From Nereocystis luetkeana (Eukaryota > Sar > Phaeophyceae > Laminariales > Laminariaceae): a stretch of 64,000 nt of DNA. Positions 1-64,000 of this stretch are shown in pieces. The translations under genes and the position numbers were made by a program. The notes beneath the pieces were generated by a model, which made no database searches, was not told where the DNA came from, and saw nothing but the letters and a program-made list of their open reading frames with translations. Position 1 is the first letter of the stretch. Each line of letters begins with the position of its first letter. The stretch lies in contig JARUPZ010000005.1 in assembly GCA_031213475.1 (NCBI GenBank), forward strand, positions 2,325,732 to 2,389,731, in the 5' to 3' direction.

Positions 1-315
1 AAACGATGTTTGGGTGATTATAATATCTCTGGGTGCTTTCTGATACATGGATGACTTTGAGGTTCCGAATGGCTCTGATCGTGGAACGATTCTGATCTCG
101 GGACGATTCCGGTCTCTGAATGGATTATTCTCTCTGCACGATGCAATCTCCGAAAGATGTCATGCCCCTCCCTCGCGCGAGCCCTCGTTGATTGAGTTAG
201 CATCGCCAATCGCACACCTCGTCGCTCGAGTCAACCCTGCAACTCCCATCCTCGTTCGATAGCCGACAGCCCTCGTGACTAGGTCGATAGCCGACAGCCC
301 CCCCCCCCCCCCCCG
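1..315. other. No supported gene; ends in a poly(C) run
   Basis: I see no exon, RNA gene or complete repeat here. Short open frames exist on both strands but lack recognisable protein character. The stretch ends in a poly(C) run at about 300-314, the same kind of run that separates the retroelement modules downstream. Confidence 0.5.
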
Positions 316-1330
316 CCATATATGGAAAAACGAACCGAGCGCCCAAATGTTGGAGGTATCTCTACTAGGAGTAGGAACGGTGCTCCGTCTCTAAAGGGAT
401 GCATGGTCAGTGGTCAAATGGCTAAGGCAAACACCAAATGAGTACGCCCCCCGAGTCCGCGTCACGAGCTGTTCTTAGTTCTTAGCAGGATGCAGCTCAC
501 CCCTTCACGCGACTCGAGCAACACTCCGCGTTTTGCTGCGCGAGGGGTGCCAGCAAGTAATGTCTGCCTGTTTGGTGCAAACCCGACGTGCTCCGTTCTC
601 CCGACATTATAGCGATACAACGGTCTATGGTCACGCGACTACGGTCATGCATGACATGAGTACCCCCCCTCCACCCGCTTCGCGCTTGTGCAAGCAATGC
701 CTGCCTGGCCGGTGAAAACCCGACGTACTCCGTCCCGGCACTGCAGGGATGCGAGGGTCTATGGTCGTACGACTACGGGCATGCCTGATATCGAGTACTG
801 TACCCCCCCCCCCCACAGGCGGCCAAACAGGAAGGGGATAAGATTAGCAAAAAGTTTCTATCTTATATATGGAAACAACGTAATGAGCGCCCAATTGTTG
901 GAGGTGTCTCTATTAGAGTAGGAACGGTGCTCCGTCTCGAAAGGGACGCGTGGTCAATAGTCAAATGACTAAGGCAAGCAACAAATTGAGTACGCCTCCC
1001 CCCCCCCCGCCCTCCCTTCCAGCCAAGCGGTTCTTAGTAGGATGCCAGCTCACCCTTCATGCGACTCGCCGGACACCTCACGGCGCTTCACGCTTGGTGC
1101 AAGCAATGCCTGCCTGGTCAGTGAAAACCCGTCATGCTCCGTCCCGGCATTGTAGGGATGCGAGGGTCTATGGCCATACGACTACGGCCACGCATGATAC
1201 TGAGTACAACCGGACGTGCTCCGTCCCGGCATTGTAGGGGATGCGAGGGTCTATGGTCATACGACTACGGCCACGCATGAGATCGAGTTACATCTCTCGT
1301 ATCGACCCCCCCCCCCCCCCCCCCCCCCCT
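316..1330 (+). mobile_element. Head-to-tail array of poly(C)-tailed retroelement fragments (modules B and A)
   Basis: Six truncated pieces follow one another in the same orientation: B (about 316-458), A (474-667), A (677-812), B (821-1008), A (1020-1212) and A (1213-1330). Most end in a GAGTAC-type sequence followed by poly(C), and each next piece begins at or just after that run. Module B encodes the C-terminal tail of a LINE-type protein (a WRKRNER-like stretch, then GGVSIR), seen more completely at 41.2 kb. Module A has no clear coding sequence. The varied left ends are typical of 5'-truncated retrotransposition. Assignment to non-LTR retroelements is inference from truncation, tails and the B-module protein. 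Confidence 0.65.
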
Positions 1331-1634
1331 CCAGCCAACAACCCTCGTGACACCCAGTTGTGGCTTCCCCCCCCCCCCCCTCGCCCCATTGTACCTGTCG
1401 GGTTGTGTACAGGATTTTATTTCGGATATGACCACCAACGAGGCCGGGCGACAAGCTCCTGGCCACCAGGTACTTTATTTTTGTTCCTTCTCTAAGGACT
1501 GCAATATTGCCGTTTTTTTTGGGGGGGGGGACAAATTTACTCATAATTTTGACTGGTTTAGCCCCCTTAAGATCAATTACTTATAGTAGAATTTGGCTGT
1601 TTAGCCTTCAAAACGGGACTGCAGATTTGCCCTA

Positions 1635-1741
1635 TTACGGTGGCCCATAGTAAATAGGACCTACGGTACTTACACAAAAACCTCTATATTTACCTATTTT
1701 TACCATCCATATTTGGTTCTATTTACTATGGTCCCCAGTAA
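1635..1741. mobile_element. MITE-1 copy
   Basis: Non-coding 107-bp element. It begins TTACGGTGGCCCATAG and ends with an imperfect complement, CTATGGTCCCCAGTAA, next to TA. The interior is the AT-rich core shared with the other copies. Right-end decay suggests an old copy. Confidence 0.75.
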
Positions 1742-2050
1742 TATCAATCAAAGGGAAAATAGGTTAAAGCCTTTTAGTGCTGCACTGTACATGCACCGAA
1801 ATATTACTATAAATCCAAGTAAAAAACTCCCGACAACGGGAGTGGGGTACTAAAAGGGTTATTAAGGGCTGTCTTGGTTTCGGGGGCGTCTACCTTCTTG
1901 TTTTTTTCCTGTTTTTTTTTTTCAGTGCTGGTGTCAGTTTTCCATGCATGGCACGATACCTTCTGTCGTTCGCTCACCCTACACGCGCTAGTTTGGTTTT
2001 CGTTAAGTGTTTGTTTTCGCTCTTTTTTTTGTTTTGGTTTTGGTCTCGAG

Positions 2051-2178
2051 GGAGCAGCGGAGACGCGACGCTTGCCGTGTTCGACCTTCGGCAGAAGAGG
2101 CTGGAGGGGAGGGTGACCAATCAGGAGGATGAACTTCTCTCCATACAGATATTGAAGGTGAGAAAGAGGGCGCGGGGG

Positions 2179-2214
<36 letters not shown>

Positions 2215-3998
2215 GGGGGGGGAGGGGGGGGGGCGGGGGGGGGGGGGCGGGGAGGGGGCGCGAGTTGGGAGAGAGGGAACGAGGGGAGGTTCGGAGAGAA
2301 AGAGGGAAGAGAGAGGGACAGAGGGCGTGAGGGAGGGAAAACGAGGCAAAGGAGGGAACGGGAGAGGGAGGAGGGGGGGGAGGGGGGAGGAGAAACAAGG
2401 AGGGAGAGAGAGAGGGACGAGGAGGGGGGGGGGTACTCGATAGGAGGGATGTACCCGATCTCATGCATGCCCGTAAGTCGTATGTATGGCCATAGGGAGG
2501 AGGGGGGGGGGGTGGGGGGAGAGGGGGGCAGGGAGAGGGAGAGAAGGACAGAGAGAGAAAATATGTTTACAACCCGCCGCTCCGCACACCCGTGCAATGA
2601 TGAGATAAATCGACAAAAGCGCGCGATTGACCCCCCCCCCCCCCCCCCCCAACGCTCCCTCCTAGTACAGATGCCTCCCATGCCTGTCGGCCACGGGGCC
2701 TGTCTTCCTAATGCACACACACACCCCTCCCCGCCCGCCTATTCGTCCACAACCCCCTCCCATGTCTATATCGGCCACAAGGCCTGCCTTTCTACCCCCC
2801 CCCCCTCCTCGCCAACCCCCCCTTTCTCTACAACTCCCTCCCATGTCAATGTCGGCCGCGGGGCATGCTTTTCTAATCCCCCCCCGCCCCCCTCGCTCCC
2901 ACCCATGTTCATGTCGGCTACGGGGCCTGGGACTTGCCTTGTTTGTTTTTTTAGCACGGCAGCAGGGTGGTGTGTGGCACGCAGAACGGCGTGCTGGTAA
3001 CGTGGCCTTGGGGTACATGGGGAGACCGTTCAAGCCGCTTTAGGGGTAAGGGAAGCCTTGGTTCAGATGAAACAACCTTGTCGTCTGCCGTGCCTTGCCT
3101 TGTCTTGTCTTGTCTTGTCTTGTCTTGCCTTGCCCTGCCTTGCCTTGCCTTGCCTTGCCTTGCCTTGCCTTGCCTTGCCTTGCCTTGCCTTGTCTCGTCT
3201 TGTCTTGTCTTGCCTTGCCTTGCCTTGCCGTGCCTCGTCTTGCCTTGCCTTGCCTTGCCTTGCCTTGTCTCGTCTTGTCTTGTCTTGCCTTGCCTTGCCG
3301 TGCCTCGTCTTGCCTTGCCTTGCCTTGCCTCGTCTTCCCTTGTCTTGCCTTGGCTTGCCTTGGCTCGCCTCGCCTTCCCTAGTATCCCTTTCCTTGCTTT
3401 TCCATTTTTTTGCGTTACCTCAATTCGCTTTGTTTTGGTGCGCTCTCTTCGCCTAGGGCACCCGCACTCGGTGGACACCCTCCTCAAACTGGACGAGGAT
3501 ACTGTGCTGACGGGCTCTAGCGACGGCATCATTAGGTATAGCACGGTTTAGTGTGGTATGCTATGCTATGCTATACTATGGTATGATACGGTGTGGTATG
3601 GCATGGTGTGCTATGCTATGGTATGGTACGATATGGTGCGGCATGCGATTACGATGTGGTGCGGCACAGCAAAATGTGTACAATTTTTTCATGTAGCAGC
3701 GCTCCTCACAGCAGTCTCTAAGGCGTGGCTGTTGTCTCGCTCGTTCTGTCCTTGCGCAAACGAACCATGTTCACACCCCACTCTCCACCCCGTCCGCCGT
3801 GTGGCAGGGTGGTGAGCATTCAGCCTGACAAATTCTTGGGTCTCCTGGGAGATCACGAAGACTTTCCGGTGGAATCCATCAAGGTCAGGACCGTCGCGCA
3901 CCGTGCCATGCTAAAATACTGTGCCCGCCCTCCTGCTGCCTACTTGCTTGTTTCGTTTTGCGTTGCTGGTGTTGGTTGTGACGGTTTGTTTTTTGTTC

Positions 3999-4044
<46 letters not shown>

Positions 4045-6460
4045 TGTTGCTGCTGCTGCTGCTGCTGCTTTTGTTGCTGCTGCTGCTGCTGCTGCTTTTG
4101 TTGCTGCTGCTACTGTTGTTTTTTATCTCCCCTGTTGGTGATTTTTATGTTACTATAGGAGTGCTGGTGCTGGTGCTGCCGTATGTCACTATAGGAGTGC
4201 ACCCTATTTTTTCCTTCTGGGTCTCTTCCCTGAAGATCTCCACTAATAATATTACGGTGGGCCATAGTTAATAGGACCTATGGTATACATAAAAATCTAC
4301 CAGGTACGATATGTTTAACCGTTTTTACTAACATTATTTGGTCCTATTAACTATGGTCCCCCGTAATAGTAAGTCGTTACTAAGTCACCCCCCCCGAACG
4401 CCGACTTTGAGAAAAAAAAAATCGAAACAAAAAATGCGACCCCTATAACCCTGCTGTAGATATTCAACGAATATCATAACATGCTACACCCTACCTGATG
4501 TTAGAGATGATACTGTTCCAACAGTATTGGTTTGAGTAACCCTTTGAGGACCACACCCCCATTGTGGGGACGAACCACTTGGAATTAGAGTGTAATATAT
4601 GCACATGTGCACAGCACTACTATTACGGGGGACCATAGTAAATAGGACCAGATATTGTTAGTAAGAATATGTAAATATTTAGGTGTTTGTGTGTACCGTA
4701 GGTCCTATTTACTATGCCCCCCCCGTAATAAAAGGGTTGTATTAGCCGCTCTTGGGGACGTCAGAGGGGAAGGTTTGACGGGAAAAAAGTGGCAGTTTCA
4801 GTAACGACAGCTAACTGCCAGATTGGGGAGTCATACTATTACGGTGGACCATAGTAAGTAGGATCAATTATTGTCACTAAAAATAGTTGAATGTATACCT
4901 GGTAGGTTTTTGTGTGTAACGTAGGTCCTATTTACTGTGGTCCCCCGTAATGGTCGGTGCCCCGAGCCACAATGGTTGCAATGCGAGGAGTCGTGCGGCA
5001 CGGGCACGTGATGGTGCTACCCGAGGTATCAATACTGCTGGGTGCTCACGCTGCTGCTCGTAGACGGTTCAATGGTTGATAGCACCAAAAGTCACCCAAC
5101 CATTGTCTTGGTCGCGACGTCTATCGCGGGGTGAATGCCTACTTGAGGGGTTAAGGAAACCCTGGCGGTCTGCAAGGGTTTGGCCCTAACAACACTGCTA
5201 TAGGGCACCCCCTATCGTTTATACCACGCGTCTGCCATGACACTTTGTATGCCTTAGCCCGCTGCTGTACCGGTCTGCGGTAGCTCATGCTGTCCATGTT
5301 GTCCGCCGTCGACCAGAGAGAGCTCCTTAAATCATGCCTGCGTCGTCCCGGCTTTCCGGACCCCCCCCCCCCCCCCCCCCCCCCCGATTTTGTATAGGTT
5401 GGGTTGGCGTCGGTTGGCAACGACACTGTGAAACATGCCGCTCACTACGTGAGCTATTAATAGACAACCAGGGTACCGTTTTTTTTGTTTTTTTTTGGCG
5501 GTCGCCCACAGCTGGTTGTCGAGTTAGATCATTTGTGCGAGGCAAAGAACCTTTACTCCGCACAAGTGGGAATTATCGTATCACGTAGTGTTCAAGGTAG
5601 GGCACTAAAGAGGCAGTTACATAGTACTCCCATTGCTGCCTCTGGAATTGCCTACACCGGAAATAAAATTAACTTGTTGAAGCTGTCATCCGAATGCAAG
5701 TCCGCCTCACAAGCGGTTCTTAGCAGGATGCAGCTGCGACTCGCCGGACACCTCACGACGCTTCGCGCTTGGTGCAAGCAAGGTCTACCTGGTCGGTGAA
5801 ATCCCGGAATGCTCCGTCCCGGCATTCTAGGGATGCGAGGGTCTATGGTCATACGACTACGACCGTGCATGAGATCGAGTGCATCTCTCCTATCGAGTAC
5901 ACCCCCCGCCCCCGCCCTACATAACTGTTCCGACGCTGCCATCTGTGTGTGCAAGGAAATCCGCCTCACGAGCGGTTCTTAGTGGAGGATGCAGCTCACC
6001 CTTCGTGCGACTTTTGCCGAACACCCTTGCAGCGACATCGCGGCCGCTTCGCGCTTGGTGCAAGCGAGCGATGCCTGCCCGGTCGGTGAAAACCCGACGT
6101 ACATCGTACACCGTCCCGGCATTGTAGGGATGCGAGGGTCTATGGCCATACGACTACGGCCATGCATAACATGAGTACGCCCCCCCCCCCCCCCCCCCCT
6201 CCGCGCGTGTCCGGGCCCGGCGCGTCACACCTCGCCCACCTTCCTCTACCGCCGAACAGTTTTCGCGGGACAAAACGTGGATCGGGAGCGTGTCACACGA
6301 CGACAAGATTAGATTCTGGCATGCCGAGTATCTGTTCGAAGAAGACGATGACGAAGACGAGGAGGAGGAGGAGAAGGAAGAGGAAGAAGAGAAGACGGCC
6401 GGTGCTGCCAGTGGCGTTAACGCCGGCGGGGGAGGTGAGCAAGTGGTTGGTGCTACATAG
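2051..6460 (+). CDS. WDR55: WD-repeat protein 55 (WDR55-like), 3' part, five exons
   Basis: WDR55 is a nucleolar WD40 protein needed for ribosomal RNA processing in other eukaryotes. Exons that join with matching phases are 2051-2157, 2955-3045, 3457-3535, 3808-3883 and 6260-6460 (stop TAG), giving 183 residues. Recognisable family segments in order are DATLAVFDLR, QEDELLSIQILK, VVCGTQNGVL, WGTWGDRSSRF, HPHSVDTLLKLDEDTVLTGS, VVSIQPDKFLG, GDHEDFPVESIK and SVSHDDKIRFWHAEYLFEED, followed by a Glu/Asp-rich tail. All donors are GT and acceptors AG. The first exon starts in phase 2, so the start codon and the first WD repeats lie upstream; I did not find them in 1-2050. A strong GGTGAGC donor at about 6433 could alternatively splice to a further exon. 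Introns carry poly(G), a TTGCC microsatellite and retroelement modules. Confidence 0.9.
2167..2265. repeat. Near-pure poly(G) tract in WDR55 intron
   Basis: About 100 bases of almost uninterrupted G lie 10 bp after a 5' splice site. Runs this long are prone to slippage and assembly error, so the length should be treated as uncertain. A purine-rich GGGAGAGA stretch follows to about 2440. Confidence 0.8.
2436..2505 (-). mobile_element. Reverse-oriented fragment of module A tail
   Basis: Read on the minus strand this gives TATGGCCATAC, then GCATGCATGAGATCGGGTAC, then CTCCTATCGAGTAC followed by a C run. This is the 3' end of module A. It lies antisense in the first visible WDR55 intron. Confidence 0.65.
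2640..2930. repeat. C-rich minisatellite, about 81-bp unit, four copies
   Basis: Units share CTCCCATG, then TCGGCCAC, then GGCCTGCC-type segments separated by C-rich stretches. Equivalent points fall near 2678, 2759, 2840 and 2901. It sits just upstream of the acceptor at 2954 and may add to its pyrimidine tract. Confidence 0.6.
3092..3375. repeat. (CCTTG)n microsatellite in WDR55 intron
   Basis: About 55 tandem 5-bp units with TTGTC, TCGTC and TTGCCG variants fill most of the 411-bp intron between the exons ending at 3045 and starting at 3457. The apparent Leu/Pro/Cys reading frames are a by-product of the repeat. Confidence 0.9.
3545..3660. repeat. Degenerate TATGG/TATGC 5-bp repeat
   Basis: A low-complexity tract of GTATG, CTATG and GGTATG steps occupies the short intron between the exons ending at 3535 and starting at 3808. 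Confidence 0.7.
3996..4112. repeat. (CTG)n microsatellite with TTTTGTTG interruptions
   Basis: Three blocks of CTG repeats separated by CTTTTGTTG lie in the last WDR55 intron, 110 bp after the 5' splice site at 3884. Confidence 0.85.
4252..4366. mobile_element. MITE-1 copy with a TACCAGGTA insertion
   Basis: Ends are TTACGGTGGGCCATAG and CTATGGTCCCCCGTAA. The core carries TACCAGGTA at 4298-4306, absent from most sister copies. Confidence 0.85.
4537..4592. mobile_element. Left half of a MITE-2 element
   Basis: The stretch AACCCTTTGAGGACC, then ATTGTGGGGACGAACCACTT, then GGAATTAGA matches the left arm of the GGGGACAAACC/GTCCCC palindromic family. The right arm is not present. Confidence 0.5.
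4623..4728. mobile_element. MITE-1 copy
   Basis: Ends are TTACGGGGGACCATAGTAAA and TTTACTATGCCCCCCCCGTA, flanked by TA on both sides. The core is the usual AT-rich sequence. Confidence 0.85.
4839..4950. mobile_element. MITE-1 copy with a TACCTGGTA insertion
   Basis: Ends are TTACGGTGGACCATAG and CTGTGGTCCCCCGTAA. TACCTGGTA at 4896-4904 interrupts the usual TATAGGTTTTTGTG of sister copies exactly at a TA. Confidence 0.85.
5020..5150. repeat. Dispersed repeat with a CAATGGTTG/CAACCATTG inverted pair
   Basis: The stretch GCTCGTAGACGGTT, then CAATGGTTGATAGCACC, then CAACCATTGT, then TTGGTCGC recurs at 28500-28610 in the same order. Shorter versions of the inverted pair lie at 7871-7903 and 16808-16853. 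It is probably a non-autonomous element; I did not find its ends. Confidence 0.5.
5490..5912 (+). mobile_element. Module A retroelement, near full length
   Basis: About 420 bp, from GGCGGTCGCCCACAGCTGG to GAGTAC plus poly(C). It aligns along its length with the copy at 56022-56460. Landmarks are GCGGTTCTTAG, GATGCAGCT, GGACACCTCACG, GCTTCGCGCTTGGTGCAAGC, CTCCGTCCCGGCATT and ATACGACTAC. I see no convincing Pol III boxes and no long reading frame, so it is either a SINE or the 3' region of a longer element. Confidence 0.65.
5945..6205 (+). mobile_element. Module A retroelement, 5'-truncated, ending just upstream of a WDR55 acceptor
   Basis: It contains the GCGGTTCTTAG to GAGTACG landmarks of module A and ends in a poly(C) run at about 6180-6203. 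The run lies in sense orientation 55 bp before the acceptor of the last WDR55 exon and may act as part of its pyrimidine tract. Confidence 0.65.
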
Positions 6461-6533
6461 GCGGGAGGGGAAAACAGAGTGGCGCTGCTGCGGTAGTTCT
6501 TCTTTTTAAAACAAAGCGGAAGAGGTTTTCGTA

Positions 6534-6628
6534 TGCCCTGTGTAGTATTTGTGATGCCTTATTCCCTGCCAAGTCCATGGCCTGTGTAGTATTTGTGATG
6601 CCTTATTCTCTGCCAAGTCGATGGTACC
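6534..6628. repeat. Two tandem copies of a 44-bp unit
   Basis: CCTGTGTAGTATTTGTGATG followed by CCTTATTC and CTGCCAAGTC occurs twice in a row, about 75 bp after the proposed WDR55 stop codon. It may belong to the 3' UTR. Confidence 0.6.
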
Positions 6629-6629
6629 C

Positions 6630-9600
6630 CCCCCCCTCCCCCCCCCCCCTCCGTACCCTTCCACTCTACGTCGGCGGCGTCACCTTTTTGTTATATTTGT
6701 GTGACCCTCTTTTATTTCTCTTATTTTTCCGATTTTGTTGACGTTTTGTTTTATTTAGCCCCCCCTTTCGGATCGTCTGTTTCTGTCCTCTTTTGTGTCG
6801 GTTGTGTGACGTCCTTGACTCACCTACTGGGCATGGGACTGCTGCTCGTTTTTTGTTCGTTGTTAGCTCTTTGTCTCTACCCTCTTCTCGTCTTCTTGCC
6901 TTCCGTCCGGTCTTCTGGCGACGTCCTTTTGTTGGTCCATCAGCTGGACATCTCACAGCAAGAACTGATCGTAGCAGCAAACAACAACCTTGTCCTCGGG
7001 ACTCTCGGTCTACGCCCTGAGCGCATGTTTGTTTCGTTTTTCTTCGTTTCATGTTCTCCTTTATTTTTTTCTTTATGCTCCCTCTTCGTCGTTTTTCTTG
7101 CTTCTGTTTTTTGTCCTTCTGCTTCATTCTTTCTTTCTTTTTTTCGAATGGACAGAAACAGTAGTAGCAGGGATATATATGCTCCTGGTGTTATCTGGTT
7201 GCAAGTGATGCGGGATGGTATACCACGGTTTGTTGTTGATATTAATATTAGTAATGCCGTCTCCCTTACGGACTGGTGTGATGCTGCCGTGCGCACTATT
7301 ACGTGCTGGTTTGCTTGCTCCCATGGACATGCGTTTTTGTTACGGCCTGTTTTGTGACGACAGGCATCACAGGCATGGTTTTAGGGAAGTCAGCTAATGT
7401 GAGAACATCATCATCATCATAATCATCATCAGCACGGTGCAACAGTCAGTGCTCACATTGCGATGTATATTTTTTTGTTTTTGTTTTGTTTTTGTTTTGT
7501 TTTCTGTTTTTTCCACCCCATCTTCGTATTGTCGTTGCCCCGCAGTACGTACTGCTCCCTCTCTCTCCCTTTCGTGTCTCAGATCAACCATTGGCTCACT
7601 TAGCAAGCGACCCTCTTCCCCCCTCCCCACTACGGTATTAATAGTCGTGATTTATTTAATCACGTATGCTACCACAACAGAAGTGATTCGGGTGTCGCGT
7701 CACGATGGTGGGATATTCTTGGATGTGCGTGTCGTTTTTTGTTTTGTTTTCTCGATTTTTTTTTTTCATAGGGTGGGGTGTGCCTGCGTCAGACGCTATA
7801 AGGCCGACATCCATCCCTGCAAGCCCCTTCGGGGAAACGCCTTCGAGGCCCCTTTGATAGCGACCGAAACAATGGTTGGGAAATTTGGTGATATCAACCA
7901 TTGATTAGTCTACTGTTACGGGGGGGGCTTTTAAATAGGACCTACGGTACAAACTAAAAACTATATATTTCGCTATTTTTACTATTACGGGGGACCATAT
8001 TAAATAGGCTCTGCGGTACACACAAACACCTATACATTTCGCTATTTTTACTAACAATATTTGGTCCTATTTACTATGGTCCCCCGTAATATTGGTGTAA
8101 CAATATTTGGTTATATTTACTACTAATACTTGTATGGCCCCCCGTAATAGCAGCATGAGCGCCCATCAAGCTCAGATAAATATCCGTTTTGAACATCCTA
8201 CACACGTACCAGCATGTGTCTGAAGTGTTTCCGTTTTAGCGACGAGAGAGATAGAAACCAGAGAGAGCTAAAATTCTTGAGGGATGAACAAAAAGAAGTC
8301 GAACGTGTTTTCATGCCTCGGGTATTAAGACTAGGCCGCACGCCTTCCTCCTTCGCGTGAAAATTTGAACCTGGTGCGAAATTTGGCTTTTCCTAACCCC
8401 TCTGGTGCTGCGCGCCCCCTTTCCGGAAATAAGACAAAACAAATTCATGGTAGATCGATCGAACCAGGCGGAGGCTGAATACCTTTAGCTGATACCAACG
8501 CTGAGCAAAAAACGCCTGTTACAAAGATTTTGTGCAGATATCGCTGAACCTACCTAAGAGTTTTTTTTCCAGGGGGGGGGGGGATTCATCGTTTTGTTTG
8601 GAGAGGTGTTGGGCTCAATATGTGTCTGTGATGATGCGTCCTACGATATAATAGAGACAGGCCGGTCTGGCCAAAGCATTTCGGACTGGCGAGCTACTGC
8701 TGCTGTACCCAATATCGGTAGTATGTCAGTTGTCTCTTGCGATACAATTCGGCGTGTACCTCGGCCATGGGGTTGCTCGACGGCTCGCGCTTTCGGGCTT
8801 CTTTTGCGTTGAGGTTTTTGGCTGCTCCGCTACTAAACGTAGTTGAAGGGTTACACGTGCTGTCGTGTGCGCTGCTGGGCTGTGCGGCTAGTTTTTTGTG
8901 CGAGTCGGAGGCGTTATTCGGGAATGGGTTTTTTGCCTCGCGATGGTGGGGCTCTTGCGTCCCAGATTGCCTCCCAGTGGAGAAGAACCACAAGGTCAAC
9001 CCATAGGAGGTTATACTAATGGACGCAACGTCAAGAAACGGAAGGTTGGTTACTGCTTGGCCGACATGGTTTGGCTCGCGTGCGTGGTGCTCGGTGGGGT
9101 GTAGTGGCATCTGTGATTACTCTGTAATCGTGGAGGCAGGAGCCGGCCCGCGTGTGCGAAGATTTGGAGATGTGGAGATGTCAAGATGTGATTCGGAGAT
9201 GGCCCCGTGAGCTGTGATTCATCATGTCATGGGTTGGGTCTCCAGACGGCATTGCTTCCCGAATAACACCATAGCGTAGCACGCCATACGTAGCGTACCA
9301 TGCTACATACACCATACAATGCCGAACCATTCTGTACCATATACCTGGTACCATACCATAAAGATACCATACCATAAAGATACCATACCACACATGCTAT
9401 CAGATACCACACCATGGGTCCGGATACTCTTCACTATATCGTCCTGCCACTTCCCAGCACTACTGTACTGCTACTGTATATACACCATCCCGATATTCTA
9501 ACGTCTCTGATATTTTGTTCCCTGCTTCACGAGTCTAACGATTCAAAATAATACTTTTTCTGATATCTGAGAGTCTAGCGGCCACACGTCGACGACATGC

Positions 9601-9640
9601 ACTATTCACACCTCGGATATCGTAGCACTCGGATAACACT
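6630..9640. other. No confidently supported gene; T-rich and low-complexity sequence, one nested MITE
   Basis: The region starts with a poly(C) run at 6625-6650. Open frames at 6701-7357 (218 codons, plus) and 8737-9006 (plus) are hydrophobic or low in complexity and I recognise neither. A short segment at 6916-7022 looks more protein-like but has no clear donor. A (CAT)n patch lies at 7406-7430 and TACCATA-type 5 to 7-bp repeats lie at 9280-9420. Apart from the nested MITE listed separately I can support nothing else. Confidence 0.4.
7916..8147. mobile_element. Two nested MITE-1 copies
   Basis: An intact copy at 7985-8089 (TTACGGGGG to CCCCCGTAA) is inserted in an older copy whose ends are at 7916 and 8147. 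The outer left end has a widened G run. Nesting shows at least two rounds of activity of the family. Confidence 0.75.
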
Positions 9641-11480
9641 TATCTATGTTATGGGTCCTAACAGAGGAACGTGGTAACATGTTAACATAGTGCTAGCACT
9701 GGAGGGGCGATCATGGTAACGCGGTAACACAATGTTAACTTGAAACCCACAAACGTGCACGCGCCTTAACGGTACGTTGCTGCCCGGTCTCGTCCAGCTC
9801 TGGTACAGTAGCATGATGCTATGCCCTGATCAGTCCTTGAACTAAAACTGTAACACAGTCAGTGTTAGGCTTTGACCAAACACGTACGTTATCACTCTAA
9901 CATGCCCGGATCGATATCCGCATATCTACTATTAATCACACGAAAACATAATGTTACTGTCGACGCAGCGTTAGACATAACACACTAACATAGTGTTACC
10001 CTTAGGAGGGGTGTTATACATACCACCCTAACATAACGTTAACATATTCGCCAGCACTAACACACATAACATTGTGTTACAAATAACACACTAACATAAC
10101 ATAACGCAGTGGCCAGCACTAGTAACACTACGTTATGTGGACCCCCCGTCTGATTGCCTTAGGCTCGGATAACGTGACACTTAACGTACGTTAGATACGT
10201 TACAGTCTTAGCCGGTCCATACGTAACATTGTGTTAGGATGTTAGCCTAAATGCGGAAGTCTCTGTAACATTATGTTACGGTTTTATGATCGGCACAGAT
10301 CTGATTGTAGCATTCCGTTACCGTGTTACCATGAAAATCAATTCGGGTGTAACGTTATGTTACTGAGTTACCGTTGGGATCGAAGTCGTACCCTTTGGAT
10401 CTTCCCGAGATATAACATGTGATACTTGTGTTGGTGGTAAAGCGGCGTGTGGGAGTAACATAACCTAGCCGTGTTATGCGATTTCGCCGACATCCCAGTA
10501 GGGGATACCTATCAGAATATGCCGGGAGGAGGATAGCATTGCACCCCCGGTAGAATACCGCCTCCATATTTTATAACCCCCAAACAGGGGATATTTAGGA
10601 GGGGTCCCCGGAAAAAAACGCCTCATGTTTTTTCTGGAAACGCCGCCAGTACGTTATCCATCTATAACACCGAACACAGTACCTTATCCATCTATAACGT
10701 GATATGTACGCTCGCACGTACGAGTCAAAACGGCAGTACCATATTGTTCATGTTAGATTGGGGGTGTACGTTATCTGCTAAGTTGTGTCTCTACATACAT
10801 TGAAGACGAGCTAACACATGAACATATTGCTATTGTTTTATCGATCATATACGTTATCCGTGTGACGTATGTTATGGTAGCAATAATTCCGTCAACACCC
10901 TCACATAACGTCGCTCGATACGGACTGCTGCTGCTGCCTGCGGCTGACACGGTAACATAATGTTGACGTTGTATTGACCATATACGTCACCCCTGTAACG
11001 TGTGTTACGATAGCCACTAGGACTTTCACTAACACACTAACATAGTGTTATGGACGCCTTTATTTGGCCGTGTACTGATGTACGTCATCCGTCTAAAGGG
11101 TATCCCGGTAGCAAGTAGGAATCCCGCTGACACACCAACATAACGTTTCTCGCTACGGGCTGATGTCGCTAATACGGTAGCATAGTGTTAACGTTTAATT
11201 GAGCACGTGAGTTATCCCTTCAACGTGTTACGATAGTCACGAGGAATTCCGCTATTAATAACACGCTAACATAGTGTTGCTCGCTATGGACTGCATACCC
11301 TGACACCGTAACACATATACTGCGGTCTGTACGGGATCATGGCAACACTCTAACATAGTGTTACGCGATCGCCCGCCAATATCACAACACACAAACACTG
11401 CGTTATCACAAAATCCAGAAAGTAGTTAACGTAGAAACGTGATATTACGGGGGGTTTTCGCCGACGCCTAACATTAAGAT
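9640..11480. repeat. Dyad-rich block: TAACATARTGTTA-type palindromes with degenerate tandem units
   Basis: About 1.8 kb without coding character, holding more than 25 short dyads related to TAACATAATGTTA, GTAACGTTATGTTAC and TAACATAGTGTTA, together with many ACGTTATCC and AACACACTAACATA half-sites. Between about 10650 and 11340 a degenerate tandem organisation is visible: ACGTTATCC-like starts occur at 10651, 10681, 10768, 10851, 10984, 11082 and 11209. The longer units repeat a GTTACGATAG, CACTAACATAGTGTT, CTCGCTAYGG order. Function is unknown; a satellite, a protein-binding array or an origin-like block are all possible. Confidence 0.7.
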
Positions 11481-11587
11481 AAAACTCTAAGTGTTACGTT
11501 ATTGCTTTCTATTGTTGTTTATAGTTTGTTTATTTTAAATATTAAAACAGCGATAGGAGAGTTTGGCGAGGAGACGTTGATGGCGGG

Positions 11588-12115
11588 ATGAACCTCCCAA
11601 CCTCTTCCTCCCCCCCCCCCCCCCCTCCTATGGTCATACGACTACGGGCATGCATGAGATCGAGTGCATCTCTCCTATCGAGTACACCCCCCCCCCCCCC
11701 CTATGGTGATACGACGACGGCCATGCATGATAACGAGTCCCCCCCCCCCCCCCTTGCCCCATGGGCACCGCAATATTTAAGGCGTCTGGATTAGGAGGTA
11801 TTAGGAGTAGGAACGGCGCTCCGTCTCGAAAGGGATGCGTGGTCAATGGTCGAACGACTGAGGCAAGCAACAAATGACTATGCCCCCCCCCCCTAGCTCA
11901 CCCTTCATGCGACCCGCCAGACACCTCACGGCGCTTCGCGCTTGGTGCAAGCAATGTCTGCCTGGTCGGTGAGAACCCGACATGCTCCGTCCCGGCATTG
12001 TAGGGATGCGAGGGTCTATGGTCATACGGCTACGGCCATGCATGAGATCGAGTACATCTCTCCTATCGAGTACACCCCCCTTGCCCTTCGCTCCCTCCGC
12101 CCCCCCCCCCCCCTC
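11588..12115 (+). mobile_element. Array of poly(C)-linked module A and B fragments
   Basis: Pieces in one orientation: A tail (about 11628-11700), A tail (11702-11752), B (11796-11892) and A (11895-12085). Each is followed by a poly(C) run into which the next piece appears to be set. This is the same arrangement as at 316-1330. Confidence 0.65.
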
Positions 12116-12264
12116 CCTCGGACTTCTCCCCCGCTCTCCCTCTCTCTGACGCGATACGATCGACTAAAGACTGTTAACCCCCCAGCTGCTTATGTACAGC
12201 TCAAATGATTGAGGTTTGCCTCGATGGCTGATATATTGAGCTTACGTTTCGAGATCAGCTATTA

Positions 12265-12720
12265 ATAGTTGACTGCCCTTTACGCCGACGGCTCATTTTT
12301 CTCGGCAGCGCATGATCGTACCAACGTATTTACTGCCAATGTCTCTCGTATCAACGGCTTGCTTGTCAACGTGTTATTATTCATCGAGTTTGTTGTCATC
12401 GGCTTGCTTGTCAACGTGTTATTATTCATCGAGTTTGTTGTCAACGGCTGTTGTCGACGACTCTCTGGCCAACGGCTGTGTTGTCAACGGCTCCGCTATC
12501 GACATATTTCTTGTGAAACGGTCCTGTTATCGACGTGCCTGTTACGACCGTCGCCGTTAGCAACGGCTATGTCATTAACGATCGGGTTACCCGCGTCTCT
12601 GCTCCCGACGTCTCTACCATTCGCGTCTGAGTTGTCAACGGCTGTATAATACCATCAACAGCTGTGAGATCAACGCATCTACAAGTATTATCAACGGTTC
12701 TGGTAACAACGTCTCTCTGT
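12265..12720. repeat. Degenerate tandem repeat of CAACGGC/CAACG units
   Basis: TTGTCAACGGCT, TTATCAACGG, GTTGTCGACG and GTTACCAACG-like half-sites recur about every 20-25 bp. A 51-bp unit ending TTCATCGAGTTTGTTGTC is duplicated at 12358-12442. Short open frames across it follow the repeat and are not credible genes. Confidence 0.55.
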
Positions 12721-12791
12721 TCAACGTTTCTCCCGCGACCCCCCCCCCCCCCTCCCCTGGCAAACCCTTTCGGCACCCTCGCGTTTTTTTC

Positions 12792-13068
12792 AGCCAACCC
12801 CTCCTCGAAAAGCAAGGCCAGTCCTGCCATGGATACCGATTCCGAGGAGCAAGACGACTCCGACTCCGACAAGGGCGCCGCCGGAGGCAAGGACAGCGAC
12901 GATAGCGATGACAGCGACATGGGTGACGGGGGGGGGGGGGGGGGGCAGCGCGGGGGGGAAGGGGGCGCGGGGGCGGAAGGGGGGCGGTCGGAATTCGAAG
13001 TCTTCGCTGCCGACCGCCAACGAGAGCTTCTTCGCGGATTTGTAGCTGACCTTGAAGGCGTACAGTAA
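12792..13068 (+). CDS. Candidate exon: acidic Ser/Asp-rich protein segment
   Basis: A TTTTTTTCAG acceptor at about 12791, preceded by a poly(C) run at 12739-12753, opens a frame rich in Asp, Ser and Glu (DTDSEEQDDSDSDK, DSDDSDDSDMGD), then a glycine run, then FEVFAADRQRELLRGF before a stop. Composition fits the disordered acidic part of a nuclear protein. No partner exon was found on either side, and the G-run makes the frame uncertain, so this may be a pseudo-exon. Confidence 0.3.
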
Positions 13069-13697
13069 TGGTAATGCCGGTCCCGCTATACTGCCAGTAG
13101 TGTTGGCTGTCGCATATCATACCGACCCTAAACAGGGGCCATTGCTGTATTATTGGTGTCGTGATCACCTTCCCCCCTCCCCTCCTGCCGCGCCCCCATC
13201 CCCTCCACCCCACCCCCACCTGAAGGGTTTCCACCGGCTTTAGCTTTTGTCCCAGAGCGTCCCCTCCCCCCGACCCCCCACCTGCCATGCCTCCACCGAC
13301 TTTTGCTTTTGGCCGGAGCTTGGCGATGAAAGATATATATTATACCTGGTATATATTGTTGTTGTGCTCTTGCATGGGGTAGCTTTCAATCGGAGGGGGG
13401 GGGGGGGGGTTGTTCCGGAGGCTACGTACTACTCATGTATCGTCGGTGCGTAGCCGGGAGGCTTTGTAGAGGGAGTGTGATGGTCTGTTTTTTGTGTGGA
13501 CCTGTTTTGCGGCGTGCTCCGCGTGGCAAACGAGCTAAGAATACCCTCATATAGCTACCTCTCGACACCGCACCGCAGCGGTTCGTTTGCTCTGCCCTCG
13601 CGGAGCCTGGGGGTGCTAGAATGACCTTGCACTGATTCCGAGTAAATAATCGTCAGAAGCGTCGGCGTAGGTCTATAAGGGGGTTAGTGGGTAACCT

Positions 13698-13797
13698 TAA
13701 CCCTTCTAGGACTGCAGTTCCATTTCGGGGACAAACCAGTCTAATTCTAAGTATTTTGCCCCCAAACCGGGACTGGAGTCTTGAAAGAGTTGACATC
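13698..13797. mobile_element. MITE-2 copy
   Basis: Imperfect palindrome: AACCCTTCTAGGACTGCAG, then CGGGGACAAACCAG on the left, and TTGCCCCCAAACCGGGACT, then GAAAGAGTT on the right. Confidence 0.65.
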
Positions 13798-13836
13798 TGC
13801 GCGCCCCGTTTTATGGGGGGTGACAAGACTCGACTC

Positions 13837-14243
13837 TTACGGGGGACCATAGTAAATAGGACCTACAGTACACACAAAAGCCTACGTATTTCCCTTTTTT
13901 TCCCGAACACTATTTTGGTCCTTTCTTTCTCGGGGCCGAAAGACCGAATGGGAGATCTCGATCCCCACGCTTATATTGTATGAATACTCGTACAGCTTTC
14001 ACGTGCGCGTTCATGTTATCCTCTCGGTCTCCATCCGGCTAGCTTTCCCATACGACTGTGGTTTGGCGTAGGGGGTAGACAGCAGGCCGGTAATATCTCC
14101 ACCGGCCAGCTCGTGAAGGACTTTTAACCTCCTAAACCATTGAAAAATCTAGTCTCCCAGATTGCGACAGTACACGTCGCACCCTACCCATCAGGCTATG
14201 GTCCGCGGCCCTATTTGGTCCTATTTACTATAAGTACCCCGTA
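13837..14243. mobile_element. MITE-1 copy split by a 270-bp insertion
   Basis: The left part (13837 to about 13930) runs from TTACGGGGGACC to a TTTTGGTCC motif. The right end (about 14207-14243, TTTGGTCCTATTTACTAT to CCCCGTA) appears after about 270 bp of unrelated sequence. Repetition of TTTGGTCCT at both borders suggests a target duplication or template switch. Confidence 0.6.
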
Positions 14244-14299
14244 GTACTTGGAATTAATGTGTTTCTAGTGATGGTGAATGGAACACATCGGACAGATTA

Positions 14300-14705
14300 T
14301 AATGGTTCCCCGCCGCATGATCTAGACACGTACATACATATTTCTGGCCTGATGTCCGGAACAACACCAGTGTTGTTCCGGATCTGTATTATCTACCAGG
14401 TAGAGCAGTATTAATAGCTCAGTGTTGCCGCGTGGGGGTCTGCATTTTTTCTGCATGATCTAGCACATGTTTCCTGGGTTGGATCTGCCCTATAAGGCAG
14501 AGATCCTGCACGACATATCATACCGGTGGGTTAATAGTATCTTGATGATATATCTGTAGATGATCTAGATTATGTATCTGTAGATGATCTATGTGTAGAT
14601 CATCTAGATGATCTATGTGTAGATGGTCTATCTGTGGATTATATATCCGTAGATGATCTATCTGTAGATGACATCTCTGTAGATCATCTATCTGTCAGAC
14701 GTGGG
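14300..14705. repeat. Dispersed element ending in CTGTAGATGATCT repeats
   Basis: The left part shares GATCTGTAT, CATGTTTCCTG and GATCCTGCAC, then ACATATCATA, with the element at 45440-45800. The right part (14545-14700) is a tandem series of GTAGATGATCTA steps with GATCTAGATC-like palindromes. It contains a TACCAGGTA at 14394. Confidence 0.55.
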
Positions 14706-14884
14706 AAGATTCAACAGCGTTTATTTGTCGGCGGACAACGTCGTTCCGGGGGTGGGGGGGGGGGGGGGGGGGCACCGTCAAACTGTCAAACTTAGGGTCG
14801 ACGCTAAATACCAGAGCTCCGAACGGCACACCACAAACTCCTCCTACGGCTGATCATTGATAGGCTTCCAGCGCCGACAACGCA

Positions 14885-15330
14885 CTGACCACCTCGTGTC
14901 TTACAACAAGGCCCTCAAAAAGGCACAATGAGAGCGTTGAGACGGCCTTCCGCAAACGACGCCTCCTCTTTTGCGGAGGCCGTAAAGCGGACGACCAATG
15001 AGCGGTTGACCTGTCGGGCGATGTTTGGGACGATGGCTGGGGGGGATAACCCGGACCCAGGCCGTATAATTTCTAGTGGACGACCTCAGGGGTTTTCGAG
15101 CCACCGAGGGGCTCACGGAAAAAGCCTCTTTGCTGTTCGGAGTAGAGACGGTTTCATGGCCAAGGGTGGCTAAGAAAAGCGGGAAGTGTTATGAAGGGTC
15201 GTCGAAGCCGCGGACGTTTTCACGACGAGGTGGCACAGGGACGAGGCGCAGAAAAGCCGGTTGCGCCACGCAGCTGAGGACGCCAAGAGCGGTGACGAGG
15301 GGTGGGGGAGGGGGGGAGGGGGGGGGGGGG
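14885..15330 (+). pseudogene. Decayed retroelement-associated coding remnant with frame breaks
   Basis: Coding traces pass through all three frames: SYNKALKKAQ then an in-frame stop, ERVETAFRKRRLLFCGG, then a shift to RTTNERLTCRAMFGTMAGGD, then a shift to DDLRGFRATEGLTEKASLLF and VETVSWPRVAKKSGKCYEG, then a shift to VVEAADVFTTRWHRDEAQKS. The pattern resembles a family I associate with the 3' part of retroelement polyproteins in protist genomes. At least two indels and one stop make it inactive. A G-run of about 15 ends it. Confidence 0.5.
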
Positions 15331-16860
15331 GGGCAGCCGTACTGGTACAACTGTCGTCGAATGCAGAAACGAAATGATGGATCGGGTGGCTAGGTATCGG
15401 TTCGACTAGCCCTTGAATTCTAGCGGTTTTCCGTTTATTTTTTGCCGAGTTGTTTAATGCGGGGGGGGCGTGACAGCGGCAGTACCGACACTTCACACCG
15501 ATTTTGGCGAGGGCAGGAAGGAGACGGCAAAGGGTGTTCCTAGGTTCCCGAATCGAGATTCTTGCAGAGACGGGCACACATGTTGCCATCAACGCGTGGA
15601 GTACGATTTTTTCCTCTTCCCCCCCCCGTTCTCTCTTCTTGCTTTTTGCCTCGCCTCCCCCTCTGTTTCCTTTCGTTCCCCCTCCCCGCCATCCCCATGC
15701 CGGTATCTTGTTGTGTTGCCTCTCCTTTTATGCTGCTTCGTCTGTGCAGCAGCTATCGGTCCTTCTTGAGCACGTACGATTTTCCTTGTATTCATGTTAA
15801 CAGCAGCCTTTATGATCCCCTCACGTCATTTTCTATTATGTTTCATTTCAGAATCTATTGTGGTCTTAAGCGGTTTTTCCAAAATTTCCAAAGTTTGGAA
15901 ATAATTGGAGATATGTATCGATATACGGAGGCGTTCCGTCACTATTCGTGAAATTCTCCAGAAGAAGCAAAAATATCAAGTTCGTTAACATTCCAATATT
16001 TGAAAAAAACTACCCAGGAGAAATATGGAAGATTGAAAAATTGCGCGAAAAAAATGTCGAAAATTTGGACAAAAAGCTCTCCGATAAGAATGACCCTTAT
16101 TCTTCTCGCTGTTTTGACTGTCTGGCCTTGCTTGTGTTGTTGTGTTCTCGTTCCCCGGTACGCTGACCGTTCACTTGCTTGACCCCTGAACTTGCATTTC
16201 TTTTTTTTTTTCGTTTTTGCTCTTCCTCTTGTCTCGCGGTCTGTGACCACAGAATTTTGCATTTATTTCTCTAGGATAAGGAATCAGGACGGGCACCGAT
16301 GAAGCTGGGTAGGAAGGACGATTTGATGTGAAGACAATACAGACACAGAGTAATTGTATACCTGGTACCAGGTATGTAACAGACAGCGCTGTTTTTAATC
16401 CGACAATAATAGTGGCAGTGCCAAATCCCCCTGAACCAACACGCCCACTCATAAGTAGCAGGAAACCCCTTGGTAACGCTGCGGCTCTGCGCGGGGCGCG
16501 CCACTCCCTCGCGGGGCCTTGTGTGCTGTTTGCGGGGCGTGATTTCCTCCCCACGCGGGGCTTCGCAATAACAGTAAGGGTAAGGATACGGCATTTCCCC
16601 ACTGCTCATGTTCTGTAAACGCGGTGAAGAGTGTCGGGCAGCAAAGGTGCCAGGTGCCAGCAGGAGAGGAGACCGTGGTTTTGGCCCGTGGAGGCGTACC
16701 TTCGTAGACCATATAACTACTACTACTACTATCTATTAATACTACTAATACTCCCAGTTATGTGAATGGAAAAAAAACACATTTGGGACCCCGAGATAGC
16801 GGTCAAAACAATGGTTGATAGTTTCGGTGTTATATATACATATCAACCATTGTACGGGTA
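15331..16860. other. No supported gene
   Basis: Mixed sequence with T-rich stretches, a GC-rich patch at 16480-16560 and paired TACCTGGTA/TACCAGGTA sites sharing one TA at 16359-16374. Open frames such as 15562-15951 lack recognisable domains. An inverted CAATGGTTGATA/TATCAACCATTG pair lies at 16808-16853. Confidence 0.4.
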
Positions 16861-16868
16861 GGTGTGTT

Positions 16869-17218
16869 TGAGGTCATAGTCCGTTGGGCTACTGGTAAAA
16901 TGTTGACCAATCGCCTACTACCTAACCCAAGCCTGATACGAAACACTCTCTCCCCCCCTGGAACGGACCGGATATACGGGTCGACGCGTGTCGCCGACAC
17001 GCGGATCCCAATTCTAGGGATCCGGAAAGTATTTTTCAGATTCTTTGACATGAGGAACTTCGCGTTTTTCACGGTGGACGTGAGAGATTCGAATTCACGC
17101 CCGACGAACCATGCCCTACCGATGACGCCATTAATATAGTCAAGGTCTCACAATAGTCCGTTGGGCTACTGGTAAAAAGTTTTAACCAATCGCCTACCCA
17201 GCCCAAGCCTTACGATAT
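16869..17218 (-). mobile_element. TRIM-like miniature element with a tRNA-like promoter, subfamily 2
   Basis: Two direct repeats of about 75 bp (16869-16945 and about 17140-17218) share ATAGTCCGTTGGGCTACTGG, ACCAATCGCCTAC and CCCAAGCCT and flank about 195 bp. On the minus strand a box A-like TAGCCCAACGG (17158-17168) lies in the repeat and a box B-like GAATTCGAATC (17086-17096) lies in the interior. A pyrimidine run at 16945-16957 (plus) equals a polypurine tract next to the 3' repeat on the minus strand. Exact ends are uncertain. Confidence 0.55.
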
Positions 17219-17273
17219 GGTCGGATCATGCTGCCCCCGTGCCTCGGCCCCCAACCATTGTACCATGTGAAGG

Positions 17274-17620
17274 TGTTACCTACTACTGTGAGCTATAGGG
17301 GTAAAATATCGATCGATTACCGAGCCCAAGGTAATCCTTATAACACTCTCCCCCCCTCCGAACAGCGTGGTCTTTGGGGCGTCGGAACCGTATACGTACG
17401 TCCATACGCTGACCTACCCGCTTCCAGCTTCCTTTCATTACCTGGGGTACCAGGGAGATGTGTTTTTTAGGTGTGCACGCGCAAGCGTTTCTGTAAAAGA
17501 AACGTTCGAAGTGAGGTTCGAACCCGTGACCTGGACGACGTTAAATGTGAGGGTGTTACGTACTGAGCTATAGGGGTAAGAGATCGATCGATTAACCAGC
17601 CCAAGGTAATCCTTGTAACA
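17274..17620 (-). mobile_element. TRIM-like miniature element with a tRNA-like promoter, subfamily 1
   Basis: Two LTR-like direct repeats (17274-17345 and 17554-17620) start TGTTAC and end TAACA and flank 208 bp. On the minus strand the 5' repeat contains box A-like TAGCTCAGTAC (17560-17570), and the adjoining interior holds box B GGTTCGAACCTC (17513-17524), a tRNA-like spacing of about 35 bp. A purine tract (plus strand TCTCCCCCCCTCC from 17346) adjoins the 3' repeat. No reading frame is present, as expected for a non-autonomous TRIM. I found no clear target duplication. Confidence 0.65.
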
Positions 17621-17632
17621 ACCATCCCTCAA

Positions 17633-18200
17633 TCACTCAGTCGCCGTCGCCGTAATCGCCACTTTTTGGTCGATTTTTTTTCGCTTTGATTTCCCAGAGG
17701 GGTTTAGTGAGGTTAAGTTAGGTTTAGGCCAGCGAACGCCGTGGCGCTCCCAAAAACAACCAGTCTGTATACTATTCTGTTTGTAGCATGTTTGGTGGCC
17801 GGCGGGCAGACGGTTAGATAGAGTAATGATCGACGCGCAGTTTGGTGATCTTGTAATATTTTGTGGTTTTGAAACCAACCGGAAACGGCTTCCACTATCA
17901 TCGTAGTGCGAGGTGTCTTCCCAATGTCCAGGCCCACCAACTCATCTCCAGCTTCGAGAAAAAATGTGGACAGGTTTGGCATTTCGAATGGTATAAAACC
18001 AAGTAGTTAGGGGTATGGCGGTACTAGCAGCAGTGATGATGTGTTATTAGTTCATGTGCGTCACATCCGTTTTGATTTGTCGTATGATACTGCCGCGCTT
18101 TGTTCTGGAGAAGAAGAGTTTTCTACTTTCTGTTCCAGAGTTTTTGTTAGAACAACACTATACACATTGTCGGATGGCAAGCACAATAATACTACTATTT
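17633..18200. other. No supported gene
   Basis: The open frames on the minus strand (17633-17982) carry no recognisable motif. I see no repeat end or RNA gene here. Confidence 0.4.
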
Positions 18201-18331
18201 ATAATAATAATAATAATAATAATAATACTATTACGGGGGGCCATAGTTAATAGGACCAAATATTGTTCGTAAAAATGGTTAAATATATAGGTTTTTATGT
18301 ACACCATAGGTCCTGTTAACTTTGGTCCCCC

Positions 18332-18416
<85 letters not shown>

Positions 18417-18495
18417 TAACAATAATAATAATAATAATAATAATAATATGTTGAAGAGCATGCTGCACATTGTCAGATAGATGGCAAGAGGAATG

Positions 18496-18591
<96 letters not shown>

Positions 18592-18640
18592 GTAATAATA
18601 ATAATAATAATAAAAAATACCAGGTATATTTTTTTCAGTT
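18201..18640. repeat. (AAT)n microsatellite, three blocks
   Basis: Long AAT/ATA runs at 18201-18229, 18333-18447 and 18497-18612. They are interrupted by a MITE-1 insertion and by a short unique piece (TTGAAGAGCATGCTGC and following bases) that partly recurs after the last block. Confidence 0.9.
18231..18335. mobile_element. MITE-1 copy inserted in an (AAT)n tract
   Basis: Ends TTACGGGGGGCCATAGTTAA and CCCCCGTAA sit directly between AATAATACTA and TAATAATAA, consistent with insertion at one of the many TA dinucleotides of the tract. Confidence 0.85.
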
Positions 18641-18839
18641 TTTTTTTAATTATTATTATTATTTGCCTTCTGACAATGTGCAGGGCGTTATTAATTCAAA
18701 ATGAAAAAGCTGACATACTTCATCGAATACCACTAACTTCATCGGGCCAGTTCTCCTTCCCTGCGTGTACTCACTTGCACCCCCACCATTTACCGAGATA
18801 TTTTATCTACTACCAGTATGTATCTATACGCCATGCTTC

Positions 18840-19780
18840 CTACTCCGCATCTACATTCCACCCCCACGCCATGGGATGTAGTCCTGCCTCCTCCTCCCTT
18901 CTCCCCCTAGCGGCCTGGCGGTCTCGCAGGGCGAGCTTATATCGGTGCACTCTGCCCGAGATCGCGACCTGGGTAGTCACCGATATGACCTGGAAAAGGT
19001 GCTCCTTACAAACCCCTTTTCTTGCTAAAGATCCCCCGTCCGTTCCTCCAACGATGCTCGCCGCCAGCTGGTCGATGAAATCGCTGCCTTTCTTCCCGAG
19101 GCGTCCAAAGCTTTCCACCGCGAGGGTGACAAGTTTATGGCTGCGCTCGTCGAAGGACACTTGTCCTGCACGAGCGTAGTGGTTGCGCTTTCGCGCCTCA
19201 GAAGTGGAAGCGGCTGATGAACCGTCTCGATCAGCGCTGCCAGCCCGCATGTGGACCCTCGCTTGGGGGTCTGCATGCGTGACGTCGAGGAGTATCGCCT
19301 TGTTGCGGTACTCTGACGACGTAGCGTCTCGGAGGCCTCCCCTCTCTATCACTATGTCCATGCGGAGGTTTCTGTCGGCGTTGAAGGGCGCTCCGCTTTC
19401 CATTTGATGGCGGATGGACAACCGCTTAAAGGTGCGAGACAGCGCGTGGACTAGCGGCTGATGCTGGTTAACCTGTGCTCCTGCTCGGTGGCATGTACGC
19501 GCGTGGCGTGTGGTGACATCCGTCGCTTCGCAGCAGGGGCACCTCGCCGCTATGGGCTCCTCCATTCCCAGGAAGCGCCGTCCCATAGACACGAACTCAG
19601 AAGCCGGTATGATACGTGCCATGTCCACGGGCCTTGCACGCACACGTCGTCCCGATCCGACGGGCCTGCTACCTCAGGGAGCTGGTCCAGAGAAGCAACG
19701 TACCGTTGGTACCGTACCCGGTTGATCTGCTGCCCCAGCTTGTATTGCGCCTTGTGGGAGCTAATCGTTTGGGCGTCAAT
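18840..19780 (-). pseudogene. C-terminal remnant of a reverse-transcriptase-type retroelement (CCHC finger plus nuclease-like domain)
   Basis: The open frame 19643-18840 (267 codons) contains a zinc-knuckle-like CPCCEATDVTTRHARTC (C-x2-C-x8-H-x3-C), then a QHQPLVHALSRTF stretch, then DIVIERGG and AILLDVTHADP, which could be the acidic core of a restriction-like endonuclease fold. This order is known at the C-terminus of some non-LTR retrotransposons. Upstream coding (YKLGQQINRVRYQRYVASLD, near 19700-19760) is in another frame, and the reverse transcriptase itself is absent, so the copy is truncated and frame-shifted. Family assignment is inference. Confidence 0.55.
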
Positions 19781-20095
19781 TCATTGTTGCTGATCGCTTC
19801 GAGTATCGTAGACCGCCGTTTTTTATTTACTACCAGGTATTATAGATCAAAACTGCCAAACAATCTGCTTTTGACCTCTGCTTTCGTTATCGAAGAAATT
19901 CGTCGTCCGACAATAATCCCATTTTTACACGCTATTTCGTATTGTGTTTTGTCATATTATCTGTTTACGACCTATACTCACTGATGTTCCCACATTAGAC
20001 CATTCGCGCGGAAACACCAATACCAGGATATCGAAGGGGCAGCTATACGTCGCTGCTTATTTTCTTGACGTTCCTCACTCGATTGTAGAATAATA

Positions 20096-20200
20096 TTACG
20101 GGGGACCACAGTTAATAGGACCTAGGGTATTCACAAAAACCAATATGTTTAACCACTTTTAGTAACAATATTTGGTCCTATTAACTATGGTCCCCCGTAA
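20096..20200. mobile_element. MITE-1 copy, well preserved
   Basis: TTACGGGGGACCACAG to CTATGGTCCCCCGTAA with flanking TA on both sides. It is a useful empty-site reference for the copies carrying TACCWGGTA. Confidence 0.9.
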
Positions 20201-20259
20201 TAGAAGCTCTCTACTACCCTTACTCAAAAACGGACGAAAACTAAATCATGGCCTAGGGG

Positions 20260-20515
20260 CAGGGTTGGTTGTGAATCGAAAACCGAAAGTCATATTTTCG
20301 GGTCGTTTCTTTTCGGTTTTCCCCGATCAAAAACCGGCATTTTTTATTTTCGTTTTTTTTTGCTAAAAAAGCGACCGAGTTGTTTTGGTTCGGTTTCGGT
20401 TTGTTTTTATCTTGTTTCAACAAAAAAAAAAAACCCGACCTAAATCGACGGACGTTTCCGTAAAAAACGATAAACCGACCGAGCCATGTTTTTTTTTCGG
20501 TTCACAACGACCCTG
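20260..20515. mobile_element. hAT-like MITE with AACCG-rich interior
   Basis: Terminal inverted repeats CAGGGTTGGTTGTGAA and TTCACAACGACCCTG are bordered by the near-perfect 8-bp duplication CCTAGGGG/CCTAGGGA (20252-20259 and 20516-20523). The 8-bp duplication and CAGGG ends are typical of hAT elements. The 256-bp interior consists of AAACCG and CGGTTTT motifs and codes for nothing. Confidence 0.75.
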
Positions 20516-21089
20516 CCTAGGGATGGATGCAACGAACAATGGGAATCCAACGCTATTAGATACCTGTGGTAGTAAAACAAACACAAGCAAATAGTAATGT
20601 TAACAGTAATTAGTATTATTATTTAGTTCATCAGTTTAGGACCCCCGCCAGCCCGTGTAAGAATCGTTGTTCCAAGAAGTAAATGCTACGTACCACCAGG
20701 TACCAGTATGCATGTAGGTGCGTACGTTTCTCTCTTTTACGTTCATCGTGCACATTGTTCCACTGCTGCGCACGGGTTTCTGGTACCAATTTATTGGTAT
20801 TAATAGTAATCGCCAGTGCTACTGCTGTGTAGCGTATACGTTTGATACGCATGTACAGAGAGATGTCGAGGCTCCCTACAACGGTCCTGCCTGTGTTCGG
20901 TGTATCGCCTATGTTGGAGCTATTCTTTTTATTTTCCGTTGTTTGTTGTTGTACTTAAGGCCTCGGCACAACCGGCATCCCTCCGTGCTTTCCGTTTGTT
21001 TCGCGCTGTTCAAATCATGCACTACAAATTCCCCGACGTCACAAGACTTAGTGTTCTTATGGGAAGTCTCCTTCGGAAAACATTGTTCC

Positions 21090-21170
21090 GCCCGTCCGTC
21101 TGTCTGTCAGTCTGTCTGCCTGTCTGTCTGTCTGCCTGTCAGTCTGTCTGCCTGTCTGTCTGTCTGTCTA

Positions 21171-21203
<33 letters not shown>

Positions 21204-21222
21204 GTCTGTCTGTCTGTCTGTA

Positions 21223-21307
<85 letters not shown>

Positions 21308-21415
21308 GCCTGTCTGTCCATGTGTCTGTCGGTCGTTATGTGTGTTTGTCTGTCTGTCTGTCTGATTGTTCGTCTATATGTCTATATGTCTATATGTGTA
21401 TATGTCTATATCTAT
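21090..21415. repeat. (CTGT)n microsatellite
   Basis: More than 60 CTGT units with CTGC, CAGT and TATG variants, ending in ATGTCTAT repeats. Cys/Leu/Ser/Val frames across it are repeat artefacts. Confidence 0.9.
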
Positions 21416-23170
21416 CACCCCTTCGAATCTTGCTGACAACAATTTACTCCTGCCTTATTATTATTTATTTTGCCATCCGACAACGTGCAGCATGATCTTC
21501 AACATGGATCACTCATAACTTTCCCGAAAGAAGAAAACCTCGGAAACAAAAGGAAACCCATGCACCAAGTCTACCTCCCTTCCGTGCCAACTTTCGGATT
21601 GTTCACTCTATCTCCTACCTTATTCTCTTCGTGAACGATTCAACGTCATTCACGCCCATACCGCGATGGATACATACATAAATACGTAGCCGACACACAA
21701 CCTATACTATTAGCAGTAGCAGTCGCAGTGAAGCGGCATAGGACGACTCCCAGCCTCTCTCGGGCGCCCCGCTCCGTGTATGCCATCGAGTTACCCCAAC
21801 ACCTACTCTGGCGTCCAATGAGCTGAGTTGCACCGCGCCATACACACACGCGGTAGGCGTATAGGGAGCGGGGGAGTTTTTGCTGCACGCGACACCCTTT
21901 ACACACACCCTACTGACATCACATACAGCAGTAGTAGAGAGCTCTCAAGGTTCATGTGATGTCAATTTACCGTAGAACACGCAAGACAGCAAGGCACCCC
22001 GCGTAGCCCCTAGCTAGGGTGAATTCCGAGGTGATATCGTCCAACACAAAAGGGGGCACACACAACGCAAAAAAGGTGGCTTTGGAACGACCTCGTCGAG
22101 ATGTTTCTTCATACCTGGTATATAGTAGCAGCATCATCGCTCGACGTTTGTGATGCCGGCACCACGTTCTCGGCGGTTTTCAAAGTCACATGCGGTTCAG
22201 GGGCATCCGAAGAAAAAATATCCGATCAATACTCCCCCCTCCCTCCTGCCCTCCTAGCGGGCCGAACCCCCCCCTCCCCGGCATTTTACCATGTACAAGT
22301 TCCACAGACACAAACAGAAAATGCACTGCCGGTTCAGACAGAGACACCGAGAAGCCCACCTGCAACTTTCCGCGCCTCGATTTAACCTGATATGAAGAAT
22401 TCGGCCCTCCAACAGCTGAAAGATAGTTTGCATTATCGGGTTCCGACTCAAACGGAAGGCGTTTGTGGGGGAAGGGGTGAATATTAACCATCCCCTACTC
22501 AATGTATCACTGGATGTTAGAGTAGCTGACCCCCCCCGTCTCCCCCCTGGGACGGCCGAAAATGATAAAAACGTCAAGTTAGTCATGGACTTTTTTTTGA
22601 AGGCCCTTGTACGCTTCGCCTGTTTTCGTTTTTTTGCGGTTCGGGATTTTGGTGTCGTCCTCTCCTCTCTGATGGAAAATGCCTCCGTATATAGTGGAAA
22701 CCTCTATACCAGTGTGTTTGGGATTGTAGAGCTCTGTGTGTTGTAGTAGTTAATATTTGGGTTCCCTGCCATCATGCCATCACCGTCAGTATACCCAGGG
22801 GTATGTGCGTTTGGATTGAAGCGCTTCAATACATTTGGGTGGGTGGTAAGGGACAGAGCAAGAGGCGCACACGAAGAAAGGGGTTCAAATTGAGCGGTAT
22901 GCGCAACAACAGGGGGTTATAGCGATACATGCCCTTCTGTACCGCCTCGCTTTCTTTTTTTTGGCAGCGGTTCTTGCGAGCGGGTTTTCACATGTATTTG
23001 GCGATTTTGTGGTATTATTATCGGGGTATCATATACATATATCCCGGCCTCCGCTGTGGGCAGGACTGGGTCGGCGCAAAACTTCATGCAGGAGGTGTGT
23101 CGTAATTTTCAACCTTGCACGTTGACCTAGGCCGAAACCCGACCCCAGGCCTAACCCTAACTGCTGTGAC
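21416..23170. other. No supported gene
   Basis: Unique-looking sequence with poly(C)/poly(T) patches. Open frames at 22101-22385 (plus) and 22186-22586 (minus) overlap and show no domain. One TACCTGGTA occurs at 22112. Confidence 0.4.
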
Positions 23171-23172
23171 GG

Positions 23173-23531
23173 TGTTACTGAGCTATAGGGGGGTAAAATA
23201 TCTATCGATTACCCAGCCCAGGGTAACCCTTACAACACCCTCCCCGCTCTGAACGGCGGGATCTTTGGGGCGTCAGAAACCATACATACCAGTACGTCTG
23301 TACGCTGACCTACCCGCTTCGTTTCATTACCTGGGGAACCAGGGAGATAGAAGATGTGTTTTTGTTGTCACGCGCAAGCGTTTGTATAAATTGTAAAAGA
23401 AACGTTCGCAGCGAGGTTCGAACCCGTGACCTGGACGTCGTCAAATTTGAAAGTGTGTTACTTACTGAGCTAGAGGGGTAAACGACCGATCGATTACCCA
23501 TCCTAACTAAGGTATACAAACCCTTACAACA
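23173..23531 (-). mobile_element. TRIM-like miniature element with a tRNA-like promoter, second copy of subfamily 1
   Basis: Direct repeats 23173-23237 (TGTTACTGAGC to TACAACA) and 23456-23531 flank about 218 bp. On the minus strand box A-like TAGCTCAGTAAG (23461-23472) lies in the 5' repeat and box B GGTTCGAACCTC (23413-23424) in the interior. The interior GCTTGCGCGTG and GTAATGAAACG-type stretches match the copy at 17274-17620. A purine tract (plus CCCTCCCC at 23238) adjoins the 3' repeat. Confidence 0.65.
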
Positions 23532-23539
23532 TATCCCCC

Positions 23540-25240
23540 GAACCCGAACCCCTAAACACTGGGGGGTTCGAGGTCGGCAGGGGCAGTCCCGCGGCTCCGC
23601 CACGTGTTTTGGTGGTGTTTTTCCAAAAAAAAGCATGCTGGCGGCGGAATAGCCAGCTTTGACCAAGAAGACCGGGTCGCACCCTGCACAAAGTTTTGTG
23701 CCGACCGGTCCTGCGCATAGGGCAAGTCGCACGTCCTCACTTGATTTTGCGGCGTATTACAGAACACCCCCCCCGCTTTTTTTGTTCTGCTTCCCCCACC
23801 AACAACACACACAGACAGCAGTTCATCTTCAGTTAGTTGACTACGGCTACAAGGTTGCCTACGGCTACAAGTAATGCCTCGACGAAAGCGCAAAAGTTCC
23901 AGCTTATCATCAGCCAACTATTAATAATAATATCTCAGAATAATATGTACCCACCAGGTATATAGACAACTAACTATCTTACTTTTCATGTTTTTGCGTA
24001 TGTATGTACCAGGTACTACTATAAGTTTTTGCTTTCATTTTTTTTCTTTTTCTTTTTCTCTTTCGATTTGTCTACTTTGTTTTTGTTTTCTCTTTGATTG
24101 TTTCTTTTCGTTTCCCTATTTCATAGATTGTGTATGTCGTGTGCCTGTCGTATCTAGTATGATGACATGGCATTGCATTGCCCACTGCAGTGCTCACTGC
24201 ATACGTGGCAACGTAGTATCTCTGTGGCGTAGCTTTGTGACCACATAACTTGTATCTCTTCTATTAATAGGATTGAAGAATCGGCACGGACACTGGTTGT
24301 GCTGGATGTCGACGGGTAGAAATAACGGTTTAATGTGAAGAACACACACACATATAATACGATACCAATCTACCAGGTATGAATTAATACGATACGCGGT
24401 GGTATGATGTGCCTGGTACATCTGTATCGTATCATATACGTAGTGCTCGTAGCGCTGCCTGTAGTCTGTACCAGGTATGTTATTATTTTGGTCGCTGCGA
24501 AAGGTATCCAACATTCAATCTCTAATAGCTCCCGCTCCAAGCACATCGCATTTTTCGAAAATTGGCGAGTAAAAACATACCTGGTACTACTGTATTATCC
24601 CACAGCTAGCAGCAGCAACAGCAGCTAGCTGTAACCACATGCAATGTGCACCTGGTATTGGTTTATGATAAGGGCGGCAAACTTGAGGTGTTGTGAGTAG
24701 TTGAGAGGATGCGAAGGGCTCCCGGCTCGCTCGCTGGCGCTCTACGAGTATACCAGGTACTTGCTTGTATGAATACCACCACAATTGGTACTATCGATTA
24801 CAACGTAAAATACTTCAACCACCGTCAATTCGACGTCCGCGCCCCGGCCTTTTTCCCAGATAAAACTGCAGCATACATATATATCGGTATACCTAGATAC
24901 CAGGTACGTGCGACGCGATGGTGCGCAGACCGTTCTCTTCTGGCCAACACCCCAACAACCAATCGATCGAGAAGAAACAACGGCGTAAAGCCTAGGCTCG
25001 TGACGAGAAAACTAAAACACACAGAAAAACGGCCTCGACTAGAGATATTATCATCCCCTATCCCCGTGCATGAATAACGCCTTCGTGACTAAAGGACGTG
25101 AGAGAGAGGGAGAAAAAAGGGCCAGCAAGCAAAAGCAGGCAGGGGGGGCATTTCGATCGGTTCCCGTCGAATCGGAGGGCAGGGGATTAGAGCAACAGCG
25201 ACGATCACCGGGGGCTGCTGAAGCACAGCTCTAACGCCCT
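23540..25240. other. No supported gene; cluster of TACCWGGTA sites
   Basis: Six exact TACCWGGTA copies fall between 24007 and 24906, together with CACCTGGTA and GCCTGGTA variants. Open frames on both strands are short and unrecognised. Confidence 0.4.
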
Positions 25241-25256
25241 TGTTGGCCAGTGTGGT

Positions 25257-25535
25257 ATGGCGGACGGTGGTGCGTGCTCCTCGGACCCCTTTCGACTGCC
25301 TGGCGCAGCGGAGGAGCTCACCTATCCGTTTGGCAATGGGCTTGTCGTTCGGTACGGGCTCACCTCCAGGCTCGTGAGCAGCACCGCTGCGGTGGCTGTG
25401 TCGGCTTCGGAGCTTCCCCCGTCCATAGAGGTGCCTGCACCAGCCGCTGCCGATTCGCGGGTAGCGAGGGGGAGCGACGGTAGCTCGAGGGCGCGGCTTT
25501 CGCTGCAATCACGCGGCGCGTTTTGCACTTTTTGA
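25257..25535 (+). CDS. Candidate exon of an unidentified protein
   Basis: A 92-codon frame starts ATGGCGGACGGTGG shortly after a TTGGCCAG acceptor-like site. Its first half looks protein-like (DPFRLPGAAEELTYPFGNG, VVRYGLTSRLVSSTAAV) and its second half is Ala/Ser/Arg-rich before a TGA. GC content is higher than the surroundings. I do not recognise the family and found no partner exon; the overlapping minus-strand frame is the alternative. Confidence 0.25.
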   Translation: MADGGACSSDPFRLPGAAEELTYPFGNGLVVRYGLTSRLVSSTAAVAVSASELPPSIEVPAPAAADSRVARGSDGSSRARLSLQSRGAFCTF

Positions 25536-27730
25536 CTTTGTGCGGACGAAGCGACGAAGCACTCAAGATTGCGCCGCGTTCCGAAAAATTGCTTCGCTTT
25601 TTGCTTGCTTTGCTGCAGTGCTTTCGTTGCTGCTTGTGTGTCGAGTGTCGAGTGGGTTCGCAGGTGCGTCGCTCTCTCTCTCTCCTGAGACCTCGCTTGT
25701 TTCCCTGCTCCCCGCCCTTCCCCCATCTCGCCCTGCCTCTGTTCCGAACTTCAGGAGCCGTATCGTCTCCTTTATTTCGTGGTGACGGATCACGTGCGGA
25801 CGCCCATAGCCGCAATGCGAGCCGTGCTCAAAGAAGGGTGAGCGAAAACAAATATGTTTTGCTTGTTTGTTTGTTTTTGCTCTTGGTCGAGAGTCGAGAG
25901 GATCTGAAACTGATATGATGCTTTGCATTTATTTTGACGGGAGATGGGCCATGGTTCAGCTACCATTGGCTAGCTCCCCATCCCCAGTGTCCAGCCTTCG
26001 GCTCGTAGCAGCTCGTCGGGTTGCGCCTCGGTTACCAGCATCTTCTAGTCGGGCAAAGCAATTATTTCTTTTCGGTCTCGAGTCTCGAGGTTCCAATTTC
26101 CAATTTTTCTCTTTTTTTTTTAGTTTTCAATTTTTCGTGGAAATCGCAAAATCGGAGACACTCCCTTTTTTCTGCTCCCTGGATTGTTGCTTGCGGAGCG
26201 CGTGCAAAAATTTCACGGTCATGATGCGACAGACGAAGGTGGTACGAGAGACGTCAGCAGTCAGCAAGGGTACGTGCAGTAAGACTGCATGATGCGAGAG
26301 AGACTGCGAGCACGGGGGTGGGTAGTCCGTGACAGCACTATCCGCACACACTCATTGAAGCAGCCGTGGTAGTGGAGCAGTACATATTATTTGCAGCAGA
26401 TCTGGGTTTACGTACCAGGTATATCAGTGTATTGATGATATATTACGTTGTGGTCGTACACCAGTATTAATATTAATACCAGGTATTAAAATAGTAGATA
26501 AATTCAATCAATAGCGGTTCCCTGACGTTCTTCTCCTGTACCGGTATACCTGGTGCGTACGACTTTCGGCGGCGGCTGCTACTGCTGCTGCTGCTGGCTG
26601 CAGCTGGCTGCTGCTGTGTGTGTTACCTGTGCTTGCTCGCCCTGTGCTGCGCAGTCGTATCAATAGTACAGGGATGAATATTTACAGTACGTAGAGCCGG
26701 CCAGAACACTTATACCAGGTACTCGGCATACCGGCACAAGCAGTCAGTGTACCCGCACGCACCAAGTAAGCCTGGAAGAGCGGCACAGGCACGCAGCAGC
26801 ATGGTCGGCTCGACTTTGTTCAGGCTCAACACTCAACACAGGGTTTAGAGCTTTAATGTTGTTAGAGCTCTACCACGTACCACAGGAACCAGGTACGTCG
26901 CGATGGTGCAGTAATTTGTTCGTAATAATGTATACATCGTCGATGATACCGCTGCGATGTTGCGGAGGATTTTTTAATATATTTATTTCTGGTAAAGAGT
27001 GCGGTATATACCAGGGTACAGCTAACTGTGACGTGCAACCTCGTACTTGCTTTTTCCACGGAGATGTACGGTAACGTCTACCAGGTACATGGTCGTATAA
27101 AATAAACGGTGCGCATGTGCGCATCCCCACCCACCACCACCGACCGCAGTGCAGCGCAGCAGGTCCAGCGCAGCAGGTGCAGCGCAGCCAGTGCGCAGGG
27201 GTGTAAAAGTAAGGATGCTGTTACTATTTGTTTTTTTTAAAACCTGATATTAATATTAATAGTTGATGGAGGAGACCGGTCTTTTTGTGCGCGTCACGGC
27301 CCCTTTTTATTTTTTCCTTCTTGTTACACTGGTTTCAGTGAGGGTCTGCCAATATCACTCGAGTTGAGGCCACGGGTCGGAGCAGGAAGGTTTTGTAGTA
27401 CCGAGGCGTGTATTCGGGAAGTTCCTCCGATTTCAACCCTTTAAGAACTGCACCCACATTGTTGGGAAAAACCTACTTGGGAATAGTATGGATCATTTTA
27501 GCAGTAGATAGTAGGTCAAGTTGAGAATGGAGTCTCGGATTTCCAATATAATACGGCATGCTTTTGGTGACAGTCCCGCGCACGACGCGGTGGAACATAC
27601 TGTAGTAAACAGCAAATCCAAACATACAGCTTTTTTAGACGTATGATTGATTGTAAGCGATGTCAGAAGCGAGGTCTAGCGACATCGAAGTCAACTCTAC
27701 CACAAGACCACAGTTACATTGTTCCAGGTG
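25536..27730. other. No supported gene
   Basis: T-rich sequence, CTG-type patches near 26575-26630, a CAGCGCAGCAGGT short tandem repeat at 27140-27195, and five exact TACCWGGTA sites. A degenerate left arm of MITE-2 lies at about 27438-27485. Open frames are unrecognised. Confidence 0.4.
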
Positions 27731-27737
27731 TGACTTA

Positions 27738-27857
27738 TTACGGGGGACCATACTAAATACCTGGTAGGACCTATGGTACACACAAAAACGTACCTGGTAC
27801 ATATTTACCCATTTTTACTAGCCATCTTTGGTCCTATTTACTATGGTTCCCCGTGTT
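27738..27857. mobile_element. MITE-1 copy with two TACCTGGTA insertions
   Basis: TTACGGGGGACCATACTAAA to CTATGGTTCCCCGT. One insertion (27758-27766) splits AAATAGGACC exactly at its TA; a second lies at 27791-27799. The length excess over sister copies is about what two 7-bp gains predict. Confidence 0.85.
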
Positions 27858-28026
27858 AGTATGTGGCACTGCTGGGATGCCACACCATTACACCAGCCGA
27901 CGAATCCCCCCCACCTACTTGTCTCTAGGAGCTGCAGACCTCTCCAACGGTGCTTGGTGATGCACCTGAGACTGATTTCGGCTTTCGTCTCACTGGCAAG
28001 ATATTATTATCCCAACCAACGCACTG

Positions 28027-28215
28027 TTAGCCTTTCAGGACTGCAGTCCCGTTTTGGGGACACACTACTTGGAATTCGAGCCGTTTGCCCCCAAAACGGG
28101 ACAGCAGTTCGCTCTAAGGGTTAACCCCTTTAGAACCCCAGTCCTGTTTTGGGGACAAACTACTTGAAATTTGACTGGTTTGTCCCCAAAACGGGACTGC
28201 GGTTCTAAAAGGGTT
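28027..28215. mobile_element. Two adjacent MITE-2 copies
   Basis: Copy one, about 28027-28117; copy two, 28124-28215 (CCCTTTAGAACCCCAGTCC to GCGGTTCTAAAAGGG). Both form near-perfect hairpins around GGGGACAAACTACTTG and TTTGTCCCCAAAACGGGAC. They sit head to tail with TTAACC between them. Confidence 0.75.
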
Positions 28216-28499
28216 AATAGCCCTTTTACTGGTATGGTGCACTATTTGTTTCGCAAAGGAACCTGAGTCTGAGTCTAATTTCAAGTGTGTTGTTGCTCCA
28301 CAACGGGGGTGCAGTCCGTAAGGGACTAGGCCTACCTATATATAGATAGGGGTTAACCCGCTTGGAAAGCCAGAGGGAAAAAAATGACGGTGCAAATTGA
28401 CGAGTACAGCAACCCCCACTGCGTCATTGGCGGATGATACAGCTGGTGTCCGAGCTACAAGCCGTACGCCGCGGGCGCTATGTGCGTGATCCTGCTCGC

Positions 28500-28612
28500 A
28501 ATGCTGGTTGGGCTCACGCTGCTCGTAGACGGTTGAATGGTTGATAGCACCTTACCTGGTATATAGCTACCAACCATTGTGTTGGTCGCTATCTTCAACA
28601 CCCCAAGGGGTT
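28500..28612. repeat. Second copy of the CAATGGTTG/CAACCATTG dispersed repeat
   Basis: It shares GGTTGATAGCACC, CAACCATTGTGTTGGTCGC and an ending in AAGGGGTTAA with 5020-5150. It carries TACCTGGTA at 28553 within the loop. Confidence 0.5.
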
Positions 28613-30140
28613 AAAAGATGGATTCGACCGTTTCTGCCTACCGACAGATATTAACAGTGGACCATATTCCACGCACCTGGTATGTGGCACTCCTCTCACA
28701 CTCCACCGTAAGGGCGGTGCTCGTTTTCGCGGCGTTTGGCTGTTGTTGTGGCTTGCGGCCGAGCCATCCGTGAGTGACCTCAGGTCGGTTTCAAACGGGC
28801 TCGTGTTTCGTGCTTTTCCCAGAATCGACGTTTTCGTAGTTCACCACTACGACCATCATGGCAGGCGGGGGAAAGCTTGTGGCGATACACTCGAGTTCCA
28901 ATCTGTCTCCAGATACAAGGAACGTTTGTATACTGGCACTTAGTCACAACGGGCCTTAGAATCCGGGACAGGGTGGTACTCGTACGTAACCTAAGCATAA
29001 TGGGTAACAGGATTCGAATGTGCAGTACCTGGTATGGCAGTATGGGACAGAGACCCAATTGCTCTGCAGGTTGACCCGAGAGTTACTCTTTTATCACTCG
29101 CTGAGGTGTTGGTAAGTGTTGCTGGAGTCTGTGCTGTCGGCGCTATGTACTCGTAGTGTTGGCGGTAGCGTCATCGGTTGTGTTTGCGATGATAGTGCTG
29201 GTGATGATGTTGGTCGGTGGTGCTGATCGTGGTTGCTGATGACTTTGTTTTTCGTAGTGTTGACGGCGGTGTTGACGGTAAATGTGTAGGCTGACGGCAC
29301 TGTTGCCTCTCGACGGCTTTGACTGACAGCCGTCAAGGGACCCCCTGCACTATAACTAGTATATCCAGTGTGAAGAGGCTTTGACGGGTCAAAATTATTG
29401 ATTGACCGTCAACCGGCATATTTGTTTGACGAAGTTGTTGACGGTATATAATAGAACCCGTGGGGTACCCGTTGCAAACGGGTACCCGGACTTTTTCAGA
29501 TTTATTACCCATTCCCGTTGCCAGGTCCCCGTTTATTCAGGCTCTCTTACCCGGGTAGTGCGGGCACCTGGGTACCCGAGTACCCGGCAACATACAGAGC
29601 TACTTACGGACCTTGAAGCGGACATGCACTAAAAAAAAGAGCGGAGAAACACCGTCGGAGAAACGGTATGGAGCTTGTGGCGATGATGATAAAACGATAT
29701 TGGTGTGTTTCATTTTATGTTGGCTCTCTTCTCTCCTCTCTGACATATAGATATATATCAACGGTTCTGGGCGTGCAGTTTGTCGTGTGTCTTTCGCGCA
29801 TGACATGTTGAGCACGGTACGTAGTATCAATGTCTCACACACAGTACGGGGGGCCTAACAAGAAACAGGAAATGTCATCTCGGCTGGATTTCTTGTTCAC
29901 CCACCTTGCGGGCGGTCAATGGGGTTCATTCATTGCTACTCCCCGAACGATAGGACGTCTCCCCAACCACCTCGATTGGCCGGCTTTTTCAAGCTTCGTA
30001 GAGCGTGAATCTGCAACTCGGTCACCGATTTGCGTCATCCGTCAATGACGCAGTGGCCACAATGGTTGGAGTATCCGTCACTTTACTTACCGCCGATTTT
30101 CCTCCTCTGAAACCCCAAGAGGGTCACGTAACATAAACCC
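28613..30140. other. No supported gene; GGGTACCCG palindrome cluster at 29450-29600
   Basis: Possible earlier exons of the GNAT gene should lie in this direction, but I found none ending in the required phase. Frames near 28877-29074 and 29830-30048 are unrecognised. The cluster at 29450-29600 repeats GGGTACCCG and ACCCGGGTAG-type palindromes and resembles the interiors of the hAT-like MITEs, without visible ends. Confidence 0.4.
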
Positions 30141-30147
30141 TCAACCC

Positions 30148-30372
30148 TTTTAGTACTGGAGTCCCATGTTGGGCACAACCTACTTGGAATTTGACTGGTT
30201 TGTCCCCAAAACGGGACTGCTGTCACTTCTTAGAGGGTTCATTAACCCTTTAAGGGCAAAAACTGCGGTCCCGTTTCGGGGACAAACCAATCAAATTCTC
30301 TCGATTATTTAATAAGAAATTCGACTATTAATAGGCTGTCACCAAAACGAGACTGTCATTTTTCGCCCTAGA
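30148..30372. mobile_element. Two adjacent MITE-2 copies
   Basis: Copy one, about 30148-30240 (AACCCTTTTAGTACTGGAG to TTAGAGGGTT). Copy two, about 30243-30372, is enlarged by an AT-rich insert containing CTATTAATAG. Both keep the GGGGACAAACC and TTTGTCCCCAAAACGGGAC arms or variants. Confidence 0.65.
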
Positions 30373-30557
30373 ATGGTTGATGGTCGCACTCCCATTTTGA
30401 AGATGAAACAAACTTGGAAATATTCCGGGAAAAACATACCGTACCAGTACAAGAGTTGTTGTATTCGCCCGCCCGCGGGAGAATTAAAAGAACAAATTGT
30501 GCCGTTTGCCCCGTGTTTTAACCCTTGCTGTCGACCCTTACCCCCTTGTCCCCGCAG

Positions 30558-33259
30558 GCTGGAGGCTCCGGCACGACTGTCGAAGGCGATGGTCATCGAC
30601 AAGCTCCACACTTTGGAGGTAAAATCATACAAATCATACAACTCATGCAACTCATATGTAGATACCTGGTACAAATATGGTTTCCCTTATACACGTACTT
30701 CGAAGTAGGTATATATGTAAAGTTGAGAAGCCTAAAGGCTTCATGGTTCTGTGGATGTTTCCTGAAATTGTTGACGCCAAAATAATAGTATTTTCGTGCG
30801 CCGAGCACGATTTGTACTGCCGTAAGACCTATGCCAATGAAAATGCAAAAGTCCAAAAGTTTTTTTTCAAACATATTGCTTTCAAAGAACAGCCGAAAAT
30901 CTCCTCGTACCGCCGCTGTAGGGAAAAAAAAAAAAATGTTTGATTTTTTCTTTTTTTTTTCCCCCCAACGGCTGCAGGCGGCGCAGTTAGTTTTTTCTGG
31001 TTGCAAATTGTCAACACGCGGATAGAAACCAGCTCTTGCGACGATGGACGCTCGATCTCAACATAGACGCAGCCCACGGCCAACCCGCTCCGTGTCCGGC
31101 AAGGCCAACGAACATAGATGACGGCCTCGAAGATATCGGGTGGGTCCATGGTCTAGGGGGCGAGAGCTTGCCGGCGGCGTCCTACGGTGTCCTCCCAAAC
31201 CTGGAAAAAACTCCATTTTTTGCCATTCGAGACGGATGGAGAAGTTGTGTCTTCTGTTTTGTGCACACCAGCGGCCAATTGTTTTTTTATCACATACCTC
31301 GTCAGCTCCCGCCACACGACACCGACCATGGTGTGAAGACGGTGACCCTAGGGTGGGTCGGAGCCCCTAACGAACGCACTCCGCTCAGAATTCATGACGC
31401 AGTCGTTGGTTTTGTCGATCGATGTCTGTCAAGAACTCGGAATCTCGCCGCTTCGAACCAAAGATCTGCCTGAGTTTTTCTCAAGCCGATGTTAGCCCCA
31501 ACATCGGCCCCAGATTTGTTTTTTTCGGGCCTTCCCAAAACTTTTTTTTTTTTCTAAACGTGCCCATAGGAAGCGTGTTCTAAAAAATTCTGGAGGGTAT
31601 CTTTGAAATTCAAACTTTTTATTGAAACTTCGCTTTCCCATTGGCATAGGTCCAAGCCTTTTTATTTTTATATTCCACCCCCTCAAATCTGCGGTCATGT
31701 TTTGAGAGCAAACTATAGGTGGAAGGAATTTGAATAGTTTTTCGTTTTTGCAGTTTTACGAAGCATATGAGTTATAATACGACCCCCCCCCTCCCCCGTT
31801 GGCCTCTTTACTCTCTCCTCGTCTATGCTGTTGATTGTTATATTGTCTTCCTACAATATAGGTATACAGAAAACAGGGTCTTGCCACAAGCCTGACGAAC
31901 TTCGTTAAGGGCATCGCTGAGGCTCATGGGATCGGCCTCTACGCCACCTGCGGGCTGGTGAGTGGCTGGGTTGGGTTGGGTTGGGTTGGGTTGTGTTCGA
32001 TTGGGCTCACTCTTCGGAAACACCACGACTCAGATTAATTACGATATAAAGCATCTAAAATCATAACACGATCTAGACCATCTAGATCATATCAAGATCT
32101 AGATAGTCTAGATACGATCAAGATCTATCAATAGATCATCTAAATAATATCAAGATCTACAGTAGATCATAGATAATCTAGATAAGATCAAGATCTAGAT
32201 CATCTAGATAATATCAAGATCTACAGTAGATCATGTTGATGATATGGTTTCCGTTATTAGCTATTTGCTGTGCAAGGCTTGTGTGTCGTCTATCTGTATG
32301 AGCCCACCCGGAAACCACTTGCGCAAAGAGCCGGCGCGTACAGATCCCACCCGGCAATAAACGCAATCTATTAAATGCACCGTGCAGATCATACGAACCA
32401 GGCGTTTAGAATCCCCGCAATATCTAGATAATTAACTGATGATCTGATCTGATCTGATCTGATCTGATCTGTCCGATTTACGACCATATCTGATGCTGTC
32501 CGATTTATGACCATTTTGTGACTTGATCTGATATGTCCGATTTGTGACTGGATCTGATGCTGTCTGATTTATGACTGGAACTGATGATGTCCGCTTGACG
32601 ACTGCAACTGATACGTCCGATTTGTTATTTGATGTTTGCTTGTTCGTCTCGTTTTTTGTTTGATCTGTCGTTGTTCGTCCCTTCTGCTGCTTTTCCGACC
32701 TAGTACGTGTTACCTTCCTGTTCGCGACCGAAGCTTCTGGGGAAACTTAGCGGCTTCACGTGTTTAGCTAGTGTGTCGTCGTGCGCTCTTTCGGGTTGTT
32801 GTTGTTGTTGTCTGCGTTGTTTTCATTGTTTTGCTTGCTTATTCTGTTTTTTTGCGTTATTGTTTTTTCCTTGTGGTGTTGCTTCGCTTGTTTTATCTCT
32901 GTGTGTGTTTTGTTTCTCACGTGTCTGCTTCTGTCGCTTTTCTGGCCGTGTAGTAGCATGTAATACATTTAGAACTGCAGCCGAAGCTTCTGGGGGCATC
33001 GAGGCTGCATGCAGGAAAACTCTGTTCGATAAGTCAACCGCGTGCTTCCGTCCCTTCTGTCGCTTTTCCCGACCGTGTGAAACCTTTGCAGTTCACGCGA
33101 ACCTTTTGGGAACTCCGAGGTTTCACGGAGGAAACTCTGTTCGAGATGTTGACCGCGTGCAATCGCATCGACCAGGTTACCGACTGCACGGTGCTGCTGC
33201 GAGCGGGAACGGGCTATGCAGAGTACCTCCCGGGAAACGGGCAGCGATTGAGCATGTGA
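30558..33259 (+). CDS. GNAT-family N-acetyltransferase, last three exons
   Basis: GNAT enzymes transfer acetyl from acetyl-CoA to an amine. Exons 30558-30618, 31862-31957 and 33092-33259 (stop TGA) join with matching phases into KAMVIDKLHTLE, VYRKQGLATSLTNFVKGI and AHGIGLYATCGL, then FTRTFWELRGFTEETLFEML and a 35-residue tail. RKQGLA fits the R/Q-x-x-G-x-G/A acetyl-CoA-binding loop followed by a helix; LYATC is the next strand and FWELRGF the usual aromatic segment before the last strand. All splice sites are GT-AG. The first exon listed needs an upstream exon ending in phase 2, which I could not find, so the N-terminus is missing. The substrate cannot be told. The C-terminal exon overlaps a local tandem duplication, which lowers my confidence in it. 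Confidence 0.65.
31030..31480. other. Intronic open frame, not assigned
   Basis: A 145-codon plus-strand frame (31036-31473) with overlapping minus-strand frames lies inside the GNAT intron. It has some protein-like stretches (DIGWVHGLGGESLPAASYG) but no family I recognise and no evident splice connection. Confidence 0.2.
32040..32640. repeat. GATCTAGATC-type and GATCT tandem repeats in GNAT intron
   Basis: 32040-32240 is a series of AAGATCTAGATCATCTAGAT palindromic steps. 32436-32470 is (GATCT)n, followed by CCGATTTATGACC-type units of about 30 bp to about 32630. It is related in motif to the elements at 14.5, 45.7 and 59.0 kb. Confidence 0.65.
32688..33170. repeat. Degenerate tandem repeat of about 125 bp overlapping the last GNAT exon
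   Basis: Units share CGCTTTTCCGACC, GAAGCTTCTGGGG, GAGGAAACTCTGTTCGA and GACCGCGTGC. Clear copies start near 32688, 32934 and 33061. The copy at 32990-33045 reproduces part of the exon sequence upstream of the exon itself. Confidence 0.55.
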
Positions 33260-34100
33260 GAAGCGCACACCCACCCAGCCCTTGCCAACTCGATCTTGCG
33301 TCTTCGATTGATCTGGTTGCTTGCCAATTGTCCGGTGTAAAGCCGTGCTTCAAAGGAGGGAGAGGGGTCTGTCTAGCCTGAATCTGTTCTGTTTCTTATT
33401 CTCACGGTACTGCACGAGTAGATAGAGCGTGCGGTAGTGACGGCGCTGCTGCAGGAGAGCATGCGCAGAAGAGCATGCAGTAGCTATAACTCTGAGTAGA
33501 GGTTCGGGTAGAGTAAAAAAACAGAGTTGATTACTATCTCACAGCACAGGCGCGTCGAAGCTGCCTGTACTGACAGTTTCATATCCAAACAAACTGCCAC
33601 CTTCCACGCCATCTAAGGCTAAACCCAATGTCTTGTTGAGTCGTGCTTGCACTGTAATATCCTGACACCGAGTGCCCGCTGCGGAACGGCGATAAATACA
33701 GAGTGAGAGGCAAACACACACCCCCAGGCAACTCGCCCTCGCGTCTTTCGATTGGTTGCTCTGTGTTCTCCTGGCAGCGTAAAGCTGGGTTTGTCCCTTG
33801 CACGTCATCTGCCTAAATTAGTCCACTCTAACTCCACGTTAGGTTGCCCCCCCACACGCCCGCAGTTCTGGAGCGATTAAAGAAACCGAGAAGAATCGTA
33901 CCCATATCTGTTTGATGCCTGTTCTTGTTGTGTTTTTAATTTACGGTGGTGCTAAATACACGCGCGAGGAATTTCATTGTGTCTCTGTTTGTTATTTTCG
34001 TTTTTTACTGTAACACCGGTAGTAGTTTAAAGGTCGTCAGAGTACCAATACCAGTCCTCGGGACTCGAGTCAATGACTCACCAGCCCGAGTCCTTCTCGA
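33260..34100. other. No supported gene
   Basis: Intergenic sequence between the GNAT stop codon and the 42-bp minisatellite. I see no exon or repeat end here. Confidence 0.4.
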
Positions 34101-34565
34101 GGACTCAGCCCTCAGGGTGCCTGAGGGACTGAAAGGAGTGAGTCCCAACAGCCCACAGGATACCTGGGGGCTGAAAAGACTGAGTCCCTTCCACAGTCCA
34201 CAGGGTACCTAGGGCTGAAAAGACGGAGTGCCGCCAGGTTACGGGGTACGTGGGGGCTGAAAGGACTGAGTCCCACCAGTCCACAAGGTACCTAGAGGGT
34301 AAACAGACTGAGTACCACCAGTCCACAGGGTATCTGAATTCTGAAAGGTCTGAGTACCACCAATCCATAGGGTACCTGGGGGCTGAAAATACTTAGTCCC
34401 GTCAATCCACAGGGTACCTGGGGGCTAGAAGAACCAAGTCCTTCCAGTCTAGAGGGTACCTGAAAGCTGAAAGGACTGATTCCCACCAGTACACAGGGTA
34501 CGTTAGGGCTGAAAGGACTGAGTCCCGCCAGTCCACAGGGTACGAGAAGCTGAAAGGACTGGTAC
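34100..34565. repeat. 42-bp minisatellite, about ten units
   Basis: The unit consensus is GGTACCTGGGGGCTGAAAGG followed by ACTGAGTCCCACCAGTCCAC and AG. Because 42 is divisible by three, the minus strand stays open for long stretches as 14-residue repeats (VDWWYSVLS-like). Substitutions and stops make a real protein unlikely. Confidence 0.8.
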
Positions 34566-35071
34566 CTGGAGGACCGGTAATCTGACGACCTTTGTGACTA
34601 GAAGTTGTGGCTTCCCCGAGGAAACATAACAGACTTTCGGAAGGAGCTCGTGCGGTGTAAGCCTTCGTTCGACGAACGGGCCTGGAATTCGATGCAGACC
34701 AAGATTAAATGACTGCATGCATTTTTTTTTGGTGGTTTTCCGTGCCTTCTGGGAGTTTTTTTTTCCTTCCTATGGTGGGACGAGCAGTACCGATACCGAT
34801 ACAACAGTCCTACACTAGCAATACCTACCGGTACAGCAGTATCCCACACTTTGACACGCCCCCTAGGCTATCGGTATCCGTCAGACGGTCGGTATCGAAC
34901 CATTTGTATGGCGTCCATTCTCACCCCGCCCTCCGCCCCCCCCCCGTCCGTCCCTCCCTCCCTTCCTCCCTTCCTTTCTCCGTCCTTTACTACCCTCGCA
35001 TATCGCGTCTGGCAATTGTCTTGCCTCTCAGCATCCGCCCGTTCGATCACAGCCAGCACGGCGACGTGTGT

Positions 35072-36393
35072 ATGGACCCCGCAGGAGCCCTGTTCGGTTC
35101 AGGCGGCGGCGGTGGCGGCGGCAGCGGCAGCGGCAGCGGCAGCGATTGTGGCGGTGATGGCGACGCCACTGCACAGTTTTTCGGTGGCGACGCTCAGACG
35201 CCCTTCCCCCTCTCCGTCGTAGCACCAGGAGCGAGGTCGGGCTGGGTAGAACCCGCCGCCGCCGCCGCCGCTGCTCCTGTGTCTACCACCACCACCGCTC
35301 ACGCTTTCGGTGTACCAGGTGGTATGGAGGGGGGGTCGGCTTGCGGTGCCCCCGACCCCGCTGACGCTGCTTACCCCACTAGTGCTGCCGCTGATCAAGC
35401 AGCCGCCGCTGCCCTTGTCTCGTCGTCTGCCTACCCCCGGGTGCTGACGAACGCGCGCCTGGCGCGGCACGACGAAGAGGAGGCGAAGAGGCTATCCCTG
35501 TCCGCCTCCACCGCGGCCGAAATGTTGCTCTCGGCCAAGATGACGGCGGAAGCAGTAGCTTCGACGACAGTGGTGACATCGACAGCCACGGCTAGCTGCG
35601 CGGCCAGTGGAGGCTGGCCGGGCGTTACAGCAGTGCCCCGCTTTCCGGGGGACGCATCGCCGTCCTCGGGCGGCGGCGGCGGCGTCGACGGTGGCGTCGT
35701 CCCGGGGTCTTTGGGGTGGCCCCCCCGGAATCACCAGCCGGGGGCGGCGGCCGTGGCAGCGGTGGCGACGGTGGCGACGGTTGTGGCGGATCCCGCGAGG
35801 GAAGAGATGGCGATAAGGGCGCTGACCGCCCTCCCGTCCTCGCGGAACGGGCCGGAAGGGTGGTCGTCGCCGGTGGTTGACCTCACCGGAGGGGCCGGGG
35901 GGAGGACCTGGGTGGAGCAAGAGGAGGAACAGATGCAACTGGCGATCGCGCTGTCTCTGTCTGCCGGGGCTGGCGGTGGCAGCGCGGGTGGTGGCGGTGG
36001 CGGCGGCGGTGGATTCTTGGACGGTGGTGGCGGTAGTTGTGGTGGCCTCGGGGACAGTGGCGGAGGTGGTGGTGATTATGGCGGGGCCGGGGGCGGTAGT
36101 GGGGGGGGGGGGGGGTGAGGGGGGGGCTGGGGGCGAAGTTGCCGGCGACGACACGGAGACGGAGGAGGAGGTAGACTTCGGCGCTCAACTTTCCACGGGA
36201 GACGCGGCATCTTGCGGGGCGAGGAGCGCCGATAGCGGTTACCATCGTGACGATGGCGGGGGCGGCGTCGGCGGCAATTATTGTTATAGCAGTGGCAGTA
36301 ATGTTGTCGGAGACGGTAACGGCAGCGGCGCTCTAGAGGACGCGGTGAGGGCAGGACCCGCTCGAAATCCCTCAGCGACGGAAGCAGCGGTGG

Positions 36394-36440
<47 letters not shown>

Positions 36441-38586
36441 GGAATGGCGGAAGCAGCGCCAAGTGTGGCAGCGAGCGACCGGCTTTGTCGTGAAGGGCCC
36501 GGGGACAGCGGCAGCGACGGTTCCGCGAGTGGCATGGGGAGCGGCAGCATGGGCGGGCGAGGAAGGGGGGCTGCCGGTCGCGACGGTGGCCACGACAACG
36601 ACTTCAGGCGGCTTCGCAGGAGGAGGGACAAAGACGGGGCCAGCACACCCGGAGAGCAGTCGCCGGAAGGAGCGGACGGCGGCGAGGGGCCTGCCGAGGG
36701 GGGGATGGAGCGTGTCGGAGGTTCGGAGGGGAGACACCCCGGGGGACCCGTTAATGAGGCATGGCGGGACGGGGTTGGGAGGAGGGGAGCGGGGATGGGA
36801 ATTGGAGCAGGAACGGGAGTGGGGACCGGCATATGCGATGGGCGACGTGATGTTTCGGAGGATGCGGCGGGTGATGGCGGCGGTGACGGTGGCGGCGTCA
36901 CGGCGATGGTGCCGTCGGAGGACCCAGCACCAAATGCGGAGGTGTTCGCGTCTGGTGTCGGGGTTGGTGCTCCGGAATTCCTGGCCACCGTCGGTGCGAG
37001 CGTGGCGAGCGGAGTGGGTCAAGGTGGCGGCGGCAGGAGCGGCAGCAATTTTGTTTTCGGCAACGGCAGTGGTGGCTGCAACAGCCCGGACACGAGGGTG
37101 GCGCCCGACCAAGGCCAGCAGAAAACGTACCTCCCTCCGGAGCGAAGAGTGTCGAAAGGCGACGGTCACGATCAGCGGCACCCACATCAGCAACAGCAAC
37201 AACAGCAGCCTACTGGTGCGGATGGCCTTCCTGCGGTGGGCGTGGGCGTTCCTTCGTCCGGAGCAAGGGTTGGCGGGGATACGGAACGCGGGAGTTATAT
37301 GAACCAGGTGGAAACCGACGAGTTATTGAGAGATCTGGGGGTCGAGCCCGGCGCCTTAGGAGGTGGCGGCGGCGCCGGGGCCGGGGGCCTCGGGGGTGGA
37401 GGGGGGACGTTGGACACCCTTCTAGCCGCTGCGAGCTGGGAGGGAGATGTAAGTGCTTTTGTGTTTTTGCCGACTCGCCGTGTTTGCCGACCTCTTGTAA
37501 GTGCTCCAAGCTGTGCGTCAAGCTGTTGCCTGCTGTGTGTTTGTGTGGAGCAAGCTGCGTAGACTGGCCTCCTGCCCCCCCCCCCCCTCCCCCCCACCTC
37601 ATCCCATCTGGCCAGCTCTTGGCGAGCCGAGCTATCAACAATTTCCCAGCATCTTTTGTGTTTTCCAAGCCTTCTTAATCAAGACTGTAAACCCCCCTCC
37701 TGGGTTTTGGACTGGGTTTTTGTCCTGTTTATTTAAACTGCCTGTAGAATCTTTGCGCTCTGAGAAAATGTAGGTACTGCATTGCATGAGTTCTCTATGC
37801 TACTCTCTCTTATATCTCCATTCCTCGCGTATCCCTCTTCCTCTCCCTCTCTACCTGACTCCCTTTTTGAAGGACACCGACGAGGATATGAGACGAGCCG
37901 TGGAGGCCAGCAGGCGATCGCACGAAGAGGAGATGGTCTTGAGGGCCACGCGGGAAAGCCAGCAGGCGGCGATGGCCGCGACGGTAGCAGCAACGACCAC
38001 AACGACAACATCAGCAGCAGCAACAGCAACAGCAGCAACAACGATAGCAGCAGCCAAAGCAGCAGCAGCCAGAGCAGCAGGAGGAGGAACACCACAACCT
38101 TTCCTATCCCCAACACCAGCCAACGGCACCGCAGCACCCACGGCACCCCCAGCAGGCGCCTCCGGTGGTAGCTGTGCTTCTGGTACCGCCGCCGCTGCAG
38201 CAGCAGCAGCAGCAGCAGCAGCAGCGGCAGCGTCAATGCTATCGGTAACAGGAGGAGGGCCAGACATGGCCGTATTACCAACGTTCGGGGGCGCTGGAGC
38301 ATCACCAAGTTACGGAAACGGAAGCTTATCTACGGGTCATGCCCTAACCGGTAGCGCGTCTCCCGCAGGGCATAACAACGGGGGGGCGTTCTCCGGCAAG
38401 GGGGGAGGGGGCGGCGCCGGCTCTATCGGGTGGCAGGTGACGGGGGGGCAGGCCGCGGGAGGCGTAGATGGGGGGGGGCGGGGAGGAGGCGTCGCTGACC
38501 CCGCGGCTTGGCTCACTGGGTGGGAGGATGGGGGCGAGGTGGTCGGGTTCGTTGGGAAAGGGAAGGGGCGGTGTAGAGATCGGTGA
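35072..38586 (+). CDS. Ubiquitin-interacting-motif protein, Gly/Ala-rich, two exons with a frame break in a G-run
   Basis: Proposed exons are 35072-37448 (donor GAT|GTAAGT) and 37873-38586 (acceptor TTTTTGAAG, stop TGA); the junction is phase 0. A ubiquitin-interacting motif EEEQMQLAIALSLS (about residues 282-297) fits phi-x-x-A-x-x-x-S, and exon 2 opens with two overlapping ones, DEDMRRAVEASRRSHEEE and EEEMVLRATRESQQ. A partial one, DEEEAKRLSLS, lies near residue 135. Such motifs bind ubiquitin in endocytic or proteasome adaptors. The rest is low-complexity Gly, Ala, Ser and Gln. The frame stops at 36116, directly after G15 (36101-36115), but a one-base change there continues it for another 1.3 kb, so I treat it as one gene with a homopolymer error or slippage. 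No ENTH, VHS or catalytic domain is seen; further 5' exons are possible. Confidence 0.6.
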
Positions 38587-40810
38587 TCACGTTTGTTTTT
38601 CTTGTTTCGTATTTTTGTTTTTTAGATAGTGTGTATCTACCGCCCGTGGCGGTCCTTTCTTTTTTTTTTCGTCCGATGGATGGGAGTTCGAAGCCCTCGG
38701 CTTCTTGAGTTGTAACTATTCGTACAGTATAGGGAACCGTCTGTAGTAAGAAACGGGAAAAGCTGATCCTGGCTGGATTTATTTGTTTTCTGGAACGGGG
38801 GCGTGGTACACGATATTCTGTGTTGGTATAACGACTCTGAAATTTCTTGATTTTCCTGTCAATCTCAGGCTGGCTCTGCTCAATGGTCGTTTTCTTGGTA
38901 TGTATGTATGTAGGTGCCCTGTATACTCTGTGCCGCTGGTCCCCTATACGGCGTCTGGCGGTGGGATCGCGATTCCGACCGTTCTGCGTCGCGCAGACGA
39001 CACGCGTGTCTGTATAGCCGTCGCGCTTCCCAATAGCCGTTGGCTTCTAGATAACTGTTGCGCTTCTAATGATCCGTTGCGGTTCTCAGCGCAGGGATAT
39101 CGAAAGGGGCGATATTTCGATAGATATAACGGTTGGGCGCGGTTTCAATCAGTTATTTGATTGTGTTTTTATGTGGAGGTGGGGGGCGGGGCGGGACGGG
39201 GCGTCACAAGCCGTTTTTACGCTATAATAGTACGAGGTGTCATCCGTGCAGCAGCAGACCTACACGTGTTATTATACAGTCAGTCGCGCCTTGCGGCGTT
39301 TTGTTTGTGTATGTTAATTGCTCGCGTTATAGCGTAGGAAGCGAATTTTTCGTTTTTCTTTTCTTGTCCAAACTTGTGGTCAATTCTTTTTGGTGGGTCG
39401 GGCTTATCGCTAGCGGTGAGTATAGATATGTAGGCGTTCGATTGCGTTTGTCGCCTGCAGGCTCTAGGCCGTGCGTTTTTTTTTTGTTTGTTGCTGTTTT
39501 TTTTATATGAATAGTAGTAGGTCTTATACGAAGTAGTATTAGTATTGTATCTGCTTGAAAGTAGTACTGGTAGCAAGTACCCCCAAACAGAATCTGTTCT
39601 GTGCGAGCACAGCCAGCTTGCGAGTCATGGTCAAATGCAGCACGACCTGCCCGCCTTTCGACCGTGCACTCGCCACGCGCTACGTTCGCATTCTTTTCTT
39701 TTCTTTTCTTGGTTGTATGTTTGCTTGTGTTTTCTTGACTTTCTTCTGTTTGTCAGTGGTCATTCTCGCCCTGTCGACCCTGCCGCAATGAATGCTGCTG
39801 CAATGCTGCTTTCTGCCGATTGATGGGCATGGCCTTTTTATTTCCTTTAAAAAAGCACGCAATATTACGTAAAACCAACCAAAGGCACGCCTGTTCTCTG
39901 CTGAATGTCTGCCTTCTTTCGCAGGCGATGGGTTTCCCCCCGATTACTGGGGTACTCTCTGCCAGGAAGGCCAAAAGTGTCCATATCAAAATGTGTATAT
40001 CTGATCCAGTTGCAGGAATAAACTCCGCAAACGCCTTCTGCAGTGTTATCGAACTAGAACCTGTGAATGAAGCAGAAGAACGAACGAACGCACACATACA
40101 TACATACATTACGTTGGGACCCTCGGAAAATTAGACTTCTTCTGCTCCGAACAAGACTGCGGCAGCACGCAAATTTTACTTGTGGTGAGCGACATTCATT
40201 TCGCTGCGGCAGCGAAAAACAGGGGGGGGGTGGATGTCATTGCACTGGGGGTGTGAGTGAGACCAACAGCAGCAGAAGCAGCGGCAAGCAAACCGGCAAG
40301 ACCAACAATGCAGGACAAGCGTCTTACTAAAGCGTGTTTTTTAACCGGACACAGGGACGTTCGGTTGAAGGAGACCCAAGCAAACTGGGAAATAAAACTT
40401 GCCGAACGCATGTAGTAGATCATGATGAAACGCGCCTTCTCGGTCCCGTTTGCATTTACAAGTATCCTCCCTACTATTAGTGACCGACTAACAACATGAA
40501 CGTCGTTCGTTGTTAAACCATACCCGGGTAGGCCGACCATTCGAAGGAGCCAACGTCATCAAACGGACACCAACGATGCCAACAACATGAGCCGTTGAAC
40601 ACCAACCCAAGAAGATTCGTGTCAAATGAGCTACCACGCGGGGTCGTCTCTGAGCGGTCGATGTTTTATCGAAATCAACATGACACCTCAGCTGTGAGGA
40701 GAAGAAACGCTTCACCGCAACCCACACTTGCGAGCTGCGTGTGATCGTGGTAAGGGGTGTATGATGACCCCGAGGACACAAAGGTATTATGAGTCTGCTT
40801 TGATAGTATT
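38587..40810. other. No supported gene
   Basis: T-rich and mixed sequence after the ubiquitin-binding gene. A short stretch near 38728-38790 resembles 29840-29900 (AAGAAAC, then CTGGCTGGATTT), indicating a dispersed repeat. Open frames at 39133-39510 and 39820-40134 are unrecognised. Confidence 0.4.
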
Positions 40811-40814
40811 AATA

Positions 40815-40921
40815 TTACGGGGGACCACATAGTTAATAGGACCAAATACTGTTAGTAAAAATGGTTAAATATATAGGTTTTTATGTATACCATAGGCCCC
40901 ATTAACTATGGTCCCCCGTAA
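40815..40921. mobile_element. MITE-1 copy, well preserved
   Basis: TTACGGGGGACCACATAG to CTATGGTCCCCCGTAA, flanked by TA. Confidence 0.9.
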
Positions 40922-41089
40922 TAGTATGCCTGGATATAGGCTGGTTACCGGATAACGAAAGGGGCAGTATGGCGCAGGCCCGACTACTGCAGTGTAGGTC
41001 GAGCTACTCGTGGACGCGTGCAGTTACTCTCAGAGTTTGATGTCTTATCTTGACGATTCCCACTTTCCTGGCTCCCAGAGGGTTCTGAG

Positions 41090-41535
41090 AGCAGGGGGGG
41101 GGGGGGGGGGCGTACTCATTTGTTGCTTGCCTTAAGTCATTTGACCATTGGTCACGCATCCCTTTCGAGACGGAGCACCGTTCCTACTCCTAATAGAGAC
41201 TCCAACAATTGGGCGCTCATTACGTTATTTCCATATATTACATAGAAACTTTTTGCTAATCTTATCCCCTTCCTGTTTGGCCGCCTGTGGCCACCATCTA
41301 TCTCCTAGGATAGCGATCGTTTTCTCGCTGCTATCTAGTGTGTCAAACTCATCCATGTCACATTCGTCTATTTCCCTCGTCTCTTCTAACACATCCCGTT
41401 CCTCCTTGTATATTTCACATTCTCCTACTGTGTGAGTTCTACTCTCTATTGATTTGCCACACGAAAGCAGGGGGGGGGGGGTATAGAAATAATTTGTTTG
41501 CCGTGTTTCATCAGAAACACGCCTCATCGACATTA
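41090..41535 (-). mobile_element. Module B: 3' end of a LINE-type element with C-terminal coding sequence
   Basis: On the minus strand a frame running to 41225 reads CGKSIESRTHTVGECEIYKE, then [54 protein letters not shown]. The C-x(n)-H-x4-C arrangement followed by a Trp-rich tail is typical of the very C-terminus of non-LTR reverse transcriptases. The 3' end reads GGAGCACCG then CTCATTTG-complement and GAGTACG plus poly(C) (plus strand G-run at 41093-41110). It is also preceded by a poly(C) run (41470-41482). The same sequence occurs in the T-protein intron at 56.5 kb. Confidence 0.65.
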
Positions 41536-41639
41536 TTAGACGGGAAACGGGATATCATGGATGTATCATGGCACAAGCACACCTAGAAGGGCTGTACATG
41601 CAGATGCATAGATATCAGGAGGGTACAAAATCCACGCCG

Positions 41640-42405
41640 AAAAGTCTAAGAAATAGGTCGAAGATACAGCGCTTCACAACCCACTCCCACACCTCTATAA
41701 CTTGCAAGGCGAAAGCCGGTTAAACCAAAGAAAATCTGCATCCTACGGATAGGAAACAGGTTTGTCCCGAAAGAGGCTCGAGGAATCGAAAGGTGCGCGG
41801 CGAGTAGCGCACGGGGGATCATTAACACTATGAGACTGGTGTAAGCCGCGAGGTGGCCGGGACCCCCCTTTGTGCACAATGCAGGCGTAAAAAATGTCTT
41901 CAACGCGACACTGAAAAAACAAATGTGTAGCAAAATCCTGCGGCATACGCCCGATGGTGTTCGACATCGTTTGTTGTCTCCGCAAGGATGTTTTTCGCGT
42001 CCACATTGTGCATCGAGTGCGACCCGTCCACCTGTGCGTCAACCAGCATGCGAACAGTAACAGCAGCAAAATCGGCGAACTTCCCTCGTCGGCGCACATC
42101 ATGTGTGTACGTACGTACATTGTCAAGAACGGGCGAAGCCAACTTACGCTGCCCACTGCCACAGCAGCGGGCGCCGACCTGGATGATGCCTTGTAAGAGG
42201 GGCATAGAACCCTCTCTCTGCCGCTTGAACCCGTACTCGTTTCGATTGATGATGGCCCGAGTGTATTATTATTTATAGTAGTTTCCGAAAGATGCTCGTA
42301 CCGATTCTTGTTGAGAGGCAGCAAGTATGAGCGGGAATAGAAAAGATGATGGGAGTTCGGGGAGGTTGTAGGTACCTCAGGCCACCGTATCACAGAAGCC
42401 AAGCG
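41640..42405 (-). other. Possible exons of an unidentified minus-strand gene
   Basis: Minus-strand frames contain protein-like pieces with splice-like borders: GIIQVGARCCGSGQR before a GTAAGT (about 42177-42128), VRMLVDAQVDGSHSMHNVDA (near 42040) and, after a TTTTTTCAG, a segment ending near 41645. I could not place them in a family or order them, and they may be chance frames. Confidence 0.15.
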
Positions 42406-42713
42406 TTAGGGTACGCCACTCGCGAATGTCAGCTATCGATTTCCGTCGCTCGCTGCATATACAGGCGTCAAGCGGGCTGTTTGGAAAAACAAATGCGTGG
42501 GTCCCGAGCTTTCTAGGGGGTCAGTGAGTCAAACGGGCAGGAAAATACGTTTGGTTTCAGAAATTCCGGTAAAACTGCGCAAAACAATGAAATAATCAGA
42601 CGGACGGGCAGATTTAAGAGACGCTACTAAAATAACCTGGGGGAGACTTGACGTTTCAGGCGGACTGAAATCAACCATGTTTCCGACGTAGAGAACCCCG
42701 TTGACACTGGGGA

Positions 42714-43346
42714 ATGGGATATGTTCTGTTTCTCACGTCCCTGTGCCCGGTACTATACGATCCTCCTGCGCACAGGTGTATGGATCAACAACATTTAACA
42801 TTTATGACGGAGTCGCCCTACGAAAAATTCCTTGGGTATCGCTTTGTGGACACCCTCACAGGCAAAACCCGACATCTATCGAAAATTCGTTGTTGGCCTG
42901 GCCAGCCCCGCGCACAATTAAGAGGGGAAAAAAGCTGGTTGCTGTATTCCATGCTACGATCGGTCCGCCATTCCCCCTCCCCTCCGCTAATTCCCCGCCT
43001 GCCGCAAGAAGGCCATGTATGTTGGGATGTGCACTTGCCGTCATCTGCTGTCTCCGAACTAGGGCCAAGCAACGTCAACAACCCTGGCACGTTACGTTTT
43101 CCACCAGCGGTTATTGCGTCCATATCTCCCACAACGAATGCTCGACCAAAAGCCACGAGTAAACCACGCCGTAGCAAAATGGTACCTGGTAGCTCTAACC
43201 CGCCCCCTGGCTGGAACGGGTTCAAAACGCCGGGCTCTTATACCAACTCCCGCATGTTTAGCTTTTATACCCGCTGGCCGGGCACGGGGAGCGGTGCAAT
43301 CATCGCCCCCCTCCCCACCCCCCCCCCCCGCAGTGCATCGATTTAA
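42714..43346 (+). other. Unassigned 210-codon open frame
   Basis: The longest frame here starts MGYVLFLTSLCPVLYDPP. A second plus-strand frame and a minus-strand frame (43225-42818) overlap it. None shows a domain, and all run into poly(C). It is kept because it is the only long frame between 38.6 and 44.1 kb. Confidence 0.15.
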
Positions 43347-44132
43347 TCAACTATCAGAAGTTGTGTCTTGTGCCCACCCCCCCCTCCCCCTCCGGCTAAG
43401 CGGGATATTAAAATCACAAGGGAAGGAGAGGAAAGGCGCCGCGATGATCAACTCTCACCTGTCCACGGGGGTGAGCCACAGACAGCAACCCTCCACATCA
43501 CCAAACAGCGACGAGAGGATCGCAAAAAGCCCAACACCAGTCTAGCAAGGGTTGTCTAGGGGGATCAACCCAGAACACCAACAACCCATCCATCCACACC
43601 CCAACGAATAGCAGCGCTGGGCTCAAATAAAGCTAACACCATTCTCGTAAAGCTCGCCCGGTTTCTGCCCAGGACATGTTTTCGATCGCTGCCTTCTACG
43701 CCTGTGCCCGTCCATCCCGACCCATGAGAGAAAGACGAGCAAGACTGAGAGGCGATATTGTCCGTGGGGGCTGGCCGGGCAGGGGGTGTACCCACGTCGG
43801 GGGGGGGGGGGGGGGGGGGGGACCGAACCCCATCCCCCCGCAAACATGCGCCTCATCACTGAAAATTATCATCCCTTCGTCGTTTCCTTCCTCTCTCCCG
43901 ACATGATAAAATCATCGCATCCTATGACTTCACTTATCAAGAAGGGCATACTATGATACCATGACTTCTTGGCCGACAATGAAAAAGTATCACTTTTTCT
44001 CCGTTCTGCCATTCCTTCCTCCTTCCCTCCCCCCCCCGCCCCTCCTTCCCTCGTCGACTATGTTCTGTTTTTGTTTTTTTACGATGTCACGTCTGTGACG
44101 TGTGTGCGACGACCTTCCGGTTTTCGTCGCGT

Positions 44133-47100
44133 CTACGAGGACTCGTCGCAGTGCTTCTCGTACGCCGCGGGGTCCAAGAGCGACTCCGGAAGTCCTTCCG
44201 AGATCTTGACCTTCATGAACCACGCCTTCCCCATGGGGTCTTCGTTAAGGAGGCCTGGAGAGTCCGTCAAGGCCTAATTGTTGTATTGGGGCGATGGTGT
44301 CGAGACACGCGGTTCAATGCGACGCGAGGGGGAGAACGATTTGTCAGCTCGATGACAAGCAGAAGAAAGCGGGCGAGCACGCGACCGAGCGAAACAGAAA
44401 ATGAATCAGTAAATAGACAAAAGAGACAAAACAAGCAGACGAGAAACAAGGGAACAAACACCGTGCCGTACGAAGTCGAACCACGCGGACAAGACAAAAG
44501 CCAAAAGCGAGCAAACAGACACACAAACCAAGCATGCGAATAGGTAGGAAACAACAACATATGTAAAACACAGGAGGCAAACAGGCAAGCAGGCAAACGA
44601 GCAATCAGGCATACAAACAAGTCAAGCAGACAGACAAGCAAACAGGTAAAACAAACACACAAACCAAACACGCAACCGCCGAACGAGCAACAACAAAGTG
44701 AGATACCACAGAGTTTACCGTTTGTTGGAGAAGAGAGAGGGTTACATGTTTACAGTCCCAAATGGATGATTGCGGCTCCTGGTAGGAAGTGCGAGCGTAT
44801 CGTATATACGTCGGAGCAAAGGTAGCAGATCAAGCGAGCATGCATAAAGCACTACCAGCCGTAGCTGTCAGGCTTGCAGCTAGCGCCGCTGTTGCCGCAA
44901 TCCGCAACCGACAGGAGACCATACCTCTGCTGTCATCCAGTGAAGTACAATGTTATAACAGCTACCAGGTATCACACAAGCCACCTCGCTCCGCGGGCAA
45001 AGGGAACAGGCTCGCCGGCAAGTACTAGAAGAAGGCGCTGTTCACGCGGCAGCTCTGAGAGGCCAGAGACGTGCCATAAGGACTGCTAAAAAGAAACGAG
45101 AAAAATAACAAAGTCTATGATACGTACACACGAAGCGCCAAGTCGCGGTGAGCGCACATATCTTCAGTTCATATTTGGCGGACCCGTTCACGTTATTTTT
45201 TCTTCAATATCTTCCTCCGGGTATCCTCCCACTCCAGAGTCATTGGACGGGAGCCTTTGTCCTGTCACCAATGACTCGATTTTGGCGATGAGAGGACAAC
45301 ATATGAATGCCCTCACCTCGTTGACTTCGACGACTTCTCCCGACACGGGGGAGTACACGTCGCTCGCGGCCTTTACCGACTCCACCGACCCGAAAGTTTC
45401 CCTGGCGTGACAAAAAATAAAATAAATAGCAGCACGGGTAGACTGTTAATAGACTGTTAATAACTACATGATCTAGATACTTCAGGGCAGATATATTATA
45501 TATATATATGTTCCTGATCTGTATGATCTGTTTGATCTGTAGGATCTACCTCACGTTACCGGATGGGAGCCGTATAACCTGCACGATCAGAGAGGGCATG
45601 TTTCCTGTGTTAGATCCGTGCATACTGTCCAGATCCTGCACAACATATCATAGGGGCAGGTTAGGATCTAGGTGATCTACGAGTATCTGTAGACTATATA
45701 TCTGTACATCATCCATCTGCCGAAAATATATATGTAGATGATATATCTGTACATGATATATCTGTAGATGATCTATCTGTCCGACGTGTGCATTATCTGA
45801 TATTCGGGCATTAGTTTTGGCCATGGCCATCAATACCCACCAGGTACGAGGTACCAGGGTACGAATAACAGCATGGTAGTTCATGTCCCCTCTGGCCTTA
45901 AGGACTTCGGAGGGGGACGGTGACGACGGAAACATGACGGTTACACCATCGGGCAATGGTTGGTTGCGATCGGAAACGGCTTTTATATTTATGAACAGGG
46001 TGGTGTGTACCCCTACTATTACTACTACTACCCAACCCTAAACCAGTGTCCTGTGGGCGCAAGCATAAAAACCATGTAGATACATATCAACCTATATATT
46101 TCCCTATTTTTAGCGACAATATTTGGTCCTATTTACTATGGTCCCTCGTGATAGTTAAGTGCTGATAAGACGCAAGATAGCACACCCCCTCAGGAGGCTT
46201 TCAAAGCTCTGGTTACTGCAGTGCAGGATTGACCCATCCTCAAATAAGAAACCAAGTCTGGACCCGCTTTGCTGCTTCTCATTGTCACGAGAGAAAAAAC
46301 AAAACCATACATACCGACGAGTCTGTATATACACGACAGACAAGAAATCGAGCAACAAGAAAAGGCGGGCTGATATTTACAGGAAGCCAAGAAATCAAGC
46401 AGTCGTCAAACTGAAGGTAGCCTAGAACGCACCCATTATCAAATAAGAAATCCAGCCTGGACTAGCTTTCCATTCTATTACTACCCCTACCATTGTATTA
46501 ATACCAGGGCTTTTTCACGGGTCGGGTCAAACCTCGCGGGTCAGGTCTGGGTGACCCGACCCGACCCGACCCGACCCGACCCGTGAGAGTTAAAAAAACC
46601 TTATGATCCGACCCGACCCGTGAGAGTTTAAAAACCTTCTGATCCGACCCGACCCGTGAGATTTCCGGCCCGTGAAGAGCCCTGATTAATACGCAGGTGT
46701 CCTCTTCTGTAGTCTACAACACGAGTAAAACTGGTGACTTGGATACGGTACCGCTCACTGACGACCGGTTGGTGTTGGCGTTACCGCTAACGCTGACCAC
46801 TCACCCCGCCTGCAGCTCGTCGCCCACGTCTGGGAGATCTACGAAGACGATGTCTCCCAAAGCTTTCGCGGCGAAGGCGGTGATGCCGACAGTGCCAACC
46901 CCTCCGTCCTGTACACCAAAGACGGCCGGATATAACAACAGTTAGTACGAGTACTACGGGGGACCATAGCAGATGGGGCCAAATACTGTTAGCGAAAATA
47001 GGTTTGTATATACCTGGTAGGCTTTTGTATGTACCATAGGTCCTATTTACCATGGTCCCCTGTACTATTACGGGGGACCATAGTTAACAGGACCAAATAT

Positions 47101-50100
47101 TGTTAGTAAAAATGGTAAAACATGTAGGTTTGTATGTGTACCATAGGTCCTGTTAACTATCGCCCCCCGTAATAGTGTTAATACGAAATCACAATACGTT
47201 CGTATCAACAAAAGGGCAACAGAGGGGGGCAAGGAAGGGCCGATTGTTACTATGCAGCAGGAATCACAGCAGTGTCAATTAAAGAAAGTTTCCGCCGGCC
47301 TCGGGCGAGCAATTGCTGCTGCTCGTCCCGTCACCCCCGTTTAGGATGTTGGCAGTCAATTCTGATGACCCCATACGCGGGGCACACATAGGACACCCGA
47401 TGAGGTGTGATTTGGACCATGACGATCGCCTTCGCTAGGCCTATCGACTTGCTGTGTGCGGCATGGGTGTAGCCGTTTTGAAAGAAATGTGTCTGGAGGA
47501 CACCCTAGAGTGACCCTCATGCGGACAGACAGACAGACAGACAGACAGTATTTTTTATGCCGTTCCACTTAAGGAATTAATATCACCAGTACGAACTGCT
47601 GCATTGCAATACGTACGAAAAGCAGATGCGTACTGGTGTGGAAGCCAGGGTCGGAAGTACCCATCGTAGATCTCGTAACACGCACGCGCAAAGGACACGT
47701 CACCGGTCAAGCAAATATCAAATCTCGGGTCACGAGCGGTCTCACGTCATTGACGGTGTTGACCAGTCCCCGGGAGATAGCTATCAGGAGATTATTCCGC
47801 CGCAAGACTATGGGGGGACAAAAAGTCCTCCCCACGGAGTCAGACTAGGTCTAGCATCTCCTTGCTAAATACCAGGTATCAACGAAGAACTCTGCTCGGC
47901 TGGCGCCGGCCAACGACGGCTACAAGGGACCCTCGCCTCGCGACCTCACCACGGCCACTTCTCCGCCGCTTCTACACTGCGACGTGTCCGCGACTACTTC
48001 GGTACGAAGGACGAGCACAGGATCTACACTGGTAGTATTATTATTGGAATGAGACACCACGCACTAATTTCATACCAGGTATTTCGGCAAAGGCTCCATT
48101 TATCATGTTAGCCAGTTTGTGTTCTCTACCCTAATTTCAGTGTATACCTGGAAAAATGGCAACGTTCTCAAGTTCGTCCAAAAAGCGAGTCAGAAACTTT
48201 TCAACTCCCAAATTACTATTACGGGGGACCATAGTAAAAATGACCAAATATTGCTAGTAAAGATAGGCAAATATGTAGGTTTTTGTGTGTACCATAGATC
48301 CTACCTGGTATTAACTATGGTCCCCCGTAATAACTACCAGGTACTGCTGTCTGACGCGTGTATCGTACTGCATACTGCATACTGCAATGCTGTTGTTATA
48401 ATACGAACGTACGAGTACGATCAACGCCGTGCGTTACGTTTCAGAATGAAACGGATAATCCGGGGATAAAAACTCACCGACCCTGTTGTTGCAAAAAGCT
48501 TGCCAAGTAAATGAAAACTGACGTCCTTTTTTTTTATTGTTTTTCCAATTTAGTATTTAGTGGACATCTGCTGACCATCGAAGATGGCTATTTGCGCACT
48601 CTGGTTGGCTAAGCGGTACCTGGCATATTATACGCGCCTCAGTCAACTTGCAAACAGCAGTGGGGTCTTGCCAGCCCACAGCACCCCGAGCCGGCGGGAT
48701 CAACTTTAGAGTATTTCCAAGCATAACTATCCACGCCGGTCGAATCAACCTACGTAGAGTTTTACCAAGCACAGCATCCCAGCACTGATCACTCCTGTCA
48801 TATGAAGTAGGGTAAGGGTCAAGGTTCGGGTAGGTCGACCTTAGGCGCCGAGCATAAAACTTCCGTAAAGATTCCAGCGAAGAGTCTACGCCTCGTTTTT
48901 TCCTTTCTTTTTGAATTTGCGAACCATTTTCCAACTCCGAAAATGATCCGAACCTTATTAATTCAGAGGGTTTTGTTTTGTCAGAAAAATGAAGGTCAGC
49001 GCAAAGAGCGGAGACACGGTGTTTGTTGCCATTAACGGGGTGGGGAAATGAATACATCATAACTACTAATATTCATAATAACATATGACGCATTATTTGA
49101 ACGAGTACAGCAGTATTCAACACACGCTTGCCCGTTGATCCCTTTTGTACACTTCCATTCCTAGGGGCTTCCGCAAAATTGGGGAGGCGATTCCTTGTAG
49201 GGGGTAGGGGACGCCACCAAGTGACGGCGGGAAACGTTGTGAGACAGGGGATATTATAGGGAACATCGCCGAGCGACCCGCCAGTGTCACCGAGCGCCAC
49301 CGAGCGGTGGCTGTGACGTATGTGCGAAGGGCAGGGTGGTTTATAGATGGTACCAGGTACTATTTAATACTGCTGCAGCAAACAGCAGAATTAGATTCGA
49401 ATGGGAAGCCCGAGAGCCCGAGAGGTGGGCTTTTGCCGGGAAGGTGACCTTTACGGCGGAAAGTACATACTCTGGTAGATTCTATAAAATTGTTTAATAC
49501 GATTATAGAGTGTAAACGGTATGCTTCTGGAAAATGAGTACTAGCCAGCCTTGTTCACAGTAAGAGGTGTTTCTTGTTGGCTGCCCTATGTACATTGATT
49601 GCCCTACTATACGACTACACCGTACAGGACTACAGCAGTCAGCACATACATCTATACACGCCTGGTACATATTCTGGCAATTCTATTACCAGGTAATTGA
49701 TAGGCGACGCTACCCGTGTGTAGCTGTGGTACTTGTTTTATTAGTACCAGGTATTAATATTACGGGGGGCCATAGTTAACAGGACCTATGGTGTACATAA
49801 AAACCTATATGTTTAACCATTTTTACAAACAATATTTGGTCCTGTTAACTATGGCCCCCCGTATAGCTGTGGTACTTGTTTTATTAGTATGTAATAGGAA
49901 TACGAGTACCTGTACTGCTGTAGATTACCTATGTGTCGTACAATATGTACAGCAACAAGCCACCCTACGAATAGAGTCGTAGAGCCAACACTCCACCTCC
50001 AACCCTCAAAAACAATTACAAACTAATGTACGTAGCCTTGGGCCTTTCGCAGCCGCTCTCTCTCATAGAAAGGGAGGTCCACCGTACGATGGGTGCACGA

Positions 50101-51529
50101 CAGACGAGTACCTGGTAGGTACCAGTTTTGCCCAGTACTGGTACTCTTTCAAAAATACCCGCGGGAACGACGTTCAGGAGTTACCAGGTACCTGGTACTT
50201 ATTACCAGGTACATTACTGCTGTACTGCTTGTCCCTGCTGTACTACACAGCGTGCTATACTCGTAGTAGACTCGTCGCCGTATGTTTGTGGCTGTACTGC
50301 TGCGGCATGCTACGATGATACACGCGAGCTCTGGTGGACCACGATCATGCCAACATGCTCAAGCTGGCATACCTACCATGATGCGGTCGATGCAATACGT
50401 AGGCCTCCGAAGATGGCTTTCTATGTACTTGTATATAGCGCGTTCGTCATCAGTGATCAGCGTCCGTCGACCCATCCTCATGAACCATGAGGCACTGCCA
50501 ATCGACGAAAACGAACACCGCCATGAACGGAAATATAATCACCATTTGGTCTTTAATATGAAGATACATCGGTGATTATATTATCATCTAGTGGTGAATT
50601 TATCGGGAGGGAATGGAAAAATTACGTGACTTTTGGCAATTATTCGTCCCTACGTATTGGGTCGACATTGTACCGCCCTGTGCCAGAGTGGCAGCCAACA
50701 TGGAGGAAAGGTGTTGACATATGCAATGGGGTGTCGACCATGTCATTGTTGGAGAGACAGGCATCCAGGCTAGCAGGACAATAGGGCACCTCTCGGCAAC
50801 ATGAGCACGCGTGTCAGTATCATGCGCGGAGTAAAAAAACGAAAAAAACAAACAAAAAATGCAAGGCATCTTCTTCCCTCCCGGAGGAAGCAGGTTTTTG
50901 GCAGCAAGCAAAAGAGACGAGGATAAAAGCGACTGCTGTCCATGCACATCCCGGTGAGACATATGCGCGGCACCGAAACATATATGGCCCGACCTGCTTC
51001 TTGCGAAGCGTGCTCGGCCGAAGAGGCAATCTGTTTGGTCGGGGCAGCCTGCTTTGTGGGTGCCTCTGTCACCCTCTGGCCGCAAGCGGAAATGAGTGTT
51101 CATGGATGATTCGGTCGGAAACCTCTTCCGTGAACAGCAGTACCACCACCAACTAAAATTAGTTAAGAATCGCGCGAAAATACACACACACACACACATG
51201 CTACCTGGTGTACCTCGTAGTAGGGTTCGTACGAGCACGAGTACGTACCATATCAGGCGAGTCTGTGTTTTTCTGCCTGTCCCCAAACAGCATCATCCCC
51301 AAGGTATGGTCAACACAAGCAAAAACCCAAAGAGAGGCAGAAGTCCGCTTGCCTCGGTGACGTACTCGTGAGACTCGGCGTACAAGGTCGACTTGCATCG
51401 CTTGGCGCCGATAGGGTTGACCCAGCCAGCTCGCGCAGCAGGTGCAGATCCAGCGATCGTGCGCATTGTCCGGAAAGCAGCGTTCGATGAACGCAGCGCC
51501 CCGCCGAACCTAGCCGCCACAGATGCCAT
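44133..51529 (-). CDS. GCSH: Glycine cleavage system H protein, mitochondrial, four exons
   Basis: The H protein carries a lipoyl arm that shuttles the aminomethyl group between the P, T and L proteins of the mitochondrial glycine decarboxylase complex. Exons in transcript order: 51529-51353, 46908-46805, 45401-45317, 44273-44133 (stop TAG); 168 residues. Start [19 protein letters not shown] gives an Arg/Ala/Ser-rich presequence of about 45 residues; mature sequence begins [13 protein letters not shown]. Family landmarks: [44 protein letters not shown] with lipoyl Lys104, and [13 protein letters not shown] near the end. Phases match at every junction. The first intron uses a GC donor (GAG|GCAAGC); the others are GTGAG. 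The usual DxAQ after GIT is replaced by AFAA. Introns are 4444, 1403 and 1043 bp and hold MITEs. The gene is divergent from the T-protein gene. Confidence 0.95.
45440..45800. repeat. Dispersed CTGTAGATGATCT element in GCSH intron 2
   Basis: It shares CTTCAGGGCAGATATAT, GATCCTGCACAACATATCAT and a run of TATCTGTAGATGATCTATC steps with 14300-14705 and, inverted, with 58898-59216. It ends near CTGTCCGACGTGTG. Confidence 0.55.
46085..46152. mobile_element. MITE-1 right-end fragment
   Basis: Only the core (CCTATATATTTCCCTATTTT) and right end (CTATGGTCCCTCGTGA) remain. The left inverted repeat is missing. It lies in GCSH intron 2. Confidence 0.6.
46505..46684. mobile_element. hAT-like MITE with perfect 8-bp target duplication, in GCSH intron 2
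   Basis: Terminal inverted repeats CAGGGCTTTTTCACGGG and CCCGTGAAGAGCCCTG enclose a 180-bp interior of ACCCGACCCG repeats. The flanks carry an exact duplication ATTAATAC (46497-46504 and 46685-46692), the 8-bp signature of hAT transposition. It lies about 120 bp from the exon 46805-46908 and contains no reading frame. Confidence 0.85.
46954..47172. mobile_element. Two abutting MITE-1 copies in GCSH intron 1
   Basis: Copy one, 46954-47064 (CTACGGGGGACC to GGTCCCCTGTA), has a TACCTGGTA at 47011-47019. Copy two, 47068-47172 (TTACGGGGGACCATAGTTAA to CCCCCCGTAA), lacks it. Only 3 bp separate them, as if one inserted at the TA bordering the other. Confidence 0.85.
47515..47550. repeat. (CAGA)n microsatellite
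   Basis: Eight CAGA units in GCSH intron 1. Confidence 0.85.
48219..48330. mobile_element. MITE-1 copy with TACCTGGTA insertion
   Basis: TTACGGGGGACCATAGTAAA to CTATGGTCCCCCGTAA. CCTATTAAC of sister copies is CCTACCTGGTATTAAC here (48302-48310), a clean gain of CCTGG plus a duplicated TA. Confidence 0.85.
49760..49863. mobile_element. MITE-1 copy flanked by a 26-bp host duplication
   Basis: TTACGGGGGGCCATAGTTAA to CTATGGCCCCCCG, with the final TAA lost. The host sequence TAGCTGTGGTACTTGTTTTA and the following TTAGTA occur both before (about 49720-49746) and after (49864-49889) the element, far longer than a normal TA duplication. Confidence 0.75.
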
Positions 51530-51969
51530 GATTATTTTGAGGTGGATGGATGACGATACGGTTACCTGTGGGATGGAGGAATGGCAAGTCCTTCGTGCGT
51601 GGAGTGAGCTGGGCTGGTGTCGTGTCTGTAGTAGCAGGGGTGGGCGACGCAAAGACGCAACAAAACAAAAAAAGGCGGAGTAAAATGACGAGGGATATTA
51701 TTTCTATGCGATTTCTCTGGCGCAGCCAGGCTTACTTGGGACATACTTTATCGTAGTTGTTTTATGCGATTAGCAGCTATATTGCTTTGATTTCACGAAA
51801 ACCAGCTTTATTTTAATAGGGTTATTTTTCGTACCGTCATGACACAAAATGGCGGCGTGTTTTCCTCGTGTCCCCGACATTTTTTTCCCACGTACGATAT
51901 ATATCATCGTCGCCCATACACCACACTCTCCTCCCCGAAACCTCGAGATCATTAACACAGCACACCACC
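51530..51969. promoter_or_regulatory. Divergent GCSH/GCST intergenic region
   Basis: Only 440 bp separate the two start codons, including both 5' UTRs. It is AT-richer than the exons and free of recognised transposons, unlike nearly all other non-coding DNA here. I see no certain TATA box or shared operator. An ACAAAATGGCGGC stretch at 51842-51854 is noted without interpretation. A shared promoter is inferred from layout alone. Confidence 0.6.
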
Positions 51970-53739
51970 ATGATCCGAGCCACGACGAGTTCGCTGCGCC
52001 GGTGCGCCGCCTCGGCCAACAGCTCGGCTGTCAAGCAGGCCCAGCGAGCGACGTTCGCGTCCGGCCCTCTCGAAAAGACGGCCTATCACCAAATGCACAT
52101 CGACATGAAGGGGAAAATGGTGCCCTTCGCGGGCTACGAGCTGCCCGTGCTGTACGAGCACGAGGGGGGTGGTGTCATGAACGAGACTCTCCACTGTCGC
52201 GCCCCGGGCAAGGCCAGCGTTTTCGACGTCAGCCACATGGGGCAGATCAGGTGGACAGGCAAAGACGCTGCTGATTTCCTGGAAAAGTGTGTCGTAGGCG
52301 ACATCAAGGGGCTCAAGTCCGGGGAGGGTCGCCTGACTCTCATCACCAACGCTACCGGGGGCATCGTAGATGACACTGTGGTGAGCAAAGTAGGAGGGCT
52401 ACCAGAACCCCTGATCTGAACTGTTCTTGATGATTCAGCGGTGGTGGTGGTGGTGGTGGTGGTGGGGATGGTGTGGTTTGGCTCGAACGCAAAGCGGATA
52501 GGCTGCTGTATCAGGAACCATGGGGGCGGGTATTTTCATGCGAGGCATGCTTTCTGTGCGCGGGGAGATTTAAATGATTGAACACATGCAGGCCCATACC
52601 AAGTACCAGGTACATGAAAAATAACATGTTTTTGTGTTTCTCTATCGTCCATCATGCGAGCATCTCTCTCTGTCTCCGCCTGTCTTTCGTTGCCCATGCT
52701 CGTATTCACAGCCAATTACAGCTCAACTGTCAAGGAAACTCGCGACGGCAGAATAATGCAAGGGGCTTATGCTCGTACTGCACCGCCCTGCCTACCCTCT
52801 GTTGAATCAGCGACCGCCCCTTTGCTGGAGGCGGCAGAATGTTTGTAGTCTCTGACTTCTGACGCTTGATACATGGTACTTGATATTTTCGTGTTCTCCG
52901 TCTTCCTGCTTGTATTTGTGCTTACGTACTCGTCTCGTGCTCGTCCCCATTTTAACGTACGAGTATTTCTCTTGCCTGGACTGCTGTGACATGGTGTGTG
53001 ACGTGTTTATCGAACATGCCTCTACTGCTGTTATTAATAGTGCTATTTGTGTTCGCTGCGTTCGTCCCTATCACCACATCATCTCAACTTTGTGATAACC
53101 CTGTGTATACTCGTAGCAGCAGCACGTGGCAGCATGCCTCGCTTCGGGGCGTTCATGTCCGCCATCGATCGCGTGCACCCATAGTACAACACCAGGTGGC
53201 GGGCTGCCTATTACCTCGTATGTATATGACACGGCATCTAAAAATAGTCGTCAGCACTTGTACCAGATACATACCTTGGTATATACGATCGTACCTGGTG
53301 CATAAGACAACCAACAGCAGCAGCCACTCGCACGAGTAAGACCAGGTGGAGATGTACCAGTAGGCGTGTATGCGCGAATACGGAATACTTTTTCACAGCG
53401 CACCACGACGCTTTTTATCTGTCCGAGTCCATTGTCAAGATCAAAAGACAAAGAGCGTGCGTAAAATACACTTTTTTTTGTAGTCAGTGAGTGGTGCTAT
53501 CTGCGTCTGTTTTAGTTTTGTTTTTGTTTTTGTTTCGCTTAGCTTCATCTTCTTTTTTTAGGTTTTTGTCTGCTATTAATAGTCTCCTCTTTGCTTTCCT
53601 GGTGTCCGCAGTGGTGGAGTGCGTATGCTTGTTTTTTGTTTTTTTGCCTCTGTTTTTACTTGAGGTATTTCTTCCACTCCAGAGTTATTGGAGCCTGTCC
53701 TGCGACCACGGACTGCATTGAATTGTGAGTTAATGTGAG

Positions 53740-53774
<35 letters not shown>

Positions 53775-56700
53775 ACACCAACAATATACCAAAGCAGTAC
53801 GTACCAGGTACAAAACTTCATTTATTATCGCAGCGTGTCGAAAGTCGTCACACAATGAATGAAGGCAATCAGAGCAAAACGCTCCAAGTATTGGCGGTTT
53901 TGTTTGAACGTTTGAACACGCGGCGCCGGAATTTCGTACTCTAGCGTAGAACTACTACCTGTACTCATGTACCACTCAATTCGCAGTCACCCCTGGCCCC
54001 GTTGAACACACACACTATTTATAACTCCCCGCCCTGATGAGGGCTGTCTTCAGGTATTCACGCAACGTAACCTTCAAAAGCATATCATACGGGTGTCATC
54101 AGACTCTTGACTCGTCCCGAATCGTGTGTGCCGTCGCTCGGCACTGGGCAAGTATCCACTGCTGCTGTACTCGCAGGGTATATCTCTCGTGGCAGTGCAT
54201 GCCTCCTGGCTGAGGGAGGTGCCAGGATTCCACGATATCGATAAATTACGCTCGTCCCACTAAAACGCCTCATAATACAACGGAACCCCATCGAAACGGT
54301 ATTGTATACCAGATGCCAGGTATTACACAGCAGCTTTCCGTACATGCCATGTGTATCACCGCACATTTTGTTCGTTTTTTTTTTTCATTTCCCTGACTCA
54401 AGATATGTACCGGGATACCAGGGTACAAGTATACCACAACCCTCACCCGAACACTGCTGCCTTACGCCCCAAGATCAACGTATTTTTTAGCTCTTCTTCG
54501 TAGTGGGGCCAAGTCGCGGGAAAGCGGGACTCCGACAAGGCGCCCCCAGCGGGGTCCCCTTACCAGCCGGGAGGGGTGGAGGGGGGGGGGGGCGATGGTC
54601 ACGGCGAAAACGGTGGGTCTGGGATTACCTGGAATACTGGAAGCACTCCTATCTCGTTGAGGAAATACTCTTTATTCTGAAAATATGTACCTGGTACAAG
54701 GCGCTTCGCTCCGCGGGCGGCCTACGCCGCCCGCTACGCTCGCTCTGGAAGAAAAAGTACATCGAATTACGCGAAGCGGACAGAAGGTCGATGATGGAAC
54801 CTATATTTTTATGATTATTGTTGTAGTTGCAAATTGGCGACTTGATAATGCCAAGAGTCTACGTACGTACGTACGTACGTACATACCCCAGGTAGGGTAC
54901 TGATTTTCTTCTTTCGATATGCTGTATGATATGTACCTGGTATGTATGCACGTTCGAGAAAGCACAGCATGGCACAGCAGCAGCACCGCAAAAACAATGA
55001 AAATGAAACCGAAAATTTTGGAAGGAGAAAAAAATCCCCGTCCCCTCTCGTGTAATAATTGTCTGCCCCTGGAACACCTCGCACCAGTCAACAGTCTAAA
55101 AGAAGAAAAAAAAAAAATGAACAGCAGAGCTTCTCTCTCAGCCTCGTACGCCGCCCGCCCCTCTCTCGACCACCTCGCCACCGATTCGGTCCGGGTAAAG
55201 CTTTCCTCCCTCTCTGCCACAGTGATCCCCGTTGCCCGCCCCGCGTGACGCCCGGTGCTTTCCTTGATCCTCGTTCGCCAGCTCGTCGATGGTCAGACGG
55301 GCGTCCGTCTATGTGTATAGTTCAGCGTGGTCGCAATAATAAGCACCGCTTGAATGTTAGCTTGCAATCCCGAACGACCCTTATGGACTCGTACATACTC
55401 AGTCTAATTTTTTAGATGGAGGCAAAGAGAGCCCATTCATGCTTCTCTTGTGTCTCGAGGCGCACACGACGCCTGGCCACGAAAACCGCGACCGAACTCA
55501 TCGCAACCCCCCCTCTACCCGCCAGCATCCGCCGACACCCGCGACGGCGCCGGGCTCGCCAGCGTCGCAGTGCTCCGACTTCACGCACGCACACGAAACG
55601 GGAGAAGAAAAAAGGAAAAAAGAACTGAACGTGCGGAAGAAATTTCAACCAGCCGGTGAAAAAAAGCGAAAGAGAACCTCCCAAACCGCTGGAAAAACAA
55701 AATCGACTTTTTTCTTTTTTCGAGATTTTTTTTCTATTATTCCGGGGAAAAAAGTATGGCACGAGAAGCAAGCTCGCAAAGAAAGCAAAGATCGTAGAAG
55801 CGACAAAAAATCGTGGGAGACTCGCTGAGCGTGAGGCAGGTCCTTATAATCAAGTGATTTTAGGAAAAGGGTAACTTTAAGTATGTGTATGTCGACAAAA
55901 AAAACAGACTTGGGATTTCTTCCGAGGTGTGTGTGTGTGAGTTTTCTCTTGCGTGTTATGCGGCACGATTGCTGTTGAAGGATCAGTTGTACCCCCCCTC
56001 CTTCCCTCCCCCCCTATATATGGTTGTTCGGCGGTCGGTCACAGCTGGCGGTCGAATTAAATCATTTTGTGCGGGGTGAAGAACCCTCGCTCTACACACA
56101 GGGAATTATCGTATCATGTACCTGGTAGTGATTATGGTATGGCACCCACAAGGCAGTTACGGCATATTTTCATATTTAATAGTACTCTCATTGGGGTCTC
56201 TGGAAGTGGCTACGCCAGAAATCAGATTAGTTCGTTGAAGCCATCATCCGTATGAAAGTCTGCCTCACAGGCGGTTCTTAGTAGAGGATGCAGCTCACCC
56301 TTCATGCGACTCGCCGGACACCTCACGGCGCTTCGCGCTTGGTGCAAGCAATGTCTGCCTGGTCGTTGAAAACCCGACGTGCTCCGTCCCGGCATTGTAG
56401 GGATGCGAGGGTCTATGATCATACGACTACAGCCATGGATAATATCGAGTACCAGGTACACCTCCTGCACAGGTGTGCCCGTGTGGCAAAGAAATAGAGA
56501 TTATAACTCACATACAGCAGTAGTAGACGAGTGTGAAATGCACAAGGAGGAACGAGATGTGTTAGAAAAGGGGATGAGGTAAATAGCCGAATGTGACATG
56601 GAGGAGTTTGGTCCTCTAGATAGCAGCGAGAAGACGGTCACTATCCTAGGAGATCGATGGTGGCCACAGGCGGCTAAACTGGAAGGGGATAAGATTAACA

Positions 56701-59700
56701 AAAAGTTTATGTAATAGATGGAAACAACGTAATGAGGGCCCAAAGGTAGGAGGTGTCTCCACCAGGAGTAGGAACGGTGCTCCGTCTCGAAAGGAATGGG
56801 CGGTCAATGGTCAAATGACAAAGGCAAGCAACAAATGAGTACGCCGCCCCCCCCCTCCCCGCCACCGCCAAGCCCCGAACACGTTTCGTAACAGCACGCA
56901 AAAAAGGGTTTCCAGCATGCCAGAAAGCAAGTACATGCTGCGACATGATGACGATTGTCCCCCGCCCCCGCCCCGCCCGCTCGATGTTTTGTCCGTGGCT
57001 TGCTCTTATCGTTTGGGCCGGCGGGCAGGTGACCAACGCGGGCGACCACATCTACATGGTGGTCAACGGGGCCTGCAAGTACGGAGACATGGAGCACTTG
57101 AAGGAGCAGATGGCCGACTACAAGGGCGACGTGCACATGGACTACCTGGAGACACAGCAGCTCTTGGCTTTGCAGGGGAAGGGCGCGCCGGCCGCTCTGC
57201 AGGTCGGAACATACCCCCAACGAGGGTAACAGCAGCATGTATAATGACAGAAAAAACATGCCTCCCTCATAGATGTACGTACGTACCGATTTCCTCTCGC
57301 TGTTCGTGATAGGTTTTTGTTTTTTGTGGATATAATATGTGATCGTCCCGAATTCCTTCCTTTCGCTGGTCTCGGTGATTTTTCGTTTTTTGTGTATGTA
57401 TCTTGTGTGCACGTACGTGTGCACCGATTTGTTTCAGTGATTTTTCGTTTTTTGTGTATGTATGTTGTGTGCACGTGCGCACCGAATTGTTTTCGCTGGT
57501 CGTCGTGCTCTTCGTTTTTCGGGCTGATTGGGGCTGCAAAATATCAGCAGCCCGGCAGGTCTTTCGTTTTTTTGTCAGCTGCACAAAACGTCATTGGTCA
57601 TTGGGGTTTTTTACCTTGCGTCACTCTGCGTCCGAAGGACCCCGAACGACTCTGAAGGGGAATATTAACATTGTATCAAGTGTGAAGCTTAAGATCGGGC
57701 GTAGGAAATCCGGAGGTTGTGGAGCGGAACTGCATCTTAACAGGTATCGCATACGGACAGCTTGTTTGGTTAGGGGATAATTACCAGTAGGAGGGAGAGA
57801 GAGGTATTCAATCGGATGACACTAGAAATAAAGTCACCCCCCCTAGCACCCAATCAATAATTCCAGGCTCGTGAAGCGTAACAAAGTACCAGGTGGGATT
57901 TTATGCGCGGTTCGCATTCTTCCTGACAGAAACATAAAATTATTTTAATAGGATTGTTCCACAGCAGCACGTAGTAGACGTGTTGTACTGTTAATTCTAC
58001 AGTACAATAGGTGTTGTATGTGCGGGTTGTATTTTTCATGTCAAAATCGTATTTGCAATAGTGAAATTACAGTCGGAGCAGGTGTACATGGAGATGGAAG
58101 ATGCGTGGTGTTGTTCGTCCTCTAATGATGTAGTCTACGACGTTGCCCACGATGTCATCCCCCGGGAGCACATAAATGGCGTGTTGTTAGGGCTATGCTC
58201 GCCGTTAGAGCCGATGAAGTCGCGGAGAAGTCGCCGTGCAGAGGTCGCGAAGCGAGGGTCCCTTGTAGCCGTCCTTATTGGTCGACGTGAGCCGAGCGGA
58301 GTCGCTTCGTGTATTTAGCAAGGAATTGCCGGACCCAAGAGGATCAAGGTTCATAAGAGTGACACCGCAGGTGGTCACAAGGACTGGGCCTGATCGTGTC
58401 GATTCTGGAGGTACCCGGAGTCGAGGGGAGACGTCAACACGGTCCATGCTGCGCGTCTTTTGGGGCCGCAGTCAGTCCCGTTTTGGGGACAAACCACTCG
58501 GAATTTGACTGGTTTTGTCCCCAAAACGGCACTGACTGCGGCTCTAAAAGGGTTAATAACCCGAGATCTAGTCCGGTGGGATAGTTCATGCATGACTTCA
58601 AGTTGTGTCCTCCCTTGCATGCGTGTTCCGAGGCCTGCGATAGATCATTCTTCCCTGTCCGTGACCTTGTTGTTTATAGGGTTACTGCCGTACTTTCGGC
58701 TGTGTGTGTGTTTTTTGTTTCGCTCCCCGCCAAAAGGGGAAAACCGTGCGCTTGGCACTTCCAAGATGTCCGAGGATGTCTTTATTATGTTTGATAGCAG
58801 GGTTCGAAGTATGTATTTTTGGAGTACACGTGTACCAAACCTGGTTGTTATGGTCATACTCGGGTACGCAGCAGGGTATAATACCCAGTTTAAGTACTTC
58901 ACACCTCGGCCAGATAGATGATCTGCAGATAGGTGATCTACATATAGATGATCTACAGATAGATCATGATCTGCAGTAGGAGATCTAGTTCCTCACCTGC
59001 GGCTGTGAGACTTTCTGCAGGATCTGTTGAGTACACGTCCACCTAAGAAACTATGCTATATTATGCGGATTACTCGCGGGTCCCACCTCGCAACATGAGC
59101 TACTTACTGTACAGTAGATCATGCAGATCAGTGATCTATCTATCTATCTGCCCTGAAATATATAGATCGTCAAGTGACCTGTAGATTATCTGTAGATGAT
59201 GTTTCCGAGGTGTGAAAAAGTTCGGAGTACCCTACCAAGCTCACCGTTGCCACTCGTACCTACTGTATCACAACTCGTCTCAGGTGGCTCCAACCTCCTG
59301 CCTGTGGCGCGTTTGCTGCAACCACAGTTTGGGGACAACCTGCTAGGCATTGGTGTAGGAAAAAATCAGTACCAAAGCGGTTAACCTTCGTCCTGCTCGC
59401 CTGCCGAATACGCTCGAGAAACCCCGCAATTTCTGCTGCTCCTTCGCCACCCTTCAGTTTTTACCATCGTGCGCAACGCTCACCTTTACCATCGTGCGCA
59501 ACGCTCACCACCCCGTCCCGTCTGCCCGCGTCTGTCCTATTTTCCCGATCCGTCCGACCTGCCTCTTGCTCTCTGGTATAGTCTTTGATGCCCGCGGGTG
59601 TAGACGTGCTGAAGATTCCGTTCATGACGGGTTTCGACACTACCGTAGGCGGTATCGAGGGCTGCCGCATCACCCGATGCGGTTACACCGGCGAAGACGG

Positions 59701-62700
59701 ATACGAGGTGCGCATTTTTTTTGCGTTGTTAACATCAACTCCGTTCCGAAGCCGGAAGTTAAACCATCTCATTGAAGCTGTCATCCATATGCAAGTCCGC
59801 CTCAAAAGCGGTTCTTAGTAGGATGCAGCTCTCACCCTTCATGCGACTCGCCAGACACCTCACGGCGCTTCGCGCCCGGCGCAAGCAATGTCTGTCTGGT
59901 CGGTGAAAACCCGACATGCTCCGTCCCGGCATTGTAGGGATGCGAGGGTTTATGGTCATATGGTCATACGACTACGGCTATGCATGAGATCGAGTACATA
60001 TTTCCTATCGAGTACACCCCCCCCCCCCCCTCCCATTCCGATTTCGTGTGGGGTTATTCTGGTAGCATGTGCCACTTTGGGCGGAAATGTAAAAACCTAT
60101 TGGTCTCTATATTAATGTGTAAATGGTTCTTATATTTCCGTCCACCAGTACAAAATAATATAGTAAGGGCCACGTTTCTTGGGGACAAACTCCCAGCAAA
60201 CTGTGGGGAAATACTCAATTGTTAGAAATACTCTAGTTAATAGTATACCAGGTACATGCTGTAGCACGCGCAGGGTAGAGGAGTTAACGAATGATTGTGA
60301 CAGACTACTGTAGCGTTACTGTTGTACGTAGTGACGTCGGCATTGATACTACTGTTGTTTTGATTTGAGAGTGGTGGCGATATTTCAAGAAACTGCTGTA
60401 TGATTGTAACATATTTGTGTTGACACCCCCCCCTGCTCCGTCTCGAAAGGGATGCGTGGTCAACGGTCAAATGACTAAGGCAAGCAACAAAATGAGTACC
60501 CCCCCCCGCCCTCGCCGATTGTGCTCGGAGCGCAGATTAGCGTCCCGTGGGACTCGGCCGTGGCCCTGGGCGAGACTCTGTTGAACATCGACGGCGTCGC
60601 GGTGGCCGGCCTTGGTGCTCGCGATGCCTTGAGGCTGGAGGCGGGACTGTGCCTGTACGGGAACGACATCGATGGGACAACCAACCCGGTCGAGGGTGCC
60701 TTGTCGTGGTGAGATGTCCGTGGAATCTGCTGGTATTACAGTAGGCTGTTGGTATCGCAGTAGGCTACTGGTATTTTTAAGCAGTAGGCTGTATTCCGCT
60801 TTTGGTATTGTACTGCAGCTATACGTACTCGTATAGGCTGACCTAGTGTCCTGAAAATGTGCTGCATCGGACTGCCGTGTGGGACTGCGCCTGCACGGTA
60901 ACGACATCGGCGGGACTCTCCAAACCTATAACCGACCCCCTGTCACCGAAACGCCTGACAGGACCATGGGAGGGCCCAAGGGGCGCCGAAGACTGGAGCA
61001 GGGCTTCCTTGGCGCGGAGCACTTCCTTACGCCCGAGGGAAAGCTCCAGGTGGGTTAGAAACAGCTATAAACACGAAGAATATATGTGGTTGTATGGTGC
61101 GCACGGGATCCCGACGTTGCATGGGTGATGGTGCATGGTATTTTTGACAGTCGGCAAGTCGGTTGCCGGCTAAAGTTAGGTATTTGGCTGACGGCACCTT
61201 CCGATTAATTATCTGTCGTGAAATCTGGTCGACTCGTTGCTCCACCACTTGGGGTATTCACATAGGGCACAGCTGAGAGCTAGGGGGGGGAGGGGTACTT
61301 ACTATCATGCATGGCCGTACCAGGTAGTCATTATCATTTAGGGGGGGGGGCTGGGGCGGGCGGGGAGGGCAAAACGATATATTGTATGTAGTGTGTGTAT
61401 TGTTATTGCCCTCGATGAAATGCGTTCGAGCGCTGTTCTCAGTTCAGCTGTATTTTTTCTGTGAAGTCGCAGTTGGAGTTGGTGCGAGGGTGGAGAGAGA
61501 CCAGTCGGCACCGGTACAGACGGCACCTTGGCTCTCAGACTGAACGCCTGCTTTTCTTCGAACCTAGAACGAAAGGCTCGCGCTTCGCCTCATAGTAAAA
61601 CATGGTTACTAAATTACGGGACAGAGTGGTATGCCAGTACAGCAGTAGGATAGCACGGCGAGAGCAGGACGCCCCACCCCCCAACAGCCATCAACAGGTT
61701 GTGGTTTGCGTGGTCCATACGGTGGTGGTGTGTACGGGAAAGCACGCCTTCTGCCGATATCTGTATATCGCAGAATGTCCCCCCTCGCCTCTAAGAAAAG
61801 CCCACGCGGCTCAACAGTTTAAACGTGACGAGCACAGCAAGACGCTGAAAAATGTTTGTAGGGTATGTACTGTGTATGTACTGTGTGGTCAATGGTCAAA
61901 TGGCCTGAGGCGAGCAACAAATGAGTACGCCCCCCCCCCCCCACCTCACGACGCTTCGCGCTTGGTGCAAGCAATGTCTGCCTGGTCGGTGAAAACCCGA
62001 CATGCTCCGTCCCGGCATTGTAGGGATGCGAGGGTCTATGGGCATACGACTACGGCCATGCATGAGATCGAGTACATCTCTCCTATCAAGTACACCCCCC
62101 CCCCCCCCCCCCCCCCCTCCCCCCTACCCTCCGAGCAGAAGCAAACGAGGAAGCGTGTGGGGATCATGGGCATGAAGGCTCCCGCCCGAGACGGCACAGA
62201 AATATTCGACGCCGAGGGGAAGGCGAAAATCGGAACGGTAAGTCAGTCTCCACGTCCCCACCCCCCCCGCCACCGCTGCTGCTGCTTCCGTTGCTGTTGC
62301 TTCCTTATTGCAGTAGCTGCTGCTTCTGTTGCTGTTGCTTCCTTACTACGGTAGAGCTGTTGGCCGCGGCCTGTTTTTTGTGTCCCTTGTGAACTCCCGG
62401 TACAAGTATACTGGTAGCGTTGCAAGTGAAATAGGGGAAGTCGCGACGGGAGGCTGTTGTATTCCGCACAGCGCTGGTGCTCTCAGCCAGTATATATATA
62501 CTGCCAGTATGGGTGTACTGCCAGTATATGTATACTGAAGGTGTAAGTATACTGCCAGTGTAGGTGTACTGGCTGTTGTCCACACTCTTCTTCTCACGAC
62601 TTTTTTTTTCCTGTCAAAACGTTAGTTCATCATATATACTCGTAACACGATTCGCAAGACAACGTCAACGGTTGTTCGCTATTAGAGAGATGGACCCTTG

Positions 62701-62816
62701 ACGCCGCACACGCTTCTGCCTGCCCGCCCCCCCCGATTTTGTTGCTTAAAAAATGTCACGGTGGTTTTGGTAGGCGATGACCCCTAAGCCTATCTCACAC
62801 GCTTCTGCCTGCTCCC

Positions 62817-62854
<38 letters not shown>

Positions 62855-63041
62855 CGATGTTGGTGGACAGATCACGAGCGGGACTTTCAGCCCCTGCCTC
62901 AAAAAGCCTGTGGCCATGGGCTACGTCGAAACCGCGCACGCCAAGAGCCAGACGCCGGTGATGCTGAACATCCGCAACAAGATGGTGCCTACGGTAATCA
63001 CCCCGATGCCCTTCCTCGAAACGTCCTACTACAAGCCTTAA
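51970..63041 (+). CDS. GCST: Glycine cleavage system T protein (aminomethyltransferase), mitochondrial, seven exons
   Basis: The T protein releases ammonia from the aminomethyl-lipoyl H protein and passes the one-carbon unit to tetrahydrofolate. Exons: 51970-52380, 57029-57202, 59582-59707, 60536-60708, 60962-61049, 62139-62237 and 62871-63041 (stop TAA); 413 residues, the usual length. The N-terminus [19 protein letters not shown] is a mitochondrial presequence. Landmarks: [99 protein letters not shown], then the C-terminal barrel with [23 protein letters not shown] and [11 protein letters not shown]. All introns are GT-AG with consistent phase (253-4648 bp). Retroelement modules in sense orientation end in poly(C) just upstream of the acceptors of exons 4 and 6. 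It is divergent from GCSH, encoding its direct protein partner. Confidence 0.96.
52437..52464. repeat. (GGT)n microsatellite in GCST intron 1
   Basis: Nine GGT units about 55 bp after the 5' splice site. Confidence 0.85.
53734..53776. repeat. (CAA)n microsatellite in GCST intron 1
   Basis: About 13 CAA units, followed after 25 bp by a TACCAGGTA at 53802. Confidence 0.85.
56022..56460 (+). mobile_element. Module A retroelement, near full length, in GCST intron 1
   Basis: It aligns with 5490-5912 from GGCGGTCGGTCACAGCTGG to TCGAGTAC. Two exact TACCWGGTA insertions distinguish it (56119 and 56450). The second sits in the GAGTAC terminus, and the poly(C) tail is missing. Confidence 0.65.
56466..56858 (+). 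mobile_element. Module B (LINE 3' end) in GCST intron 1
   Basis: It carries the same C-terminal coding sequence as 41225-41533 with frame breaks, followed by GGAACGGTGCTCCGTCTCGA, then AATGAGTACG and poly(C). It lies in sense orientation, about 170 bp before exon 2. Confidence 0.65.
58461..58557. mobile_element. MITE-2 copy in GCST intron 2
   Basis: Hairpin arms GCAGTCAGTCCCGTTTTGGG and CCCCAAAACGGCACTGACTG surround GACAAACCACTCGGAATTTG. It ends TAAAAGGGTTAA. Confidence 0.75.
58898..59216. mobile_element. Element with TTCACACCTCGG inverted repeats and GATCT-rich interior, GCST intron 2
   Basis: TTCACACCTCGG (58898-58909) and CCGAGGTGTGAA (59205-59216) are perfect 12-bp inverted repeats bounding a 319-bp unit. 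Inside are GATGATCTGCAGATAGGTGA-type repeats at both ends and GCAGGATCTGTTGAGTAC in the middle. The relatives at 14.3 and 45.4 kb suggest a non-autonomous DNA transposon family. A single TTCACACCTCGG also occurs near 9605. Confidence 0.65.
59776..60030 (+). mobile_element. Module A retroelement in GCST intron 3
   Basis: From GAAGCTGTCATCC through GCGGTTCTTAGTAGGATGCA to CTCCTATCGAGTACA and poly(C), in sense orientation, starting about 70 bp after the 5' splice site. The first bases are shared with the 5.6 and 56.2 kb copies. Confidence 0.65.
60432..60511 (+). mobile_element. Module B tail just upstream of GCST exon 4
   Basis: TGCTCCGTCTCGAAAGGGAT, then ATGACTAAGGCAAGCAAC, then ATGAGTACC and a C run that ends 25 bp before the exon 4 acceptor. 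Confidence 0.65.
61265..61350 (-). mobile_element. Short module A tail fragment, reverse, with TACCAGGTA
   Basis: G-runs at both sides enclose GTACTTACTATCATGCATGG then CCGTACCAGGTAGTC. Compared with CCGTAGTCGTGG at 63190 it has gained CCAGG plus TA exactly. Confidence 0.55.
61880..62130 (+). mobile_element. Module B tail plus module A, ending at the GCST exon 6 acceptor
   Basis: A B tail (about 61880-61930) ends in poly(C), followed by a 5'-truncated A module (about 61943-62095) whose own poly(C) run (to about 62120) directly precedes CCCTACCCTCCGAGCAG, the exon 6 acceptor. Confidence 0.7.
62818..62853. repeat. Poly(C) run before the GCST exon 7 acceptor
   Basis: About 35 C residues end 17 bp before the acceptor. 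No module A or B sequence is visible next to it, so its origin is open. It is likely to serve as the pyrimidine tract. Confidence 0.8.
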
Positions 63042-63832
63042 AAAACAGCACCGGTACGGACGTAACGTCGCAGGAGCGGCCGTGAGAGCTTTAACGAACG
63101 CGGGGTCTCCCCCCTCCCCTTGCGCTGTCACCGAGTCCCTGAGGGGGTAGGAGAGGGGAGGGGGGGGGTGTACTCATTATGATACGTGGCCGTAGTCGTG
63201 GGACGAGGGGGGGGGGGTGGGGGGGGGGGTTGTCTTGAGTGCGGCTTATTTATTTAAAGTTGGTGCCTAACCCTCCGTCCTCAATGGGAAGGTGGAGAAG
63301 GGGGGCGTTGGTGGGAGGGAGGAAGTTTAGTGCGTATTTTTTCTTGAAGCTGGTGCCTACACCTCCCCCCCCGCCCCCACCTTTCGCTGTCGCCGAGTCC
63401 CCCGCCCCTACTCTGTGGTGGGAAAAGATGAGGGAGGATGGAGTGGCCCGCGGGGATGCCTCGGGGGTGTAGTATTGCTAGTGGCCAGACCAGGCCTGTT
63501 TTTTTTTTTTTTTTCTAGCAACATGCGCTGTCGGCCACAAGCTAGACATCGGAATTTGAATTTTAGCTTCAAAGCTATTTGCGGATGTCAGGGAGGAGCT
63601 GTATACTTCCACTCGCAAGAGGATTCGTCGAAGCCTCCCTTGATAGCTCCGGCTGCTAAGCTACTGCATGGTACCTGGTGTGTGGTCGGGGCCATTTAAG
63701 GGGCTGGGTGGCGATAGTCCGCGCCGAATTTCCCAGCATACAACGAACTAATGGTTGGAGATCGTAACAGCAAAGCTATGATAGCTAAAATTGCGGTTGG
63801 TGGCAGACGCTACCTATTCATAGCCTGGTAAA
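63042..63832. other. No supported gene downstream of GCST
   Basis: A minus-strand module A tail fragment (about 63160-63215, GTACTCATTATGATACGTGG between G-runs) and C/T-rich minisatellite-like sequence (63240-63400) are present. A TGGTGCCTA then ACCCTCC unit occurs twice near 63259 and 63350. Confidence 0.4.
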
Positions 63833-64000
63833 ATGCCGCAGGAGAGTGTTTTCGCGGAGGAGGACGGCATAAGCGAAGTTTACCACACCAGTCACGTTAC
63901 TCGTACACACCTTTGTTGTTGCACGGACGCTGTCATCGCGCACCTACAGGCTCGCGACGAGAAGCAGCAGCAGCAGCAGCCGCCGCCGCAAAGCGATTCA
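63833..64000 (+). CDS. Possible 5' exon, open at the window end
   Basis: ATG at 63833 opens a 56-codon frame still open at the edge: MPQESVFAEEDGISEVYHTS, then DAVIAHLQARDEK, then a Gln/Pro run. Composition is plausible for a regulatory protein start, but there is no homology cue. A CCTACAG|GCTCGC acceptor-like site inside means only the last part may be coding. Confidence 0.25.
   Translation, partial: MPQESVFAEEDGISEVYHTSHVTRTHLCCCTDAVIAHLQARDEKQQQQQPPPQSDS

Follow-up and report, generated by a model that had tools for sequence, protein, structure and literature searches.

Over-representation of the sequence TACCWGGTA is confirmed in the 64-kb stretch of Nereocystis luetkeana DNA analyzed here (the window), which carries 47 exact copies (0.73 per kb), and wherever the origin of the motif could be read from repeat alignments (12 of the 47 sites) it arose by insertion and not by substitution. 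The pattern looks like integration at TA dinucleotides and not like a drifting binding site. We consider it probable that the copies are excision footprints of a TA-specific element of the Tc1/mariner type, with ends CCAGG/CCTGG and a 5-nt stagger.

Abundance and distribution of TACCWGGTA

The motif was found 28 times as TACCAGGTA and 19 times as its reverse complement TACCTGGTA, a proportion showing no difference from 1:1 (P = 0.24). Markov models of orders 0, 1, 2 and 3 predict 0.48, 0.51, 0.57 and 0.72 copies respectively, in agreement with the chance estimate of about 0.5 given in the original prediction, and 60 sequences simulated at order 3 contained 0 to 3 copies each; the expectations of 1.9 and 13.6 obtained at orders 4 and 5 come from models that largely absorb the motif's own counts. 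Among mixed-sequence 9-mers with at least 8 copies, TACCWGGTA displays the highest ratio of observed to expected occurrences (47 versus 0.72). The original prediction had counted about 49 copies; the abundance stands, the number is corrected to 47 by exact counting, and all 25 coordinates that it listed are present among these sites. No copy with S at the centre (TACCSGGTA) occurs in the window.

Copies in the TACCAGGTA orientation (+) lie at 14394..14402, 19831..19839, 24007..24015, 24371..24379, 24751..24759, 24898..24906, 26413..26421, 26477..26485, 26713..26721, 27079..27087, 44963..44971, 48073..48081, 49351..49359, 49687..49695 and 50203..50211, with a further one at 48335..48343 just outside a copy of the repeat MITE-1, and copies in the TACCTGGTA orientation (-) at 13343..13351, 22112..22120, 29026..29034, 30663..30671, 43183..43191 and 50109..50117. 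Two pairs are nested and have one TA in common, namely 16359..16367 (-, TACCTGGTA) with 16366..16374 (+, TACCAGGTA) and 50182..50190 (+, TACCAGGTA) with 50189..50197 (-, TACCTGGTA). Sites are clustered beyond the density of TAs (P = 0.0001), and a gap chosen post hoc, from 30672 to 43183, is free of them although its 550 TAs would be expected to hold 7.1 (probability of none, 0.0005).

Within the gene for the glycine-cleavage T-protein (GcvT), intron 1 carries TACCAGGTA at 52604..52612 and 53802..53810 (both +) and TACCTGGTA at 54688..54696 and 54934..54942 (both -), in addition to two sites described below, and intron 3 carries TACCAGGTA at 60246..60254 (+). The motif is absent from all five coding-supported stretches that were checked, as had been claimed for supported exons: four GcvT exon stretches, delimited by eye (51970-52380, 57029-57202, 59594-59707 and 60536-60709), and one RT-like ORF with coding support (18843-19673). 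Viral contigs contained no relative of this ORF and no match to the terminal inverted repeat (TIR) of MITE-1.

A gain of seven base pairs at TA

A junction-spanning match to another in-window copy was available for 14 of the 47 sites. Two of these, TACCTGGTA at 9342..9350 (-) and TACCAGGTA at 18618..18626 (+), were left out before counting because once emptied they match simple repeats only (a microsatellite in the case of 18618), and the 12 comparable sites that remain occupy 8 positions. Exactly 7 bp were gained in nine of them, TA being converted to TACCWGGTA, that is CCWGG plus a duplicated TA. MITE-1 accounts for five: both filled instances of its site 1, at 27758..27766 (-, in the copy 27731-27870) and 48302..48310 (-), each compared with unfilled copies, and three of the four filled instances of its site 2, at 4896..4904 (-), 47011..47019 (-) and 27791..27799 (-), the last being the second scar of copy 27731-27870. 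The other exact gains are found at 49745..49753 (+), on the edge of a MITE-1 copy, where the emptied sequence matches 40796-40843; at 56119..56127 (-), in a repeat of GcvT intron 1 compared with 5491-5757; and in two module-A repeats, at 56450..56458 (+, also in GcvT intron 1) and 61318..61326 (+). At 4298..4306 (+), the fourth filled instance of MITE-1 site 2, 10 bp were gained (7 plus CGA). Emptying the repeat copies at 28553..28561 (-) and 47870..47878 (+) improved their matches to 5030-5115 and 58335-58241 respectively, but in both alignments the gain is not exactly 7 bp and a further 2-bp gap lies nearby; at 28553 the position and length of the gain are poorly resolved. An equally valid reading of the filled sites is that ACCWGGT was inserted between the T and the A of the target.

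When a 7-bp deletion was slid from -40 to +40 around each comparable site, the motif position was the best or tied for best in nine of the 12. The exceptions were 27758 and 48302, whose nearest relative among the copies is filled as well, and 47870, where the best deletion lies 3 bp off; at 28553 the motif position was merely tied with many other offsets. The five filled/empty pairs named in the original prediction proved real by in-window repeat alignment. The gain of CCWGG with a duplicated TA holds at nine of the 12 comparable sites and fails as to exact length at 4298, 28553 and 47870, so that a constant 7-bp gain at TA among aligned copies was for the most part borne out.

The four copies of MITE-1 filled at site 2 are scattered over a weakly supported tree, in which a branch with a support of 0.925 separates copy 4245 from the remaining filled copies, the other branches being weaker. 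Since the filled copies are split on this tree, at least two of the gains at site 2 were independent, and the number of independent gains probably exceeds two. Chance, low complexity or the spread of a single motif-carrying repeat family has accordingly a negligible probability as an explanation: several copies do lie in two of the repeat families, but 47 motifs were observed where 0.5 to 0.7 were expected, 32 of them have clearly different flanks, and the filled MITE copies fall in more than one part of the tree. Composition and single-family spread were both rejected on the Markov and simulated counts, the diversity of flanks and the MITE-1 tree.

A protein-binding site, YACCWGGTR, maintained or multiplied by selection would be in keeping with a palindromic motif whose core hardly decays (interior one-base variants are near background) and with the clustering described above. 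Such a site does not account for a usually exact 7-bp gain in repeats, repeated at the same TA, nor for a target preference reaching 8 bp on each side (see below), which is not expected from substitution into a motif. We therefore regard a maintained binding site as very unlikely, with selection being at most a later effect, and as an origin of the motif it was rejected because the readable sites arise by insertion.

Target preference and motif variants

In the 36 sites whose flanks were compared, the sequence is symmetric about TA for 8 bp on either side: A/T is found at ±7 in 86% of cases versus 55% (z = 5.1), T is favoured at ±3 (z = 3.7) and ±6 (z = 3.3), and A is avoided at ±1 (z = -3.3), with nothing clear from ±9 to ±15. 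A matrix built from these 36 sites placed six held-out MITE sites between the 90.2 and 99.9 percentiles of TAs, and ranked the recurrent site 2 TA of MITE-1 first in five of the seven unfilled copies tested (of 10). A local preference around the target TA is typical of the Tc1/mariner superfamily, and the preference found here is of this kind and predictive on held-out sites.

One-base variants of the motif are concentrated at the outermost T, where a change of T to C was observed at 12 sites with target-like flanks. These edge variants lie on average at the 79th percentile of the target preference (P = 0.0003); 1.1 would be expected by chance, so some of the 12 may be fortuitous, and three are found inside longer TACC(C)ACCAGGTA strings. 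Classified by their edges, the products comprise 47 TA/TA, 12 TA/CA and one CA/TG, and a duplication of CA or TG on both sides was seen once as TGCCWGGTG and never as CACCWGGCA. Length variants of the form TACC-N2..5-GGTA are in excess (19 versus 5 expected) but were not counted as variants, or as heterogeneous minor products, because their flanks lack the target preference (P = 0.14). For the same reason TACCAGTA/TACTGGTA was rejected as a 4-nt variant, in spite of 14 copies versus 1.8 expected (P = 0.1 for the flanks). Three oddities are to be noted, namely the near uniformity of the scars, the absence of a clear parent from the window and the bias of variants to the outermost T.

Several of these observations could be explained if an enzyme inserted ACCWGGT, a 7-bp palindrome, at pyrimidine-purine steps (T|A in most cases, occasionally C|A or T|G) without any larger element ever having been involved; the TA duplication would then be an effect of alignment. 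Insertion at T|A fits equally well the nine of 12 comparable sites where a TA-located scar with a duplicated TA, as in a Tc1/mariner footprint, is found; the three edge classes agree with Y|R insertion, and the edge variants have the target preference of the exact motifs. Furthermore, the two-sided CA/TG duplication that a target-site-duplication model would lead one to expect at CA targets was seen once, and the uniformity of the motifs and the lack of a clear in-window parent point the same way. On the other hand, no edge variant has a match to another in-window copy revealing its empty site, and the variants within longer strings and those attributable to chance weaken the series. We know of no enzyme that directly inserts ACCWGGT. 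Direct insertion by such an enzyme thus appears unlikely, and a dedicated micro-insertion activity at preferred TA-rich Y|R sites, whose entire mobile sequence would be 7 bp, quite improbable.

A putative excision footprint and its relation to known systems

In the scenario that we favour, that of an excision footprint, a cut-and-paste DNA transposon specific for TA and with ends beginning CCAGG (or CCTGG) would insert at TA and duplicate it. Upon excision, the non-transferred strand would be cut 5 nt inside each end, generating two 3' overhangs which could anneal by four G-C pairs around a single A.A (or T.T) mismatch, and mismatch repair followed by ligation would yield TACCWGGTA with its gain of 7 bp. 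We infer the parent element, the 5-nt stagger and an origin of the scar by excision. An excision footprint is supported by the usual gain of 7 bp, which recurs at one TA, by a target preference that is both symmetric and predictive, and by a centre restricted to W, the outcome expected from an A.A or T.T mismatch. Against it stand the lack of a convincing in-window element with such ends in the face of 47 motifs, the near uniformity of the motif, which is unlike the heterogeneous minor products of end joining, a core longer than the published ones (see below), the three deletion scans that did not favour the motif position, and the T to C bias at the outermost position, which plain decay does not explain. 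Of the original prediction of an excision scar left by a TA element with a 5-nt stagger, the recurrent gain of CCWGG plus TA and the predictive symmetric preference are upheld, and the rest is consistent with the data. Its attribution of the central W to mismatch repair holds in so far as the centre is never S; its presence on both strands calls for no special repair, TACCAGGTA being simply TACCTGGTA read from the opposite strand.

An identical product would be left by a TA-specific element cut with a stagger of 2 or 3 nt, which is the normal mariner stagger (PMC2642840), if the central W were added or filled in at end joining (TACC + A + GGTA). Many copies of TACCGGTA would then be predicted and two were seen, versus 0.8 expected; mixed centres would be predicted as well, and the annealing of CCAGG overhangs accounts better for a constant-length product with W only. 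A shorter stagger is accordingly rather improbable.

The 64-kb window yielded neither a convincing parent nor a convincing non-autonomous element with CCWGG ends, and no transposase domain was found among the Pfam matches of 20 of the 425 ORFs of at least 70 aa. MITE-1 was rejected as the parent of the scars, its TIR being TTACGGGGG. All 184 TA-flanked inverted-repeat pairs in the window (16 bases, up to 3 mismatches) were gone through, and nine have an end beginning CCWGG, which would be expected if some of the 47 motifs were the true ends of short elements with an inverted repeat beginning CCAGGTA. However, eight of the nine have exact motifs at both ends, which makes 7 of the 16 bases identical by construction, with flanks that share the target preference; in the ninth, an exact motif is matched at one end only. 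The best pair delimits a 118-bp stretch (24469-24586), with TACCAGGTA at 24469..24477 (+) as its possible left end and TACCTGGTA at 24578..24586 (-) as its possible right end; 8 of 10 bases match beyond the motif, and a 17-bp inverted match was returned by BLAST (E = 0.067). No further copy of this stretch occurs in the window, and a search for TACC ends gave 5 pairs in the real sequence versus 12 in a reversed-sequence control; it was on these grounds not accepted as a parent MITE. That some motifs are true element ends is thus highly improbable.

If the density observed in the window holds elsewhere, the scars would be among the commonest insertions of the genome, each recording a landing and, if they are excision footprints, also a departure. 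They would reveal which targets an unseen transposase prefers, predict that its element has ends CCAGG/CCTGG and is cut 5 nt inside them, and show how N. luetkeana rejoins broken ends. With no convincing element against 47 motifs, the 95% upper bound (Poisson) on the number of elements in the window is about 3; the scars would therefore outnumber elements roughly 16 to 1 or more, and the element would leave far more often than it stays.

Among the literature matches listed, no report of a CCWGG scar and no brown-alga title for TACCAGGTA were found, and none of those listed for brown algae contained the motif. Excision of Tc1/mariner elements leaves terminal nucleotides between TAs (PMC8151067, PMC1925063, PMC2642840), with core lengths of 2 to 3 nt for mariner (PMC2642840), 3 for Sleeping Beauty (PMC8151067) and 1 to 4 for the plant Stowaway/Osmar5 system (PMC1925063); the 5-nt core described here, a length fixed by the search definition, lies outside the published 1 to 4 nt. 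Sleeping Beauty, of the Tc1 branch, has the footprint TA-CAG-TA (PMC8151067) and is comparable in its TA target and in the terminal nucleotides that end joining leaves behind where TAs flank the site, but the core is a 3-nt CAG instead of a 5-nt CCWGG and is known from the excision of a known element, not from dozens of copies in 64 kb with no convincing element. The 5' ITR of Mos1 begins CCAGG with TA adjoining (table 1 of PMC3419177, primer list of PMC2642840), as we propose for the parent of the scars. Mos1, compared here by end sequence alone, is however an insect element, cut at its 5' end two or three nt inside the element and not five, and its 3' ITR begins TCAGG (PMC2642840). Ectocarpus is a brown alga rich in Mariner-Tc1 MITEs, with almost 12,000 Mariner-Tc1 copies that are mostly MITEs (PMC12477816), a source whose main text contains the words excision and footprint 0 times. 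Stowaway/Osmar5 elements leave 1 to 4 bp TIR fragments by TAs, five distinct footprints being recorded for a single locus (PMC1925063), in contrast to the one dominant product of the N. luetkeana window; in both systems, historical footprints are inferred from empty sites and the same TA has been hit repeatedly.

Abundance and distribution of the motif

In this one window of one genome, TACCWGGTA occurs in 47 exact copies, 28 as TACCAGGTA and 19 as TACCTGGTA, which are a single sequence on opposite strands, against 0.48 to 0.72 expected under Markov orders 0 to 3. Sixty order-3 simulated sequences contained 0 to 3 copies each; the higher expectations of orders 4 (1.9) and 5 (13.6) take up the motif's own words. 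All 25 coordinates of the original prediction, which had read the copies as TA-targeted 5-bp micro-insertions, were correct. No C- or G-centred copy was found in the window. When 7- to 10-mers were scanned with copies sharing similar flanks merged, TACCWGGTA had the highest ratio to expectation among 9-mers. The next most over-represented dispersed 9-mers included pieces of palindromic CAATGGTTG/CAACCATTG, which belong to a second repeat (28530-28570, with 5030-5115 and 7856-7913).

Motif sites were clustered beyond the distribution of TAs (P=0.0001), and a gap picked post hoc, 30672-43183, held none where 7.1 were expected. Seven lie in introns of the gene for the glycine cleavage T-protein, six in intron 1 (52604 to 56450) and one in intron 3 (60246). 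The exon stretches of this gene (51970-52380, 57029-57202, 59594-59707 and 60536-60709), joined by eye, match the Ectocarpus siliculosus protein with 84% identity over 292 aa; another match reaches 97%, and the next named one, from Tribonema, 62%. On this evidence a brown alga is the most probable source of the window. None of the 47 copies falls within these stretches or within a 277-aa ORF at 18843-19673 (-), which we take to resemble the terminal part of a non-LTR reverse transcriptase. This ORF had no Pfam match, in a scan covering 20 of the window's 425 ORFs, and a search of viral contigs yielded no relative. Repeats of the "module A" type, GGTCTATGGTCATACGACTACGG, are dispersed over 600-6200, 11600-12100 and 56300-62100, many of them with a long run of C at the end, and a minisatellite of 42-bp units with GGTACCTGGGGGCTGAAA (34129-34584) supplies half-motif matches unconnected with the motif sites.

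Gain of the motif at TA dinucleotides

The motif is gained, usually as 7 bp each time (CCWGG plus a duplicated TA). Every site was searched by BLAST with and without its 7 bp, and junction-spanning matches were obtained for 14 of 47; 9342 and 18618, with simple-repeat matches only, were excluded, leaving 12 comparable with another copy. The gain was exactly 7 bp at nine of these (4896, 27758, 27791, 47011, 48302, 49745, 56119, 56450 and 61318), which are spread over six positions, 10 bp at 4298 (7 + CGA), and accompanied by a nearby extra 2-bp gap at 28553 and 47870. When a 7-bp deletion was shifted from -40 to +40 around each of the 12, the motif position was best or tied-best in nine scans, tying with many offsets at 28553; the best offset was 3 bp away at 47870, and the motif position was not best at 27758 and 48302, the closest copy of each being also filled.

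Six motifs are carried by five of the 14 copies placed in a tree of MITE-1, a TA-flanked palindromic family of ~115 bp with TIR TTACGGGGGACC / TTACGGGGGACCATAG (1633-1743, 4245-4382, 4611-4740, 4832-4951, 7980-8097, 13837-13922, 18224-18340, 20085-20220, 27731-27870, 40810-40927, 46944-47070, 47063-47174, 48214-48333 and 49755-49863). In their alignment, two copies have gained the motif in one column (site 1: 27758, 48302) and four in another (site 2: 4298, 4896, 27791, 47011), the remaining copies having neither gain. On a FastTree phylogeny of these short, diverged copies, built with the gains taken out, the four site 2-filled copies are dispersed: 4245 groups with 47063, 18224 and 49755, separated from the other three filled copies by a branch with support 0.925, while 27731 pairs with 48214 (0.40), 46944 with 13837 (0.73) and 4832 stands alone. 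This scatter implies at least two independent gains at the same TA, and probably three or four.

Target preference

Flanks were compared with 1000 samples of random TAs for 36 sites, none inside MITE-1 or within 30 bp of another site (48335 and 49745 sit at MITE-1 edges). They were symmetric, and they departed from random TAs in A/T at +-7 (86% vs 55%, z=5.1), in T enriched at +-3 (z=3.7) and +-6 (z=3.3) and in A avoided at +-1 (z=-3.3); positions +-9 to +-15 displayed no clear preference. Scored with the resulting matrix, the six MITE sites held out of it fell between percentiles 90.2 and 99.9 of all TAs (leave-one-out for training sites: mean 83, median 89). Seven of ten unfilled MITE copies were scored, and site 2 was the top TA in five (18224, 40810, 49755, 47063, 7980); the other two copies, 20085 and 1633, carry an altered TA there, and a different one ranked first. 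A protein-binding site, an improbable alternative, would not predict the landing places of new copies, as the flank matrix does.

A probable excision origin

We consider it fairly probable that the motifs are excision scars of a TA-specific Tc1/mariner-like element with CCAGG/CCTGG ends, cut with a 5-nt stagger. A putative transposase favouring such TAs would insert the element, duplicating TA; as the ends would begin with CCAGG, staggered excision would leave two overhangs able to anneal as C-C-(A.A)-G-G, and mismatch repair to W followed by ligation would yield the scar. Longer strings at 20691, 23948 and 45834, TACCACCAGGTA and, twice, TACCCACCAGGTA, look like compound scars.

No convincing parent element was found in the window. 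The best inner match between CCWGG ends, across 903 pairs, covered 12 of 18 bases. Nine of 184 TA-flanked inverted-repeat pairs have an end beginning with CCWGG, and eight of these run between two exact motifs, so that 7 bases match by construction; the best such pair, 24469-24586, is single-copy in the window. It is improbable, though conceivable, that some motifs are ends of elements rather than scars, an alternative that lowers confidence in excision very slightly. Length variants (19 vs 5 expected) lack the target flanks. One-base variants (29 vs 13.5 expected) concentrate at the outermost T (12 sites), where they have target-like flanks and no matching copy showing their empty state. This variant pattern, together with the lack of a convincing parent, leaves room for the boldest reading, in which ACCWGGT would be inserted directly at Y|R.

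As for excision, ends of the CCAGG kind do exist, since the Mos1 5' ITR begins with CCAGG beside TA (PMC3419177, PMC2642840). Footprints of terminal nucleotides are likewise normal for the superfamily, being left by Sleeping Beauty (PMC8151067) and by Stowaway and Osmar5 (PMC1925063). The 5-nt core and the uniformity of the putative scars in the window exceed what these precedents show.
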